This document shows, in pieces, positions 1 to 64,000 of a DNA stretch of 64,000 nucleotides. The notes under the pieces were generated by a model. That model had not been told where the DNA came from and did not search any database. It worked only from the letters and a program-made list of their open reading frames with translations. Source of the stretch: Apostichopus japonicus (lineage: Eukaryota; Echinodermata; Holothuroidea; Aspidochirotida; Stichopodidae); the NCBI RefSeq assembly GCF_037975245.1, contig NC_092561.1, forward strand, positions 20,593,008 to 20,657,007, in the 5' to 3' direction. The position numbers and the translations under genes are program-made. How positions within the stretch are numbered: position 1 is the first letter of the stretch; each line of letters begins with the position of its first letter.

Positions 1-1310
1 AAGCCAAGCGATCGAAATCAAAGAATGCTGCTTTTACCGCTACAAATTGAAATGAATATAAACTTTGACATCAATTATAAAAATGTATCATTTGCAATGG
101 TTTATGTAAGCGACGACTTGATTGACGCTCGCGGTAGAAGCAAAATTCGGCAAGAACGATTTAAATTATTTAATTTCAACGGATTAAAGTGGTCTAACAC
201 GTTAAGGTCTATGAAAAATTCACTGTACAACTTGTGAATTATTTCCATGACAAAGATCAGTTCGCATGGTAAAATCGTTGTTGCCCCTTACTAATGAACA
301 CATGTAATACGTACCGTTGCTAATTTCGTGACGAATCATATTCGAAATATACACAACCGTATAAAGTCGCTGAGACTAATCCAACATAAAAAACAAATAA
401 GGTACACCTGCATAAAACATCGAATATAAATAGTGCTTGGGCAGTGAATAAACATCATGATAGACCATTACTATACAATCTAAGCCTCTTACATACGTAT
501 ATTTAAGTTAGACGGTGGGTTTCACGTCGTATTGTAGAGAACGTCAAATTGGATAAAATGAGCGCGATGCTAGGCCAATACGTAACGTGACGTCTTTTTG
601 TATCAAAATGTATGATGCACAAATAGGTAAGACACCAATGCCAACAGACTAGCATCAGGTTATGTAGCAAATATGAGAATAGCATATATTATATGAAATT
701 GTTAGAGATTAAAACTAGACGATACTCAATCAACTAAAGCAAGTACAGTATATGTGGAAACCACTGTCAACTAAGTGCACACTTGAATAATGCTTCAGTG
801 TAACTTAGGAAGTTTTTATTTCACGTATTTCTAGTCAAGAACAATTTATTTCACTAACGAACTACACTAACAATCCACGATTTTCTTAATAAGCGACAAG
901 TAACTGTTACAAATGCATCGAGGAAGCAGTTGCTTTCAATTGGAACTCAATTGAATATATAAATGTTCGCATTGTGAAACGAAATCATGTCTCTAGAGCA
1001 GAGTTTATGCGTCAAACTTTATTGATCATTTTTTATAATAGTATTGTCGTGATCTGTAAGTTGAAAATAAAATTTTGGCAATGCGTTTCATAGAGATAAC
1101 GATGACATGATTTTCACCGTACAATATTTCCCTTGCACAGTGCATATAAATTGTAATTAATAAAAGAAAACATTTCTAATATGAAATGTCTTGCACTGAC
1201 TGATATTAAGGAATTAATAAGTGTTATATAGTTTCTTTAAAATGTAAATTCGACATTGATATTGACATTGATTCATATCCGTATTAAAACTATTAATCTC
1301 AACATTAGCA
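1..1310. repeat. Paralogous copy of the gene A 3' flank (segmental duplication)
   Basis: This stretch aligns by eye with 11203-13775, which begins about 20 bases after the stop codon of receptor gene A. Shared landmarks include 'gcgatcgaaat' at the left end, 'tgtcatttgcaatg'-type blocks, 'ttatttccatgac', and 'aagtgcaca' near 770/11990. The main length difference is a LINE-containing insertion in the second copy. By inference the coding part of another A-like receptor lies just left of base 1. No coding sequence is visible inside this copy. Confidence 0.75.
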
Positions 1311-4300
1311 GCTTTCAGAATCACGTTTTTCTCTATAGTATGTATATTTCATGCCACAGTTTAGCAAATGTCATTGTACTGTATCAAGTTGTAGACTTGA
1401 GAAATACATGTGAATTGTAAATGATTATATTATATACTGAAAGGAATTACAATATCTCCGATACCTCTTTGAAGCTAAGCATTGTATAGTTACTTCAACG
1501 TAAACCATCGCTAGCTGCAATACCTTGTAACGACTTTCCTATTTAAGACTTCCCCGGATACCTGTTGTTGTGTTGAAAGCCGTAACGTGTAATATTATAA
1601 GGGCAATTTTCTAAAAGTAGCAATAGAGGTTTCGCTTTTACGATACCCACGACGATCTTATCAAGTTTTTAAGTCAATTGTCTTAATAGTAGTTCTACGA
1701 AAACCGTCACGCATTATAGTAAATCCACTAAGCGCACTGAGGTATTAGGGAGAAGGAAACATCATATGTGCATATTTTACAGAGAGCAAATAGTCTACTT
1801 CACCTCTGTCATTATTGTTTTCCTAAATGGCGGATGTTCTTGTTATATTATTTGTCTTAACTTAGTTGTCGCAATGGGTTTATGCATTGTCTCCTTCCAA
1901 ACGTTATTCAATAAAAAAAAACATTTGTTGACAGCTACATTAAACAGTCGCAAATTTGGAATATCACTGAAAGCATCAAATGATATGGGAACAACTTTAT
2001 TGATCAAATTTGTTTTATTAACATCTATGACCAAAAATATATTTAGATTAGTATATAAAAGATAAATAGGCACGTAGAGATACAGTGAAACTGAATTAAT
2101 ATTCATGCATGACGGGCAAGGAGAATACGAAAGTAAAATGTTTTCATTTCAAACTGTGAACATACAATCGAACTGCGAATATGAAGTCAACAAATCACTT
2201 ACATTAAACATGCACGCAATTTCTTGGCTGGTCAATGCAATGCTTAATTTGTATAACAGTATAAAGTACTTGTATTAGTATCTATTACCTTATATATAAT
2301 ACGATTATTGTCAGTATGGTTAAACTACAAGTGCTGAAGTTTGTTTGGAACAAAAGACGTACCACGTTGCCAATATTTATATCATCAACGGTGACCAAAA
2401 CATTAAAGGCAACTAAGCAATAATATTTTTCTGTAAGAGAATTTTTATGGGCAATAGACACTAAGCTTCAAACGAAAGAATCTTCAAGGGTACTCATGGG
2501 AAACTATTTTGAGATTAACACATCTCAAGTCACATTAATAATATTGTCAATTTGTCAGTTACTTGATACTAACCACCATGTTTGTAGGAATCGTAATTTA
2601 GAACAAAATATTTTCAAGCAGCCATATAACAATGATGTGTTTTTTATCGCGTGGTAAACCATATCTCGTCGAACTTTGAAGACAAATAACTAGTTAAAGA
2701 TACACACTGATACACTATGATACACGTATGTGACCAAAGTTGATTGCTTTCTGTGTTCATCTCGTATTCAGAAAAAAATGTAATGTTAAAGGCTTTCTGT
2801 GATTTTGCATTTATTATTGTCATATTAATTTCGACTCACATTTTACACCACTGATGCATATCTTTTTAAACCTAAGAAAGGGAATTTGGATTGTATATCA
2901 AAGGCACATGTTAAGTAATCTGATGTAATTCCGGGATATGCTAAGCAAGATCCAGAGAAGTTGAATAAACCCTGTCGTTTTCTTCTAAACTTTTGATGTA
3001 TTGTCCTATTTGATAATGATCCTTTGAATGAATGTCGCTTCATTTTTTCAACATATGATATTCTAATTTAACGTTTTGTAGCGCCGTCAGTAGGCTATCA
3101 CACTATGAAGATATGGCGAAGAGTCATAACAATTAAAAGCAGCAGGAAGGAAACAAAATTGATAATTAAATTATAAAATGAAAATAAAAAAATGAAAATG
3201 AAAACACTAAATTCTAACAGGAAGAAGGATAGTTTGTGAAGGGCTTCAATGATCTGTAAGCACAATTTGCTCCTCTTCATACTCAACTTCATGATATCAA
3301 TGCCTTCGATTACCTTTCATTTCGAATGTTAAAACAGATTTGCTTTCATATTAAGAATTGGATGCTGTTTCAAAATTAATATAGCTTCCTGATATCGGAG
3401 CGGAAAATATTTGTCCAGTGTCAACGTCATTGTGGGAGTTTTTGTTACTTATGGAACATAATATTGTTCAGCCTAACGTTAAAGTTAACGTTAGTAGTAC
3501 AGTGTCGCTTTGCATGCTAAGTAAAATTATAAAATTCTAGGCTACTGTATGTGCTTTTGTAGTAATAAAAAAATATGTTGATTAGTTTCCTGAGGTTTCA
3601 GGAGCCTGTAAGCTGGTCACCATGGTATCCATTATATAATATAACTCTGTGCATTAGTTAACCGCCATGTTATTATCGGAGTGATCTTGGGGTCATGTTG
3701 CGTATCTTTGTTATAAACTACGTACTCTACCTTAAAGTTAGACTAAAAAGAAACACGCACATGCAACTCGTAGCGGTTGGGTCACATTACAATGTCCAAC
3801 TCACTAACAGGATTCAAAGCTAGAAGGTAGGTTACAATAATGCTACCCGTTTTTTTACTTACCTTTTTACTTACTTTGGACGATAATATTTTTGAGAAGT
3901 TTAGCATCTTATTTTGAAACGAAGGGAGTTGACCGAATAAATTGAAACAACATTTCACTTTACATGTTTATCATCATTTCATTTTCCATTTAAACACCAG
4001 ATCTAATAATTTACTCATGCTTGTTTCCGAAGGTTTCCGAAAATGATGATGCCGCATCATTGCATAATAGTGCGTATATCTTACACTGACGGCTTTCCAC
4101 AAGTCAGTCCAGTTCATTTATTGTTGTAGCATAATAATTTAATGACGTGCACCAACGCTATTTTTTTTTTTGTTCAATCGAATAGCTAGCACACGATAGG
4201 ACGGTGGCTACAATTAGAGAATACGTATCCTTGCATTTTCTTGAAGCGACTTTGGTTTTCTTTACCCATTTTCTTTGGTGCTCACAAATAACGATACATT

Positions 4301-7300
4301 AATATATGATAACACTGTCTTACGCTAGACTATCATACCGATGAAACCCTAAAGGTATTTACTCGCATGATGATATAGCGCACAATTCGAGACGGTCTTT
4401 CTGTTTCGATGGAGCGATGAATGCATCGACATGTGATTCTGCAATGCTGATGTAAATTGTTTCACTTTAACACATGGACCACTGAATTGTATATGTAGAA
4501 CACGAGAGAAACATTTAATATATCTATCTTACATTATTCAGTTGCAATTCATTTATGCCAAGAACTCTTTTTATGTAGTAAATATACTTTTGTCTAATTT
4601 TAAGTCATGGTCTGTTCAGAAAGTAATATCAGTAAGATTTCCCAACACATCTGCACAAATTTTATGTCTACGATTATCATTCTTTAGACGAGAACCCGCT
4701 CATTAAACTCCTTTGCGCGTATAAAGTTACATTTGCAATGATAGATAAACTGGCTTGATGGAAACATCCGTTATTAACGAATTGTGTATAGGATTTCATT
4801 AGTACATAGAAATCATGACATTAACGAAATATCGTAGCATCGTAGACGGATATTCTGCCCATACGGCGTTATTAGTCCATTAGATTAACCAACACCAGAG
4901 TGATTACAGATGTTCCGGCTATAACTATTTCAACTGAATCATATATAGCTTAAGAAGAAAAGCAAACATGAGATATATTTAAATAAAAAAAAACTTTAAG
5001 TTCGTTCACTTGTTCTTTGTGATTTGAATTCTTTAGTTCACATATTCTAGTTATAATATATTTTTGTTAAAACACTGGATGTCCATAGCGACGGATTATA
5101 TAATTGCAAAACATTTCAGATGTTTACATTCGATTGTTTGATACTGACCTGGAAAGTGAAATATTCAATGATATTTATTAATTCAGTTATAGCGCCTACA
5201 TTGATTCAATATTTGTTTTTGTTTTTTGTAACCGCAAAATGACTGCTACTGAGTTCTCCAAGAACTAGCAATGTTTAATCCCATCTTTCTAGGGTCTTTC
5301 TCTTTCCTTCACATATTTCTGTGCATAAACAGCATTTGTTACCAATCAGTTTATCACAATCAAGCATTTTTTCGTTTGATGGTAAGAATATGTATGTAAA
5401 TGGTACAAATATGCATTTGAAAAGACTTAAATTATACGATTTAAGGTGTGGGAATAACGAGAAGCAAAGTCAAGTGTCGTTGGAAAATGCTTCTCATAAT
5501 TATCATTATAAAACATTTTTAAAGATAAACTGTGCATATTGATTTTATGGCAAGTCCCAAACTTGCATAAGAATTTTAAAGACATTATTTTTAAAAGTTT
5601 ACTTACTAGAATGCATAACTAGCTGAATACTATCTACTAAGTTAGATAATCATTGTTCTTTGATTTGTAATACTGTAATATTTCGAAAATTTAGTATAGA
5701 CCAAACTATACAACCTGCGACGAATGGGATCTGAACCGACTATTTAATCACATTATAATTTGTGTCCCACAAATCCATTGAGGTTGATTGCTGTAATTTG
5801 CGTTTACAAACCACTTGCTATAGATTTCTTTCATTTCTTTAGAGATTCCAGTGAACTTACGTGTCAACATATTACATTGATTCCTAATACTTTGTCTCTC
5901 ACACTTTGTGGAAACAAATATTTGTGAAGAAACCATCTGGAAATGTAGCGTAAATATGACAGATTGACATCGTTTTAGGGTCATTGTTATCACCAAAATG
6001 ATGCAATCACCATAAACTTCATAACAATAGAATGTTCATTAATAAATTAACTTAAATGTTTCCCAATCATTCGGAAGAATGCACCAAAGGGTGTAAAAGC
6101 ATGCACTGACATGTTCTAAAAATCAAGAGTTAAGAGCAACTGGTTCTCTTTTTCTAAGCCACCTTCTCTAGACGCGACCGCTTCGAGGCTTAGAGTTTTA
6201 TCAACTCAATCTGTACTAGAAGTATAAAGATGTAAGGATCTGCAGTTACCGGTCGTGATAAATTATAAACCATTTTATATGATGACATGCAATTTCTCTG
6301 TGCTTTGCCTGATCACGACATTATATAATGTGAATAATACGTTTCAACTTTTTGATTTCTTTTTCAAGATTCATCTGTGACACGATTCATATATATATTC
6401 GAAATTTGAAAATTGTGGCTTCACAACAGCAAACCCTACTACTACGTACTTTTATTTTTTTACAAAAAACAACAATTCAACCAAACGTTGGCAAAGGACA
6501 TCCCAAAGACTAGGCTTCCCACTGAGCAACTGTTCACGACAAGTCTAATCCTTTTGTGTTCAACTTAAATGTGTTATCAAATAACGCCGCCTGAAGAGGA
6601 AAGTATATTCATCAAGTTCGTTACCCTTTTTGTCGGAGACACCTATATTTCAGTGAGATATATTGGTACAGGATAACGCTAAATTACTCACAAAAGACAG
6701 GCGCAGATCCATGAACCCACAATTAGGGGCGGTGCTTATCTCGTTTTTTTTTTTTTTGTATTTGAGTTTTCTTCTTCTTTTGGCCTTGCCACCAACAGAG
6801 CACAATGTTAAATGTTTGTCAAAATATCGATTTACCTATCGAGAGAATGGCAAACTGCCAAGCATCCTCGTTTCATATTGGGTTTCCCTTTAAATGTGTT
6901 TCATTCCTTTTGAAAATAATTTTGAAGTTCAACTACTTCCTCGTACTTCTAGGTGCTTCTATCTTAAAATATGATGCATGATCATAGCTTAATAGTGTAG
7001 ATATGGTGGAGAAGGTGCTAATATCTTCTCAACTGCTGCAGTATAGAAATGTCGTGCTGAAATACATGAATCTATACGCTACCGTACAAACCAATTAATA
7101 AACAACTTAAGAAGGACAGCTTCCAGCACGAGCTTGAAAGAATAAAACAGAATTCTGTTTATTTAATGTTCTTAGGCTGTTGCATCGTGTACAGTCACAT
7201 AAGATTATTTTAACACTTTTATTCAGCGTGCAAACGAATGTTTTATTACGCTGGGTGTCAGTCAGTGATTTATGAGTTGGATAACTTTAATACTGAAAAC

Positions 7301-7510
7301 GAAAATATTCCAATGAATATATAACTACATCAGAGCCAGCTTGAAACAAGTTTCTCTGTCTTATTCGATAATTGGATCAACGTGTTATTGCAGCTATAAC
7401 GTGTTCAAATTGTTAGTGCTGTTTTGCCTGTACTACTTTACTAACGTTTATCTTGGAACCGCAGAATTCTCTTGAATCCGTAGACAAGAAGGAACATTAA
7501 TCAACTTATC
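1311..7510. other. Intergenic region upstream of receptor A; no gene seen
   Basis: Only short AT-rich open frames without homology or splice context occur here. From about 6780 to 7510 the sequence resembles the region upstream of gene B (about 18230-19028). Shared blocks include 'cctcgtttcata', 'tttccctttaaatg' and 'ccagcacgagcttgaaag', so the duplicated unit includes the putative promoter. A T-run lies near 6744-6757. I see no RNA gene. Confidence 0.6.
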
Positions 7511-7918
7511 ATGCATTTTTATATCTTCGTGGGATCTTTATATTTCATTCATTGTTGTATGAGCATTAGTACACCTTGTTCTGAGACTGCCTATCCAGAT
7601 GAAAGTACAACCGCAGCCATCGGTCAAAATGTCACCTTCGAATGTGAAATGGATGGAAACTGTCCGTATTTTTTTTGGTTCATCTACCTTGCAAATACAA
7701 GTCGAATTGACCTCTCTGAACGAGAATGCAAGAACAGCTATAAAGCTTGTCACGAAAAAACATATGATGGACGAAACGTTCTTCGTTTAACTGACATAGA
7801 TAATCGTGTAGATGGATATTACCAATGTCTTTGTGCCTCATACCCATCAGATGCCTTTGCGTGTCAACGATTGTTTGTCGGTTGCCAATTTGAAGTCCTC
7901 GTCAATAGCGTTTTGATG
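7511..7918 (+). CDS. Receptor A exon 1: signal peptide and Ig-like domain 1
   Basis: 136 codons, ending in phase 0 at the donor 'gatg|gtaaga'. The start is the first ATG, followed directly by a hydrophobic leader of about 18 residues. Extra cysteines (Cys51 before the Trp, Cys108 after the F-strand Cys, Cys125 in 'CQFEV') go beyond the canonical pair. Confidence 0.85.
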
Positions 7919-10900
7919 GTAAGATTTTAAATGTTTTAGGAAAACATTTGAAATTTGATTTAATATTCATTAGACATTAGATTAACAAACAAGATGGAAT
8001 AAAATAGTGTTAAGGAAAACTTGATCATGCTCTCCGTTGTTATAACGAGTTTATGATTTAACGCTCACAAAATGTGATTTTTATCCAAAATCCTTACTTT
8101 GGTATTTACATAGACGTTTTACGTCTGATCTTAGTTTTTAGAAGAAAACAAAACAGTTAACGAGTTCGCTTTCAGTGATATCCATTTTTTATCATACATT
8201 AATTACTAGGTAGTTTTAAAAGTAAGTATGTATTGTTATAATCATTTTCGAATAGGACATTGAATACAAATTTTATTATTAATAGGAGAAAGATCCTGAC
8301 TGTGATATTATCATTCCGTCAATAAGCATGCATCAATGCTTGCACTATATTTTGGTTTCAGTTCGATTCGAGTGATGTTGTTCACACGCAGACTGATGTA
8401 ATCAACGTTACAGAGGGTGAAGATATAAGAGTGAATTGTCCAAACACCAGTAACTCGCACAACCGTTCTGAAGGTAGATAAACATTGAGACTGAAGGAGG
8501 GTTCCCAAACCTTTAAATGTTTGATTAAAAATCACTGTTAACTGTTATCAATGTATTTTCTTGGTATGAAATCCATAAATCGTAACGGTATCAATGATAC
8601 ATAAATGGTATTGGCCCTATATGCTGCTTCTCTCCATCGAACGCCATCAACGACCACTCGAACGGTTTAACGGTGACTTTGGAGATCAACTTAACAACAA
8701 CTCATTCTCAAGGAAGAAAACCCTCATGTCACTTTTCAGAAGTAAAAGGTTATCTTTTAAAGCAACATGAAGGTTATCTATTAAAGCAACATATTAGTAG
8801 GGTTTCACCTGAGTGTTATTTTCACTAAGCCATGTTATGGCATTTTTTAGAACTCGCAAATGGAGTTTGGTTTCTGCAATTAAAAAGGTACTTTCATCAA
8901 AGACCCTATTATATAATTTACAGGAAAGTTTCACATGGTTGAATTTCAATTTGTTCTTACATTTTCAATATGTTCCTGCAAGTTCTTAACAGCACGTACA
9001 AGACATTTCCTACCGAAAACTTTAGAAGAAAACTTCAAGAAGATGTTCAAAATCTGAAACAAAAATAAGGTCCTAGCTGGTATTTCCATATAAACAGTTG
9101 GACAGATGACATTTTTAGTAAATAGTTGACAGTGTGAGAAAATACTTGAAATGTAGAGAAAAAGGTGAAATAAAGAACTGCACAGGTGGAATTTTCAACG
9201 CCACATTTGGTGCACCGACCCATATACAAAAACAAACAAACTAAAATGTTTCTGAGGATACCCTGAACAACACTGGTTTTCCGCCATCCAACTCACTGTT
9301 ATTACCTTCCTAGAACACTGTTGTAGCATCTAAATCCGACTTGAACCATGATACCGAAAGAACAAACCAGAATTAGTATTAAAATATGAAGTTAAGCCTT
9401 TGTCAGTACTGTCCCAACCAGTTCTAGCAAAACAAACTATAGCAAACAAATATATCCATATATGGTTTCGGGTTTGAGCAAGTTCATTTTTTGTTCTTCT
9501 TAACTAAACTTAACATTTTTTGCGATGTATGGAGGAATCACGTTGTAGTGTTTTGCAAGGTTTTTTGTAATTACTTCCAAATCTCTTCCTGTCATTTGTC
9601 TGGTTGTTTATTGTTTGTATTCTATTAAAGATGGAATATTCTGAAATATAGTTCTATGAAACGAAACTAAACGAAACTATGAAATGTCTGTCTTTAATTT
9701 TGTCTGACATTTGTTATGCCGCTGTTTATCTTTGTGTGAATGCATACAGTCTTATGAGTGATGAAATGTTAACATGAGGGTGAAAGTGGAAGATTTCCAG
9801 ATTTACCACAACACAGCAATACTGGCTAATATCATGACAATCATTTTATCTAGTCGTGGTTATAAACCAGAAGTATTCATTTCTGTAAAATAAAATATCT
9901 TTACTTTAGAGATACAGAGACATTCACCAAATCAAAGTTGAACAGCTCACGATTTGTGAAACTGTAAATGTCATGTTATAGATAATATTTACATATTAGC
10001 AATAATATTTTTTATTCAAGATTCATCAAGAACGTTCACTGCAACAAGATCTCATCAAAATTGCTACATCGAATGTAACTGTAGTAGGATAGGCGCCACA
10101 GGAGTTACCATCAACGTATTGCAACGTGAAACTACCACAACTTCAACGACCGCAGCCGTACATTATATTGCATCAACCACATCATTGGCGAGTTATAGTA
10201 AAGAACAAATGACAGATGGTAAGACACACAACTCAGTTCAGTACCGGTACTGGTATGTCCTATAACGATAAGTATATTGTTGACGTGATTGTTTTTGAAA
10301 TAGTAGCAATAGGCCAGTATCTGTTAATAGATACTGCCAGTCTATGCGTCTCAGATCTACCAAGAATAAACAAATACCAAACTTAAAATCAGTACTTCTC
10401 TAGCAAGGGTCAGAAGTTGTGACTGCTTCTACTTCAGCAATAATTGAAAAGGAAAACATAGCAATAAAATGTTGGACACCATAGTCATGATCGCGTACTG
10501 AATAAAAGTTTTTATTCCTATGCAAAACAAATCATTATTCGTTGAGTAAGCTCACATACTATGACCTTTGCTTGTTAAGCGTCTGAAGCCAATGGGAAGA
10601 ACCAAGTGAGTAGATAAAGACTATGTATACTTGAATATGATCTAACTCCTTTGTTTGACGATTAGTATCCTAATACTGTTTAGCATCAAAATAGTTAGAT
10701 GGATATTTCTCTTGTTTAATGGCATGTCTTCTTTTATTTTTCATGGTCCATTGACATTCGCTACACCCTCCTTCAACGGCAATCACAAACAACTAACAGC
10801 ATGCGACTGTATTCCGGTCGTGGCTGTTCTTCTAGTATCAGTATCAATCCTTGTGCTTGTCGTTGGTGCTCTGTCAATATATATTCGATTTTTGAAGACT

Positions 10901-11182
10901 AATGGATTTCCTAAACCAGTTTCAACGAATGAAGCTATATTTTCACAGCCAGCCGATGCAACGGTTAATACATATGATAATGCTGACGCAGGGAAAGCAG
11001 CAACGTGTCATACCTGCGTACCTAATGCTGAAGTCATGGTTCCACCAATGAGCATTACAGACAATCTCGAAGCGAATTTTTCAGCATATCAACGTAATGA
11101 TGGAAAGTGTGACGCGACCGACTACGAAATCCCCGAAAATGTGGATTTTACGAATGAAGCAAATTATGAAACAATGTATTAA
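7511..11182 (+). CDS. Receptor A: two-domain Ig-like transmembrane receptor with a YxxM tail
   Basis: Predicted four-exon gene: 7511-7918, 8362-8473, 10021-10218, 10800-11182 (1101 nt, 366 residues), all GT/AG with matching phases 0,1,1. Residues 1-18 are a signal peptide. The first Ig-like domain has Cys45, Trp56 and the F-strand pattern D-G-Y-Y-Q-C ending at Cys106. Exons 2-3 form a second short Ig-like domain, with strand-B C-P and later C-Y-I-E-C. Exon 4 supplies a membrane helix (about 244-268) and a tail with Tyr298 (YDNA), Tyr348 (YEIP) and Tyr362 (YETM, a PI3K p85 SH2-type site). Gene B is its tandem paralogue. The old B-like membrane region after exon 3 is frameshifted and skipped by the donor at 10219. 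The role as an immune-type cell-surface receptor is inferred; the ligand is unknown. Confidence 0.8.
8362..8473 (+). CDS. Receptor A exon 2: first half of Ig-like domain 2
   Basis: 112 nt after the acceptor 'tttggtttcag', phase 0 to phase 1. It encodes residues 137-173 with the strand-B pattern 'VTEGEDIRVNCP', ending at 'gaag|gtagat'. The exon is conserved in position, length and phase with B exon 2. Confidence 0.8.
10021..10218 (+). CDS. Receptor A exon 3: second half of Ig-like domain 2 and Thr-rich stalk
   Basis: 198 nt after the acceptor 'tattcaag'. It completes the split domain with C-Y-I-E-C-N-C and V-T-I-N-V, then a Thr/Ser stalk. It ends at 'agatg|gtaaga', a site that is read through as coding sequence in gene B. 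Confidence 0.75.
10219..10400 (+). pseudogene. Decayed B-type transmembrane/tail sequence inside receptor A intron 3
   Basis: Directly after A exon 3 the sequence still aligns with the membrane-coding part of B exon 3 (22176-22330). A one-base insertion ('cagttcag' versus 'cagtcag') shifts the frame, and further changes break the helix. Homology fades near 10400. This is the relic of the ancestral membrane/tail segment, now apparently intronic. Confidence 0.75.
10800..11182 (+). CDS. Receptor A exon 4: alternative membrane segment and YETM tail
   Basis: Predicted from the acceptor 'caactaacag' at 10799, which gives the required phase 1 (G|CA = Ala240). It encodes A-C-D-C-I-P, a long uncharged hydrophobic run, then an Arg/Lys stop-transfer and a 98-residue tail ending ANYETMY. 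The polypyrimidine tract of this acceptor is weak, so the exact 5' edge needs transcript support. AATAAA occurs at 11188-11193, six bases after the stop. Confidence 0.7.
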
Positions 11183-11202
11183 GGCGGAATAAAATTGGCA
11201 TC

Positions 11203-13775
11203 AAGCCACGCGATCGAAATAAATATAAATGCCGCTATGTCCGCTACAAGTTGAAATAAATATTGAGTCTGATATCAATGATAGATATGTGTCATTTGCA
11301 ATGTTTGTTGTAAGTATTAAGCTGAGTGGCTCTCAGGTTAAAATTAAAAAATAAATGCAAGAACATTTTAAACTATATAATTTCAACGGATTACAGTGGT
11401 CTAACATGTTTAGGTCTATGAAAAAGTCATTGTACAACTTGTAAATTATTTCCATGACTAAGATCAGTTCTCAAGGTACAATCGTTGTTGCCCCTTACTA
11501 ATGGGCACATGTAATATGTACCGTTGTAAGTCGTGACGCATCATCAATCGAATTCCACATAACGGTATAAAGTCACTGAGATTAAGCCAACATAAAATAA
11601 AATAAGGTACACCGACATAAACATTCAAATATCAACAATACTTTGACAATGAATAAACATCGGGATAGCCCTATAATAAACAATCTAAGCCTCTTACGGA
11701 TATGTTGGAGTTAGAATTTAGGTATTCATTTCGTATTAAAATGTACGTCAAGCTGGGTAAAGTGGATCTTCACCAACTTGGATGGTAGGCCAATAGCTGA
11801 CATTTTTTTTGTATACAAATGTATAATGTATAAAGTAGGTAACTACCAATGCCAACAGACTTGTATCATGTAATATAGCAAATATGAGATATGCATATGT
11901 TATATGTATTTGTTATAGATTGCAACTAGACAAAGATACTGAATCTACTAAATAAATACAATATATTAGGAAACCACTACTAACTAAGTGCACATTTGAA
12001 TTATACTTCAGTACAATTTAAGAAGTTTTGATTTCACATATTTCACGTCAAGAACATTTGTTCACTTGGCAAACATTACATCATAGAGTATGAAGCTCAG
12101 AATATTGATTCAGAGTATACATACTGTATACATAAGGATAAAGAATCAAATCTAGTTTAATATTCCGTATACATTATTGGATCATTTTGTGTTATTTCAC
12201 TAACAAACTAAACTAACAATCCACGTTTTCTTTTATATGCTTCGAGTAACTGTCACAATTGCATGGAGGAAGCAGTTGTTTTCAATCGACAAAATAAACG
12301 TACGCATTGCGAAACTAGCGAAGTCACATGAACATTTCCCCGTGAGACTGGTAGACTGAACATACTGGTCACTGAAATTATTTAAAGGGCATGACCAGGA
12401 TTTTGTTTTAAAGGTTTTGCGGTGTTTTAACATCCATCGTTACAAAACGCTAATGCTCTAAACAAAGTAATGTTACTCTACAACATAATTTATGCGTCAA
12501 ACTTCATTGGTCATGTTTATTAGTACTGTCGTATCATCACATATCATGGTCTTAAAGGAATGATTTATGCAGAACATTCACAAGTGTAAGTGTCAATGAA
12601 TATTTATGAAAAGGATCAGACTATTGAACAACTATAGAATAATGTATTAGCTAATTCTCAATGACAACACAAACCGAATTGATGCATGTTACGTCACGGT
12701 TCTGTACTGTCACCCCTGTAACCACGGTTAAGATTAACGATTCTTGGATATCTCCCGTTCCCTCTGTTACAGACCTGAGTGTTATTTTTATGATTAACTC
12801 ACATTGACGGCTCATGCAAATAACATATCTACCGCTCTGCTTCACACGCTATAAGAAGATTTAGCCAATTTGCAAACATCTTGATCAAAATTTGACCGAG
12901 ACAATTATCTATACTTTTGTTTTATACAGACTTGACTGTTATAACAGCCTTTTTTTGGTCTTCCTGATTACTAATTCTCTTAGCATCAGCGCATTTAAAA
13001 CATTGCCGCCAAATTAGTTACCCTCACAGATAACATATACCACTTTAAACATATTCTCCACCAATTTCATTGGCTTCCTGCTTCTGGAAGAGTAAAGTAC
13101 AAACTTCCCACCCTCACTTACAAAGCCATTCGTGGTTTTGCCCCAAACTATATTACAACTTACTCACCTTACAAATTCCAACTCGCTTACTAAGATCTAA
13201 CAGTGATATTCTCCTAAAACCACCAAAAATTAGTATGGTGAGCGTCCTTTTCAATTTGCAGCCCCCAAACTCTGAAACAATCTGTCTCCCCACCCACATT
13301 AGAAATACCCCTACAACAGATAAATTATACATCGTCATAAAAACTCACTTATTTACGTGCTACTCTCATTGGACCTTGTAATTATTTCGATCCTTTCGTG
13401 TATCTTTAAGTTTTTGTTCTACTTTGCTGTAGTTTTGTACTAATTTTTTTTTTGTAAAGCACATTGAGATCGTCGGTATATTGCGATATGTAAATAAGTA
13501 TTATTATTATCTCTTTATTCAATATAAACTTTTGACGATGTGTTTAAATATAGATATCGATGACATAATATTCACCTTACAATATGTATTTGTTTTCCTT
13601 TGCATTGTGCATAGAAATTGTAAATTATGGCAGGAAAACTTTTTAATATGAAATTTCTTGTGCGGACTGAGATTAAGGAAGTAATAAGTGTTATAGTTCT
13701 TTTAAATGTAAATTCGACATTGACATTGACATTGATTCATATTCCTATTGAAACTACTAATCTCAACATTAGATA
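11203..13775. repeat. Segmental duplication copy 2 (3' flank of receptor A)
   Basis: Partner of 1-1310. The two copies are collinear from about 20 bases after the A stop to 'ctactaatctcaacatta' (13753-13770, matching 1288-1305). Copy 2 is longer, mainly because of sequence around 12530-13515 that includes a LINE 3' end. Confidence 0.75.
13030..13515 (+). mobile_element. 5'-truncated non-LTR retrotransposon (LINE) 3' end
   Basis: The frame from about 13048 reads H-I-L-H-Q-F-H-W-L-P-A-S-G-R-V-K-Y-K, then L-T-Y-K-A-I-R-G-F-A-P-N-Y. This is the conserved C-terminal block of CR1/L2-like reverse transcriptases, interrupted by stops and frameshifts. A later block reads F-A-A-P-K-L. The 3' end has the typical 'gtaaagcacattgagatcgt' sequence and an ATT repeat tail at about 13497-13511. 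It is dead and absent from the paralogous segment 1-1310. Confidence 0.8.
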
Positions 13776-13905
13776 GGAATCTCGACTGTACGATTGTTAT
13801 AAGGACAACATTGAGGTTTGATATGGCGGACACTGTACACCGAAGAGACCAGCACACTTTATTACATATATATAGGTGCTTGCTGGAAGTTTTTCACTGT
13901 TTTGG

Positions 13906-13911
<6 letters not shown>

Positions 13912-13937
<26 letters not shown>

Positions 13938-13938
13938 G
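13912..13938. repeat. AT dinucleotide microsatellite
   Basis: An uninterrupted TA run of about a dozen units downstream of the LINE fragment, with no coding context. Confidence 0.9.
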
Positions 13939-14471
13939 CTGTTATTTGTTGGTATCAATGCTGCTTCCCCTGTTATAACACATTAATACAAAACAACGAA
14001 ATTATGCGAACACTAAGGTTATGAACTTGATAAATTATGACGTAGAGCGTTGTTGTCGTGAAAGCAAAGCCACCTTTATCTTAAATGTAAAATGTGTTTT
14101 ATTTTAGTAACAGCTTGTACATAGTTCCCATTTTGACTACATGTACTGTTTACGACTTTAATCTTCGTGTTTCCATAATCGTGAAATAAACACTTTGCAT
14201 TAACATCTGTTTAAGGTATGTCCTTCTTTTAGCATTGTCCTATGTTTAATGACAGGCTTGTGTAGAATCTGAGTATTAAAACGTATTAAACCTTTCACCG
14301 TGATGTATCGGCGGACGGATTGTACGCTTAAGAATTGAAAGTGAAGGTAACATTGACATATTGAGAAAAAAACACCAATTCAACGATATATCTCCAACAT
14401 ATAAAATGAAAATATCAAATAAACTACGTATCGTTCTAACAAACTTCAACTGAGTTTATCAGTACCAATGC

Positions 14472-14514
14472 CCGCTTCTCGGCCTTTGGCTAAGATCATG
14501 TGTAGTATCTGTTC
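14472..14514 (+). pseudogene. U2 snRNA 5'-end-like fragment
   Basis: The sequence 'cgcttctcggcctt', 'tggctaagatcatgtg' and 'tagtatctgttc' matches the first ~44 nt of U2 snRNA, including the branch-point recognition block GTAGTATC, with one T missing. The match stops abruptly. No Sm site or 3' stem-loops of U2 follow, so this is not a functional U2 gene. It may be a truncated pseudogene or the head of a U2-derived SINE. Confidence 0.7.
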
Positions 14515-17500
14515 CCTTTCGAGGTGAATGGTGATGCACACCTGATGATTACACAGTCACAGTCCCGATGCAAGGGGACTGGGGTTGAGAGCGGATCAGT
14601 CGTTCAGTAGTTTGGTTTTCGTGCCCAGGTTCTTTCATGGGCGACTTTTTCTTAAAAAGTATGGCCACATGTTAACAAGTATTTAACTCATGTCCCTAAA
14701 GAAAATAACATTACAGGGGGAAACATTCCTAGAAGTAGGCCCGGAAAGAAATACAAAACAAAAACCCTAATTAAATAGATACGTATGGCTAATTATGACA
14801 AAAGTAAGATGTAACTTGTTAATGGGGCCATAAAGACGGATATGGTAGTGTCCTTAACATTTTATTGCGCAATAACTGAATCTTGTCTTAAGGATTTCCT
14901 TCCTGAGATACTTTGTGTCCATAAGGGGGGAAAGGCCGCCAACTGTATGCATTCTCGTAACATATTTTATTAGTTTCCAAACTTGTAGGAACTGCTGCGC
15001 AAGCGCTCTTTCCTTTTTGGCTAATTATTCAGTGTTTTGTCCTATCAATGGAAATCGGTCATAGGCCTAATGTTGTATAATTGATCATTAGCTGTTTGGC
15101 AGTCGTACGCTACAGTTCATCACAATGTGTTACAAAATGCATGTGGCGGTATTAACAAATTAAAGGAACGGATATCTTGCAGTTCAATTGCCAAACGTGC
15201 GATTCCCGGTTTCCATCCATTGAGGCCTCCAACCAATCCCGTTCCTTCATTTTCATTCCAACATTTCATGATCGAAGGCCACTGCTTTAGAATTGCAAGC
15301 ATCTTTCAAAGGTTTCGACATTGTTTCTCTGCATGGTAGCGCAATCTCAATGATCCGTTCCTTCATGGACCAGCTGCCATTTAGAAATCGAAAAGTAAGC
15401 AGCCTGGATGGACTCAAAGAAACGAACAACAGACAACTCCGGGTGGCTCGATCATTAGTACCTTCCTGGAATGAGTTAGGAGTATATTTATTCACCATTG
15501 TTGCTAATAATATCGTGCGTCCTGCCGAAGGTTCTTTAAGTTTACCACGCAACTGCAACCATATGAGCAGTAAGTTTGCCGTACCCCATAACGTTTGGAA
15601 TACAGTGAATAAGCTGAAGTTGAAGATGTGTAGCAATACGGTCAATTCTATAAGAAAGTTTAACTTGTGGTTAAACGCAAGTCTTACCTACAATTTCTTA
15701 GAAGGCGTACAAAACTGCATTTTGAACCTGACTAGCCTCCGTCAGTTGAACAAATAAAACGTATTATTGCTGATAATCATGGTTGATCAACCTTTTTGTA
15801 TTCATAGATAAGTTGATAGATCTTTTTTCTAATTTATAACATAGATAAGTTCAAATTCCGACACCTCATTATCGTCATGAATTTGAATAATTGTGAATTA
15901 TTCCACGCAATCAAGATGCGGGCTATATATTGTTATTTTAGTTACATAGTTTGGTAGTTAATCAATTACTAATTTGGTGAGAAAAAAAAGGTTAACCATG
16001 CTGTCATATGCTAATATAGGTACAGTGGAGAAGTGATAATTAGTTACTCGCTAGTAGCATTCCTTTCCACATGATACAAAACGTAAGGTAGTTGCCAGAT
16101 CTGAAAAACGCGGGTTGGCTTATTAATACTATATTGTTAATATAAAGCGTTCCGTATATGTAGTACATGATAAACAACGCAGTGTGCTATGAGTATGTAT
16201 TATATTTGAATAATACAGCGAGCACCATGTACCGTGCACTACTATTAGGGAAAGGTAATATTACATATTTAAGTTGTAAGAGCCCCCTCAACTTTTCACT
16301 GTTACTAAATACTAAATTTAATATTGATAGAAAACAAAACGTTTGTAACGTGAATCTAGTACCTCTAGGATGGGATATATGCTGATCATTTTATGTCAGA
16401 TCGTCAGTAAAATGTGGACTCGGAATTCTCGTAAGCTATTTCGAATTGTCCACAATATGTTTCTTGTGCTTCATAGTATATATTATATACGATAATTATT
16501 GATATAAAATCGTAATTTCTGTTGATGGTTTCGTTGATATCATGTATATTTCACCATGGAAATCTCAGGTAGAATTCCATTTTTTCTCAATAATCATTAA
16601 GGAACTGAATCCGGAGTGTGAAGTGAAAAAATATTCTACCAACGGTTCAGTATAAATCTCATCGGCAGATGGTGATTTACATTTTAGAAACTTATCACAA
16701 ACGTGCAGTCCCTCTGTCTTCCATCTCTTACATCGGAACACAAAGATTGGTTAGTCGTAGATTAACTAAGCTCATTTGTAAGCAGATGTATCATGAGTGC
16801 AGAGAAGATGCTCAAAGTACTGTTGTCATACCACAATTATTTGCTCCATGGACTAACTAAAGTCGTAGCTTTCCAAGGCCGCTAGAGCTTAGATAGAAGT
16901 TTTCAACTGACATGTCTATCCATCATATGATATATCTGATGGCTATTACATCCCATTTATTTGCTACCATGACCGTTTAGATTGTTGAGCTAGAACAGAT
17001 CAAATGTTAGCATGATGCTCCTCAACCCAGTGACAGCTCTTGTTGCACCCACGATTTTCTAAAATACTTTTTTAATGCCTTAACTCATCTCAATTTTCCA
17101 GACTTTTTAGACCATCGGTAGTTCATTTCATCCTCTTCAACAGCCAACCAAGAATGATGGAGACAAACAATATGCCAAAAACAAAACACTAGAGTAGGTC
17201 ACCTTAGGACTATTTTCTGTTAGGAATATTTTCCGGTTATCCTTGCAGGCGGACATATCCTACTCTAATTGTGATACGGTACCTACTGTGACAGCTAAAA
17301 TTAGGTTAAGATAAACATAGCTACGAAACCCCTACCATACAGAATGGAATATACCGTCTTCGCTTTGCATTACAGTCAGTTTCCAGTATGATATATGGCA
17401 CCTTTGAATAAAAATTAATCAGGCGAAGATTATGTAGCATTCCAAATGTTCAATCGTTATTAGTTTTCACCTCATATAAATATGTGACTTAATAGCCAAC

Positions 17501-17958
17501 CTCGATTCAAAATTTATCAAGCGGTGTGGCAATTGACATGCAGCTTAGAGTCATCATTATGCCTGATGTGTAACTCACTACTGGATGTGAAATATATATC
17601 ATGTCCATTACTGTGTTCTGTACGTCAAATGTAGTCACGTGATGTCATTTTTATTCAATGTCGTATCCTTTCTACGCTTCCGTATAAATATTACTTTTAT
17701 TATCTTGTATTAGATTACTGGTAGAGGCATTTTCCAACTACTGAATGAGAACTACATGTCTTGAAAACCGATATAGTGCTAGACTGAACCAGATTTGGAG
17801 CATTTATTTAACTTGGACAATTAATGGTGCTGACCAATTGAGGGCATCTGTAGAAGTGCTGGAATTTTCGTAGATGTTAGCGTTGCGAAGAGGGTTAATA
17901 AACCTAAATAAAACATAGCTCTAGTATCAGTTCTCACAAAAATAAACAAGCAACATAT

Positions 17959-17978
17959 CACACACACACACACACACA
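17959..17978. repeat. CA dinucleotide microsatellite
   Basis: About nine to ten CA units in AT-rich intergenic DNA. Confidence 0.9.
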
Positions 17979-19028
17979 AAAACACGTTAGGGCTACGGCT
18001 CTTCCTAAGTTCATTCACAAAATCGTTAACGTTGACGTCTTTCTATGATATTAAGACTAATATGATAGTTTTAACATTACATACTGAAATGCAAAGTCCA
18101 CGCTAACAAGCAGACTCTCAAGGCAAGGCGGTTGACATTTGGGTTTCCACAAATTCCATGTTGACTAATGTCATTTTCTCTTTGGACGTTATTTTGTTGC
18201 ATTTGAGTGATTGTCCTTGTTTTGCTCCCCCTCCCCCACCCCTACCAACAGAATATTATTTTATGTGCATGTCAACATTTCGATGTATTCAAGAGTATTT
18301 TGGGACATTTGGAATAAAACTTGACATGGATAGGTGATATTTCCAGAGGATGACACACCTGCAGAGAAACCTCGTTTCATACTGGCTTTCCCTTTAAATG
18401 GCGATCTTTCCTTTCGAAATTCCTTTTAATGTTCAATTACTTCCTCGTTGTTCTATATACTTTCTTAATCTTATAAAATGACTCATCATTATTTTTACAA
18501 AGTGAGGTTGTGGTACAGACAGTGCTAAATATCTCCTTTACTGTTATAATATAGAAATATTTTGCTGAAAAGCATGAATCTATACGCTACGGTACAAACG
18601 AATTTATAAACAACTTCAGAAGGCCAGCTTCCAGCACGAGCTTGAAAGAATGAAACAGAATTCTGTTTCATTAATTTCCGTAAGTTGTCGCATCGTGTAC
18701 AGATCAGACTATTTAACCATTTTCATTCAGTGTGCAAACGATTACTGTTGTATTACGCTGGGTATCAGTCAACGTTCCGAGCAGATTACGTTATGATATT
18801 GATAATTTTATTACTGAAAACGAATGTATTCCACTGAAGATTACACTACAGTAGAGCCAATTTTAAACGAGGTTCTCTGTCTCATTCGATAATTGGATCA
18901 ACGTGGTATTGCAGCTATAACGTGTACAATTGTTAGTGCTGGTTTGCGTGTATTCCTTTACGTTCTTTTATCTTGGAACCGCAGAAATTTTCAATTCGTA
19001 AACAATAAGGAACATTAATTAAATCATC

Positions 19029-19433
19029 ATGCATGTTTATTTCTTTCTGGGATCCTTATTTTTCATCCATTGTTGCATGAGCAGTAGCGGTTGTATTGAT
19101 TATGAATATCGAGATGAAAGTACAACCGCAGTCATCGGTCAAAATGTCACCTTACAATGTGGAATATATGGAAACTGTCCATTCTTTTATTGGTTCATCT
19201 ACCTTCCAAATACAAGTCGCATTCACCTCTATAAAAACGAATGCAATGACAACTATAAAATATGTCACACAACAACATATGATGGACGAAACGTTCTTCG
19301 TTTATCTGACATAGATAATCGTGTAGCTGGACATTACCAATGTCTTTGTGCCACAAACCCACCATATGCCTTTGCGTGTCAACGATTGATTGTCGTTTGC
19401 CAATTTGAAGTCTATGTCGAGAAAAAATTGGTG
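19029..19433 (+). CDS. Receptor B exon 1: signal peptide and Ig-like domain 1
   Basis: 135 codons, phase 0 donor 'gtg|gtaagaa'. The start and exon end correspond to A exon 1. The F-strand Q-C-L-C and terminal C-Q-F-E-V motifs are shared with A. Confidence 0.88.
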
Positions 19434-22400
19434 GTAAGAATTTGTATATTTTAAGAAAGACCTTTAAAGTAAGCTTTAAAATAGATTAGACATAAGATTA
19501 ACAATTGAGATGGAATAACAAAGTGTTAAGCAAAACTTGATCATGCTCTCCGTTGTAATGACGAGTTTATGATATAACGCTTACAAATGCATTGTTAATC
19601 GAAATTCCTTACTTTAGTATTTACATAGATGTTCTTCGTCTGATCTTAGTTTCAAGAAAGGAAACAGTTTACGATTTCTCTTTCAGTGCTATCCGTTTTC
19701 TATCATGAATTAATTAGCATGCCGTTTTAGGTCTGCATATGCATTATTATAATCATTTCCGAATAGGACGTTGTATGTTAATTTATGATTATTAGGAGAA
19801 AACCCCTGACTGTGTTATTATTATTCCGTCGATAAACATGCATCAATGTTTGAAATATATTTTGGTTTCAGTTCAATTCAAGTAGTATTGGTAACACGCA
19901 GACTCATGTAATCAACGTTACAGAAGGTGAATACATAAGAGTGAAGTGTCCAAAGAACAGTAACCGGCACAACTGTTCGGAAGGTAGGTGTAAACTTAAG
20001 ACCTACGTAGGGTTTCCAAAACTTAATGTGTTTGATTAAAAAATTGCTGTAGACTGTTATCAGTGTATTTTCTTGGTATGAAATCAACAAATCTTAACGG
20101 TTTCCAAGATACATAAATGGTATTGGCCCTATATGCTGTTTGTTTTCCATCGAACAGCATTAACGACCATTCGAACGGTTTGTCGGTGACGTTGGAGATG
20201 AACTTAAACATCTCATAAACTCCAATTAGTTTTCGATGAAGAAAATCCTCGTGTCACTTTTCAGTATTAAGAGGTAATCTCTTGAAGCCACATATTAGTT
20301 GGATTGTACCTGAGTGTTATTCTCACTAAGCCATGTCACAAATGGGTTTAAGGTTCTGCAATTAATAAGGACCTTCATCAACGACAATATTATATAATGT
20401 ACAAGGAAGGTTTTCGCGATTGACCCCAACCCCCTCCCTGGAAAAGAATGGATAAAACTGTCGAATATTTTACATGAACTGTCGAAATTCCAATTTTGTT
20501 CTTACATTTTTGAAACAAGTTCTAACCAATTTCTACAAGACTTTTTATACCGCAAACGTTCGAGGAAAACATTTCAAGAATGTATTCAAAACCTGAAAAG
20601 AAAATGGGGTACTTAGCTGGTATTTCCATATAAACAGTTAAACTTATGAGAAAGAAGAAAGAAGGGAAAACAGTTGAAATTTTGAGAAAAAGGAGAAATA
20701 AAGAATGGAAAAGGTCTTATTTCCAACGTTCCATTGATGCATCGTACCGTCTACAAACTAGAATTCTTCTGAGGAATACCCTAAACCAGACCGGTTTACT
20801 ATCTTTCAACTCACTGTTAATTATTCCTATAACGCCACTGCTTCAGCATTTGAACTAAGGTAGCGATAGACCAAACCAGAAATAGTGTAGCTATAAAGTT
20901 TAGCATTTGCCAGGTGCTGTCACAAGCAATTCTAGCAAAATTAACTTTCAAAAACATTATATCCAAATTTTGTTCCGGAATTAGGCCAGTTCATTGTTTT
21001 GATCTCCTTAACTAAACTTTTTATATGAACTGTCAATTTTTTAACTTTTTCTTACATTTTACATACAAGTTCTTACCATTGATGCATCGTACCGTCTACA
21101 AACTAGAATTCTTCTGAGGAATACCCTAAACCAGACCGGTTTACTATCTTTCAACTCACTGTTAATTATTCCTATAACGCCACTGCTTCAGCATTTGAAC
21201 CAAGGTAGCGATAGACCAAACCAGAAATAGTGTAGCTATAAAGTTTAGCATTTGCCAGGTGCTGTCACAAGCAATTCTAGCAAAATTAACTTTCAAAAAC
21301 ATTATATCCAAATTTTGTTCCGGAATTAGGCCAGTTCATTGTTTTGATCTCCTTAACTAAACATCGCATTCTTGCGATGTAGGAATCACGTTCTAGTGTT
21401 TAGGAGTGATTAAACCTACAAGCTTTTGCAAGGTTTTTGTAATCACTTCCCACTCTTTATACCTGACATTTTGTCTGGATATATATTGTTGTATTCTATT
21501 AAAGATAGAGAGTCTGAAATATAGCTTTACGAAACGAGTCGAAACTATGATATCTCTGACTTTACTTACTTTAAGTTTGGCTGAAATTGTTTCCTCCGGA
21601 AGGACGACGATTTGTTTAAATGGCAGCGCCTTATGCCGCTGTTTATATTTTGTATCAATGCATACAGTTTTATGTGAGAAGTATGACGTGTGAATATGAG
21701 GGTAGAAGTGGAAGATTGCCAGATTTACCACAACACAGCAAACATTACGTCTAATCATGAAAAACTTTTTATTAAGGTTTGCTAATAAACCAGAAATTTT
21801 CATCTCTGTAAAATAAACTATCTTTACTTTAGAGAACCAGAGAAATTCACCAAATCAAAGTTGAACTTCAAAGAAAGCTCACGATTTGTGAAACTGTTAA
21901 AAAAATGGTAGTTTTCAAGATAATATGGACAGCAAATTTTCTTTATATTCAAGATTCATCGAAAAGGTTCACTGCAACAAGATCTCATCAAAATTGCTTC
22001 ATCGAATGTAACTGTAGTAGGATAGGCGCCACATGGGTTACCATCAACGTATTGCAACGTGAAACTACCACAACGTCCAAAACTACCACAACGTCAACTT
22101 CAACGACCGCAGCCGTACATTCTATTGCATCAACCACATCATTGGCGAGTTATAGTAAAGAACAAATGACAGATGGTAAGACACACAACCCAGTCAGTGC
22201 CGGTACTGGTATGTCCTCTAACGATAATTACATTACTATCGTGATCGCTCTGGTAATAGTAGCTATATTTCTATTGATAGTGGCTGTCGGCTTATGCGTC
22301 TATCTCAGGTCTTCCAAGACTAAACGAAAATCAAACTCAGAAACCAAGAATAAAGCAATGTTCCCACAGTCAACATATGCATCTGCTCCTACGTATGCAA

Positions 22401-22822
22401 TGATTGACAAAGAAAGATATGGAAATGCAACAGCAGGAATTGATGTTGCAGAATTGAAGGAAACAACAAATAGTGACGCATTAGAGAGTGGTGTCGAATA
22501 CCCTGTAGTGAATCCTAAGCCAGGTCGTGTGGAGGAGAAAACTGAACAGACTACTACGTCGAACATTTCTTCAGAGAAGGAAAATAAGAACAGCATGAAT
22601 TATGAGAACGTAAATGAATTACAATCCAAATTACCAAAAAATAACGGAGATGCGTTAAACAAAGACGATTACGATACCGACAACATTAAATCTTCAAAAC
22701 TTAACTCTGAAGTAGGTGACTCGAAGTTTGTTCATATTCCAGAGTATGCAGAAGTAAATCACTACGCGACAAATGATGATGACGTATCTGTTTTGTATGC
22801 TTCTGTTGACAAACCTCGTTAA
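19029..22822 (+). CDS. Receptor B: two-domain Ig-like receptor with ITIM-like tail
   Basis: Predicted three exons: 19029-19433, 19872-19983, 21954-22822 (1386 nt, 461 residues). Residues 1-18 are a signal peptide. Ig-like domain 1 has Cys44, Trp55 and G-H-Y-Q-C at Cys105. Exons 2-3 make a split second domain (Cys161 to Cys187/Cys191), followed by a Thr-rich stalk at about 209-235. A membrane helix spans about 266-289, with a Lys/Arg stop-transfer. The 170-residue tail has VEYPVV (Tyr355) and VLYASV (Tyr454), both fitting the ITIM consensus, plus YENV (Tyr389, Grb2-type) and YAEV (Tyr437). In known families ITIMs recruit SHP-type phosphatases. That role here is inferred. Paralogue of A. Confidence 0.87.
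19872..19983 (+). CDS. Receptor B exon 2: first half of Ig-like domain 2
   Basis: 112 nt, acceptor 'tttggtttcag' and donor 'gaag|gtaggt'. It encodes residues 136-172 with 'VTEGEYIRVKCP'. Length and phase are identical to A exon 2. Confidence 0.85.
20731..21363. repeat. 288-bp tandem duplication in receptor B intron 2
   Basis: 20731-21018 and 21076-21363 are almost base-for-base identical, with one difference noticed (aactaagg versus aaccaagg), offset by 345 bases. The near-identity implies a very recent duplication, or an assembly artefact. A related single sequence is present in gene A intron 2 near 9240-9510. Confidence 0.9.
21954..22822 (+). CDS. Receptor B exon 3: half domain 2, stalk, membrane helix and ITIM tail
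   Basis: 869 nt from the acceptor 'tatattcaag' to the stop at 22820-22822. The exon carries everything from C-F-I-E-C-N-C to the C-terminus. The internal GATG|GTAAG at 22175/22176 is a potential donor, the same one that gene A appears to use. Confidence 0.88.
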
Positions 22823-22849
22823 ACGTGGTTCCCACCTTACGCAGATATA

Positions 22850-22923
<74 letters not shown>

Positions 22924-25262
22924 GTTCATGTAAATATCCTGCTGGAAAAGATTTACTTATCTCTTTTGAAAAGGGTAAGGAATGTAAATTTAAGGCGCAT
23001 TGTTTAAACAAAGTCATAATTAATGGATAATGTTTTAAATAGGACCTACTATTTTTACATTCTATATGGGAACAATATCGTACTGCGTACGTTAAATTTT
23101 GCAACTTAAAAGGCGTATTAAGCAGTTTGTTCTTGCAGATAAAATTGTTTTGACGTATATAAATTTATTGGACTTGGATTTAGTGAAGATTTCAAATTTT
23201 CTATTGAATTACTTTGTAAACAAATGTGTTCAGCAGGTTTCAAGCAAACTATGTCTGTCTAATCTTTTACGAAATACAGCCGTCTTACAAATTTTGCTTT
23301 AGTGCAGATCGATCTTCGTGAAGACTTGTGTGAGTGTTATCCGCGTAGCAACATAATATATAAAATAGACAACCGACAGGATGTTGGTGAGTGACGTCAC
23401 AAGTGTTGCCAAATAATTCTAACTTTCTCTATAATCCGATCATTCGAAATTGTAGCTGAAACACAAAATTATATATTTTGAAAAGTACTTCTTGTTGGGT
23501 GTGTTACAGATGATTTTCAGAAAAACAATATTGGCGAAACATTCTTTCAGTTTAAATTAATGGCATATTACACACCTAAATTGTTTATGGAGGCGGTGGT
23601 ACGGAAAGCTTTTAGGGTACATCAATGGAAAACTTAATTTAGGAATAATTTGTGCCGATATTACTTATACAGGGCACGATGACTGACATTCAAATAGATT
23701 AACCATGTACGTCAGTAGTACATTGTGTTATTCCCTCCCATTAGTAATACGCCAGCTCTTCATATTCACTGCAGGGATACTTATCTCATATATGTTATAC
23801 ATCAGTTAGTGAAAGTCTTTTACCCGCTGACAAAAGGGGAAGTTAACATTTGATCTAAAAAATTGCAGACCCGTGGAGCACTTCCGTTAGTACTTCCTTT
23901 GAACTGGTAGTAACACTTTTCATGGGGAAGTTCCAGGGAATTTTCAGTTGTAGTCTTAGTTGGTATTATCAATAGTAACAAGGTATAGCTCGTAAATAAT
24001 ACACAGTGTAAGTTATTTCATGTGGATTTCTCGGAAAGAAATGTATAGAACAGCCTACCAGACGGTAGCCACCTATATCGTAACCTTTTAAATGTTTTTC
24101 AATTTGAAGATCATCCGACAATTTTCAATCGGATATCTTCAGTTCAATATACATTGATATTTCAAAAAGGTGATTGCGCCGGGAAAAAACATTCCCAAAA
24201 TAATATAACATGTAGCATAACGGTCATGAACATTAACTGCCAATGTTTTAACAGCAACATGAATGCATTACCAGTTACCGTTGTATTGTAGAACATTTCC
24301 CCAAAAGGGACATGCGGGAAGTCGTTGTCAATAGCCCTTATGATAACAAGATATAAGTTTTGAAAAGAATCTATACATTTGGAACATCAAATGGTACATT
24401 CTTAAGGATCAATTAGGCTACATTTGGGTTCTAAATTAATACATCTAAACGAAGTTTCGTCGGAACCTTTATGGAAGCGCCAAATGCTAATGAAGTTTTT
24501 TTTTTTTTTTTTTTTTTTTTATAAATGAGGGGTTCTGCTGTGGGGTTATTGAAGCCGCCAACCGTTTATGTGCAGTTTTTGGCGGGGAAAAGTCAAAGTT
24601 TGTAAGTCAAGTTGTAAATTTTTCTATCATTTAGATCTCCATAAATAACTCGTAACAGAAATTTGTGCTAATAATTATTATATTCAAAATTTCCCCGACA
24701 GATTTAGGGTAGAGGCAGTGCGGCAAATAAACTAATAAATTAGAAAGGGTGCTGCCCTAGAGTCATTGAAAGCCGTCTCCATTATTCTGCGAAATTATTA
24801 GATGATAAATAAGTCTCCATAAGTTACCTTTAACGCAAGGTTTTCTTATCAGTACTTTATTTGAGATTGATAAAGGGGGTGAGGTACACCCGTATTTATT
24901 ATCCAATTATCCCCTGACTGGATACCAAAAAAATCCCCCGACCGAACCATTTGCCCAAACCTGGCATTCAGAGGTGGGGCCATGGCCCCGCCCACCCCAC
25001 CCTCTTACATACGGCACTGATTCCTTCCCTTAAGAAAAGGGAAGACATGTACAAAGCTGTATTTGATATCAAATTTAAATAATTGGCATGTATAATAAGA
25101 ATGAATGTTATTGAGTGAAGCTGTTAAGTACTTTCATTTTTTGCTACAATGAAGGCTTGAAGTTAATGTAACTCTAGAGGAATTAATAACGAAAGGTCGC
25201 ACATTTATATAGATATAAACTGCTGTCATCTTTGTGCCGAGTCTTTCTTACTAGACATTTCC
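22823..25262. other. Intergenic region between receptors B and C
   Basis: It holds the AT microsatellite and a 25-base T run at 24496-24520. A GC-richer block at about 24870-25020 ('ggggccatggccccgcccacc', ending 'acggcactgattcc') resembles the end of a degraded DNA transposon, but I could not find a partner end. No gene is visible. Confidence 0.6.
22852..22916. repeat. Long AT dinucleotide microsatellite in receptor B 3' UTR
   Basis: About 33 AT units starting some 30 bases after the receptor B stop codon. It probably lies in the 3' UTR or immediately downstream. It is expected to be length-polymorphic. Confidence 0.9.
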
Positions 25263-25724
25263 GTGACAACGCTCACTATTGCTTGTAAATCACCATCAGT
25301 TATGGCTCGATTTGAATTTGTTCACTGCGTAGTCTCTTTTACCTGCATTTTCCTTTTTCAAATTTGTTTTGCTACGACGTTTCCTTCAATTGAGGAGAAG
25401 GACGTAAAATTGGAGAACATTGCATTTGTAATTGGAAGCAGCCTGAATCTTTCTTGTAACATCTTTCCTAATTGTTCACGAATGGTGTGGCAAATAGGAA
25501 TTCCCGGTTACCTCGTTAAAGAAGGTGATTGCGATGGCCAAAACAACTATTGCCATTACAAACATGGTAACCAAAGTGTCCTCTCCATGACGGGCAGAGC
25601 TACTCCTCACAGGAATTTAATTGAATGTCAATGCGAAGACCAAAATAAAACACTTATTCCAGTCAGACGATTCCAACTTTCATTCACATGTCAAGCCTTT
25701 GTGGAGGTCAACAGTGTCGTAACG
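25263..25724 (+). CDS. Receptor C exon 1: signal peptide and Ig-like domain 1
   Basis: 154 codons from the first ATG, phase 0 donor 'aacg|gtaact'. The leader is residues ~17-37. Family cysteines are retained: P-N-C before the Trp, E-C-Q-C, and C-Q-A-F-V-E-V at the end. Confidence 0.8.
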
Positions 25725-27304
25725 GTAACTATCAATACGTAGTACGCTATTAAAATGTTTTAAGGAAATTGTCATTTGCTTTCATTTTCAACGCTTCATG
25801 TTAAATAGGTAATCTTCCTTCACAGTAAAAGTACTTCTAGTATCTTAACAGATAGGCATATAACGGAGGTTGGTCCACCCAGTACTTTTGTAACTAATAG
25901 CCATTTCTTTTAAAACGTTAGTTTGCAACAAAAAAATGTTGGTAAAAGTTATCATATGTTATTGTCCCATATATGCATTCACATGTAAAAACTGTTTTTT
26001 CTTAAATCAGATTTACAACAGCTCTAGCTACTGTGAAACAGATACTAAAAGTCCCTTACATTTTTTCGTGACCAATGGAACAAATGTGACAGCTCGGTGC
26101 CAAGAAGGGTTATCGTCTATGACCAACTGCACTGTTATGAATGGTATACATGAAACTTCACATTGAAACTATTCTGCGAATTATCAAGCTTTTTTATAGC
26201 CTTAGCTATATACTTCATGATAGGAATAAAGTCACACTTATGTTTGATCTTCAACATCATCTTATTAGAGTTCAGATAGGAGCATCGGCACAGAGCTAAT
26301 TACGTACAGAAAGTACCTTTCTCAAGACCAAAATTAGAGAAACATTTAGCCCAGTGTAATTAATGTACATGCTATAAAACTTAAATAGTGTAAGTGTGTA
26401 AACCCTAAAGCAAGTTACGATTTTTTGTCATAGGATACGCTAGAAGATATTCACGTGAACAGGATATGTGGTGAGCAACTTCAACTGTTACAAATTATAT
26501 TGTGTGGGCCAAGTTGTAGTTCAGAAATGCAAATGTAAAGTTAATGTGATTTGCGTTCTCAATAGAACCAACTTTGACCGTTGAACCACTATGACCTTTT
26601 CCCTTTCTTTACACTTTTTATACTTCTTTTCTCCCCAAGATGAGACATCAGCTATGATTTTCATCACCTCTCTTGATACACACTGCTACGTTGAATGTAA
26701 CTCGACTCTTCCCTCTTGTCATTTGAAAATTGCGTTTCAAGCGTTCAATGAAGACGACATGAGGACTGGATCCATGAAGACACCTCTAACAACCATGAAC
26801 AGTTCGTTTCCTCCCATATTTATCATCATTTCTAGTACTAGTATTGTTTTTATTATTGTTGCTTTATTTCTACTTGCAACATGTATTTGCGCTCGTAGGT
26901 CAGACAAGTCTAAGAAAGCAATAGTACCCACTTACTCGACGGTAGACAAAACTCCCAGAACAAGCAATTCGACAGAGCTAGATGTGAAAGGCACCACTGC
27001 TAACAACCAAGTCAAAGATGGCGACTCATGCCATACCTCTGCTGATGTTGAGCAATACTATTGGGAGCCCGATAACGTTATTCCAACAACAAGAAGTAAC
27101 GCATTAACCAATCAAAAAGCCGCCTATCTTGATACCAATGATGAATTGCAGCTACCGATTGGTAACGCGATATGCCGAGTAGATGATGATACTATGTACG
27201 CTGTTTCAGATATCTCTTTCAATGAAATTGCCCATCACAAGCAGACCAAGTCCAATCCCGCTTCACACTTCGTTAACGAAACCTACATGACGATGACGGT
27301 TTGA
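25263..27304 (+). CDS. Receptor C: divergent Ig-like receptor with YMTM tail
   Basis: Predicted three exons: 25263-25724, 26011-26143, 26640-27304 (1260 nt, 419 residues). A second in-frame ATG at 25302 would give 406 residues and places the hydrophobic leader closer to the N-terminus, so it may be the true start. Domain 1 has Cys65, Trp76 and E-C-Q-C at Cys122. Domain 2 is split over exons 2-3 (V-T-A-R-C, then C-Y-V-E-C). A helix spans about 258-282, followed by C-A-R-R. Tail tyrosines: Tyr297 (YSTV), Tyr361 (YLDT), Tyr385 (MYAVS) and Tyr414 (YMTM, PI3K p85-type, like the CD28 YMNM class). Exon phases equal those of A, B and D. An activating or co-stimulatory role is inferred from the motif only. 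Confidence 0.83.
26011..26143 (+). CDS. Receptor C exon 2: first half of Ig-like domain 2
   Basis: 133 nt after 'cttaaatcag', ending 'aatg|gtatac', phase 0 to phase 1. It encodes 'TNGTNVTARCQEG', the counterpart of 'VTEGEDIRVNCP' in A. Confidence 0.78.
26640..27304 (+). CDS. Receptor C exon 3: half domain 2, membrane helix and YMTM tail
   Basis: 665 nt after the pyrimidine-rich acceptor 'cttttctccccaag'. It begins D-E-T-S, parallel to D-S-S in A and B, and ends N-E-T-Y-M-T-M-T-V. Confidence 0.83.
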
Positions 27305-30300
27305 ATATTTCAGCATCCCATAAATTTTTTCTCGAATTAAATATTTATTGTTCTTGAAATCGTTGACTGTGAGACAAACCCAAACAGATACTGGATATCT
27401 CTTTGTTAGGGCTGTATGACTGTGAGAGGGAATTAAGCCGACTTTGCTTAGGTCAAATGTGACTTTTTCTAAGCCATGAGATACCATACAGTACATGACT
27501 AAAGGCGGTCTGTGCAGTTACTGTAAATATCACTGCTCCTTGACGTTATTACAAAGTTCAAATTCAATAGCAAACTTTAGCCTACGCTTTGTTCTTTCTT
27601 TTCCAATTTAAACATTTGTTTTGCTTTCAAGAATTACATATTTCACCATTCCTGATGAAATTTTGTGTCCGATTTTGTATCATATTTCAAGCAAATTAAC
27701 AAGTTAATGTCGGTCAGTATGGCATACCAACGAATTGTAACATATATACAATTTTAATGGGACATATACTTTGGTGGCACGAAAGCAGTTCGATAAGATG
27801 TTTATTTTTTTATTTATCGGTGCTTACGTTTATTTCCATGTTACGTAAACGGCAATTTTCAAAAGTCTCGGCTCAGCATTTTTACTATAAAAGTGATCTT
27901 CGTCTTCTTGTAACTACAAATATAGGTCTTGAAATAGATGACTGTAAAAGGGCAAGCTAATCGAATAAATTGCTAATGGTATATACCGGGGAAAACACCT
28001 GTGCAGAACAGTGCAATATTCTACCTTACATAAAATCCCCCCTTCAATACGTGACCCAGTGATGGATGGATACAGATTTTCGTTACGAGAAAGATATATA
28101 TGTTATTCATTTCTTCTCTCAATGTTTCATGCAGTATGCATGTCGGATCCATCCACTTCCAGTTTTCGTCTTACCCTAAGATGGGGTCATTTACGGAAGG
28201 ATCACATTACTGTTGCAACGTATATGTCATAACCATTACTGTAGCATATCCTTGAAGAAGCATATTACAAGTTTATAATCACTCTTAAACCAACATTTGT
28301 CTTCCCTTCAGTCTACCAAATTTTAAGTCTAACATCTCCTAAAAAAATGCTTCATTCAATGAACTTCCGGATGTCAGTGGACAAAATCAGAAACGTCAAA
28401 AGCTTTAATTTTCTCCAAGCTCAACATGCCAAATATTCAGTTCAATCATGATATGAATGGTATTAAGACAGTAATTTATTAAATTAGTCTATGAAGTATT
28501 TGGAAATGTAAAGATAGGCGTACGTGATCAGAATCCCTTTCATTACACAATTCGTCAGACAAAGTACAACCATATATGGTATACTCTTCCAGGTATAACT
28601 AACAAGCGGTGATGTGATATGTTACAATAGATATTTCTGGAAAAGTAAAACAAGGTTTCCAACTATTGCTGCCAAAAGAAAACATAACCGCTACAAGGAA
28701 ATGGCGGAAACAGTTTTGTTTCCTGCCACGCTGCTGTAATATACGCAGTTTTATACTGAAGCACTTCCTGTTTAGTGAGCAATGTGAGTCACGACTGCCG
28801 AGCGGATATTCCTTATATGAAAATACCTTTCGAACTTGTATGGAGATAGATGCACAGAACCGAAATCGCCAAGGACAGGTTATAATAAGAGTGTTAATAC
28901 GTCTGATAACGACAAGGATGTATCGTCTCAGCATGATTTGTAGCAACAACAAAACATCTCTGAAAGCCTTTACAAATTTGTGACATTGACTGTAATTAAT
29001 ACATGATTGTTATCGTTTGTAAAATCAGCGTTTAGTTAGGACGAACATGTCAGCGCTCTAACGTAAACTACCTTACTGCTTGTCTTACGAACTCTTGGCA
29101 ATAAATGATTACCACAATACTTTCTTTCTTAACAAGATATGCTATTCTTCACAATTCAACCATCACATTAGTTGCATGTTTCTATAGTAGACAGAGAACA
29201 ATGTTACACATGGAGGGTTAACCAAATCACTTAACATAAAGTACCAATAAATCCACGGATCAAATGTCTATCCCTTACCTTAGAAGCACTTAAGATTTAG
29301 GATACTGTGTTTGTTTGGTGGTTTTTATTTCACCATAAACATCATCCATCATCTTCAACACTGTCAACAACTTTGTACATCCGTTTATCTGATACAAACA
29401 ATAATATACACACATATCCATATATAGACGGACGGACGGACAGACAGACAGATATAACAACATTGGTAACTTGTCACATCCACACAGCTAAGTATTTTTT
29501 GCACAAGTCAACAAGTTGTTCTCGGAGCGCATCAGTGTGCCACATCTTTGTGTCCCCGAGGGCTTCCCCAAAGGGTACCACCAGAAACCAGCGCACTCAA
29601 CTAATATAACAGGTCACCTCGCCTGTCCTCATTTATGAGCAAAGAGAGTCATAGAAATTTAGCGCAGTACCGAAGGACACCACTTTTTTACCGTTTTTAT
29701 TAATTTGACAAATGGTTTAAATTTCGGAGCGTTCACATAGGAACTACAGTAACCACGTTGTTTATCACTTGACCATAAGCAATCAAACGGATCGATAGCA
29801 CTGAGTGATGCAATACATATGATCTACACACGAAGCTTTATATAGGTCTTACTATACTTTCATAGCAAAGCAAAGGGTTCAAGTAATGAATAAAGCTATT
29901 GAATTTTTATGCGTGTAGACCTATTTACTGATAATATATTGTTAAAGCGAGCTAGTGTGTTGTATATTTACATTCAGTCTAGACAGCTAAAATCGTGTTC
30001 ACCTCTATAGCTTATACTATAGTGAGCCAGTGTCACTACATGAAAGCTGTATTAAATACCGGTGTGTTGCTTATTTCAACGGGAGTTAGTATCCTTCTGC
30101 AGGAAGAGACTTGACAGAGTAGATTTATACAAGACTAGTAGAGTTATCATGGAATATTAATCTCGTCATCTAGTAGGGGAATTTATAAACAAGGAAATAC
30201 ATATATAATAGCTTTATATACAATTATATATATATATATCCATAGTACATTGATCGCTTTAATGCAGATCAGCGGTCGATCTTCCCAGTTTGACACTGTC

Positions 30301-30622
30301 GATAATCTGACTAGGCGCTTACATAAACTACTATAGCCACGTAAACTGATAGGCTAGTACATGCACTATGGTAACTTTACTAACTTCACTGACACTGATT
30401 AAAAGAAATGAGTTCAAATTAGTTTTAAGGTGTATTAGAGTAAAAGTTATAAACATAACGACAGACTCTTCTGAAGTGCAATGAGCTGGAAAGCATCACA
30501 TCATTACCTGCTTTCGTTTTCATGTTTACGTGCTAGTCTTCTAAAGTTTGTTTAATAGTTTCAAGGACGAGATATCAATATACACAACTCTCATCCTATA
30601 CTACATAAAACATAAAATGCAA

Positions 30623-30651
30623 AACTGCTTTGAGAGTCCCTCAAAGCAGTT
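30623..30651. repeat. Perfect 12-bp inverted repeat hairpin
   Basis: AACTGCTTTGAG, a five-base spacer, then CTCAAAGCAGTT. A perfect 12-bp stem, function unknown. It could be part of a degraded foldback element. Directly downstream, 'ggcgatcaagattgta' appears twice (about 30791 and 30882). Confidence 0.8.
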
Positions 30652-32913
30652 GAGCTGTATGGACTTATGGTACTTTGTTGACAGACATTAAGATATTTTA
30701 TAACGATTTCAAGGAGACATAACACAACCATCACTTTTGGTCTATAGCCTTGTTCACATTTGAGAACGCATGGAGGATATGATCCCGCAAGGGCGATCAA
30801 GATTGTAGTGTGGACACTAGCACACTTAGGATCAGATCCCGCAAACATGATATCTCTTTCGAGGAGGATACGGATCCCTCAATGGCGATCAAGATTGTAT
30901 TGTGAATCCTCTGGGAATCAAGCCACCCGAAATCTACCTTCACTTGACCTCGTTTACTCATAAACTGGCGCAAACGAATGTAACAAAGCCCTCACAGTGA
31001 CGTGTAACAATAGTCGTGACCTCTTCTAGTTTGCGTAAATGTTCTTAGTTCGTTATTGATCCACCTTGCATTCTCAAATGTAGACACGTCCGGATTCAGC
31101 CTTATTACCTGTTTGGGGAAGAACACGATCCTGACCCCCCACAGACAGAATTAAAGTTTCATAACACTAAAGACCTGATCAAGACTTAATATGACATCCT
31201 CGAGCTATAAGTGCTTCAATGTTCTTAGGATTTTTGTTAATCAAAACAATGGTCACTTTCTTTAAGTGAGATGGGCTTGAAAATTCTAAATCTGAGCTAA
31301 CGATGGATTCTAGTCGAATTCTGATATCACAGATTTACATAATGACAGCTTACAGACCCAAATTTCCAAAACAGAACAAGGTAGATCTTAGCTGTGTTGC
31401 ATAGCTTCTCTGCGGTCTAATCCGTTGCTCAAAACGTATTAAAGAAATAGTATATTAACTATATAACACATTGATTGATCGTTTGCCTATTACAAGAGTA
31501 CTGTTTTTATTGATAAGTAGTTATATACGTTGACGAACTGTAATTGTAATGAACGTGAACTGTCAACTTTAAGTCTCATTTCAGCTTTTAAATCTTCTAA
31601 CTCCATTAAAAATAATCCTCCTAATTGTATTATTATGTATAATACGTCGCTCCGTGTTGCTTTAAAGTCCTCCATTTTACTTGGATTGCTGTCAAATCGG
31701 TGCCCTAAGGGAACTTCCCAAAGGTTTCCTTACATATTCCTAAATCTCCGAGTCAAAGAAAGTAAGACGAATTTTCAATTGACATTAGGTGACGAAGTCT
31801 CTAAGGCGAGGAAAATACCCGTTAAGAAATTCCCTACTCTATTATTGATTGCTATATTGCATTCATTAAATAATTCAGTTTTGTATTCTCACCCCCCCCC
31901 CCACCCCCTCCCAAATATATATGTGTATATTTACAGGCCTAATGACCTCATAGGATGCTGTAAAAATATTATTGAGTAGACTAAAACTCCAAATGTTAAG
32001 TGCACTGAGCTTGTTTTTGCAAATGCAGCTATAAAAACTAACAAAGGTTTCAGAAAATGTGCTATGAGTTAAAAGTGAAAATGAATCTAAATATAACTTA
32101 GCGACGGGAACTTAACCATCAATCCCAAAGTGCCTGGGACTGCAACAACAGTTTAATAGTGCGAGCCTCTTCACTTTTCATATATTCATTAGAGATTCTT
32201 TCTTTTGAGAGGCATGTTACGATTCGTGGTGAATTCCCTCATTCGCTCATGAAGCTTTTGAGATCGGTATATGCACTATACAATGTGAGTTTGTCATTGT
32301 GATCAATGTGAAAATAAAATTCTTTCCATTAATGGTTGAAATGATTTCATTTGCGATCCACAGAACATTTCGTAAACTTGCTTCATGTTATCTACTTAGC
32401 TGTCGGTTTGTATTATAAATATAAACTATACAGCCAAACTGGACGGAAAAGACGTTTAATTAAGGGAACGTATATTCCCCTGCACGTCGTTATATTCGAA
32501 ATGTTACACGACGTACAAGACAGCAATAGGTGACGTCATAAATTGAGGAAATATTGACAAACGCCAAAGTTAATATAGGACATTTCTAAGTGTCAGACGG
32601 TCATTGATGCTTCATCGTGTTGAGTCATTCGTTTCAATAAAGTTCATAAATTACTCCTCACAACCACATCCTGCTAGCTGGTAGCTTTTAAAATGAATAT
32701 TTTTTTTATAAAGGTTACATTCACAAGTATAGTTTTAAAGAAGATTTTGGATCATGGTATTATTTTACAAATTTCCAATAAACTGAAAGCTAACCTTACA
32801 AATTTTTAAATTCACAACACTTTTAATTCATATATAAATAACACACGAAACAACAGTTTAATACGAGGACAGTTAAGTGCATTATGATTCTTTAACCTGA
32901 CATCTGACAAAAG

Positions 32914-33009
32914 AATACACGGGTATGGTGCACCTAGTGTGCCATAAGTCATGAATTCGACATATGTCAATTTTATGACTCATGGCACACTAGGCGCACA
33001 ATACACGGG
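32914..33009. mobile_element. 76-bp hairpin element flanked by a 10-bp direct repeat
   Basis: AATACACGGG occurs at 32914-32923 and 33000-33009. It brackets a hairpin whose 25-base arms (32928-32952 and 32975-32999) contain 'cctagtgtgccat' and its complement with about two mismatches. The loop region is itself partly palindromic (GACATATGTC). The direct repeats look like a target-site duplication of a miniature foldback element. A miRNA-like precursor is an alternative. Confidence 0.65.
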
Positions 33010-35135
33010 ACGTTTCTGAACCATGAAAATGTTGTTTTACTTTGACCTTTCATTATTTTTTCTTTTTTTTGTGTCTTATTCCGAATCCTCCTTTCTTTTG
33101 TGTTTTTTCATTGACCAGGAAGTTCTATATTAGAGGGAGCGATACAATCATACAACATGACATAACGTGAATATGTTAATATTCTTTTGTCACAATTGCG
33201 AATTCAACAATGAAACTTCTATGCGAAGGTGGGAAGGTGCAACGAGTCTGACATTGTAGGCAACCACGTGTTACCAAAGTTATTATTTTTTACAATGATA
33301 ATTTTGAGAGAAAAAAAAGCTCGATTGTACCAACTATGTAGATTTTTTTTTATCTGAATAAAATTTTCATTTTTTTTTTATAGCAGCTGCTTCATCCTTA
33401 ACTTGCTTGTAACGAGAATGTGATTGCGTCACGTGTTCAGTGGACGCACAGGCTGGAAACGGTCAACGCGGTCGCAAAAAAAATAGTCACATCACCGCAA
33501 CAAAGGAAAGGATGCGCGCACGGCACATTTAGATGACCGGGCAGCTTTGCATCCATACCCTCCCCTCGTGCCCTTTTTTCAAATTTCATTTTGGTGCGAC
33601 GTCATTAGATACATTACAGGTAAACTCGGCCACAAAAATCTCTCACTTTTGATAAAATTGCATACGCAATGAAAACCGCAGTTGGCAAGTTACCCAACAA
33701 ACTATTGGTGAAAAGAAAATTGTACACCATCACATGATTCCTTGGTTGGGCTCATCTGAACCAGTGAGAATTTGTGAATTCGATTCGATCTTGAACATTT
33801 CTTTCGCACAGAGACGTTTCCATAATATACACACCAAATAAAAAAAATCAAGCTGGGAGTTTTCAGGGGTTAGTTTCACTTTCCTTCACTGGGCGTTTGA
33901 ATGCAAAACTTAAATGGTCAAGCTAATGAGGTACATTATTGTTGGGTTTTCTCAAAAAGCTGATGTAATGCAAACGTATGTTTTTTCTATGTTTTCAAGA
34001 TGCACTTTATATTGGCAACTCCTGAGGATTTTTATTTATGAGGAAAGAACATTATGGTAAACATTCTGGTGAAAGTGTTATGCAATTTTTATATTGCGTT
34101 TTTGAAATTTGGAAATTGCCAGTTTTCACCATGAAAAATTTGTTACATGCTTTGCTTAAAAATGAACATCCAATATTCTTCATCAAATTTTAGATGCATG
34201 TATGTGTGTGAGTGTGCCATACTTTAACATGGAAAAGGGTCGGACTGGCCGGGGTTGGGCAGACTTGCCTATAGTGGTTGGGGAAAAGGAAAAAACAACT
34301 GTGAATAAAACTTATGCATACAATTTACATTGGTATCTGTTAAAGAGAACTCACATCAGGGGTTCTTAAATATGTGAGCAAGTATACTAGGCCTTTTAGG
34401 GGGCGTTTTCTTGTGTCATCGAGATCAATGCGAAATACTTCCTACATCATTTTAGGAGCTCAATTAAATCAATTAAAAATGAAATTGCAGTATTTTCATT
34501 CTTGCATTTTTTCTCTAGGCAGACGTTTTACGTTGATTTCCTACATTCACAGCGTCTGCATAGCTATGTAATTGAGTTGCATACCGTACAGTAGCACGTC
34601 CATGCCAGCAAATATAGTGACTAGTCTACGGCATAATTTCCTGCTTCGGAATTTGGCAGTAACTTTATTGTTGTATGTTAGTGACATGTTTCGTATTTTT
34701 GGTTCGTGCAAATTATAGACCTATCACTTCATGCTTCCGTTATGCACAAGCCAATGTGATGTCATGGGTCATGATAACTAGGCAATTGTGTGTTCCTGTA
34801 GGGGTATTTTAAAGTGCATGTTTTCATGCAGGACTGCAGGGAAGTTCTCTCTGAGCATGCAGACGTAAACATTTTCAAGATGGACACAACTTTATAAACC
34901 CTACTGTACAGGCAAGGCCTATAAACTGATATGGCGCCATAGTCGGTCACATAGCTAATATTGCACAATATAAGCAGCTACTAGTAGCATGGTGAGCTCA
35001 TCATTGACGCACTTAAGGATTTGATTAGCAATGTCTAATAAGGAAAATTCCAAATCACTCAACGTGTTCGTTTCTCGTATGTAAGGTACTTCAGAAATGT
35101 AATGATCAACATATTTGATGTTCTGTGCCTACACA

Positions 35136-35490
35136 CAGGGCGTAGCGAAGGGTTTTTTGTTGGGGGTGTGGAGAATTTGATTTGCCGACGGATCTGGAAG
35201 TGGTGACTGAAATGGGGGAGGGGTCTAAGGGTAGGGGTATCCCCCTCCCCTTTGGAAAATTGTTAGTTTTGAAACGTCCTTAGATGCAAACTGGTGCATA
35301 TTTTAAGTCAAATTTGGCACGGAAGATGCTCCCGTTCTCCTTTTCTCTATTCAGCTTTCCTTCTTTCTTCCCTTTCCGCTCTCTTCACCTTTTCTCCTTT
35401 TCCCGACAGACCCAAAATTTGCCGACAGCGACCAAATTATTGGGGGGTGTGACACCCCCACCCCCCCCCCCCCCGCTCGCTACGCCCCTG
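35136..35490. mobile_element. Non-autonomous hAT-type element with perfect 8-bp TSD
   Basis: The left end starts CAGGGCGTAGCGA. The right end is its complement (tcgctacgcccctg). Both are flanked by CCTACACA at 35128-35135 and 35491-35498. An 8-bp duplication and CAG-type ends are hallmarks of hAT transposition. The 355-bp body has long C-runs and no transposase. Confidence 0.82.
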
Positions 35491-35679
35491 CCTACACAAC
35501 GTACAATTGGGCAGAATTTGAGCACAAAATGTCTGCTGTGTCAAGTTCTTCATACCCCGAAATTGACACATTCGTCGATTAGCTTACTTCAACTTTAAGG
35601 TAAGTATACATCTAATATAAAATTTATAAAATAAGTCATTTTGTACCAAAGAATGTTCTCTTTACGCTTTACCATTCTC

Positions 35680-36470
35680 TGATCTACTCGCACCTATCTT
35701 ATTGTAACATTGTATAGGGTAATACTCATCCCACTTACCTTAATCGCTTGTTTATTCTTCAGGGGAAAAAAAGCTATTCGTATAATCACACTGTCTGACT
35801 AGAGCTCACACTTCGCACCTCTTTAAAGATTTAAAGATTCTCACCTTGTCTGACATTCATAGATTTCAACTAGGTATTTTCATGTATAAAGTTAACAATA
35901 ACCTTCTGCTCTTGCTGCTATGCAGACACTTTAGCTTAAACTCAGACATACATGACCATTTTACAAGACACTCGAGTAATTTACATTTGTATAGTATCCG
36001 CTCTAACATTCAAAAAAATCTTTCAGTTTCTGAGGTACCCCAATTATGCATGGAATTATCTTGAAAACACGGTTAAAAATGTCCCATCACTTGCAATTTT
36101 TTTCTAAAAGTCTGAAGCATTTACTTTAATTCAATTGCTGAACAGTTTTAGATGGCTAAGGTACTACATATTTTTTGGTTTTTTCCTTTTCCTTTTTTTC
36201 TTTTTTTGTCATTACATATATGATAATTCTTTACATTGTATAATGTTATCTAATGTAACGTAAGTACAGTAACATGGTTTATTTATGTGTGCAACCTTTG
36301 TTTTATTGCATACATTATTCTTTTTTTTTCTTATCGTCTTTGTACGGGGTCTGCCTCGTAAGAGCCTCGGCTTTCTCAGACCTCCTCCACTTGTCACATA
36401 CATTTTCTTCTATTATTGTGTAATATATTTTGAATGTGGAAACAAATAAATGAAATGAAATGAAAAATAA
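35680..36470 (+). mobile_element. Degenerate LINE 3' fragment
   Basis: Frames read Y-C-N-I-V-(stop)-G-N-T-H-P-T-Y-L-N-R-L-F-I-L-Q, then K-K-A-I-R-I-I-T, then S-D-I-H-R-F-Q-L-G-I-F-M-Y-K, and finally S-N-I-Q-K-N-L-S-V-S-E-V-P-Q-L. These are the ordered C-terminal blocks of a CR1/jockey-like reverse transcriptase, with stops and frameshifts. The 3' end terminates in 'aaataaatgaaatgaaatga', a TGAAA-type tail. It is inactive and 5'-truncated. Confidence 0.8.
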
Positions 36471-36560
36471 TTGACCCTGGATACTTTTTGTTACACTCTG
36501 AGCATCTAAGCTCAGGTCCCAGAGCGTAATGGTATCATGTTGACTTATTTGTAGGGAGTA

Positions 36561-36935
36561 CAAGGGCGTAGGAACCGGGGGGCTGGGGGCGCCAGCCACC
36601 CAGTGATAAATATGGAGGGCGGAAGTATCATTCCGCCCCCCCCCCCCCCCGCTTCGCAAGTCAAAAAACCCCTTTTTCATTTCCAAATGAGAAAAAAAAT
36701 CTCATTTGGAGGGCCAAATTGCATCTAAGGCCAGGTGAAAATGCAAAATTATATACAAAATGGAGTGGGTGGGTTGAAGTGTGCTATATTGCACCAAAAT
36801 GTATCTGGGGCCACCTGGAAATGCAAAAAGTTCCAAAGGGGAGGGGGACACCCCCTTCCCTTAGACCCCTCCCCCAGGCCGGCCATCAGTCTTCAGCCCC
36901 CCCCCCCCACTCAAAAGTACCTTCCTACGCCACTG
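36561..36935. mobile_element. Second non-autonomous hAT-type element with perfect 8-bp TSD
   Basis: The left end is CAAGGGCGTAGGAAC and the right end is the complement of CAGTGGCGTAGGAAG. Both are flanked by AGGGAGTA at 36553-36560 and 36936-36943. 375 bp, no coding capacity. It shares terminal sequence (GGCGTAG) with the element at 35136 but has a different body. Confidence 0.83.
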
Positions 36936-39465
36936 AGGGAGTAAGATTTCCAAATGCCAAAAATACGTGCAAAACTGGGGGGGGGGGGTTAGGGTTAGGG
37001 GTTGGGGGGTGTTAAAAGCTCCAAAAAAAAATCATCAGCACATACCTGGAGTGGATTCAAACTCATGAAATATGTAACTCTGCTTCGCTGCAAAAAGTCT
37101 AGGTTGCCAGCTGTATCGTTGCTAGTAATATTTGAAGGTGCGTCAATTATGGAGCCTTTACTAATACTATACTAGTAGTAGTACTACAATTCATCATGTT
37201 TAGGCCTAGGCTACACTGACCGACTCAATGATCTTAGTGCTTATGTAGGCAACTTGCTCAGTATCTTGAAAGGGTCCATAGCTAGCAGTATATTCATGTT
37301 ATCTCATGTGTTACAACAACAAGAAAAATAGATTATAGGCTAGGCCAGTATCATCCATTATAATATAAGTAGGCCTACAAAGTGCAGTATGACTAAACAT
37401 TAGCAGCACGTGTATTAGGCCTACCCACTGCATTGTGTATGTTAGGCTAGTGAAATAAGTGTGGGATAATAAAAGGATGAGCTTAAAGCAATTTTATACA
37501 TATACACCTAACACACACATATGCAGACCTCCACCAAACAAGCCCGTATAAAACATATATCAACAGTTTTATTACCCAAATCAAAGATGATACTTACCTG
37601 GATTCACAGGTCCAATTCCAAACTTCTTAACTGTTACGTCATGTCTGGATGCCTGTGCAGTCATGTGTAGGCTACGCTTAATAGATGGCGCTAGACCTTT
37701 CCTTGTATTACATAAGTACCTATTTCACACAGTTTGTTTCAAACACTTATGACAGTGTCATACTACAATGAGTTTCTGTATCAACATGTGTGGGACAGTG
37801 ACCAGCAGGGTCCCACAAGTGGTGATGATGAGCCAGTCCTAAAAAGGTATACAATGCTAGTATGGGTGTGTGTGTGCGCGTATGTGACACTTGTTTGGGT
37901 CATACCTGCTGTGCAGATGTATTATATATAGTGAGAAGGTGCACTCTTTTGTTTTTGTGCAGGCCTTATGAATATTAATGAGGTTATGGGGTCAAACCTA
38001 ACAGCTACAGACATAATGGTATTAATAACTTCACATCCCCTGAAGCATAGTTGGAACCCTATCCAAACCGAGGTCAAAACAACCAAGGAAAAATGAAAGA
38101 AAAACAAACATAGAATTCAATGCAGTTTTGAGGCTTTTTTTCTTTGAGTAATTTTTGAAAGTCACTTGAAAATAATAAAAATAAATAAACACAAGAAACA
38201 GTTTTCCATACGGCGAAGACATCAGAATAATGTAGTTATGTTATTTTAACGCACAACATCCCACTGTTACTTCTGTATGTAAGATGTTTTTTATTTTATA
38301 AAAAAGATTCATGACTTTCTACACCAAATTGACTGCTGCTTATTAATGTACCTCATAATATATAAAAAGAACATTGTTTGTAGTTATTTTAAAGTCCTTG
38401 CAGTGCTGATATCAACTCATCGATAGAAGTGTTTGATAAATGTTTAAAATAAACTTTACAATATGTGAACATGATATGAAACAAATCACAGATGTACATC
38501 ATGCCCATGCCATTTAGTAGCAGTAATCTTGTGTTCCCACTTCTCAACTATGCTTCGTTGAACATATCAAGCATAACGTACATTACATACAGCAAACGTT
38601 GCAGTGATCCAGAAGATTTCACAGTAACAATTTAAAAGTTCACATAGTTCATTAGCAACCTTTCTACTCGTTGTAATTAATTTTTGATAGATCAAATTAG
38701 TTGGCACATTTAACATTAAAGTCAGTTTGATCTACAACAAACTTTATACTTCAATTTTCACAAAGTATCAAGATTACAGCTCTCGTTTGCATTTTGATGT
38801 TAATTTCAGCCACTTTAAAACGACAAACCTTGTCATTCTATATTTAAAATACATCCATGAACTATTAATTACACGGAAGTTCTTCGGCAAATTTCAAAAC
38901 GTTCCGCTTTCTGGTGGAGGTGACAGGAGGGGGACGGGAAGGGGATGGGGATTTGGATACATCCAATTTGAAGATTCGTAGATTTTGGTAGCAAAGGTAA
39001 AGTGTGGATCAAAGGAAGATCACTCTTATTTTCTCCGACTGCGGAATGTGGGCGACTTTCATGTATAGAGCATCCATAGAATGCTGAATGCTGAAAACAT
39101 TCGAAACATAATAACTTTTTACCACTTTGGAAATTGTTTTTTGGGAATATTAGCAATTCACAATGCCAACTGAGATCATGGCTGTCCAAAATGTCACCTC
39201 CACAAAATGTCACCCGCCACAAGTATAAAGTTGATTCATACAAAGTTTCTCAACATGAACAAAAGCCAACTGCTGTTTAGCCTCATGTAACAAGCAAAAA
39301 CCATATATAAGCACTTTACGATGACATGCTTACCCCAAACTAAAAGTTGCTGGGGTGTTTCTTGAAAAATGCTTTATAAGAGTAACACTTAATGCTGCAT
39401 CGGACAGACAAAAACCATGACGACGGGAGGAACAGAACTGCTCCTAGCTCTTTGCACCGGCATCA

Positions 39466-39604
39466 TCAAGAGTTGTCACTATCTGAGGCAAGCTTCACGT
39501 CGTGCGTGATGACTTGTCGATCCCATCCACATGTTAAGAGTCTGTTGCTCAATGTATCCCATGATACACCCTGGACAAAATCATTATGACTGTAGCTGCG
39601 ATAG
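39466..39604 (-). CDS. WDR77: WDR77 exon 8 (last coding exon)
   Basis: The acceptor 'cctacag' is followed by Y-R-S-Y-S-H-N-D-F-V, G-V-S-W, L-L-T-C-G-W-D-R-Q-V and the stop TGA. This matches the final blade of MEP50 (human F-R-S-Q-A-H-R-D-F-V, T-V-G-W-D-H-Q-V). Confidence 0.9.
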
Positions 39605-42600
39605 CTGTAGGTAACAAAATCAAATTTTCTATTTAAAACCGTACAGAAAAGCTAACCTGTAATGACAGTCTAATCCAATGAGTGCATCACACAGAAAATA
39701 ATTCAACAATCAATGCCTTGAAGTTTAATAATATTTTTGATTGATCGTATTAATTTCTATTTGATTGTAAGATCCAAACATGAATCATGTCATGAGTCAG
39801 CACTGATATTTATGAAAGAGTCTTACTTCTCTCATTAACAATCTGGAACTTCTTTAAGAAGGGTTGCCACTTCTTTACAAAGAACAAATGCTCTCTCTTT
39901 TCCAAGGCAAAATTAACAAACTTTAATTGCCGTATTTCTCAGAACTTGTCTGTACGTTCCGTTTGTGCAAATGTTAAGGATGGAAAAATGGTACTTGGAA
40001 GTAACAAGTCATTTAGGAAACTGTTGATAGTTTAACTGTCTTTTATCACTTTCCAAACCCTGAAACTTGATTTTGAACTTCGTAGGGTTGCCACGACTGT
40101 GGAAAACCTGGTCGTCTGTACAATGAGGTTGGGTTTTTCAATAGGATTAGTACATCATGGAAGACACTACCAAGTGTTTCTATTTTCAACAGTCTGGTTG
40201 GCCTTTGAACAGCTCGAGCATAGCTTTCATAGCTTGACATTAAATTTAGTCTACTCCCTGCAGCCATTAATATCATTCCCAATACTCATATCTTTCAGTA
40301 AATCTTGTATCAATCTTTGATTAGATTGCCTGTTAAACCAAACAATGAATCTTCTCTATTCCCTGAAGACATTGCACATTGTGTGAAAAATCATTTCTCA
40401 ACTCGACAGTCCCTACCCTGTTATGCGGTGGATAGTCCGGCAGGGTGCTGAACAATACGGCTGATCAAGATTTTGCTAGTTCTAATTGGCGCTGGGCACA
40501 GTCGGGAAGGCTGAACATGAAGCATTTTCCGGACAAGCAGTCGACAGTGTGCTGTTGTTCACTACTAAAACTACTCAGTTTGAAATATTGTAACCAATGG
40601 CAGGGAAATAAATTTTCATGGGACCTGAACAGGCTTCGGTCTTTAAACAGTCTTTAGGTGATCAATCAGTGCAGGGGGCACTGCTTTATGTGCTTTGTTA
40701 TTCTCGACATTGAAAGACTAGGTCACAACAGTCAAATTGAGTGGGTGCCTGAGTGGTAGGCGTTTAACTTTCAACAGAGCTAGGAGCAAATAAGCTTTTC
40801 CTGCTTCCTTGATACAGTTCATCAGAATATGAAATTGAAAGGTGTTCATTAGACAGTTTCCAAAACACATGAAAGAAGTTGGACCATTGGTATATTCAAC
40901 TGCGTTTGCCACCCAATGTCACCTTACACCATATCTCTTATTCCCAGCATTAATTAAGAAAACAATAAACGACTGAATGAGTCATGATTCTACATAAACA
41001 GGAAATGTTGAAAAAATGTTGACCGTGTGACATTTCCTTCATAATCATCACTAATATTTTCGCACGTCTCCTTAGTTTTTAAAATAAACACAACGACAGA
41101 TCCACTGCAGGTTTTCCTTTGCTTATCTCACAATTACTTTGCAACTTAAATAAACACATTGAGGTGCTTATTCAAATCCTCACAACTGAAAGTTGCAGTG
41201 GAATAACCTTTCCTGTAAATGCAAAGTAAATGCAAATCATGCTGGTCAACCAAACACAAAAAAATCTGTTACTTACATTTGTTTAAGCTGAGGTTGCAGT
41301 TCTGTAACACACGCTGTGCAATCTTCTGATACAGATGCTAACCATAAGGGACTGAAAAACACAGAAGGAATAAACAGACTTACGTCAGTTATAACAAGAA
41401 AACATGCATAGAAATGTGAGACACACAGGATGGGAGTCAGAATTGATACTGTGTCAGGCACAGGGGACACTAACATGTGCGACTTACCAGAATCAATTCA
41501 TTATTTTAAGCTGCTCATCTTGGCAGTCTGCTGTAAACCTTCAAAATTAGTTACTCTTGAAAATCCTCAAACTGCCTGGTTTGGGTATTTACAAGCAATG
41601 GTAGTACTGTACTTTACTATTCTACCTTGCCAAGCCTAATAACTGGTAATACTTTAGCACTGCGCCACCTTGAGCCCTTCCCAGTCATCGCCCTCCTTTC
41701 CCACCTTTCTCAAATGTGTAATCATACAAACTCCAAAATATTTAACATTTCTCACCACTATCACAATAGTTGTTTAAAATCCAGACAAAGCCAGTATTTT
41801 CACACTTATATACGCTTATGTATAGTCAGTGGCTTCCGCAGATTTTCAAAATGTCTGGGAAATGTGGGTGGGGGTGGAGACCGGGGTTTCAAACTTCCCT
41901 TAAAAGTTTATCCTTCAACTGAGATAGATGGGGGTATGAACTAATATGAAAAGGTCATAGGTGGGTAAAGGAAGTGTGGCTCTGGTATTGTTGAAGCCAA
42001 CTTACATTAGGGGGTCCTCCCTACCCCTTTTCAACCCCCCCCCCGCCTTGCACCCCAAAGAAATACAAATGTTAAGGAACTATTTACTGTAGACTATTTT
42101 CTACTGACTGGCGATGGCACTAGGGGTCACAGCCCCCAGCCCCTTCTGTGTGTGCAACTGAACCTAGACCCTACCACAATTTCATAGCTAATGTGTACAG
42201 CCTAGCCTGGCTAGTGTACAAGCAGCATGGCTGACATGGTTATGGTTGGTAGCGGTTCGTTACTTTGTGCTGGACTAAAGGAGAAACTTCATGCAGAACA
42301 TTTCTCAGCTGCTCTTAGTTCTTATTACTACTTTCCCTTTTTAAAAGTCATCGGGTAAATCCAATGCTACTTTTTATCAATACGTCTACTGTGCGCTGGT
42401 GGTGTTCAAGTCACGTATCTAGGTAATTCGATGAGGCTATCCTATATGAACACTTCCTACCTGGAACTATTTAGGTCAAGTAAGTAATTCAACACTAACC
42501 TATATGAGTATCTTGATTGTGAGAACTCTACAGTAGTAGAATTCAGGTCAAAGTACAGTACAGTATGTAAGTAATATAATGCTGAATACTTAAATATGGA

Positions 42601-45600
42601 TACTTATACTGTGAATGTGTACTATTCAGGCCAATTAGTTTAGAACTGTCAGTTAGCAGTGTACAGTTCATATCGCCATACAATGTTTGCAGTACATCAA
42701 CTTCTGGAATTGTTCAGGTCACTTCTAGTGTATTGTACACCGTTCATTTCATCTTACTCTTTTCATCAGGGAAAGCCACTATGTTAATACCGTACTGTGA
42801 GCTAGTAACGTTCATAAAGGCTACAGTATAGGAAAATGTCCGCTGTGACTTACAGTAGTGCTGTTCATTTCACACTATCTCCATACATCGTTTGCAGCAC
42901 ATCAACTTATTATTATTTATTTGAGAACAAAGCTACTCTGTGAAAAATACTCAACACGAGCTTGTCATGGTTAGCTGGTCACATCTAGTATAACACATGC
43001 ATTACAATAGTTCTGATCTTAAGCTACTATGTGAATACCCTAACTGTGAGCTAGTAGTTTTTAATGCTACATGACTTTCTGAATTGAAAGAGATTCCAAA
43101 TTTTCGTTGAAATGTTGAATTGGAAATCCCCTGAAGGGTTGCTTGTAATCCATAAGCCCTTGCGGGTTTTTCCCACATTCGTGGTCGCTGAAGCGTTGTA
43201 AAATATAACTGCTGATTATTATTATCATTACTAATGTTATTACAGTATAGAACAAGAGCATCAATGATGCAGTATCTCAATACTAGAAGTTCTAATTTCG
43301 ATTCCTAGTTTCTTATCTTTGCTCTGTCTCTACAATTATCAATATCAATATATATAATATTTTTGGTCATATAGTTTGACGTCAATGACAACAGTCAAAT
43401 AAGAAGAGGCGAACAACTCGACCATATTCTTGATGCCCACCTTGAGAAAGGTAGGCCTATCGACCTACTGTACGTTACTGTAGACTGTAGTGGTGACTAC
43501 CATCAAAACTGTGTACACTTCCAAGTATCAAAACAACCCACGTTTTTCCTTCTCAATAATTTTGACATGAAGATTTCGTGGATTTATGACTTGGAAAAAA
43601 TAATGTACAAGTAGATTACAAGTTTTTAATTGAAAGTGATGGGTGGCCTCCTCCTCTCCTTATAGCCACCCCAGTTCCTCTACATTTTAAACATACTTCT
43701 TATAACCTTAACATACTTCTTATAACCTTATAGTTATACATCTTATATCCTTATAAATAAAACATAACCTTATTTAATTTTTATAGTCTTATAAAAGTTG
43801 TGATGCTATGGCTGGCTCCTCTTTTATACATACTCCAGTGAAAATAAAATGTGATAGATTATAATTTTTGTTCTTAATTCTTTTTCTTTTTTTTTGGGGG
43901 GGGGGTTAAAGAAATATACCAAACAAGCTGTTAATTCATAATGATGCTTCATTCTAGAAATGCACAATATACACTCTATTCCAAACTTTGTTGTTTATAC
44001 CATTCACATTTGTTAAATTTATGGAGTCACAGTTAAAATATAAGTTGGAACTTAAGTTAAAATTAAAACACACTGTAAGGCAATCGAACAAACTTACTGC
44101 ACCCTGCCCCAAAACTGCCTGAACACCACCAGTACAATGCTAATGTGGCCATTACTAAATGAAAGTCTAATATAGGATGCACTACTGTAGGCCTAGCCTA
44201 AACTTGTAAACACAACAATGTGTATACGTAATTATACAAAAATACCTGATGGGCAATCAAACAAACTTATCATGACTCTTGCTCTGAAAAACTACCTGAA
44301 CAACAGTACAATCCTTAAATTGATATTACTAAAACCATGGAGCTACAAACAGACGAAGTCCTAATATAAATTAAATGTAGTACGACAATGTGTATGAAAT
44401 TAGTGTGCAATACACTACCAGTACCAGCAGCATATCTCACAACAGTATAGATATTGGTCGCGAGGGTGGCCATTTTCGTATATCTAACATGTAGCTGCCA
44501 TGAGTCCTAACCAATCTGCTACAAACCAGAATTGGAGGCGGGGCTTGAGTCATTGCCAATCTGCTACAAACCAGACTTGGAGGCGGGGCTTGAGTCATTG
44601 CCAATCTGCTACAAACCAAACTTGGAGGCGGGGCTTAATTATCAAAAACAGGGAAACAAACAAGTTTTGTAGCGTGTGCAAAAAAGCCTTGGTTCAATGG
44701 TTTTTCAGAGGGATTTGGCCAAATTTGGACATAAATCGGTGAAAAAGTCATGGAATGAGATACAATTCTGGAATAAAAAATAGTAACTTTTGTTGGCCTA
44801 TATGATATATGCTTGCTCTGGAAATTTCAGAGAAAAAGAACTTTGTATGAAGACGCTGAAAAATTTTTAAGAGAAGAGAGAGTCCCACTTACTGTTACAA
44901 TATCTCTATACATGTAATGTATTGAGATAAAAACTTCTAATGTGACCTAGTACTATTCATGTCATACAGACATTGAGTGTTTGCTCAATGTAACTTCCTT
45001 CTTACTGGAGAACAATGCTACTCTATGAATATTCAACATGAGCTGGTAGTGGTTAGCCAGTCACCTCTAGTGCAGTACAGTACATCTACTCTAGGAGTAC
45101 CCCTACTGTGATAGCTAATTGATCTTCAATGTGTACTGTGACCTATCAAGTACTATTCAAGTCAAAGCTAGATACAATGTTTCTTCAAATAAATCTCAAA
45201 CTTACTTTTTATTTGAAAATGCTACTCTATGAATACTTCTACTGTGAGGTTTAGACAAGCTGACTGTATTCAGATCACCTCTGGTATCTTGCAGCATCAA
45301 ATTACCAACTTGATCACCTGTGAGAAAAGATAAGAGAATTTATTTTCCTATGTTTGCTTGCATCACAGATGACAGAAAGAGAGATGACACCAGTGATCCT
45401 TTGCGGCAACCTGGATCCTTGACGAATTAACATCTCACATTTGAATCCAGGGTGGTATTATTAAAATAAAGTATTGTTATTTGTGGAGAACTCCTGGATC
45501 CTTGACTAATTAACATCCCATATTTGAATCCAGGGTGGTATTATTAAACAAAGTATTGTTATTTGTGGAGAATTCTACCAAATGCAAGCTACTGAGTGAT

Positions 45601-48600
45601 AGTAATCACTGTGCTGCATTTCTGTGAATATCTAACACACAGAGATTTAAGATGTAATTGCTAATGGATACACTAATTACAGCTGAATACACAATTCTCC
45701 CCTGCAGGAAATGATCATCGATTAATAGTATGTTATCTTTATCATCACATACAGTGTGGTGCAACATTCCTTTGACAGATGCAGGGTAACATTAACAATT
45801 ATGAACTTTTCATTCCTAGTATAATATGATCTAGAAAAACAGAATCAAACATGGAAACAAATCCAACAACTTGATCCCACATCAACAGCACTTTGACCAA
45901 ATTGTCTGATACTCACCAGAAGCTAATACATGAGTCTGTCCAGGTTGCACAGGTGGGTTATGTGTCTCATTTGTCAAACCTACCTGTCTCCCCACATCAA
46001 CAGCACTCCCAGCCATTGTAATTACAGTTATTGTGAGAAGGCAGGCAAGTTGAAATAAATTAATCAAAAAACAGTGGCTATCTTTCAACCAAATTGTCTG
46101 ATACTCACCAGAAGCAAATACATGAGTTTACCCAGGTGGCACAGGTGGGTAATGTGTCACATTTGTCAAACTTACCTGTCTCCCCACATAAACAGCACTC
46201 CAGCCAGTACAGTACAGTTATTGTGAGAAGGCAGGCAAGTTGAAATAAATTAATAAATAAACAGTGGCTATCCTTTGACCAAAATGTATGATACTCACCA
46301 GAAGCAAATACATGAGTTTCTCCAGGTTTCCAGGTGACACAGGTGGGTAGTGATGACCCAGGTACCCTGGCCAGTTTCCTTGCTGGGTAAGATTTCCTTG
46401 TGTCCCATAATAAAATACTACCATCCTGTTAAAAAACAAAGCACAATCTTGTAAGAACAGGGCTGATTTATGACTGTAGTTAAGCTACAGTGCCTTGATC
46501 TAAAGACTTGAGTTCAAAATACATTTACAGAAGTTAACTACTTCTTGTTTTTTGCCAAACAAACACATAGCAAACAGCTGAATACATGTCCACTGTGAAT
46601 TCTCTTCACCAAAATCCCACAGAACACAAACAATAAATCGTGTTGGAAAGGTTTTGACACTTAAGTCACAATAGATAGTACAGGTGCCATCACAAGGACC
46701 ATTCCAATTTCTTAACAGATATCAATCCTCTTCCTTTGACCGCCTCTACACAAAATGTCAATGTGGGTGGCTACACCAGCCATAATCCGGGTACTGCCAG
46801 CCAAATCAAACAATTTCTTAGCAAGACTCTTCGCCATCACTTTAGCAAAATACTACTCGCTACATACAGTACAGTAAGGTGGGGTACAGTAGGCTTAGGG
46901 ATTACTTTTGAATCAAACAAAGTTACTTTAGCAATACCTCCTCACAGATAGACGGCTATACGGATATTTTATTACATTCTTTTTTCTTTTCACTCCTTGA
47001 TAGATTTGCTGCTTACCTGCGAACATGAGAGGAAAACGTCTAACTCATTGGGACTGCAAGCAACACATGTGACCTTAGAGGTGTGGCCTTTGAATGTTGA
47101 TATAGAACTCTGCTGGCTTAAATCCCAAATTTTCACCCTGAAAAGGATTAAAAAAAAGAGAGAGATGTTTTCAAGTAGGAAATACAAGTTACTCTTGAGT
47201 TACGGTAGTATACCAAACGGGGTCATTATACTGACCACAAGCTTTGCTAATGTAATGTAATGTAAATAAAATCTTATATAGCGCACTACGCGCGATGCAT
47301 CTGTGCATCTTGTTAAAGGTCCAAACATTTACAACATCAGCATTTATTATATCAACTCACTTCATGTTCATGCAGCTAGAGGATATCAAGTCTGGAGACT
47401 TTCTCCAGAAAAATTAATTTCTTTAATTTATATAATATGTAAGCAAATTTGAGATTTTGTCTATTGCCTTAATACTTAATCCTTAACTTAAAACTTAACC
47501 TGCCTGAACCCAATCATTTCTGAAAAACTTAGCTACATATTACGAAATGCCATAGTTTTAGCTTTCATGTGATACCCTACATGTGATGTTCAACGTTTTT
47601 TTAATTTTTGTTTCATAATGAAAGGTTTTCCAGTTGCCCTAAATTTTTTTAATTTTTTTAAATTTTTTAGTTTTAGCTTTCATGTGATACCCTACATGTG
47701 ATGTTCAACGTTTTTTTAATTTTTGTTTCATAATGAAAGGTTTTCCAGCTGCCCTAAATTTGTTTGTGATGACTAAATATCTGAGTAAGATCTTGTTCCG
47801 TTTGAGAGATATGGTGGTTCAAAGGTCATGTCACCTTCTTAATCTGTGATGTCATTCTGCCAAATGGAGGTGAAACATTTGACCTTTGCTTTGGTTGTCT
47901 TTTCATAATTTAAGGTCAGCAATACACAAGTGCTGAACATGATACCAATAGCAATGTAGCATCACAATCAAAACTTCAATGGTTTAGGATATATTGCTAA
48001 ATAGGCATTTGCAAAACTCATCTCTAATATGGGAAACAAAATAATGTGAGGATTCAAGACAATTCTAATTTCATTCATTTTGGCTGAGGTCAAATGGCTC
48101 TATGATGTAATGTTGAGACTCTGTTGAGCTCTGTTTGCGACAAAACAAGAAACTGTGATAGCTGTCACATGGAGTACAAGTTTTGTCAGCGGTGTCACGG
48201 ATGTCACGGATGTTGTTTATTGCTAGCATCTCTACGACACTAGCAAATTGGGCAACTTGTGATATAAGTGCAAAGATGTATGGCAGTTTTTGTTAACAGT
48301 AACCACATATTATTTTGTATTAAGGGATCTGTCAGAGCCTTCAAAAGTGCAATATACAAAATTTGAGCAGTAAATCTTTTCCAATCTTGGCCAATGGGTG
48401 ATGGGTTAGTGTTGGCCTTCCCCTTGAACCTTAAAGGCATTGAAGACTCGCCCCAAACCAGGTGCTGCGCTCTGAAAAAGTTAACTTACCGTTGCTTGCA
48501 AGTGAAGTTTACTTCTTGTCGCTGCAAAATGCAGACAGTAATTAAAACCTTGTTATCTTTAGCTGGACCTGAGATGTCCATCGCTGTATTGTTTGTACAC

Positions 48601-51600
48601 TGTGCTGTGGGTAATGACCGCAGCTTTATGTACTGACTGTACACTAGTGTCTAATTACTGACGGTAGCAAGCTGTGTGTGTATTTTCTTGGATCGTTGGT
48701 GGCGTCTTACACTTCTGTTACACCTCATTCGAAACTAGGTCAGATTACCGGCATGAGACGTTTTTTTGTGCGCGAGTCTTCACACCCTTTAAATATTAGA
48801 TTGACACACTTACAGACAGTCTGCTGATCCACTGACAACCCTGGTTCTGTTGGAATTAATGCTGATGGAATGAACAATGTTGTTATGCTCATAGAGGTAA
48901 AATAAGTTCCGGAATGCACTCCTGCTGTTTATGAGTTGCCAGACCTCAATAGCACCTGGGGGATATAGAGGGAAACATCAGAATTAATGTTACTTGCGTT
49001 AAAATACATCACAGCCAATAAAACCCCATACGACAATTCCCAGCGCATGGAATCAATATTGCTCAATTACAGAAGGGATGATATTTGCAGAGATGGGTAA
49101 GAAAAAAGAAAAATTTATAATCTGATACACTGAGAAAAAAAATGATTTTTGATTGTTACATTTTGACCAAATGTTCACCACATTTTACAGAAGGGTCACA
49201 TATTGTGCTACTGTAGGTAAACACTCCTCCCCATGTCCTTCTCAACTACATACCTGTCACATTGAGACTTTACATCTAAGTAAGTGTGAAATGTTTGTGT
49301 CCCAACGCAATGCATACACTATCTCTGTATATATAGTAAAATGGGGTAAAAAAAAACTGTTTCCTTAAAGTTTAACATAAAACTCGTTAGGTAGATGCTT
49401 AGGTAGATATTTTAGCATTGTCAGTTGACAAATGGGAATACCTTCCTAAATAGCCATAATAAAAATTTCAATCACAATGAGTAAAGGAGAAATTCCAGAA
49501 AAGGGGTTGGGTTTTATTACCCCGGCTGTTAGTCATTTTTGGGGTAAAAAAAAACCCTGCTGGGGTAAAAAAAGTCCACACTGTTAAAACAACATACTAC
49601 CAAAGAAAATGTGCAAAACCACCAGAAATATTTTCAGCACACTTTAGAAAAGCTTTATTTGGGCATTTTCAATCGAGTTCTGCATGAATTAACCTATTGC
49701 CAAACGATAAACTCCGGGAAGCACACCCCACCTTCCGACACTAAGCAAGATTCTATCAAGACTGTTTAATACCCCCTAAAACATTATTGACCATGTTTTA
49801 AGAGTTTTATTCTACTGTATATATTAGTATCACATCCAGCTGTGGGGTTGGGACTTAGGGTAGAGATTAATTTAGGACTCTAAAAATAACAAGATAACCA
49901 TATATATACAGCAGACATATATTGTGTTAGGCTGTAACACTAGGCTAACATAGCAATAACTTAGGTTAAGAACAGGCAACAGTTAGTTATAAAAATTGTA
50001 AATTATTATATTGGTAGAAATTAGAGGAGCAAAGATGTACTCCCTGTGTCAATCATATAGCAATTCTAACACGCTGTGATAAATATAAACCATTTTGGGA
50101 GGAAATTAGGACTGGTCTTTTTTTACCCCAAACGGACACTAAACCCTGGGGTAATAAAAAAAACCACGTCATTCAAGAAAAATCATGTCAGATCGTGCGG
50201 GTAATTACATTACTGATTCATGTAGGTACACCTCTTGTTATCATAACCAAGAAACAAAAACCTCTATATCAGTTCTAATATTTTGCGGGATAAAGTTAAA
50301 GGACAGTGTTCAGAACTTAAATATTTGCTATTTTTAGAGTACAGGTATGGGAAAAATCGACACTAAAAGTATCGGTACGCCGATGGAAAAGAACAGTAAC
50401 AATCAATAAAGTATGTCAGAATTGACTTGGGCACCATGGTTTTCACATACACCATACAAATATGTGTTTCTATTTCTCACAACTTGTAGTGGGGGTGGGT
50501 TATTTTTTTACCCCAACTACCCTGTGGTTTTTTTTTACCCCGTCTTACTATAGTACTGTAATTTGTTTACACAAATGATGATAGTGTCTCACAAGAAACA
50601 GAATTCAGAGTATTCAAACTAACATATTGTACCTCAGTGAGTCCATTATATAGCGGGTTAAAAACTAGCAGCTATAGTGTTAGTTCTAAGTACTGTATGG
50701 GTCATTCCGTGTCAAATCACGGATGGCTGTTGCTGCACCCTCTCCAAAAATTCCCAAACTTTTTGTATGATTGGACCACCATGAAATAAGCATATTCTGA
50801 AAATTTCAGTTGCATTGCTTTACAATTGGCAAATTAATCACACTTTGAAATTTCGCAATTTGTCGCCACCATGACATTTTGGCATTTTCTTAACTTTTGA
50901 GGTCTCATTTCTTAGCAATTACACATTCTACAACCTTACTATTACATATGCCTATGGAGTCTATCCCATCACTCAAAATAGCACATTTTTTAGTGAAATG
51001 TACAAAAATTAAATATTTTGACACTTTTAAGTTGACCTAACTCCACAAGACAATATTTTGGTAGCCTAATTTTTTATATTCCTGTTCTATGGGTTAGACT
51101 CTATAGGCATCTGTAATAGAAAGGTAGTAGAATGTGTAATTTCTGAGAAATAAGACCTCAAAAGTCAAGAAAATGCCAAAATGTCATGGTGGCGACAAAT
51201 TGCGGAATTTCAAAGAATTTTAAATCGGCCAATTGTAAAGCAATGCAACTGAAATTTTCAGAATATGCTTATTTTATGGTGGTCCACTCATACAATAAAT
51301 TTGGGAATTTTTCAAAGATGTCGAACTACAACATACCCCAAAATTTGGTGATTTGATATGGAATGACCCGTATGGATATGGCATATATAGCAATATAATG
51401 ATAATAATTAGATTTATATAGCGCAGACTTATCCGCCAATAACGGTGCTCAAATGTGCATCACAATATTACCCTGGTCAACGATAACCTGTCTAACATAG
51501 AGACAATCCCTCCACATGGCAGCAGCTAAACAGCGCCCAGCTGACAGTTAACAGTATCTCACAGCTGGTCCACATTTATACACCTGGGTGGAGAGAGGCA

Positions 51601-54600
51601 ATGGAGTTAAAGTACCTTGCCCACTTAGGACAGATAAATGATAATTAGTGTGTAACGACACTGCTAATATCAATCTATATTCAAACTAACGTACCTGTAT
51701 CTGAGCCCACCGCAATTCTGCTCTCATCTATCCACTGCACTTCTGTTATGCCGGCCTTGGTCTGCACGCCAGCGCTGCATTTATCGACATCAGGGGCATT
51801 GGCAGGATCCTCGTAGAACCAGAGAGATCCAGCCCAGGTCCTACCAGTAAGACCAGATGCTCCTAGGATGATGGATCCATCTGTGAAAATGATAATCAAT
51901 GAAAATTATTCAAAAAGCAATAATCCAGAACTTAGGCATATATGTACTGTAGGTACAGTAGTCAAACAATCAAGGTAGATTTCTGAAGTTCTCTCTTGAA
52001 GTAATTACAACCACTAAAATGAGGATGCCACTCATATAAATATGAATTTGGGTTTCTTGTAAAGGAGGACTCCCTTTTATACCAATCTTTGTATGCTGCA
52101 AGAATAAGAACCATTAACAGTAATGATGAGACAGCAACATTTTGCAGAACTTCTGATAGCCGGCAGGATACAGTAGTGTTTGACAAACACAAAGATACAG
52201 TACTTATGGCTAGAACAGAATCTCAACCAGTATCCTAACGATCAAAAACTTGCCCTGTGCTCTACTGTTTAGGTAAGTAGGGCTACATTTAACAAAGTGT
52301 AATGGAATTCATTGCATGTGATCAATGTTGTGAAGCTTCACATTCTGTGCTCAATCTGACACAGTGAAGGCAAAAACATGCTTGATAAAGTTAACCAAAA
52401 TTCAATGACTTTCTCATGCTTTGCTTGACATCCACAGAGTGGTGTCTTATAAGTAAAAAACTTCCCTATTCCTCTTCATGTTGACATAACTTGGTCAGTA
52501 GTTACACTGTAAACGCATATTAATCAGGGTGGCATTTCCAGGATTACAGTGTTTATTGGTGGTTCTATGCTGCAAGGATATGCCCAAGTATAAAACACCT
52601 CAACCAGAAGCAAATATTTGTTCAAGGTAAAAATGAAATGCCAAAAAGAATGACTTCAAGTCTCATTATTCATAACTTGTTCAACTTGATGCTTTTCATG
52701 TGAATTTCAGACCATGTAACATAATCAATGGTCTGGGTTCCTCTATCAGCAAGCTGTTAATGATTTAATGTTTTTGGTTGTTCAAAGCAGTTACTTAGGT
52801 TCAAGCTGTCTTTACGAACAGGATGCTACAGGGATAAAATAGAAATTATGCTACCCCTTTTAAATTTAAAGATGAATTCCAGCGACTGCCCCTGAACTTA
52901 GTAGCATCTGGTCACCAGTACTAGCCTATTGCAGTAATACTAGTACTAGTAATACTATCAAGTGATATTAGTATTATTATTCAACCTAGGCCTACTGACA
53001 CTAGTGTTAATACTGGCTAGGCTAGTTTGACAACTATCTGATCTTTAGTCTAGCCTATGCCTATTTCAAGTAATTTGGTAGGAACAATGGACAAACTCCT
53101 GATATTTGCAGGTTACTATCTTGGGGGCCGTGTCATTCTGCCATTGGTACATTCTGCCATAGAAAATGTACTCTTTCTGCCATAAAAAAGTGCCACTCCG
53201 CCTAGTTACCCCAATGGCAGTGAAGTACTTTTGTATGGCAGAAAGAGCACATTATTGTGGGTGCACTGTAGGCCTATAATATGTAGTGTATATTGCTTCG
53301 CTTCACACTGCCTTTAGGCCCACAAAATCGGTCATTGAAATCGACAATCAGAATCGGTCTTATGAATAAACAATCAACCTAAAATAATTCAATTTATTCA
53401 GCTGAACATTACAGGCTATATTTGAAGACAGTGTAGTGACTCAAGATTACGAACTTACAATTACACTAATCAACATATTAAGGCCACGAGAATGAAAGTT
53501 ATAGATTTGCGTCCACCGCCCGCATGCCTGAAAAGCTACCGCACGAAAATTTTCATTATTTCCAAAAATTTCATTATTACAAAAAACTTTATTATAAAAA
53601 AAAAAAAAAACTTTCCAAATCGCACACAGCGGAAAGACGATCTATTTATCACGTAAATGCAGCTATGAAAACAGTATCATCGCTTTGCCAGTGTCGCGGT
53701 GTCATCGGGGTCACAGGTCAAATCGCTCCAACCGCACATCGGATTCTCGCAATGTCTCCACGCGCACGTGTGCGTTGATATCATGCATTGTTCTCGTGGA
53801 ACGAAACGTAAGAAATCCGTTCAATCTTTTATACTTACCTATAGTTTCAAGACTCGAATTGTTGAAATAAAAGGGCTAAACTATAACAAAGTTTATTGAC
53901 ATTGCATACGATATACAAATATTGATGGATGGCATGATCAGAATGTGAAATTTTACGATTCACTGGTCGATGTTCGGCGATGTTTTTGATCGTCTCCAGT
54001 GTAATGCTAAAGCATAGGATAACAAGCAGTCGTTCTAGGCCTAGCCTACGTACGTACGTACTGTTCCAGGTCAATGCACTGTAGTGACCAAGTCATGTAG
54101 GCTATCATTGTCACTGTGTACATCATGTTGCAGACAGGAGCCCGGTATTTTAACATTTTTTTAAATTCTATGCATCCCCATCCAGCTAGCCTAGTACTAG
54201 TAGCAGTTGTGTTTCAAAGCCAGGGTTTTATTCTCCCCTACTGTGATAGCAAACATGGCATTTTGAAGTCGTTTATATACCACTTGCGTGAATGGTTTAT
54301 GTAGATAGCTACGCATGCGCAGTTGTAAATAATGAATAATGAATAATGAAAAAAAGCCTCATGTGTTTTCAAAAAAGTCCGGACACAAATCTATAACTTT
54401 CATTCTCGTGGCCTAAGTCTGTGTACATTTGTACCCCAATCTTGGCTTAACTACAATTCAGTCTATCCAGCAAACCATCATATTTGAAGACGATTTACCT
54501 AGGTACAATTATAGAATACAGGGCCATTCATTAACTCTTCCCAGCATCCGGATGCGCGGTGTGTCTGTACTGTACATGTCCGTACATGTATGACGCCTTC

Positions 54601-55147
54601 TAAAATTCCAGTTACTCCTTTACCTATCCTTCCAAGTGAAATACCGATACATCCCTGTGTAAAAACCATGTCTAAAATGTGCCTTTCTGCCATAGCTTTT
54701 GAGCCTTTCTGCCATGGCGGACAGTTTCGAAACTAGGCTACAGTATGGCGGAAAGGTATGGCTGTAGGCCTATGGCGAGAACGACACTGGAACCTACAAC
54801 TTACCATAGCTGTAATTAGCTATGGATTTTACCAAAAAAGGTCTAGGCCAACGGTGCCGCAAGAAAGGCCTAGGCTAGATTATTGTCTACATTTGTCCAA
54901 TTCTGTGCAGTTCCCACAACAGCATATGCTTGGCAAGTGGACATAGCCTAGGCCTTACGTTACTAAACGTCAATAGGCCGGCCTATCACAATACAACTTA
55001 AAAGCGATAGGCGAGACATGGTGATCGATAACTACTGTACGAAGGGATATCTTCATGAAATTACTATCCAATATTACCTCGATTGTGTTGAATGGACTCA
55101 ATGTAATTTTCCATAGACGTAGGAATTATATTGTTATCCGCCGTCAT
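39466..55147 (-). CDS. WDR77: Methylosome protein 50 (WD40 repeat protein WDR77/MEP50)
   Basis: Eight exons on the minus strand: 55147-55078, 51880-51695, 48955-48814, 47137-47017, 46425-46299, 45317-45206, 41351-41277, 39604-39466 (972 nt, 323 residues; human is 342). All are GT/AG and phases agree. Diagnostic MEP50 sequence near the N-terminus is L-G-A-S-G-L-T-G-R-T-W-A-G-S-L-W, then A-G-V-Q-T-K-A-G. WD motifs are at residues 137-138 (KIWD) and 180-181 (LLWD), with S-E-D-C in exon 7 and C-G-W-D at 303-306. In known animals it is a seven-bladed propeller that partners PRMT5 in symmetric arginine dimethylation of Sm proteins and histones. It appears intact. It is a housekeeping gene lying between members of the receptor cluster. 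Confidence 0.93.
41277..41351 (-). CDS. WDR77: WDR77 exon 7
   Basis: 75 nt, acceptor 'gtttttcag' and donor 'gtaagt'. Encodes P-L-W-L-A-S-V-S-E-D-C, aligned with the human P-F-L-A-S-L-S-E-D-C block. Confidence 0.9.
42370..45205. repeat. Degenerate tandem repeats related to WDR77 exon 6 and its flanks
   Basis: Within WDR77 intron 6, blocks resembling the exon 6 segment 'gctactctatgaatacttctactgtgag' recur. Examples are near 42780, 42930, 43022, 45016 and 45090, each followed by 'gttcaggtca'- or 'cacctctagt'-like sequence and spaced roughly 100-200 bases. They look like an old local amplification of the exon 6 region. Boundaries are approximate. Confidence 0.6.
44501..44636. repeat. Three 45-bp tandem repeats with CCAAT and GC-box motifs
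   Basis: Units start at 44511, 44556 and 44601. Each carries CCAATCTGCTACAAACCA and then GGAGGCGGGGCTT. The combination of a CCAAT (NF-Y-type) box and GGCGGGGC (Sp-type) box in every unit resembles promoter DNA. Just upstream (about 44450-44478) is a GC-rich GGCCATTTTC (YY1-like) block. It could be an intronic or alternative promoter or an enhancer, but this is unproven. Confidence 0.7.
45206..45317 (-). CDS. WDR77: WDR77 exon 6
   Basis: 112 nt, acceptor 'ttctcacag' and donor 'gtaagt'. Encodes G-D-Q-V-G-N-L-M-L-Q-D-T, then H-R-V-A-F-S-N, corresponding to human G-D-E-N-G-T-V-S-L-V-D-T. Confidence 0.9.
45897..46340. repeat. Tandem triplication (~191 bp) spanning the WDR77 exon 5 donor
   Basis: Units begin at about 45897, 46089 and 46279 with 'ccaaattgtctgatactcaccagaagc' or close variants. 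The last copy is the real 3' end of exon 5. The other two keep the donor GCTTCTG|GTGAG and about 15 codons of exon sequence in damaged frames, giving two decoy donors in intron 5. Confidence 0.85.
46299..46425 (-). CDS. WDR77: WDR77 exon 5
   Basis: 127 nt, acceptor 'tttttaacag' and donor 'gtgagt'. Encodes D-G-S-I-L-L-W-D-T-R-K and L-P-T-C-V-T-W, corresponding to human N-R-I-L-L-W-D-T-R and L-P-T-S-L-A-W. Confidence 0.92.
47017..47137 (-). CDS. WDR77: WDR77 exon 4
   Basis: 121 nt, phase 2 to phase 0. Encodes V-K-I-W-D-L-S-Q-Q, then V-T-C-V-A-C-S-P and V-F-L-S-C-S. This is nearly the human K-V-W-D-L-A-Q-Q / V-T-C-V-A-A-S-P / V-F-L-S-C-S block. Confidence 0.93.
47241..47300 (-). mobile_element. 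Short retroelement 3'-end remnant
   Basis: Read on the minus strand this ends 'gcgctatataagattttattt' followed by a TTACA-rich tail. It is the generic 3' end of CR1/L2-type LINEs or SINEs using the same tail. Only the terminus is recognisable, inside WDR77 intron 3. Confidence 0.45.
47555..47760. repeat. Near-identical 115-bp tandem duplication in WDR77 intron 3
   Basis: 'gttttagctttcatgtgata' starts at 47555 and again at 47670. The two units differ at very few bases (for example 'cagttgccc' versus 'cagctgccc') before an AT-rich junction. Confidence 0.88.
48431..48792. mobile_element. Candidate inverted-repeat element in WDR77 intron 3
   Basis: The left end TTAAAGGCATTGAAGACTCGC is the imperfect complement of the right end near 48772-48792 (gcgagtcttcacaccctttaa). 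It is 362 bp without a transposase, ending 22 bases from exon 3. A target duplication is not clear. Confidence 0.55.
48814..48955 (-). CDS. WDR77: WDR77 exon 3
   Basis: 142 nt, acceptor 'atcccccag' and donor 'gtaagt'. Encodes A-I-E-V-W-Q-L, then Y-E-H-N-N-I-V and V-V-S-G-S-A-D, corresponding to human A-V-E-L-W-E-L / Y-E-H-D-D-I-V / A-V-S-G-S-K-D. Confidence 0.92.
49332..50552. mobile_element. Candidate DNA element with GGGGTAAAAA-rich termini
   Basis: The left end 'tatagtaaaatggggtaaaa' and the complement of the right end 'ttttaccccgtcttactata' form inverted repeats of about 24 bases. Internal subterminal copies of GGGGTAAAAA occur in both orientations at about 49502, 49540, 49562, 50117, 50146 and 50500. 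No coding capacity was seen. Superfamily uncertain. Confidence 0.55.
50699..51369. mobile_element. 671-bp foldback element (full-length inverted repeat)
   Basis: The ends are GGGTCATTCCGTGTCAAATC and the complement of 'gatttgatatggaatgaccc'. Inner blocks mirror over hundreds of bases, e.g. 'caccatgacattttggcatt' near 50868 and 'aatgccaaaatgtcatggtg' near 51172. GTAT flanks both sides (50695-50698, 51370-51373) and may be a 4-bp target duplication. The transcript of WDR77 intron 2 would fold into a long hairpin here. Confidence 0.78.
51395..51660 (-). mobile_element. Dispersed retroelement 3' remnant
   Basis: The minus-strand end reads '...tctgcgctatataaatct' plus an ATT-type tail. Inside, 'acacctgggtggagagaggcaat' and 'agtaccttgcccact' are motifs common in animal dispersed repeats of the L2/SINE type. 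It abuts WDR77 exon 2. Confidence 0.5.
51695..51880 (-). CDS. WDR77: WDR77 exon 2
   Basis: 186 nt, acceptor 'attttcacag' and donor 'gtacgt'. It holds the most diagnostic MEP50 block: L-G-A-S-G-L-T-G, W-A-G-S-L-W, A-G-V-Q-T-K-A-G and V-G-S-D-T-G. Confidence 0.95.
53481..54414. mobile_element. 934-bp DNA element with 34-bp terminal inverted repeats
   Basis: The left terminus (53481-53514, beginning AGGCCACGAGAATGAAAG) and the right terminus (54381-54414) are reverse complements over 34 bases with one mismatch. It lies in WDR77 intron 1. No transposase frame is recognisable, so it is non-autonomous. Flanks are TTA on the left and AAG on the right, so the target duplication is unclear. Confidence 0.8.
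55078..55147 (-). CDS. WDR77: WDR77 exon 1 (start exon)
   Basis: ATG at 55147 with 23 codons (M-T-A-D-N-N-I-I-P-T-S-M-E-N-Y-I-E-S) and the donor 'cgag|gtaata'. Phase 1 matches exon 2. The start is supported by the correct reading into the conserved block. A shorter start at the internal Met12 is possible. Confidence 0.85.
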
Positions 55148-55499
55148 CTCGAAGAGAAGGAGAAGACACGCAAGAGTAAAATTATTTGTGGAACTTAGTT
55201 GTTCTCTCTGAAATTGCACGTGCGGTTTTGATGTGCTACAAACTAGGCAAGATGTAATGTTGAATATTCAAACTTCTTATTGCACATAACATTATATGTT
55301 GGCACCACAGAGCGTCGACATATCTATTGAAGCAGGAAGTTTCAGGTTTGTGATTTGCTTGCTATCCAGATGAAAAATGGTTTCCTTGTTTATGTATGTA
55401 TATATGTATTTTAGATCCTCCTGCAAGCAAAATCTCGCGAAGAAGCCACCATAAGCGTATCAAATCCGCAAGCTGACCGAAGCCAGTCTCTTACATTCA

Positions 55500-55635
55500 T
55501 ATTTCAGGTCCATGATTATGAATTGTCAATGTCAACAACTCTGTAACTGGACGACATACATTAATCTTGGAGTGACTCGAACCGGGGACCTTATGAATGG
55601 AAGGCACCGGCGTTACCACTGAGCTAACCCTCCAC
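55500..55635 (-). mobile_element. tRNA-derived SINE-like element
   Basis: On the minus strand, 'ggagggttagctcagtggtaac' carries a Pol III box A and 'ggttcgagtcactcc' carries a box B at tRNA-like spacing. The acceptor and T stems do not pair properly and no clean anticodon arm forms, so it is not a functional tRNA. A short unrelated body follows. Boundaries are approximate. Confidence 0.6.
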
Positions 55636-58413
55636 TTGTGTCCACCTTGTAGTCACAGATTTAGTTCGAAGGGTTCCTATTCTGAAAATAGGCGGTACGG
55701 TGGGGGGGGGGGATGCAGCTCCCAATCAAATAGTTTTGTGAAAATTCGGGCAATATGCTGAGAATTTTTCGGGCACCAACTGAAAGAAAAGTAAATTGCA
55801 ATGTCTTTTTCGATGGTTAAACTTATATTGTTATTATCATTATTATTGTAACGACGTCCCCAAACATTATTATTAATATGAAAGGGAAATAACACGGCAA
55901 CTAATTGTATGTTATTGGCATGCGATGTAATAACCGATGCATGCCTATATGATATGTACATCAACTTGTTAAACGCGAAAAATGTTGGTTATATTTTCGG
56001 GCAAGTCGTTACAGTCCCCCCCCCCTTCTCCCCATCAATGTGGGCTCATACACCTCTGCCTATACAGGGTGTCATCATCAATTGATTCGTAAATTTGGGG
56101 GAAACTCGCCACTTTTATGAATACCGATTAATTATACAAGCTGATTAATAGATCGATCAATAACTAATATGCGTAGGAGCCTTTACCTAGTGGGTAAAGG
56201 GGAAATGGGGCAGCACTAGAATTATTTAGTTGAGGCACCAAGGTATTTTCGTATGATAAATCTTACCGCCTCGAGGTGGGATGTTTACGAGAAGGTTGTG
56301 AGATATTACGGAACCATTGGAGATAATTCTAGTTGAACTTTGGTCGTTAGATTGGAATGGATCCGTCATTGGGGGATAGAAGCCTTACTGACAGTCAACT
56401 CTGCTGCCAAACAAAGACAATGTTGTATATTACATTAAAATGTATTTCATTTTTTTTTCAAATATGGTCGTGTACTATCGACTTATACTCTGCAACAAAG
56501 ATATTATTGACTTCGAGACAAGCTGGAAACTTTACAGGAATCCGAGGGTTGAGATGTTTTCTAGGCTTTGTACGGACAAAATGCTCATTTTTAATTTGTA
56601 TTGCAATTGACTATGAATGAGGTTCTGTAACTTGAACTAACTACAGTAATGTTGAGCCTGTCAACATCACTTCTCTTTATTTTCCCTTTCCATGGTCCAT
56701 TAACAAAAGAGCATAGGAGATATTACAAAACCGCTCATTCATAGTAAAACCACCGCATATGACTTAACCGCTTCTTTTTTATATGTTTCAGAGGATCATA
56801 ATCTAAGCATTCTAATGAAATTTGCATTCAATTACAATGTACCGTTTGTGAGATATTGACAGTTGAAGTTATCTGATATTCTACCAAAAGTGAACTTTAA
56901 GCAAACAGGTGTGATATCATAGTTGCGCACTGACAAATAATGTTTTGTTTTTTCTTTATTTATTTTTCAGTCTATTGATTTGACCTTAGATTCGATATAG
57001 GGTTACTAGTTTGTCTAAAGAGGATGTGAAGTTATATAAAATATCAATACCTTTGGTACATTCACATAATGGATGCATCCAATCGTGGAATATAAAATTG
57101 GACGTTAATTTTAAAGAAAAACAACACATTATTTTTCAGTGTGCAACAGTGACGTCACACCTGTTTGCTCCAAGTTCAAGTTTGGTACGAAAGGTGGCAT
57201 CTTTAACTGCCACTGTCTCAAAAACAGTACATAGGAATTGAATCCAAGTTTCACTCGAATGCTTAGAATATGTTCCTCTTTAACATATAAAACCTGGACT
57301 ATTCTTTAAACCATTATATATGGCGGCCGTTTGTACCATATTTATGTAGTTGAAGTTGCAGTAACATGCGAGGAAACTTGATCAGTTACCATTGCGGAAA
57401 CGTAGGTTGCCGTTGCGGAATAAATCCGTTGTCGAATTTCATTCCGTTGTCCAGTTTCGTCCCCTTCAGATAATTTGCTGTATAGCCCTGGCAACGGTCA
57501 ATAGGATAACACCAAATTGTTATGTTAACTTCTTTCTTTTATATATTTCTACCCCATCCAGGACTATATAGTTCCTTAAACTCTTCTTTTTCGAGTTGGG
57601 CAACCATAATATTATTCTTGATGTGAGAATCTTCAATAAGGTCGATAAAAACACAGACTGACTTTATAAATTAGTATGTTACATGACTTACTTCTATGTC
57701 TTATTCACTATCATTTCAATACACAAAGTATATTATCACTTTATATTACCATCGTGTCACTAGACATGTCAAGAGTCTTAAAAACCATACATTGCATGAC
57801 ATACGATACTCAAAGAAGACAGAAAAACATACTGTCATTATTTTGATGCCATATTTCAAATCACAGAAGTAACCTAAATGCTAACAGCGGTGTACTTTAA
57901 AATTGACTAAGTAAACTTGTCAAGTAGAATAAAAGAACAATTCAATTGTTCCCGTTAGTACCGAGAATTCCAGATCGGACTAATGTGGTTATGACAGTAC
58001 CAGCTAGAAGACTCAACGCATGCAATGAGACAGACGTGCATACGTAACTATGTTTTCGTTGAGATAAGAGATGTCATTGAAAAAGAACAACTTTGGATAT
58101 ATAGACTAATATAAACATAAAAATTGCAATTTGTACAAAGCGAAATGTATTAACATCTATTCACTAAATTTAACATGTAAGAGATCAAGATCAACAAGAG
58201 ATCAGTTACAAAGCCATCGGATCAGTATATTACGCATGTTCTATAGGATTAGCAACAGTATATTGGTCAGTCAATCTGAAGTTTTAGCTTCGAATAGTAT
58301 GGTACGACTACAGACAATATACTAGGCCGAGGTCATTCCTACTGGAAACGGAAAGAATTCGAATGGATGACATTTTCTCCCTGACTGCCCCTCTTCTTGC
58401 CTCAAGTCTCCTT

Positions 58414-58871
58414 ATAAATCCATATGATTTTTTATTTCATCGGCTGCCTTCATCATTAGCTGTCTTCTGCACAGTGATCGTAGATCCTGTTTCGGAATAA
58501 CTTCTTATTTTGCGTTGCAACATCAGCATCTGAAGGAACTTTCATGGAATCTCTCATTTTTTCTCCACACTTTTCTGTCTTTTTCCTTCTCTTGTTTATT
58601 CCCTACCCTCTTCCCTTAATCCCCTCCTTGTCCCTCTACAGTTTATTTTCTCCCTCTCCTCTTACCCCCATTGGTTCTTTTTTCTCTCCATCCCTTGTCT
58701 ACTAACCTCCTACATATTTCTCTTTGGTGTTCACCCTGCTCTTGAACCTGTCTTTATTCTGTGTCTGCATTTGTCCCTTCTGTTACTGTAACTTGTCATT
58801 TACAGCTTCTGAAGAAGATCCTTCTGGGATCGAAACGTCAGGCTGTTACTTTTACACATAAATCCATATGA
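58414..58871. mobile_element. Element with 14-bp TSD carrying a fragment of a receptor D-like tail exon
   Basis: ATAAATCCATATGA is found at both 58414-58427 and 58858-58871. Between them, 58446-58555 aligns with the 3' coding part of D exon 3 (about 59147-59270; shared blocks 'cttctgcacag', 'gatcgtagatcctg' and 'aacatcagcatctgaaggaac'). A long pyrimidine-rich stretch follows. A 34-base segment at 58809-58842 (ctgaagaagatcc, then gggatcgaaacgtcagg) resembles the hammerhead-like motif of Penelope-type elements. On the minus strand the exon fragment is in sense orientation and is followed by 'atgaaataaaaaa'. Confidence 0.68.
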
Positions 58872-59084
58872 GTTACAACAGGACATACTTCGAGGTTGGC
58901 GTCCCCACTCTCAACAAAGTGTCCATCTCTGACCCTTTTTTACTCCTCATTCTACTTTGACTGCTAAAAACATTAAATTATCGAAATCACTGGCTCCATA
59001 TTTAAAACAGTTGAGAGAGAGAAGCCCCATCAGAAATGTAGAAAGAAGAAATATGCCAATTAGTTTACCATTTCGGCAGGTGTT

Positions 59085-59992
59085 CTATTTAACGGTACTC
59101 TTCCTTGACTTGTCGACAACTGCATATACCACAGATACATCTAAGTCAACATCAGCTGCCTTCTGCACAGCGATCGTAGATCCTGGCTTGGAATAATTAT
59201 CATTCAACTTTTCATTTTGCGTTGTAACATCAGCATCTGAAGGAACTTTCGTGGAATCTCGCTTGTCTTCCATGGCGACATCATATTCTACGGATTCATC
59301 TAATGTTGCGTTTGTCGATGCTTCGGCTGTTTTTGTAACTGGTTTGTTTTCATTCATGTGAACGTCGCGTTTGCCCTGATCCACTTCGGAGTACATGGGT
59401 TCCTCCTGTGAGCCAGCAGCCACAATCCGTGAAGTCATTCCACACGCTTCATCAGATACATCGATGCCATCTTTTGGAATCCTCGACGACTTCATGCGTC
59501 TTTTAGTCAATGCAAGTGCTTTAAAGTTACGACATAGGCAACAATACCAACAACCAAAGACAAGCATTAGCAAAAGTAATATAGCAATTACGATAAGTGG
59601 AATCACGAATGGGGAGTAAATCAAAGCTGCGTTTAATATTTCTCCTGTCGTGACGGAGTTAAGATACATTTCACCAGTAGAACTCCTTGGTTCTTCCGGA
59701 TCTCTGGGTGTAAAGTTTTCAGTTGTTCTTGCTTGTAAAGTCGGAGTTATACTATGACTAGCAGTATCTTTTGGTTTGTTGGTTATAGAGCGTGGGAGGT
59801 CCGTCTGCTGCTTGTCAATCCCATCTGTCTTCAGATTGTGAGTGGTAAAATGAGTCGTCATTTGTGGAGTGGTTTGTGCGATTGCCTCTTCGACATTCAA
59901 AGTCATGGTAACTCCACACTGGTCTTCCACCAGGCAACGTATCCTACAGAGATGATGATAGATCGTCGCATTGAAGCTGAATGGTGAAGTGC
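59085..59992 (-). CDS. Receptor D exon 3: half domain 2, stalk, helix and ITIM tail
   Basis: 908 nt after the acceptor 'ctgtattag', phase 1. It begins S-T-S-P-F and ends K-S-T-V-K. A fragment homologous to its 3' part lies at 58446-58555. Confidence 0.84.
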
Positions 59993-62511
59993 CTAATACA
60001 GGGAAACAAGTTAGTCAAGTTATCAAATAGACATCATCACATTCATCATCGTCAACCTTCATGGTTATGTTCATCCTTATCATCATTGTCATCTACATCG
60101 TCATCGCCATCGTAGTCATCGTCATTTTCGTTGTTTTATCAATTAAATAAAGTATGCCTAACATTGCCAGATGCTTACAATAAAATCGAACAGCTGTAAG
60201 TATTAGTCAATATATTTTGAATTTGTTTTTACACTCCTGAAGAGTTATAGAAGATGGGAGCTGTAAGACATTGGAAGGTTTGAGTTGGTTCAGGGGGCAG
60301 GTACATTACTTAGGTATGTTATCGAGGACGTGAAAGTAGACATCACGGAAATTGTCTTTAGAATTCATTAATACAAAAAGCAATAAAAAAATAAGAAATC
60401 AAACACTTAGCCCAATATAAATAAAATATGGTGATAAATCAAGTTCATGATATACATACGGTTACGAACAACAGAGGATAAACGGTATAGCTGTCTTAGG
60501 CCGGGATGGGTATGAAGTTAGTATACACTCTAATTCACTGACGGTGTTACGTGGCAATTAACAGTGTTATCCTAGATGTTTGTAATTTGATTAATAACAT
60601 GAACAAAAATATTGAATTAAGAGTCACCATATGGCTTCGCGAGTAAATGCCGTAATTGGGACAACTAAAGTGTCTTTGAATAATGAACACTTACTTAAAA
60701 GATTAAGATCAGAACAGTTGGTAGTCAGTGCTGCACTTTCTTGACATTGGACTGTCACCATCTCCCCTTCCTTAAGACTGATATCGAAAGTTGAATTCTT
60801 CGCAGCACGAGTGCTGTTATACATCTGTAGAAAATGAAATGCATTTAAGGCTATGAACAAACGTTGTTGAGCATCATTTAAAAAGAAAAGGACATTGTAG
60901 GGTTTATATAATGATGATATTCATGAATTCCTGGCAAATATTGTTGCAACGTTCGCTATCGGTAACTACTATTGGGCATATACTGTAACCTATAGCGCAG
61001 GGGTTCCCTAGCTGGGGTGCATGAGCCCCGGGGTGCGTGAGTCCATCCCAGGGGTTCGTGAGACGTTTCTGAAAGTCAATTCTAGAGTACTTTTTGTTTT
61101 TTGTTGGACTAAAATCTGATTTTTCATATAATTTAGTAATGTACAAAAGTCGTACCTATCGGCAAATTCTTTTCATGTTCCATATACGCATATGTTGCCA
61201 TAGTACTACCGCACAGTGCATGTGATAAATAACGTTATAAAATAAAGTTTTGAAACAGATACAAGCTGCATGACTTTGGTGAAGTTGGTGTACGCATGAC
61301 AGTACGTCAAGTTTCCAAATAAATATTGGTTCATCTCTTGTTTTGTGTTTTCATTACCATATTACACTTTGTACTTGATCTTTTAAGAAGCACTGTTTTG
61401 CGTATTATAGACTAAATAATGACTCAGATCGTGTCTCGAAAGGTTGGGGGTTCGTGGACAACTCTGACATCCTCAGGGGGTTCTTGGTGGGATAAAGTTA
61501 GGGAAACCCTGCTAAAGCTCTATGCGTTGGATGGCGATAAAAGGATAAAGTGAAGGTAGTATATAGTTTTAGATCCTAGTGGCCGTTCTCCTTCGTCTTT
61601 CCAACATATCACCGATTATAAAATCAGTTAGTTTTGCGGGACGTTTAAAGGGTCCCGAATGCATGGACTTTATCCCAACAATGGATCATAAAAAAAGGAA
61701 ATCGAAATAATTTAGAATATCCTGTGGAATTTTCACCTGTAAATAATGTCAGGATTTCCTAAATGCAAAACAAAATGACGTTTCGCTAAGGACAATTTCA
61801 CACATGGAGCTTTCCCAGTCACTCCCTATGCATTTAATTTGAGTCTGTAACCTTCTCTTGCAAAACAATTAAACAAAATTTCATCTTTCTTTGTTTTCTA
61901 CATAGTGGGAAACAAAATGAGGTATTGTGACCATAGGGATTTTATACCGTAATAAGACATACTATGAAGGAAAACAATAATTTGACACAAAGTTAGGAAG
62001 CAATGGACACGCATTATGTACACACAGTGCAATTCATAGATGTCTATATACTAATCATCTAAGATTAAAATATAACAAAAAAAAACTAACTAAACAGTTG
62101 ACAAAATTAAAAGATAATGCTTACTAGTGGTTGATGGTTGCTCGTTTTAATCTCCATCTGACATATCCCGATCAACTCGAAACAATGAACTAGCTCAGTT
62201 CCACTACTTTCTCCTTGAACGCATCTACATTTAACATAGCCAGTGGTATTTGTAGTGGCATTGAAGATGCTTAAAATATGTTTTCCGTCATCCACATTGT
62301 AACAGATGTTGTTAATGCATTGGTCACTTTGCACCGCGATATTCCTTGGTGGTGCAGTCCAAAATGTATCAGAACAGCTAAAAGGTGCATTACAAAGTAA
62401 TGTCAGATTTTTTCCAAAGACTACCTCGACCGCATCAGCGCAGGAATCGTTAGCTTCTGTTTTATACATAGCGGCAGAAATGCACATGAAGAGGAGAATA
62501 AAATGTTCCAT
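59085..62511 (-). CDS. Receptor D: Ig-like receptor with ITIM-like tail, inverted orientation
   Basis: Predicted three exons: 62511-62125, 60824-60695, 59992-59085 (1425 nt, 474 residues), phases 0 and 1 as in A-C. Residues 1-20 are a signal peptide. Domain 1 has Cys40, Trp51 and G-Y-V-K-C-R-C at Cys95. Domain 2 is split: V-T-V-Q-C in exon 2, C-R-I-R-C and V-T-M-T-L-N-V in exon 3. A Thr/Pro stalk precedes a helix at about 300-322, then a Cys-rich/basic juxtamembrane. The 150-residue tail has Tyr373 (YSEV), Tyr409 (YDVA), Tyr439 and VVYAVV (Tyr462), an ITIM fit. The C-terminal D-V-S-V-V-Y-A-V-V-D-K matches the end of B. An inhibitory role is inferred. Confidence 0.84.
60695..60824 (-). CDS. 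Receptor D exon 2: first half of Ig-like domain 2
   Basis: 130 nt after the acceptor 'attttctacag', donor 'tttaa|gtaagt', ending in phase 1. Encodes L-K-E-G-E-M-V-T-V-Q-C, equivalent to V-T-E-G-E-D-I-R-V-N-C in A. Confidence 0.8.
60998..61511. mobile_element. hAT-type non-autonomous element in receptor D intron 1
   Basis: The left end CAGGGGTTCCCTAGCT and the complement of the right end (CAGGGTTTCCCTAACTT) are typical hAT termini. Flanking octamers ctatagcg and ctaaagct are similar but diverged, consistent with an older insertion. 514 bp, no transposase seen. Confidence 0.72.
62125..62511 (-). CDS. Receptor D exon 1: signal peptide and Ig-like domain 1
   Basis: 129 codons, phase 0 donor 'ccacta|gtaagc'. 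The ATG at 62511 is followed by a hydrophobic leader. Family cysteines are present: S-C before the Trp, K-C-R-C, and C-Q-M-E-I at the end. Confidence 0.84.
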
Positions 62512-64000
62512 TATGCTAAATATCTTTCTCCAATAGTTTTATCATACAGGAAAGTGTCTTCAAAAGTCGTGAAATGTAACCCAGCTCGGCATAAATTGAC
62601 AAAGAAGACAAGAGAAAAAAGTGACAAGCATTTCTTGTGTATCAATGAGTTGAACAAGTTATCGTAACGCGATCATATTAGTGGTGTGAGAAAGTATGCA
62701 ACACATTCACCAAAACTTCTATACCGTGACAGCGTTATCAACTTCCTCATTCACCTATCACAACATGCGGTACTCTACACTGAGAGTCATCGCTAGCTCT
62801 CTACTTTCGAAATCCGATATTATCTTTGTAGTTTGTTATCGAATGATGTCATTCGGGATTCCAGGCAAATTGGACAAAACGTATTTTGACAGGATATGAG
62901 GTACAATAATCGCTTCCTGAATTAGCTATTTAATTTAAGAATAGAATGCAGTCCTATTGTCTATGATTCATACTCTCTCATTGTTAGTTTTCTAAACCTC
63001 AGATAGAAGAATAAAGATATTTTACGATAGCACTCTGCGTCAGCATATATGTACTCAAGTACTTCGAGCCACCACAATACCTCCAGGAAGTTTTTGAGAC
63101 ATCTGAAGTCAAAGGTTGGAAGGCTGTAAGCAACGATCGCTGACTGCAGCTGTGGTAAATGCATAGAAAATGTTGGAAAGAAGTAGTTACAATATGCAAA
63201 ATCTAAATACGGCTTACACGTAAATTGTATTTCAAACTATTTTTTTTTCGTCCAAAGGAAGCAAAACGTGCTGTCGTTAATTTGAAGAAGTACGTGTTTG
63301 TTGTACCTGATAATAGCCCAAGAGAAATGTAAACATCAATCTGGGATGCAGACAGATATTTCGATCGTAGTATTTCTGGCTCTTGAAACAAAAAATCTAT
63401 GAGAAATACGTACTGTGAAGGGGATTGGGATGAGGATCGAGCTACGTGAAAATTAACGTCACACCGGATGGTCATCCCAAGTTACATGTACCGTTTGTAT
63501 GCACTGCGAACTCTCTGTGGCCAGTGCTAGCATGTCTTGCGCAGGGAGAAGTCGTTGAGAGTATACTCGGACATCTCATATTAGGGAAAAAAACAAATTT
63601 CCCAGATTATTTTTAAGAGAAGACAGACCATGAAGTTATCTAGTATAAAATGTGGATTATCGACTTCACCAATGTACCAAAGGTACGTATCGCAATTGGG
63701 GCATGTATTAACCCCAATTCAGCCCGGTAAATATTCAAACGGCCAATTCTGCCTTGTCTTCCTCCAATCACCCCAACCCCTTAGATTCTCCATTCAACTC
63801 CTTTAACTTCTCTGAATCCTATCCGGGTCAATTCTTTCTTTCACTTATGCTAGCATGCATCTTTGACAGGCCCAGTAAGGTATGAATGATGATAATTTAC
63901 ATCTGGAGTACGAAAACACAACCATGTAGTCGTATTGTTGTTTGATGATTTTAATACACGATTACGTGCAATGTACAAACTTGAAAATACATTGGCTAAT
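62512..64000. other. Region upstream of receptor D; no gene identified
   Basis: Short minus-strand frames around 62961-63475 have plausible splice signals at their edges, but I recognise no domain and cannot connect them. The promoter of D should lie at the left edge. No repeat family stands out. Confidence 0.5.

Follow-up and report, generated by a model that had tools for sequence, protein, structure and literature searches.

The window, a stretch of 64,000 nucleotides of the Apostichopus japonicus genome, contains four predicted genes, A to D, which on their sequences are assigned to a family of type I membrane receptors that has expanded in tandem and amounts to about 50 predicted cell-surface receptor genes in this species. 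The common exon and phase plan expected of the four was found in all of them, with GT/AG splice sites and intron phases 0 and then 1, and so were a signal peptide, an Ig-like domain in exon 1, a membrane helix and a tyrosine-bearing tail. As deduced from sequence, the layout comprises a first domain (D1) in one exon, a second domain (D2) split by the phase-1 intron, a stalk, one uncharged helix and the tail. A Thr-rich stalk, proposed for all four genes, occurs in most members, but that of gene C is short. Two details of the original prediction required correction. There is no ATG at 25263, where gene C had been started, the first in-frame ATG being at 25302; and gene A, drawn with three exons, has four (phases 0,1,1), with helix and tail in a separate exon at 10800-11182. 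The features, in window positions, are as follows.

7511-7918, + strand: gene A exon 1, encoding the signal peptide and a V-type Ig-like D1 (matched by Ig_3 of Pfam at E 0.0024, which falls short of the curated cut-off; AF2 pLDDT 55.7)
8362-8473, + strand: gene A exon 2, first half of D2
10021-10218, + strand: gene A exon 3, remaining half of D2 with the Thr-rich stalk; terminal donor GATG|GTAAG
10219-10350, + strand: gene A, decayed remnant of helix 1 behind the donor, frame shifted relative to gene B (matches residues 82-116 of B exon 3 in another frame)
10800-11182, + strand: gene A exon 4, coding for helix 2 with tail 2, which ends NYETMY and has no ITIM
19029-19433, + strand: gene B exon 1, signal peptide and D1
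19872-19983, + strand: gene B exon 2, first half of D2
21954-22822, + strand: gene B exon 3, remaining half of D2 with the Thr-rich stalk, helix 1 and tail 1 (10 Tyr)
22493-22510, + strand: gene B tail, ITIM-type motif VEYPVV
22790-22807, + strand: gene B tail, ITIM-type motif VLYASV, at the position equivalent to VVYAVV of gene D
25302-25724, + strand: gene C exon 1, signal peptide and D1 (by alignment; no Pfam match at E <= 1)
26011-26143, + strand: gene C exon 2, first half of D2
26640-27304, + strand: gene C exon 3, remaining half of D2 with a short stalk, helix and tail (6 Tyr, no ITIM)
62125-62511, - strand: gene D exon 1, signal peptide and D1, predicted V-type Ig fold (AF2 pLDDT 85.9, pTM 0.75)
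60695-60824, - strand: gene D exon 2, first half of D2
59085-59992, - strand: gene D exon 3, remaining half of D2 with the Thr-rich stalk, helix and tail (5 Tyr)
59115-59132, - strand: gene D tail, ITIM-type motif VVYAVV

In gene A the frame of exon 3, read onward, meets a stop after 81 codons, and exon 2 carries NR in place of the NC of its relatives, which holds the second D2 cysteine.

We searched the A. japonicus genome with seven exon-1 sequences as single-protein queries and obtained 49 places in five clusters, 42 of them with an open frame and 7 broken or partial. This count leaves out a weak match at C15:15567098 (E 0.56) and isolated matches elsewhere, with E values of 0.0097 to 10, including those at C12:7433492 (E 0.0097), C10:1422478 (E 0.014, three stops) and C9:15768569 (E 0.019, two stops). 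Also uncounted are five loci of different exon make-up, L043 and L044 (C1:18.37-18.38) and L045-L047 (C12). Complete models with the same exon plan were built at 22 further loci (9 + 13), although for 13 of these the search script itself demanded the phases. The model finder, given 30 sequences, returned 13 complete models; L015 lacked exon 2, and the rest were broken, cut or outside the finder's patterns, so that an absent model in this run is uninformative. Support for the gene plan that is independent of the phase-constrained search comes from gaps among six paralogs: all 28 that fall in exons 1-4 have lengths divisible by three, as against 75 of 364 outside exons. The Pfam V-set model had to be rejected as a finder of this family: none of the 140 matches listed (150 of 653 candidates scored) fell in the two large arrays. 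This may explain why the family is absent from the expanded families named in the accessible part of the genome paper (PMC5638244).

The D1 of gene D is predicted to be a V-type Ig domain of the immunoglobulin superfamily. Its AF2 model, obtained from an input without signal peptides and with the D sequence first, is confident and has nine strands, and it gave a best Foldseek E of 9.3e-6 and a VIA Z of 12.4. The Z values are tied among TCR and antibody V domains, TREM2 (Z 12.1, rmsd 2.6 over 95 residues), TLT-1 (Z 12.0, rmsd 2.7 over 95 residues), NCAM2 and others. Exon 1 of gene A, modelled from four sequences including their signal peptides, folded poorly; the model had no Foldseek match at E <= 0.001, and bacterial CspC/CspA chains took its top two VIA rows (Z 7.8 and 7.7), with the TCR rows lower at 6.9. 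For genes B and C the Ig-like assignment is made through the alignment, in which the B/F cysteine pair and the Trp are invariant across 15 exon-1 sequences. Pfam gave no Ig match for genes C and D; among 10 further exon-1 proteins an Ig family was the top match in all 10, each time under its curated cut-off. The solved structures best matching a D1 profile were DIP-theta (E 4.7e-6) and contactin-1 (E 4.8e-6), followed by DIP-eta and LRIG1.

The second unit, described in the original prediction as a small Ig-like domain split over exons 2 and 3, is a genuine conserved unit interrupted by a phase-1 intron and is at most a putative Ig domain. It has three invariant cysteines and others that are near-invariant across 13 sequences, in none of which Pfam found a believable match. 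Against the PDB, the D2 profile yielded 20 matches at E <= 5, all of them Ig proteins by title, which are weak and cover the first half of D2 only; the best was Fc gamma RII (E 0.024). A recent duplication of one domain into the other is unsupported, the profile-profile probability between D1 and D2 being 1%. The proposed cluster of Ig-type, type I receptors with tyrosine tails is supported, with far more than four members, while the claim of two Ig domains holds for the first domain only.

ITIM-type motifs ([SIVL]xYxx[ILV]) occur 14 times, in 12 of 29 tails (two in B, one in D and none in A or C), leaving 17 tails without. Shuffled tails contain 5.4 and 0 of 500 shuffles reach 14, a comparison that ignores relatedness and is not a probability since relatives share motifs. 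None of the 29 tails contains an ITAM or hemITAM, and none of the 29 helices has a charged residue (K, R, D, E, H) in its 21-residue core. We therefore reject both signalling through an ITAM or hemITAM of the tail itself and adaptor pairing by a charged helix residue, and the activating half of a receptor pair lacks support.

What is new here, as read from the sequences, is one array with two apparently exchangeable tails. In the array at C1:20.45-20.66 Mb, ectodomains of one kind are predicted to be joined either to tail 1, the open continuation of exon 3, with ITIM-type motifs, or to tail 2, encoded by an exon of its own to which a donor within exon 3 leads. All 11 tail-2 exons lie in this array, and 10 of the 11 are open, where about 1/4 (0.21-0.44) would be by chance at this divergence. 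The full tail 1 has been lost from all 11 tail-2 genes, which read through for at most ~178 codons versus 256-289 in B, L010 and L001, and in six of them the helix-1 stretch behind the donor has gaps in multiples of three in 0 of 20 cases. Some tail-2 genes carry lesions: the donor is absent in L002 and L003, L009 has GTG in place of ATG, and L008 and L013 are broken. Distant genes have tail-2 exons 87-92% alike, versus exons 1 that are 59-62% alike. L012 is scored as a recombinant with its breakpoint between exons 3 and 4, at the junction of ectodomain and tail (0 of 300 permutations, the two parents having been chosen after viewing the identity table). Recombination between genes thus appears to have linked the ectodomain of one with the tail of another.

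In one array the dN/dS of D1 is 1.32 (bootstrap 0.93-1.98, or 0.95-1.98 without L012, both ignoring relatedness), and dN exceeds dS in 24 of 27 pairs. The ratio is 0.96 in the group of L004, L007 and L013, and C15/C3 members give 0.86. We therefore make no claim of significant positive selection on D1, as the bootstrap spans 1 and the C15/C3 group stands at 0.86. Paralogs vary in D1 on strands as well as loops, and hot spots in CDR-like loops are rejected, 786 of 5000 shuffles (ignoring relatedness) reaching the observed loop-strand difference. For the tail exons dN/dS is 0.85 (0.55-1.37, ignoring relatedness), an interval with which the ratio does not demonstrate purifying selection on the tail.

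We consider it somewhat more probable than its negation that this is a tandem family of Ig-type receptors with exchangeable tails, working as a set like paired receptors on immune cells. We infer an innate immune role from the tandem arrays, the presence of ITIM-type motifs in part of the tails, the swapping of two tails, the ectodomain-tail recombination and the D1 dN/dS of 1.32, which is not significant. The ratio of 0.86 in C15/C3, the lack of a significant excess of D1 variation in loops, the uncharged helices and the profile matches to neural adhesion proteins are neutral or count against it. D1 would bind a cell-surface or microbial ligand, and tyrosines of the tail, once phosphorylated, would recruit SH2 proteins. 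B, D and their relatives, which carry ITIM-type motifs, may have a dampening effect, and A and its relatives, which carry none, would not, the array acting as a paired-receptor set on immune cells such as coelomocytes.

The family might instead serve self- or allorecognition or homophilic adhesion, marking individuals or cell types, as do Hydractinia Alr or insect Dpr/DIP, rather than sensing microbes. The neural adhesion proteins that head the D1 profile matches point in this direction, as does the variation of D1 on strands as well as loops; Botryllus FcoR and Alr, so far as the accessible reports describe them, are allorecognition candidates with ITIMs. Matches at such a level, however, indicate the Ig fold and not the role. 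A stalk bearing two short domains, combined with long tyrosine tails and an exchange of tails, is an architecture seen more often in regulatory receptors. Sea cucumbers, moreover, are solitary animals, and we regard such a function as unlikely, at roughly one chance in four.

The idea that most copies are decaying or unexpressed duplicates, in a family dying in this lineage with few working genes, draws on the 7 damaged exon-1 places, the lesions among the tail-2 genes and a tail dN/dS near 1. Open frames at 42 of 49 exon-1 places, tail-2 exons open well beyond chance and exon gaps that keep the frame throughout make it improbable. Very improbable is a vertebrate-type family (KIR/LILR, TREM/CD300, NITR or FcR-like) in an echinoderm: the predicted D1 fold of gene D resembles TREM2 and TLT-1 as closely as it does TCR V domains and D2 weakly matches Fc gamma RII, but antibody V domains, NCAM2 and others tie at these Z values as well, and no family-specific Pfam match was found in the four window proteins. 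The split, cysteine-rich D2 is also unfamiliar there; we know of no such feature in these families.

Within the preferred reading of a paired-receptor-like set, a more far-reaching version is possible, although we hold it with less than even confidence: that the echinoderm complex invented the paired-receptor design independently, with ~50 germline V-type Ig sensors set on a new, small, cysteine-rich membrane-proximal fold, and ectodomains shuffled between two tails across intron 3 so that one ligand specificity would be switched between an inhibitory and another output. Tail 2 itself occurs in two forms: one ends IKYETI and has an ITIM, the other ends NYETM and has none. If this version is true, solitary invertebrate deuterostomes adjoining the chordates possess an array of Ig receptors whose signalling tails are exchangeable, parallel to those of tunicates, cnidarians and vertebrates, the sequences being so far without demonstrated relationship. 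It would then become testable whether ITIM-type decision circuits form the constant, ancestral element and the ectodomains are what gets replaced.

Vertebrate paired receptors (KIR, LILR, CEACAM, FcR-like) form tandem arrays, with alternative tails on similar ectodomains, ITIMs, and recombination between ectodomain and tail. The A. japonicus family is like them in its tandem arrays, alternative tails, ITIM-type motifs and ectodomain-tail recombination: similar ectodomains bear alternative tails within one cluster, with recombination between them, and the inhibitory feature of KIR/LILR, the ITIM, is found in 12 of 29 tails. Unlike the activating KIR/LILR members, it has no charged helix residue in any of 29 genes, and its D1 is of predicted V type. 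TREM2 and TLT-1 are similar to the predicted D1 fold of gene D, in a tie with TCR V domains; the hallmark of TREM/CD300 is a single V-type Ig ectodomain with a family-specific extra disulfide, whereas A. japonicus has D2 besides. Additional cysteines also occur in the A. japonicus family. The VCBPs of amphioxus and tunicates are germline-encoded molecules of Ig-V type, secreted and with a chitin-binding domain. They share with our family the germline Ig-V type in invertebrate deuterostomes, but A-D have a membrane helix and a tail, and no chitin-binding match was found in them (Pfam, E <= 1).

The suggestion that the family is possibly undescribed fits our literature search, in which no echinoderm report of such a receptor family was found, but Ig receptor clusters with ITIMs are known in other invertebrates, as the accessible parts of the reports on Botryllus FcoR and Hydractinia Alr describe. 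FcoR of Botryllus schlosseri (fester co-receptors, tunicate fuhc locus) is described there as having a V-type Ig, a sushi and two C2-type Ig domains, with ITIMs. Against these four domains A. japonicus has one V-type Ig domain and the small cysteine-rich D2; no sushi match was found in A-D (Pfam, E <= 1), the 29 tails, unlike FcoR, have no hemITAM, and the difference in tails lies between genes, again unlike FcoR. The Hydractinia Alr genes (allorecognition complex, 41 genes) are, by the same partial sources (PMC12065747, PMC11999971), clustered IgSF genes, some with an ITIM or ITAM; they encode V-set and I-set domains, and their allorecognition role is a genetic fact in Hydractinia. Likened by description, Alr and the A. 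japonicus family are both clustered invertebrate IgSF genes with ITIMs in some members. The evolution of the A. japonicus family resembles that of paired receptors, with Botryllus FcoR and Hydractinia Alr as its invertebrate analogues.

The exons of the four predicted Ig-type receptor genes in the window (A-D) were joined by script at GT/AG splice sites, giving the following models.

Gene A, plus strand: exons 7511-7918, 8362-8473, 10021-10218 and 10800-11182; phases 0,1,1
Gene B, plus strand: exons 19029-19433, 19872-19983 and 21954-22822; phases 0,1
Gene C, plus strand: exons 25302-25724, 26011-26143 and 26640-27304; phases 0,1
Gene D, minus strand: exons 62511-62125, 60824-60695 and 59992-59085; phases 0,1

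The exon/phase plan (0,1) that the original prediction had assigned to all four genes is present in 4/4 models, with an additional phase 1 in A; the start proposed for gene C at 25263 is not an ATG and had to be abandoned, the model beginning at 25302. The 30 kb separating C from D (28000-59000) contain no recognisable gene; a Pfam search of 40 open frames in the window that lie outside A-D yielded three single hits at E ≤ 0.01, the strongest being NOT2_3_5_C (2e-4). At 45882-46484, on the minus strand, repeated short open frames look by eye partly like a WD-repeat protein (DGSILLWDTRKS...); WD repeats are named in none of the listed Pfam matches.

The exon-1 domain (D1) had been predicted to be Ig-like, and profile and structure comparisons bear this out. 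Pfam matched A to Ig_3 (E 0.0024) and B to an Ig family (E 0.012), both under curated cut-offs, and gave no Ig match for C or D; for 10/10 further exon-1 proteins the best match was an Ig family, always under its cut-off, the strongest being V-set at 5.9e-5. Searched against solved structures, a profile built from 15 exon-1 domains retrieved Ig proteins, headed by DIP-theta (4.7e-6) and contactin-1 (4.8e-6), and reached CD8 alpha at E 0.004. The mature exon-1 domain of D, folded using an alignment with the sequences of A, B and C, gave a predicted structure of pLDDT 85.9 and pTM 0.75, with 947 Foldseek matches at E ≤ 0.001 (best a TCR V domain, 9.3e-6, and NCAM2 Ig1, 9.8e-6). In VIA-align its best 50 rows were tied (Z 12.4-11.5) and included TCR V domains and antibodies, together with TREM2 (12.1) and TLT-1 (12.0). 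The exon-1 model of A was poor and its structural matches weak. The B and F cysteines and the tryptophan are invariant in 15/15 exon-1 sequences, as are further cysteines, among them a CxC at strand F. In the small, possibly Ig-like second domain (D2), formed by joining the end of exon 2 to the start of exon 3, three cysteines are invariant and others near-invariant across 13 sequences from three chromosomes.

Pairwise gaps between six array genes (A, L003, L005, L006, L009 and L012), an analysis that needs no gene finder, mark the same exons as coding. Gaps per 100 bases number 0.21 in exon 1, 0 in exon 2, 0.17 in exon 3 up to its donor and 0.18 in exon 4. The figure is 1.5-1.7 in each of four non-exonic stretches: intron 1, the initial 500 bases of intron 2, the sequence leading up to exon 4, and the 3' flank. 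Exonic gaps are multiples of three in 28/28 cases; the corresponding counts are 19/87, 22/120, 25/80 and 9/57 in those four non-exonic stretches, and 0/20 in the 200 bases past the exon-3 donor. These pairs cannot be treated as independent, yet the difference is obvious. No gap interrupts the alignment of B with L010, another array gene, across 600 bases of the first membrane helix and its tail.

The genome-wide copy number that had been called for came from searches with seven exon-1 sequences (those of B, D and C, plus members from C15, C1:4.3 and C1:12.57).

Exon-1 places by genomic region (Mb)
C1:20.45-20.66, the array containing the window: 19
C15:15.33-15.56: 21
C3:19.07: 2
C1:4.30-4.34: 6
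C1:12.57: 1

By count there are 49 places, 42 of them neither broken nor partial, including L009, in which the ATG of its relatives is replaced by GTG. The remainder lie on C1 (20471483, 20535521, 20537977, 20568201) and C15 (15415466, 15422624, 15471589). The C1 copy at 20568201-20568628 (L011) is a broken copy of gene C, 50 kb upstream of it, 87% identical in one frame and 93% in another. Copies at C1:4306123 and C1:4335603, 29 kb apart with identical scores and frames, are a recent duplication in the family's fourth cluster. Full models with phases 0 and 1 comprise 26 genes: four in the window, nine elsewhere in the array and 13 on C15/C3, where the phases were imposed as a search condition. 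By eye, L031 and L014 also show the same three parts.

Two kinds of tail follow these ectodomains in the array. Exon 3 stays open through helix 1 into tail 1 in B, L010 and L001 (289, 283 and 256 codons), and a separate exon 4 encodes tail 2 at 11 places, all within C1:20.45-20.66 Mb, one behind each of L002-L009, L012, L013 and A. None of these 11 genes has a full tail 1; L002 retains helix 1 and about half of it. Exon 4 is open in 10/11, where a random one would be expected open in 0.21-0.44 of trials at the observed divergence. An internal exon-3 donor, GATG|GTAAG or GATG|GTGAG, occurs in 9/11 tail-2 genes; L003 has CT instead of GT, and a search of L002 found no donor to tail 2. Since the same donor sequence sits inside the open exon of B and L010, alternative splicing of such genes would be possible given a nearby tail-2 exon; the tail-2 search placed none near either gene. 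Tail 2 weakly resembles tail 1 (E 0.04 against B and 0.067 against L010) and may therefore stem from an old duplication of it. Similar ectodomains on C15/C3 carry two further tails: L017, L018, L021 and L025 have one that ends GVYHYVVTS..., and L015, L016, L019 and L020 one that ends LYDEIK.

Exchange between genes of the array is also seen. Exon 1 of L012 is 100% identical to L005 after rounding, and its exon 4 is 97% identical to A versus 88% to L005. Among 474 informative sites, those left of L012 position 3020 favour L005 over A by 241 to 25, and those to the right favour A (36 to 172), a split reached in 0/300 permutations; the breakpoint falls between exon 3 (donor 2845) and exon 4 (3435). 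L004, L007 and L013 are 59-62% similar to the main group in exon 1 and 87-92% similar in exon 4, as if their tails had spread separately from the ectodomains.

The tails contain 14 ITIM-type motifs ([SIVL]xYxx[ILV]), in 12/29 tails; the shuffle mean is 5.4 and 0/500 shuffles reach 14, a count that is not a probability because related genes hold motifs in common. Yxx[ILV] occurs 36 times versus 22.1 in shuffles (2/500), ITSM once versus 1.3, and neither ITAM nor hemITAM occurs in the 29 tails; the core of 29/29 helices lacks a charged residue. ITIM-type motifs are VEYPVV and VLYASV in B, VDYSAV and VLYATV in L010, VLYASV in L001 and VVYAVV in D; six tail-2 genes terminate in IKYETI or IKYDTI, and A, L003 and L012 in NYETM. 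Such motifs would be expected to recruit enzymes.

Nei-Gojobori dN/dS with bootstrap, in eight array genes, was 1.32 (0.93-1.98) for D1, 0.61 (0.29-1.34) for D2 and 0.21 (0.06-0.50) for the signal peptide; it was 0.85 (0.55-1.37) for nine exon 4 sequences and 0.86 (0.56-1.40) for D1 of the C15/C3 group. D1 evolves faster than its own signal peptide. Positive selection on D1 is not established, given the array bootstrap of 0.93-1.98 and the C15/C3 value of 0.86, and variation in the D1 loops is not significantly above the rest.

Judged from sequence, the best account of the family, with chances a little better than even, is that its members work like paired receptors, which set similar ectodomains on alternative tails. 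The strongest rival, that they serve self or allorecognition and adhesion, we hold to be about half as probable.

Other Ig arrays were also seen in this genome. On C12 (1.1-25.5 Mb), 68/140 listed Pfam V-set matches (hand count) form several arrays, e.g. at 9.88-10.24 Mb; the three loci inspected (L045-L047) have V-like exons followed by C2-like exons, and these arrays are a distinct, perhaps larger, Ig receptor expansion. C15:4241493-4249503 carries seven V-set matches in a very regular tandem array (~1.29 kb spacing). The neighbouring genes L043 and L044 (C1:18.370-18.383 Mb) each have two V-like exons and then a C2-like exon, a plan that differs from that of A-D.

Germline families named for echinoderms in PMC13428168 are TLR, NLR, scavenger receptors and SpTransformer; further background came from PMC13228809, PMC5638244, PMC9501386 and PMC11999971. 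Searches on echinoderm or invertebrate Ig receptors brought up no account of such a sea cucumber family among the titles and abstract beginnings listed. The kind of receptor is already known, because Botryllus FcoR comprises Ig receptors at 53 loci with ITIM and hemITAM tails, the motif being swapped by splicing (PMC12065747); an echinoderm family with D2 and tail exchange is, to our knowledge, new.
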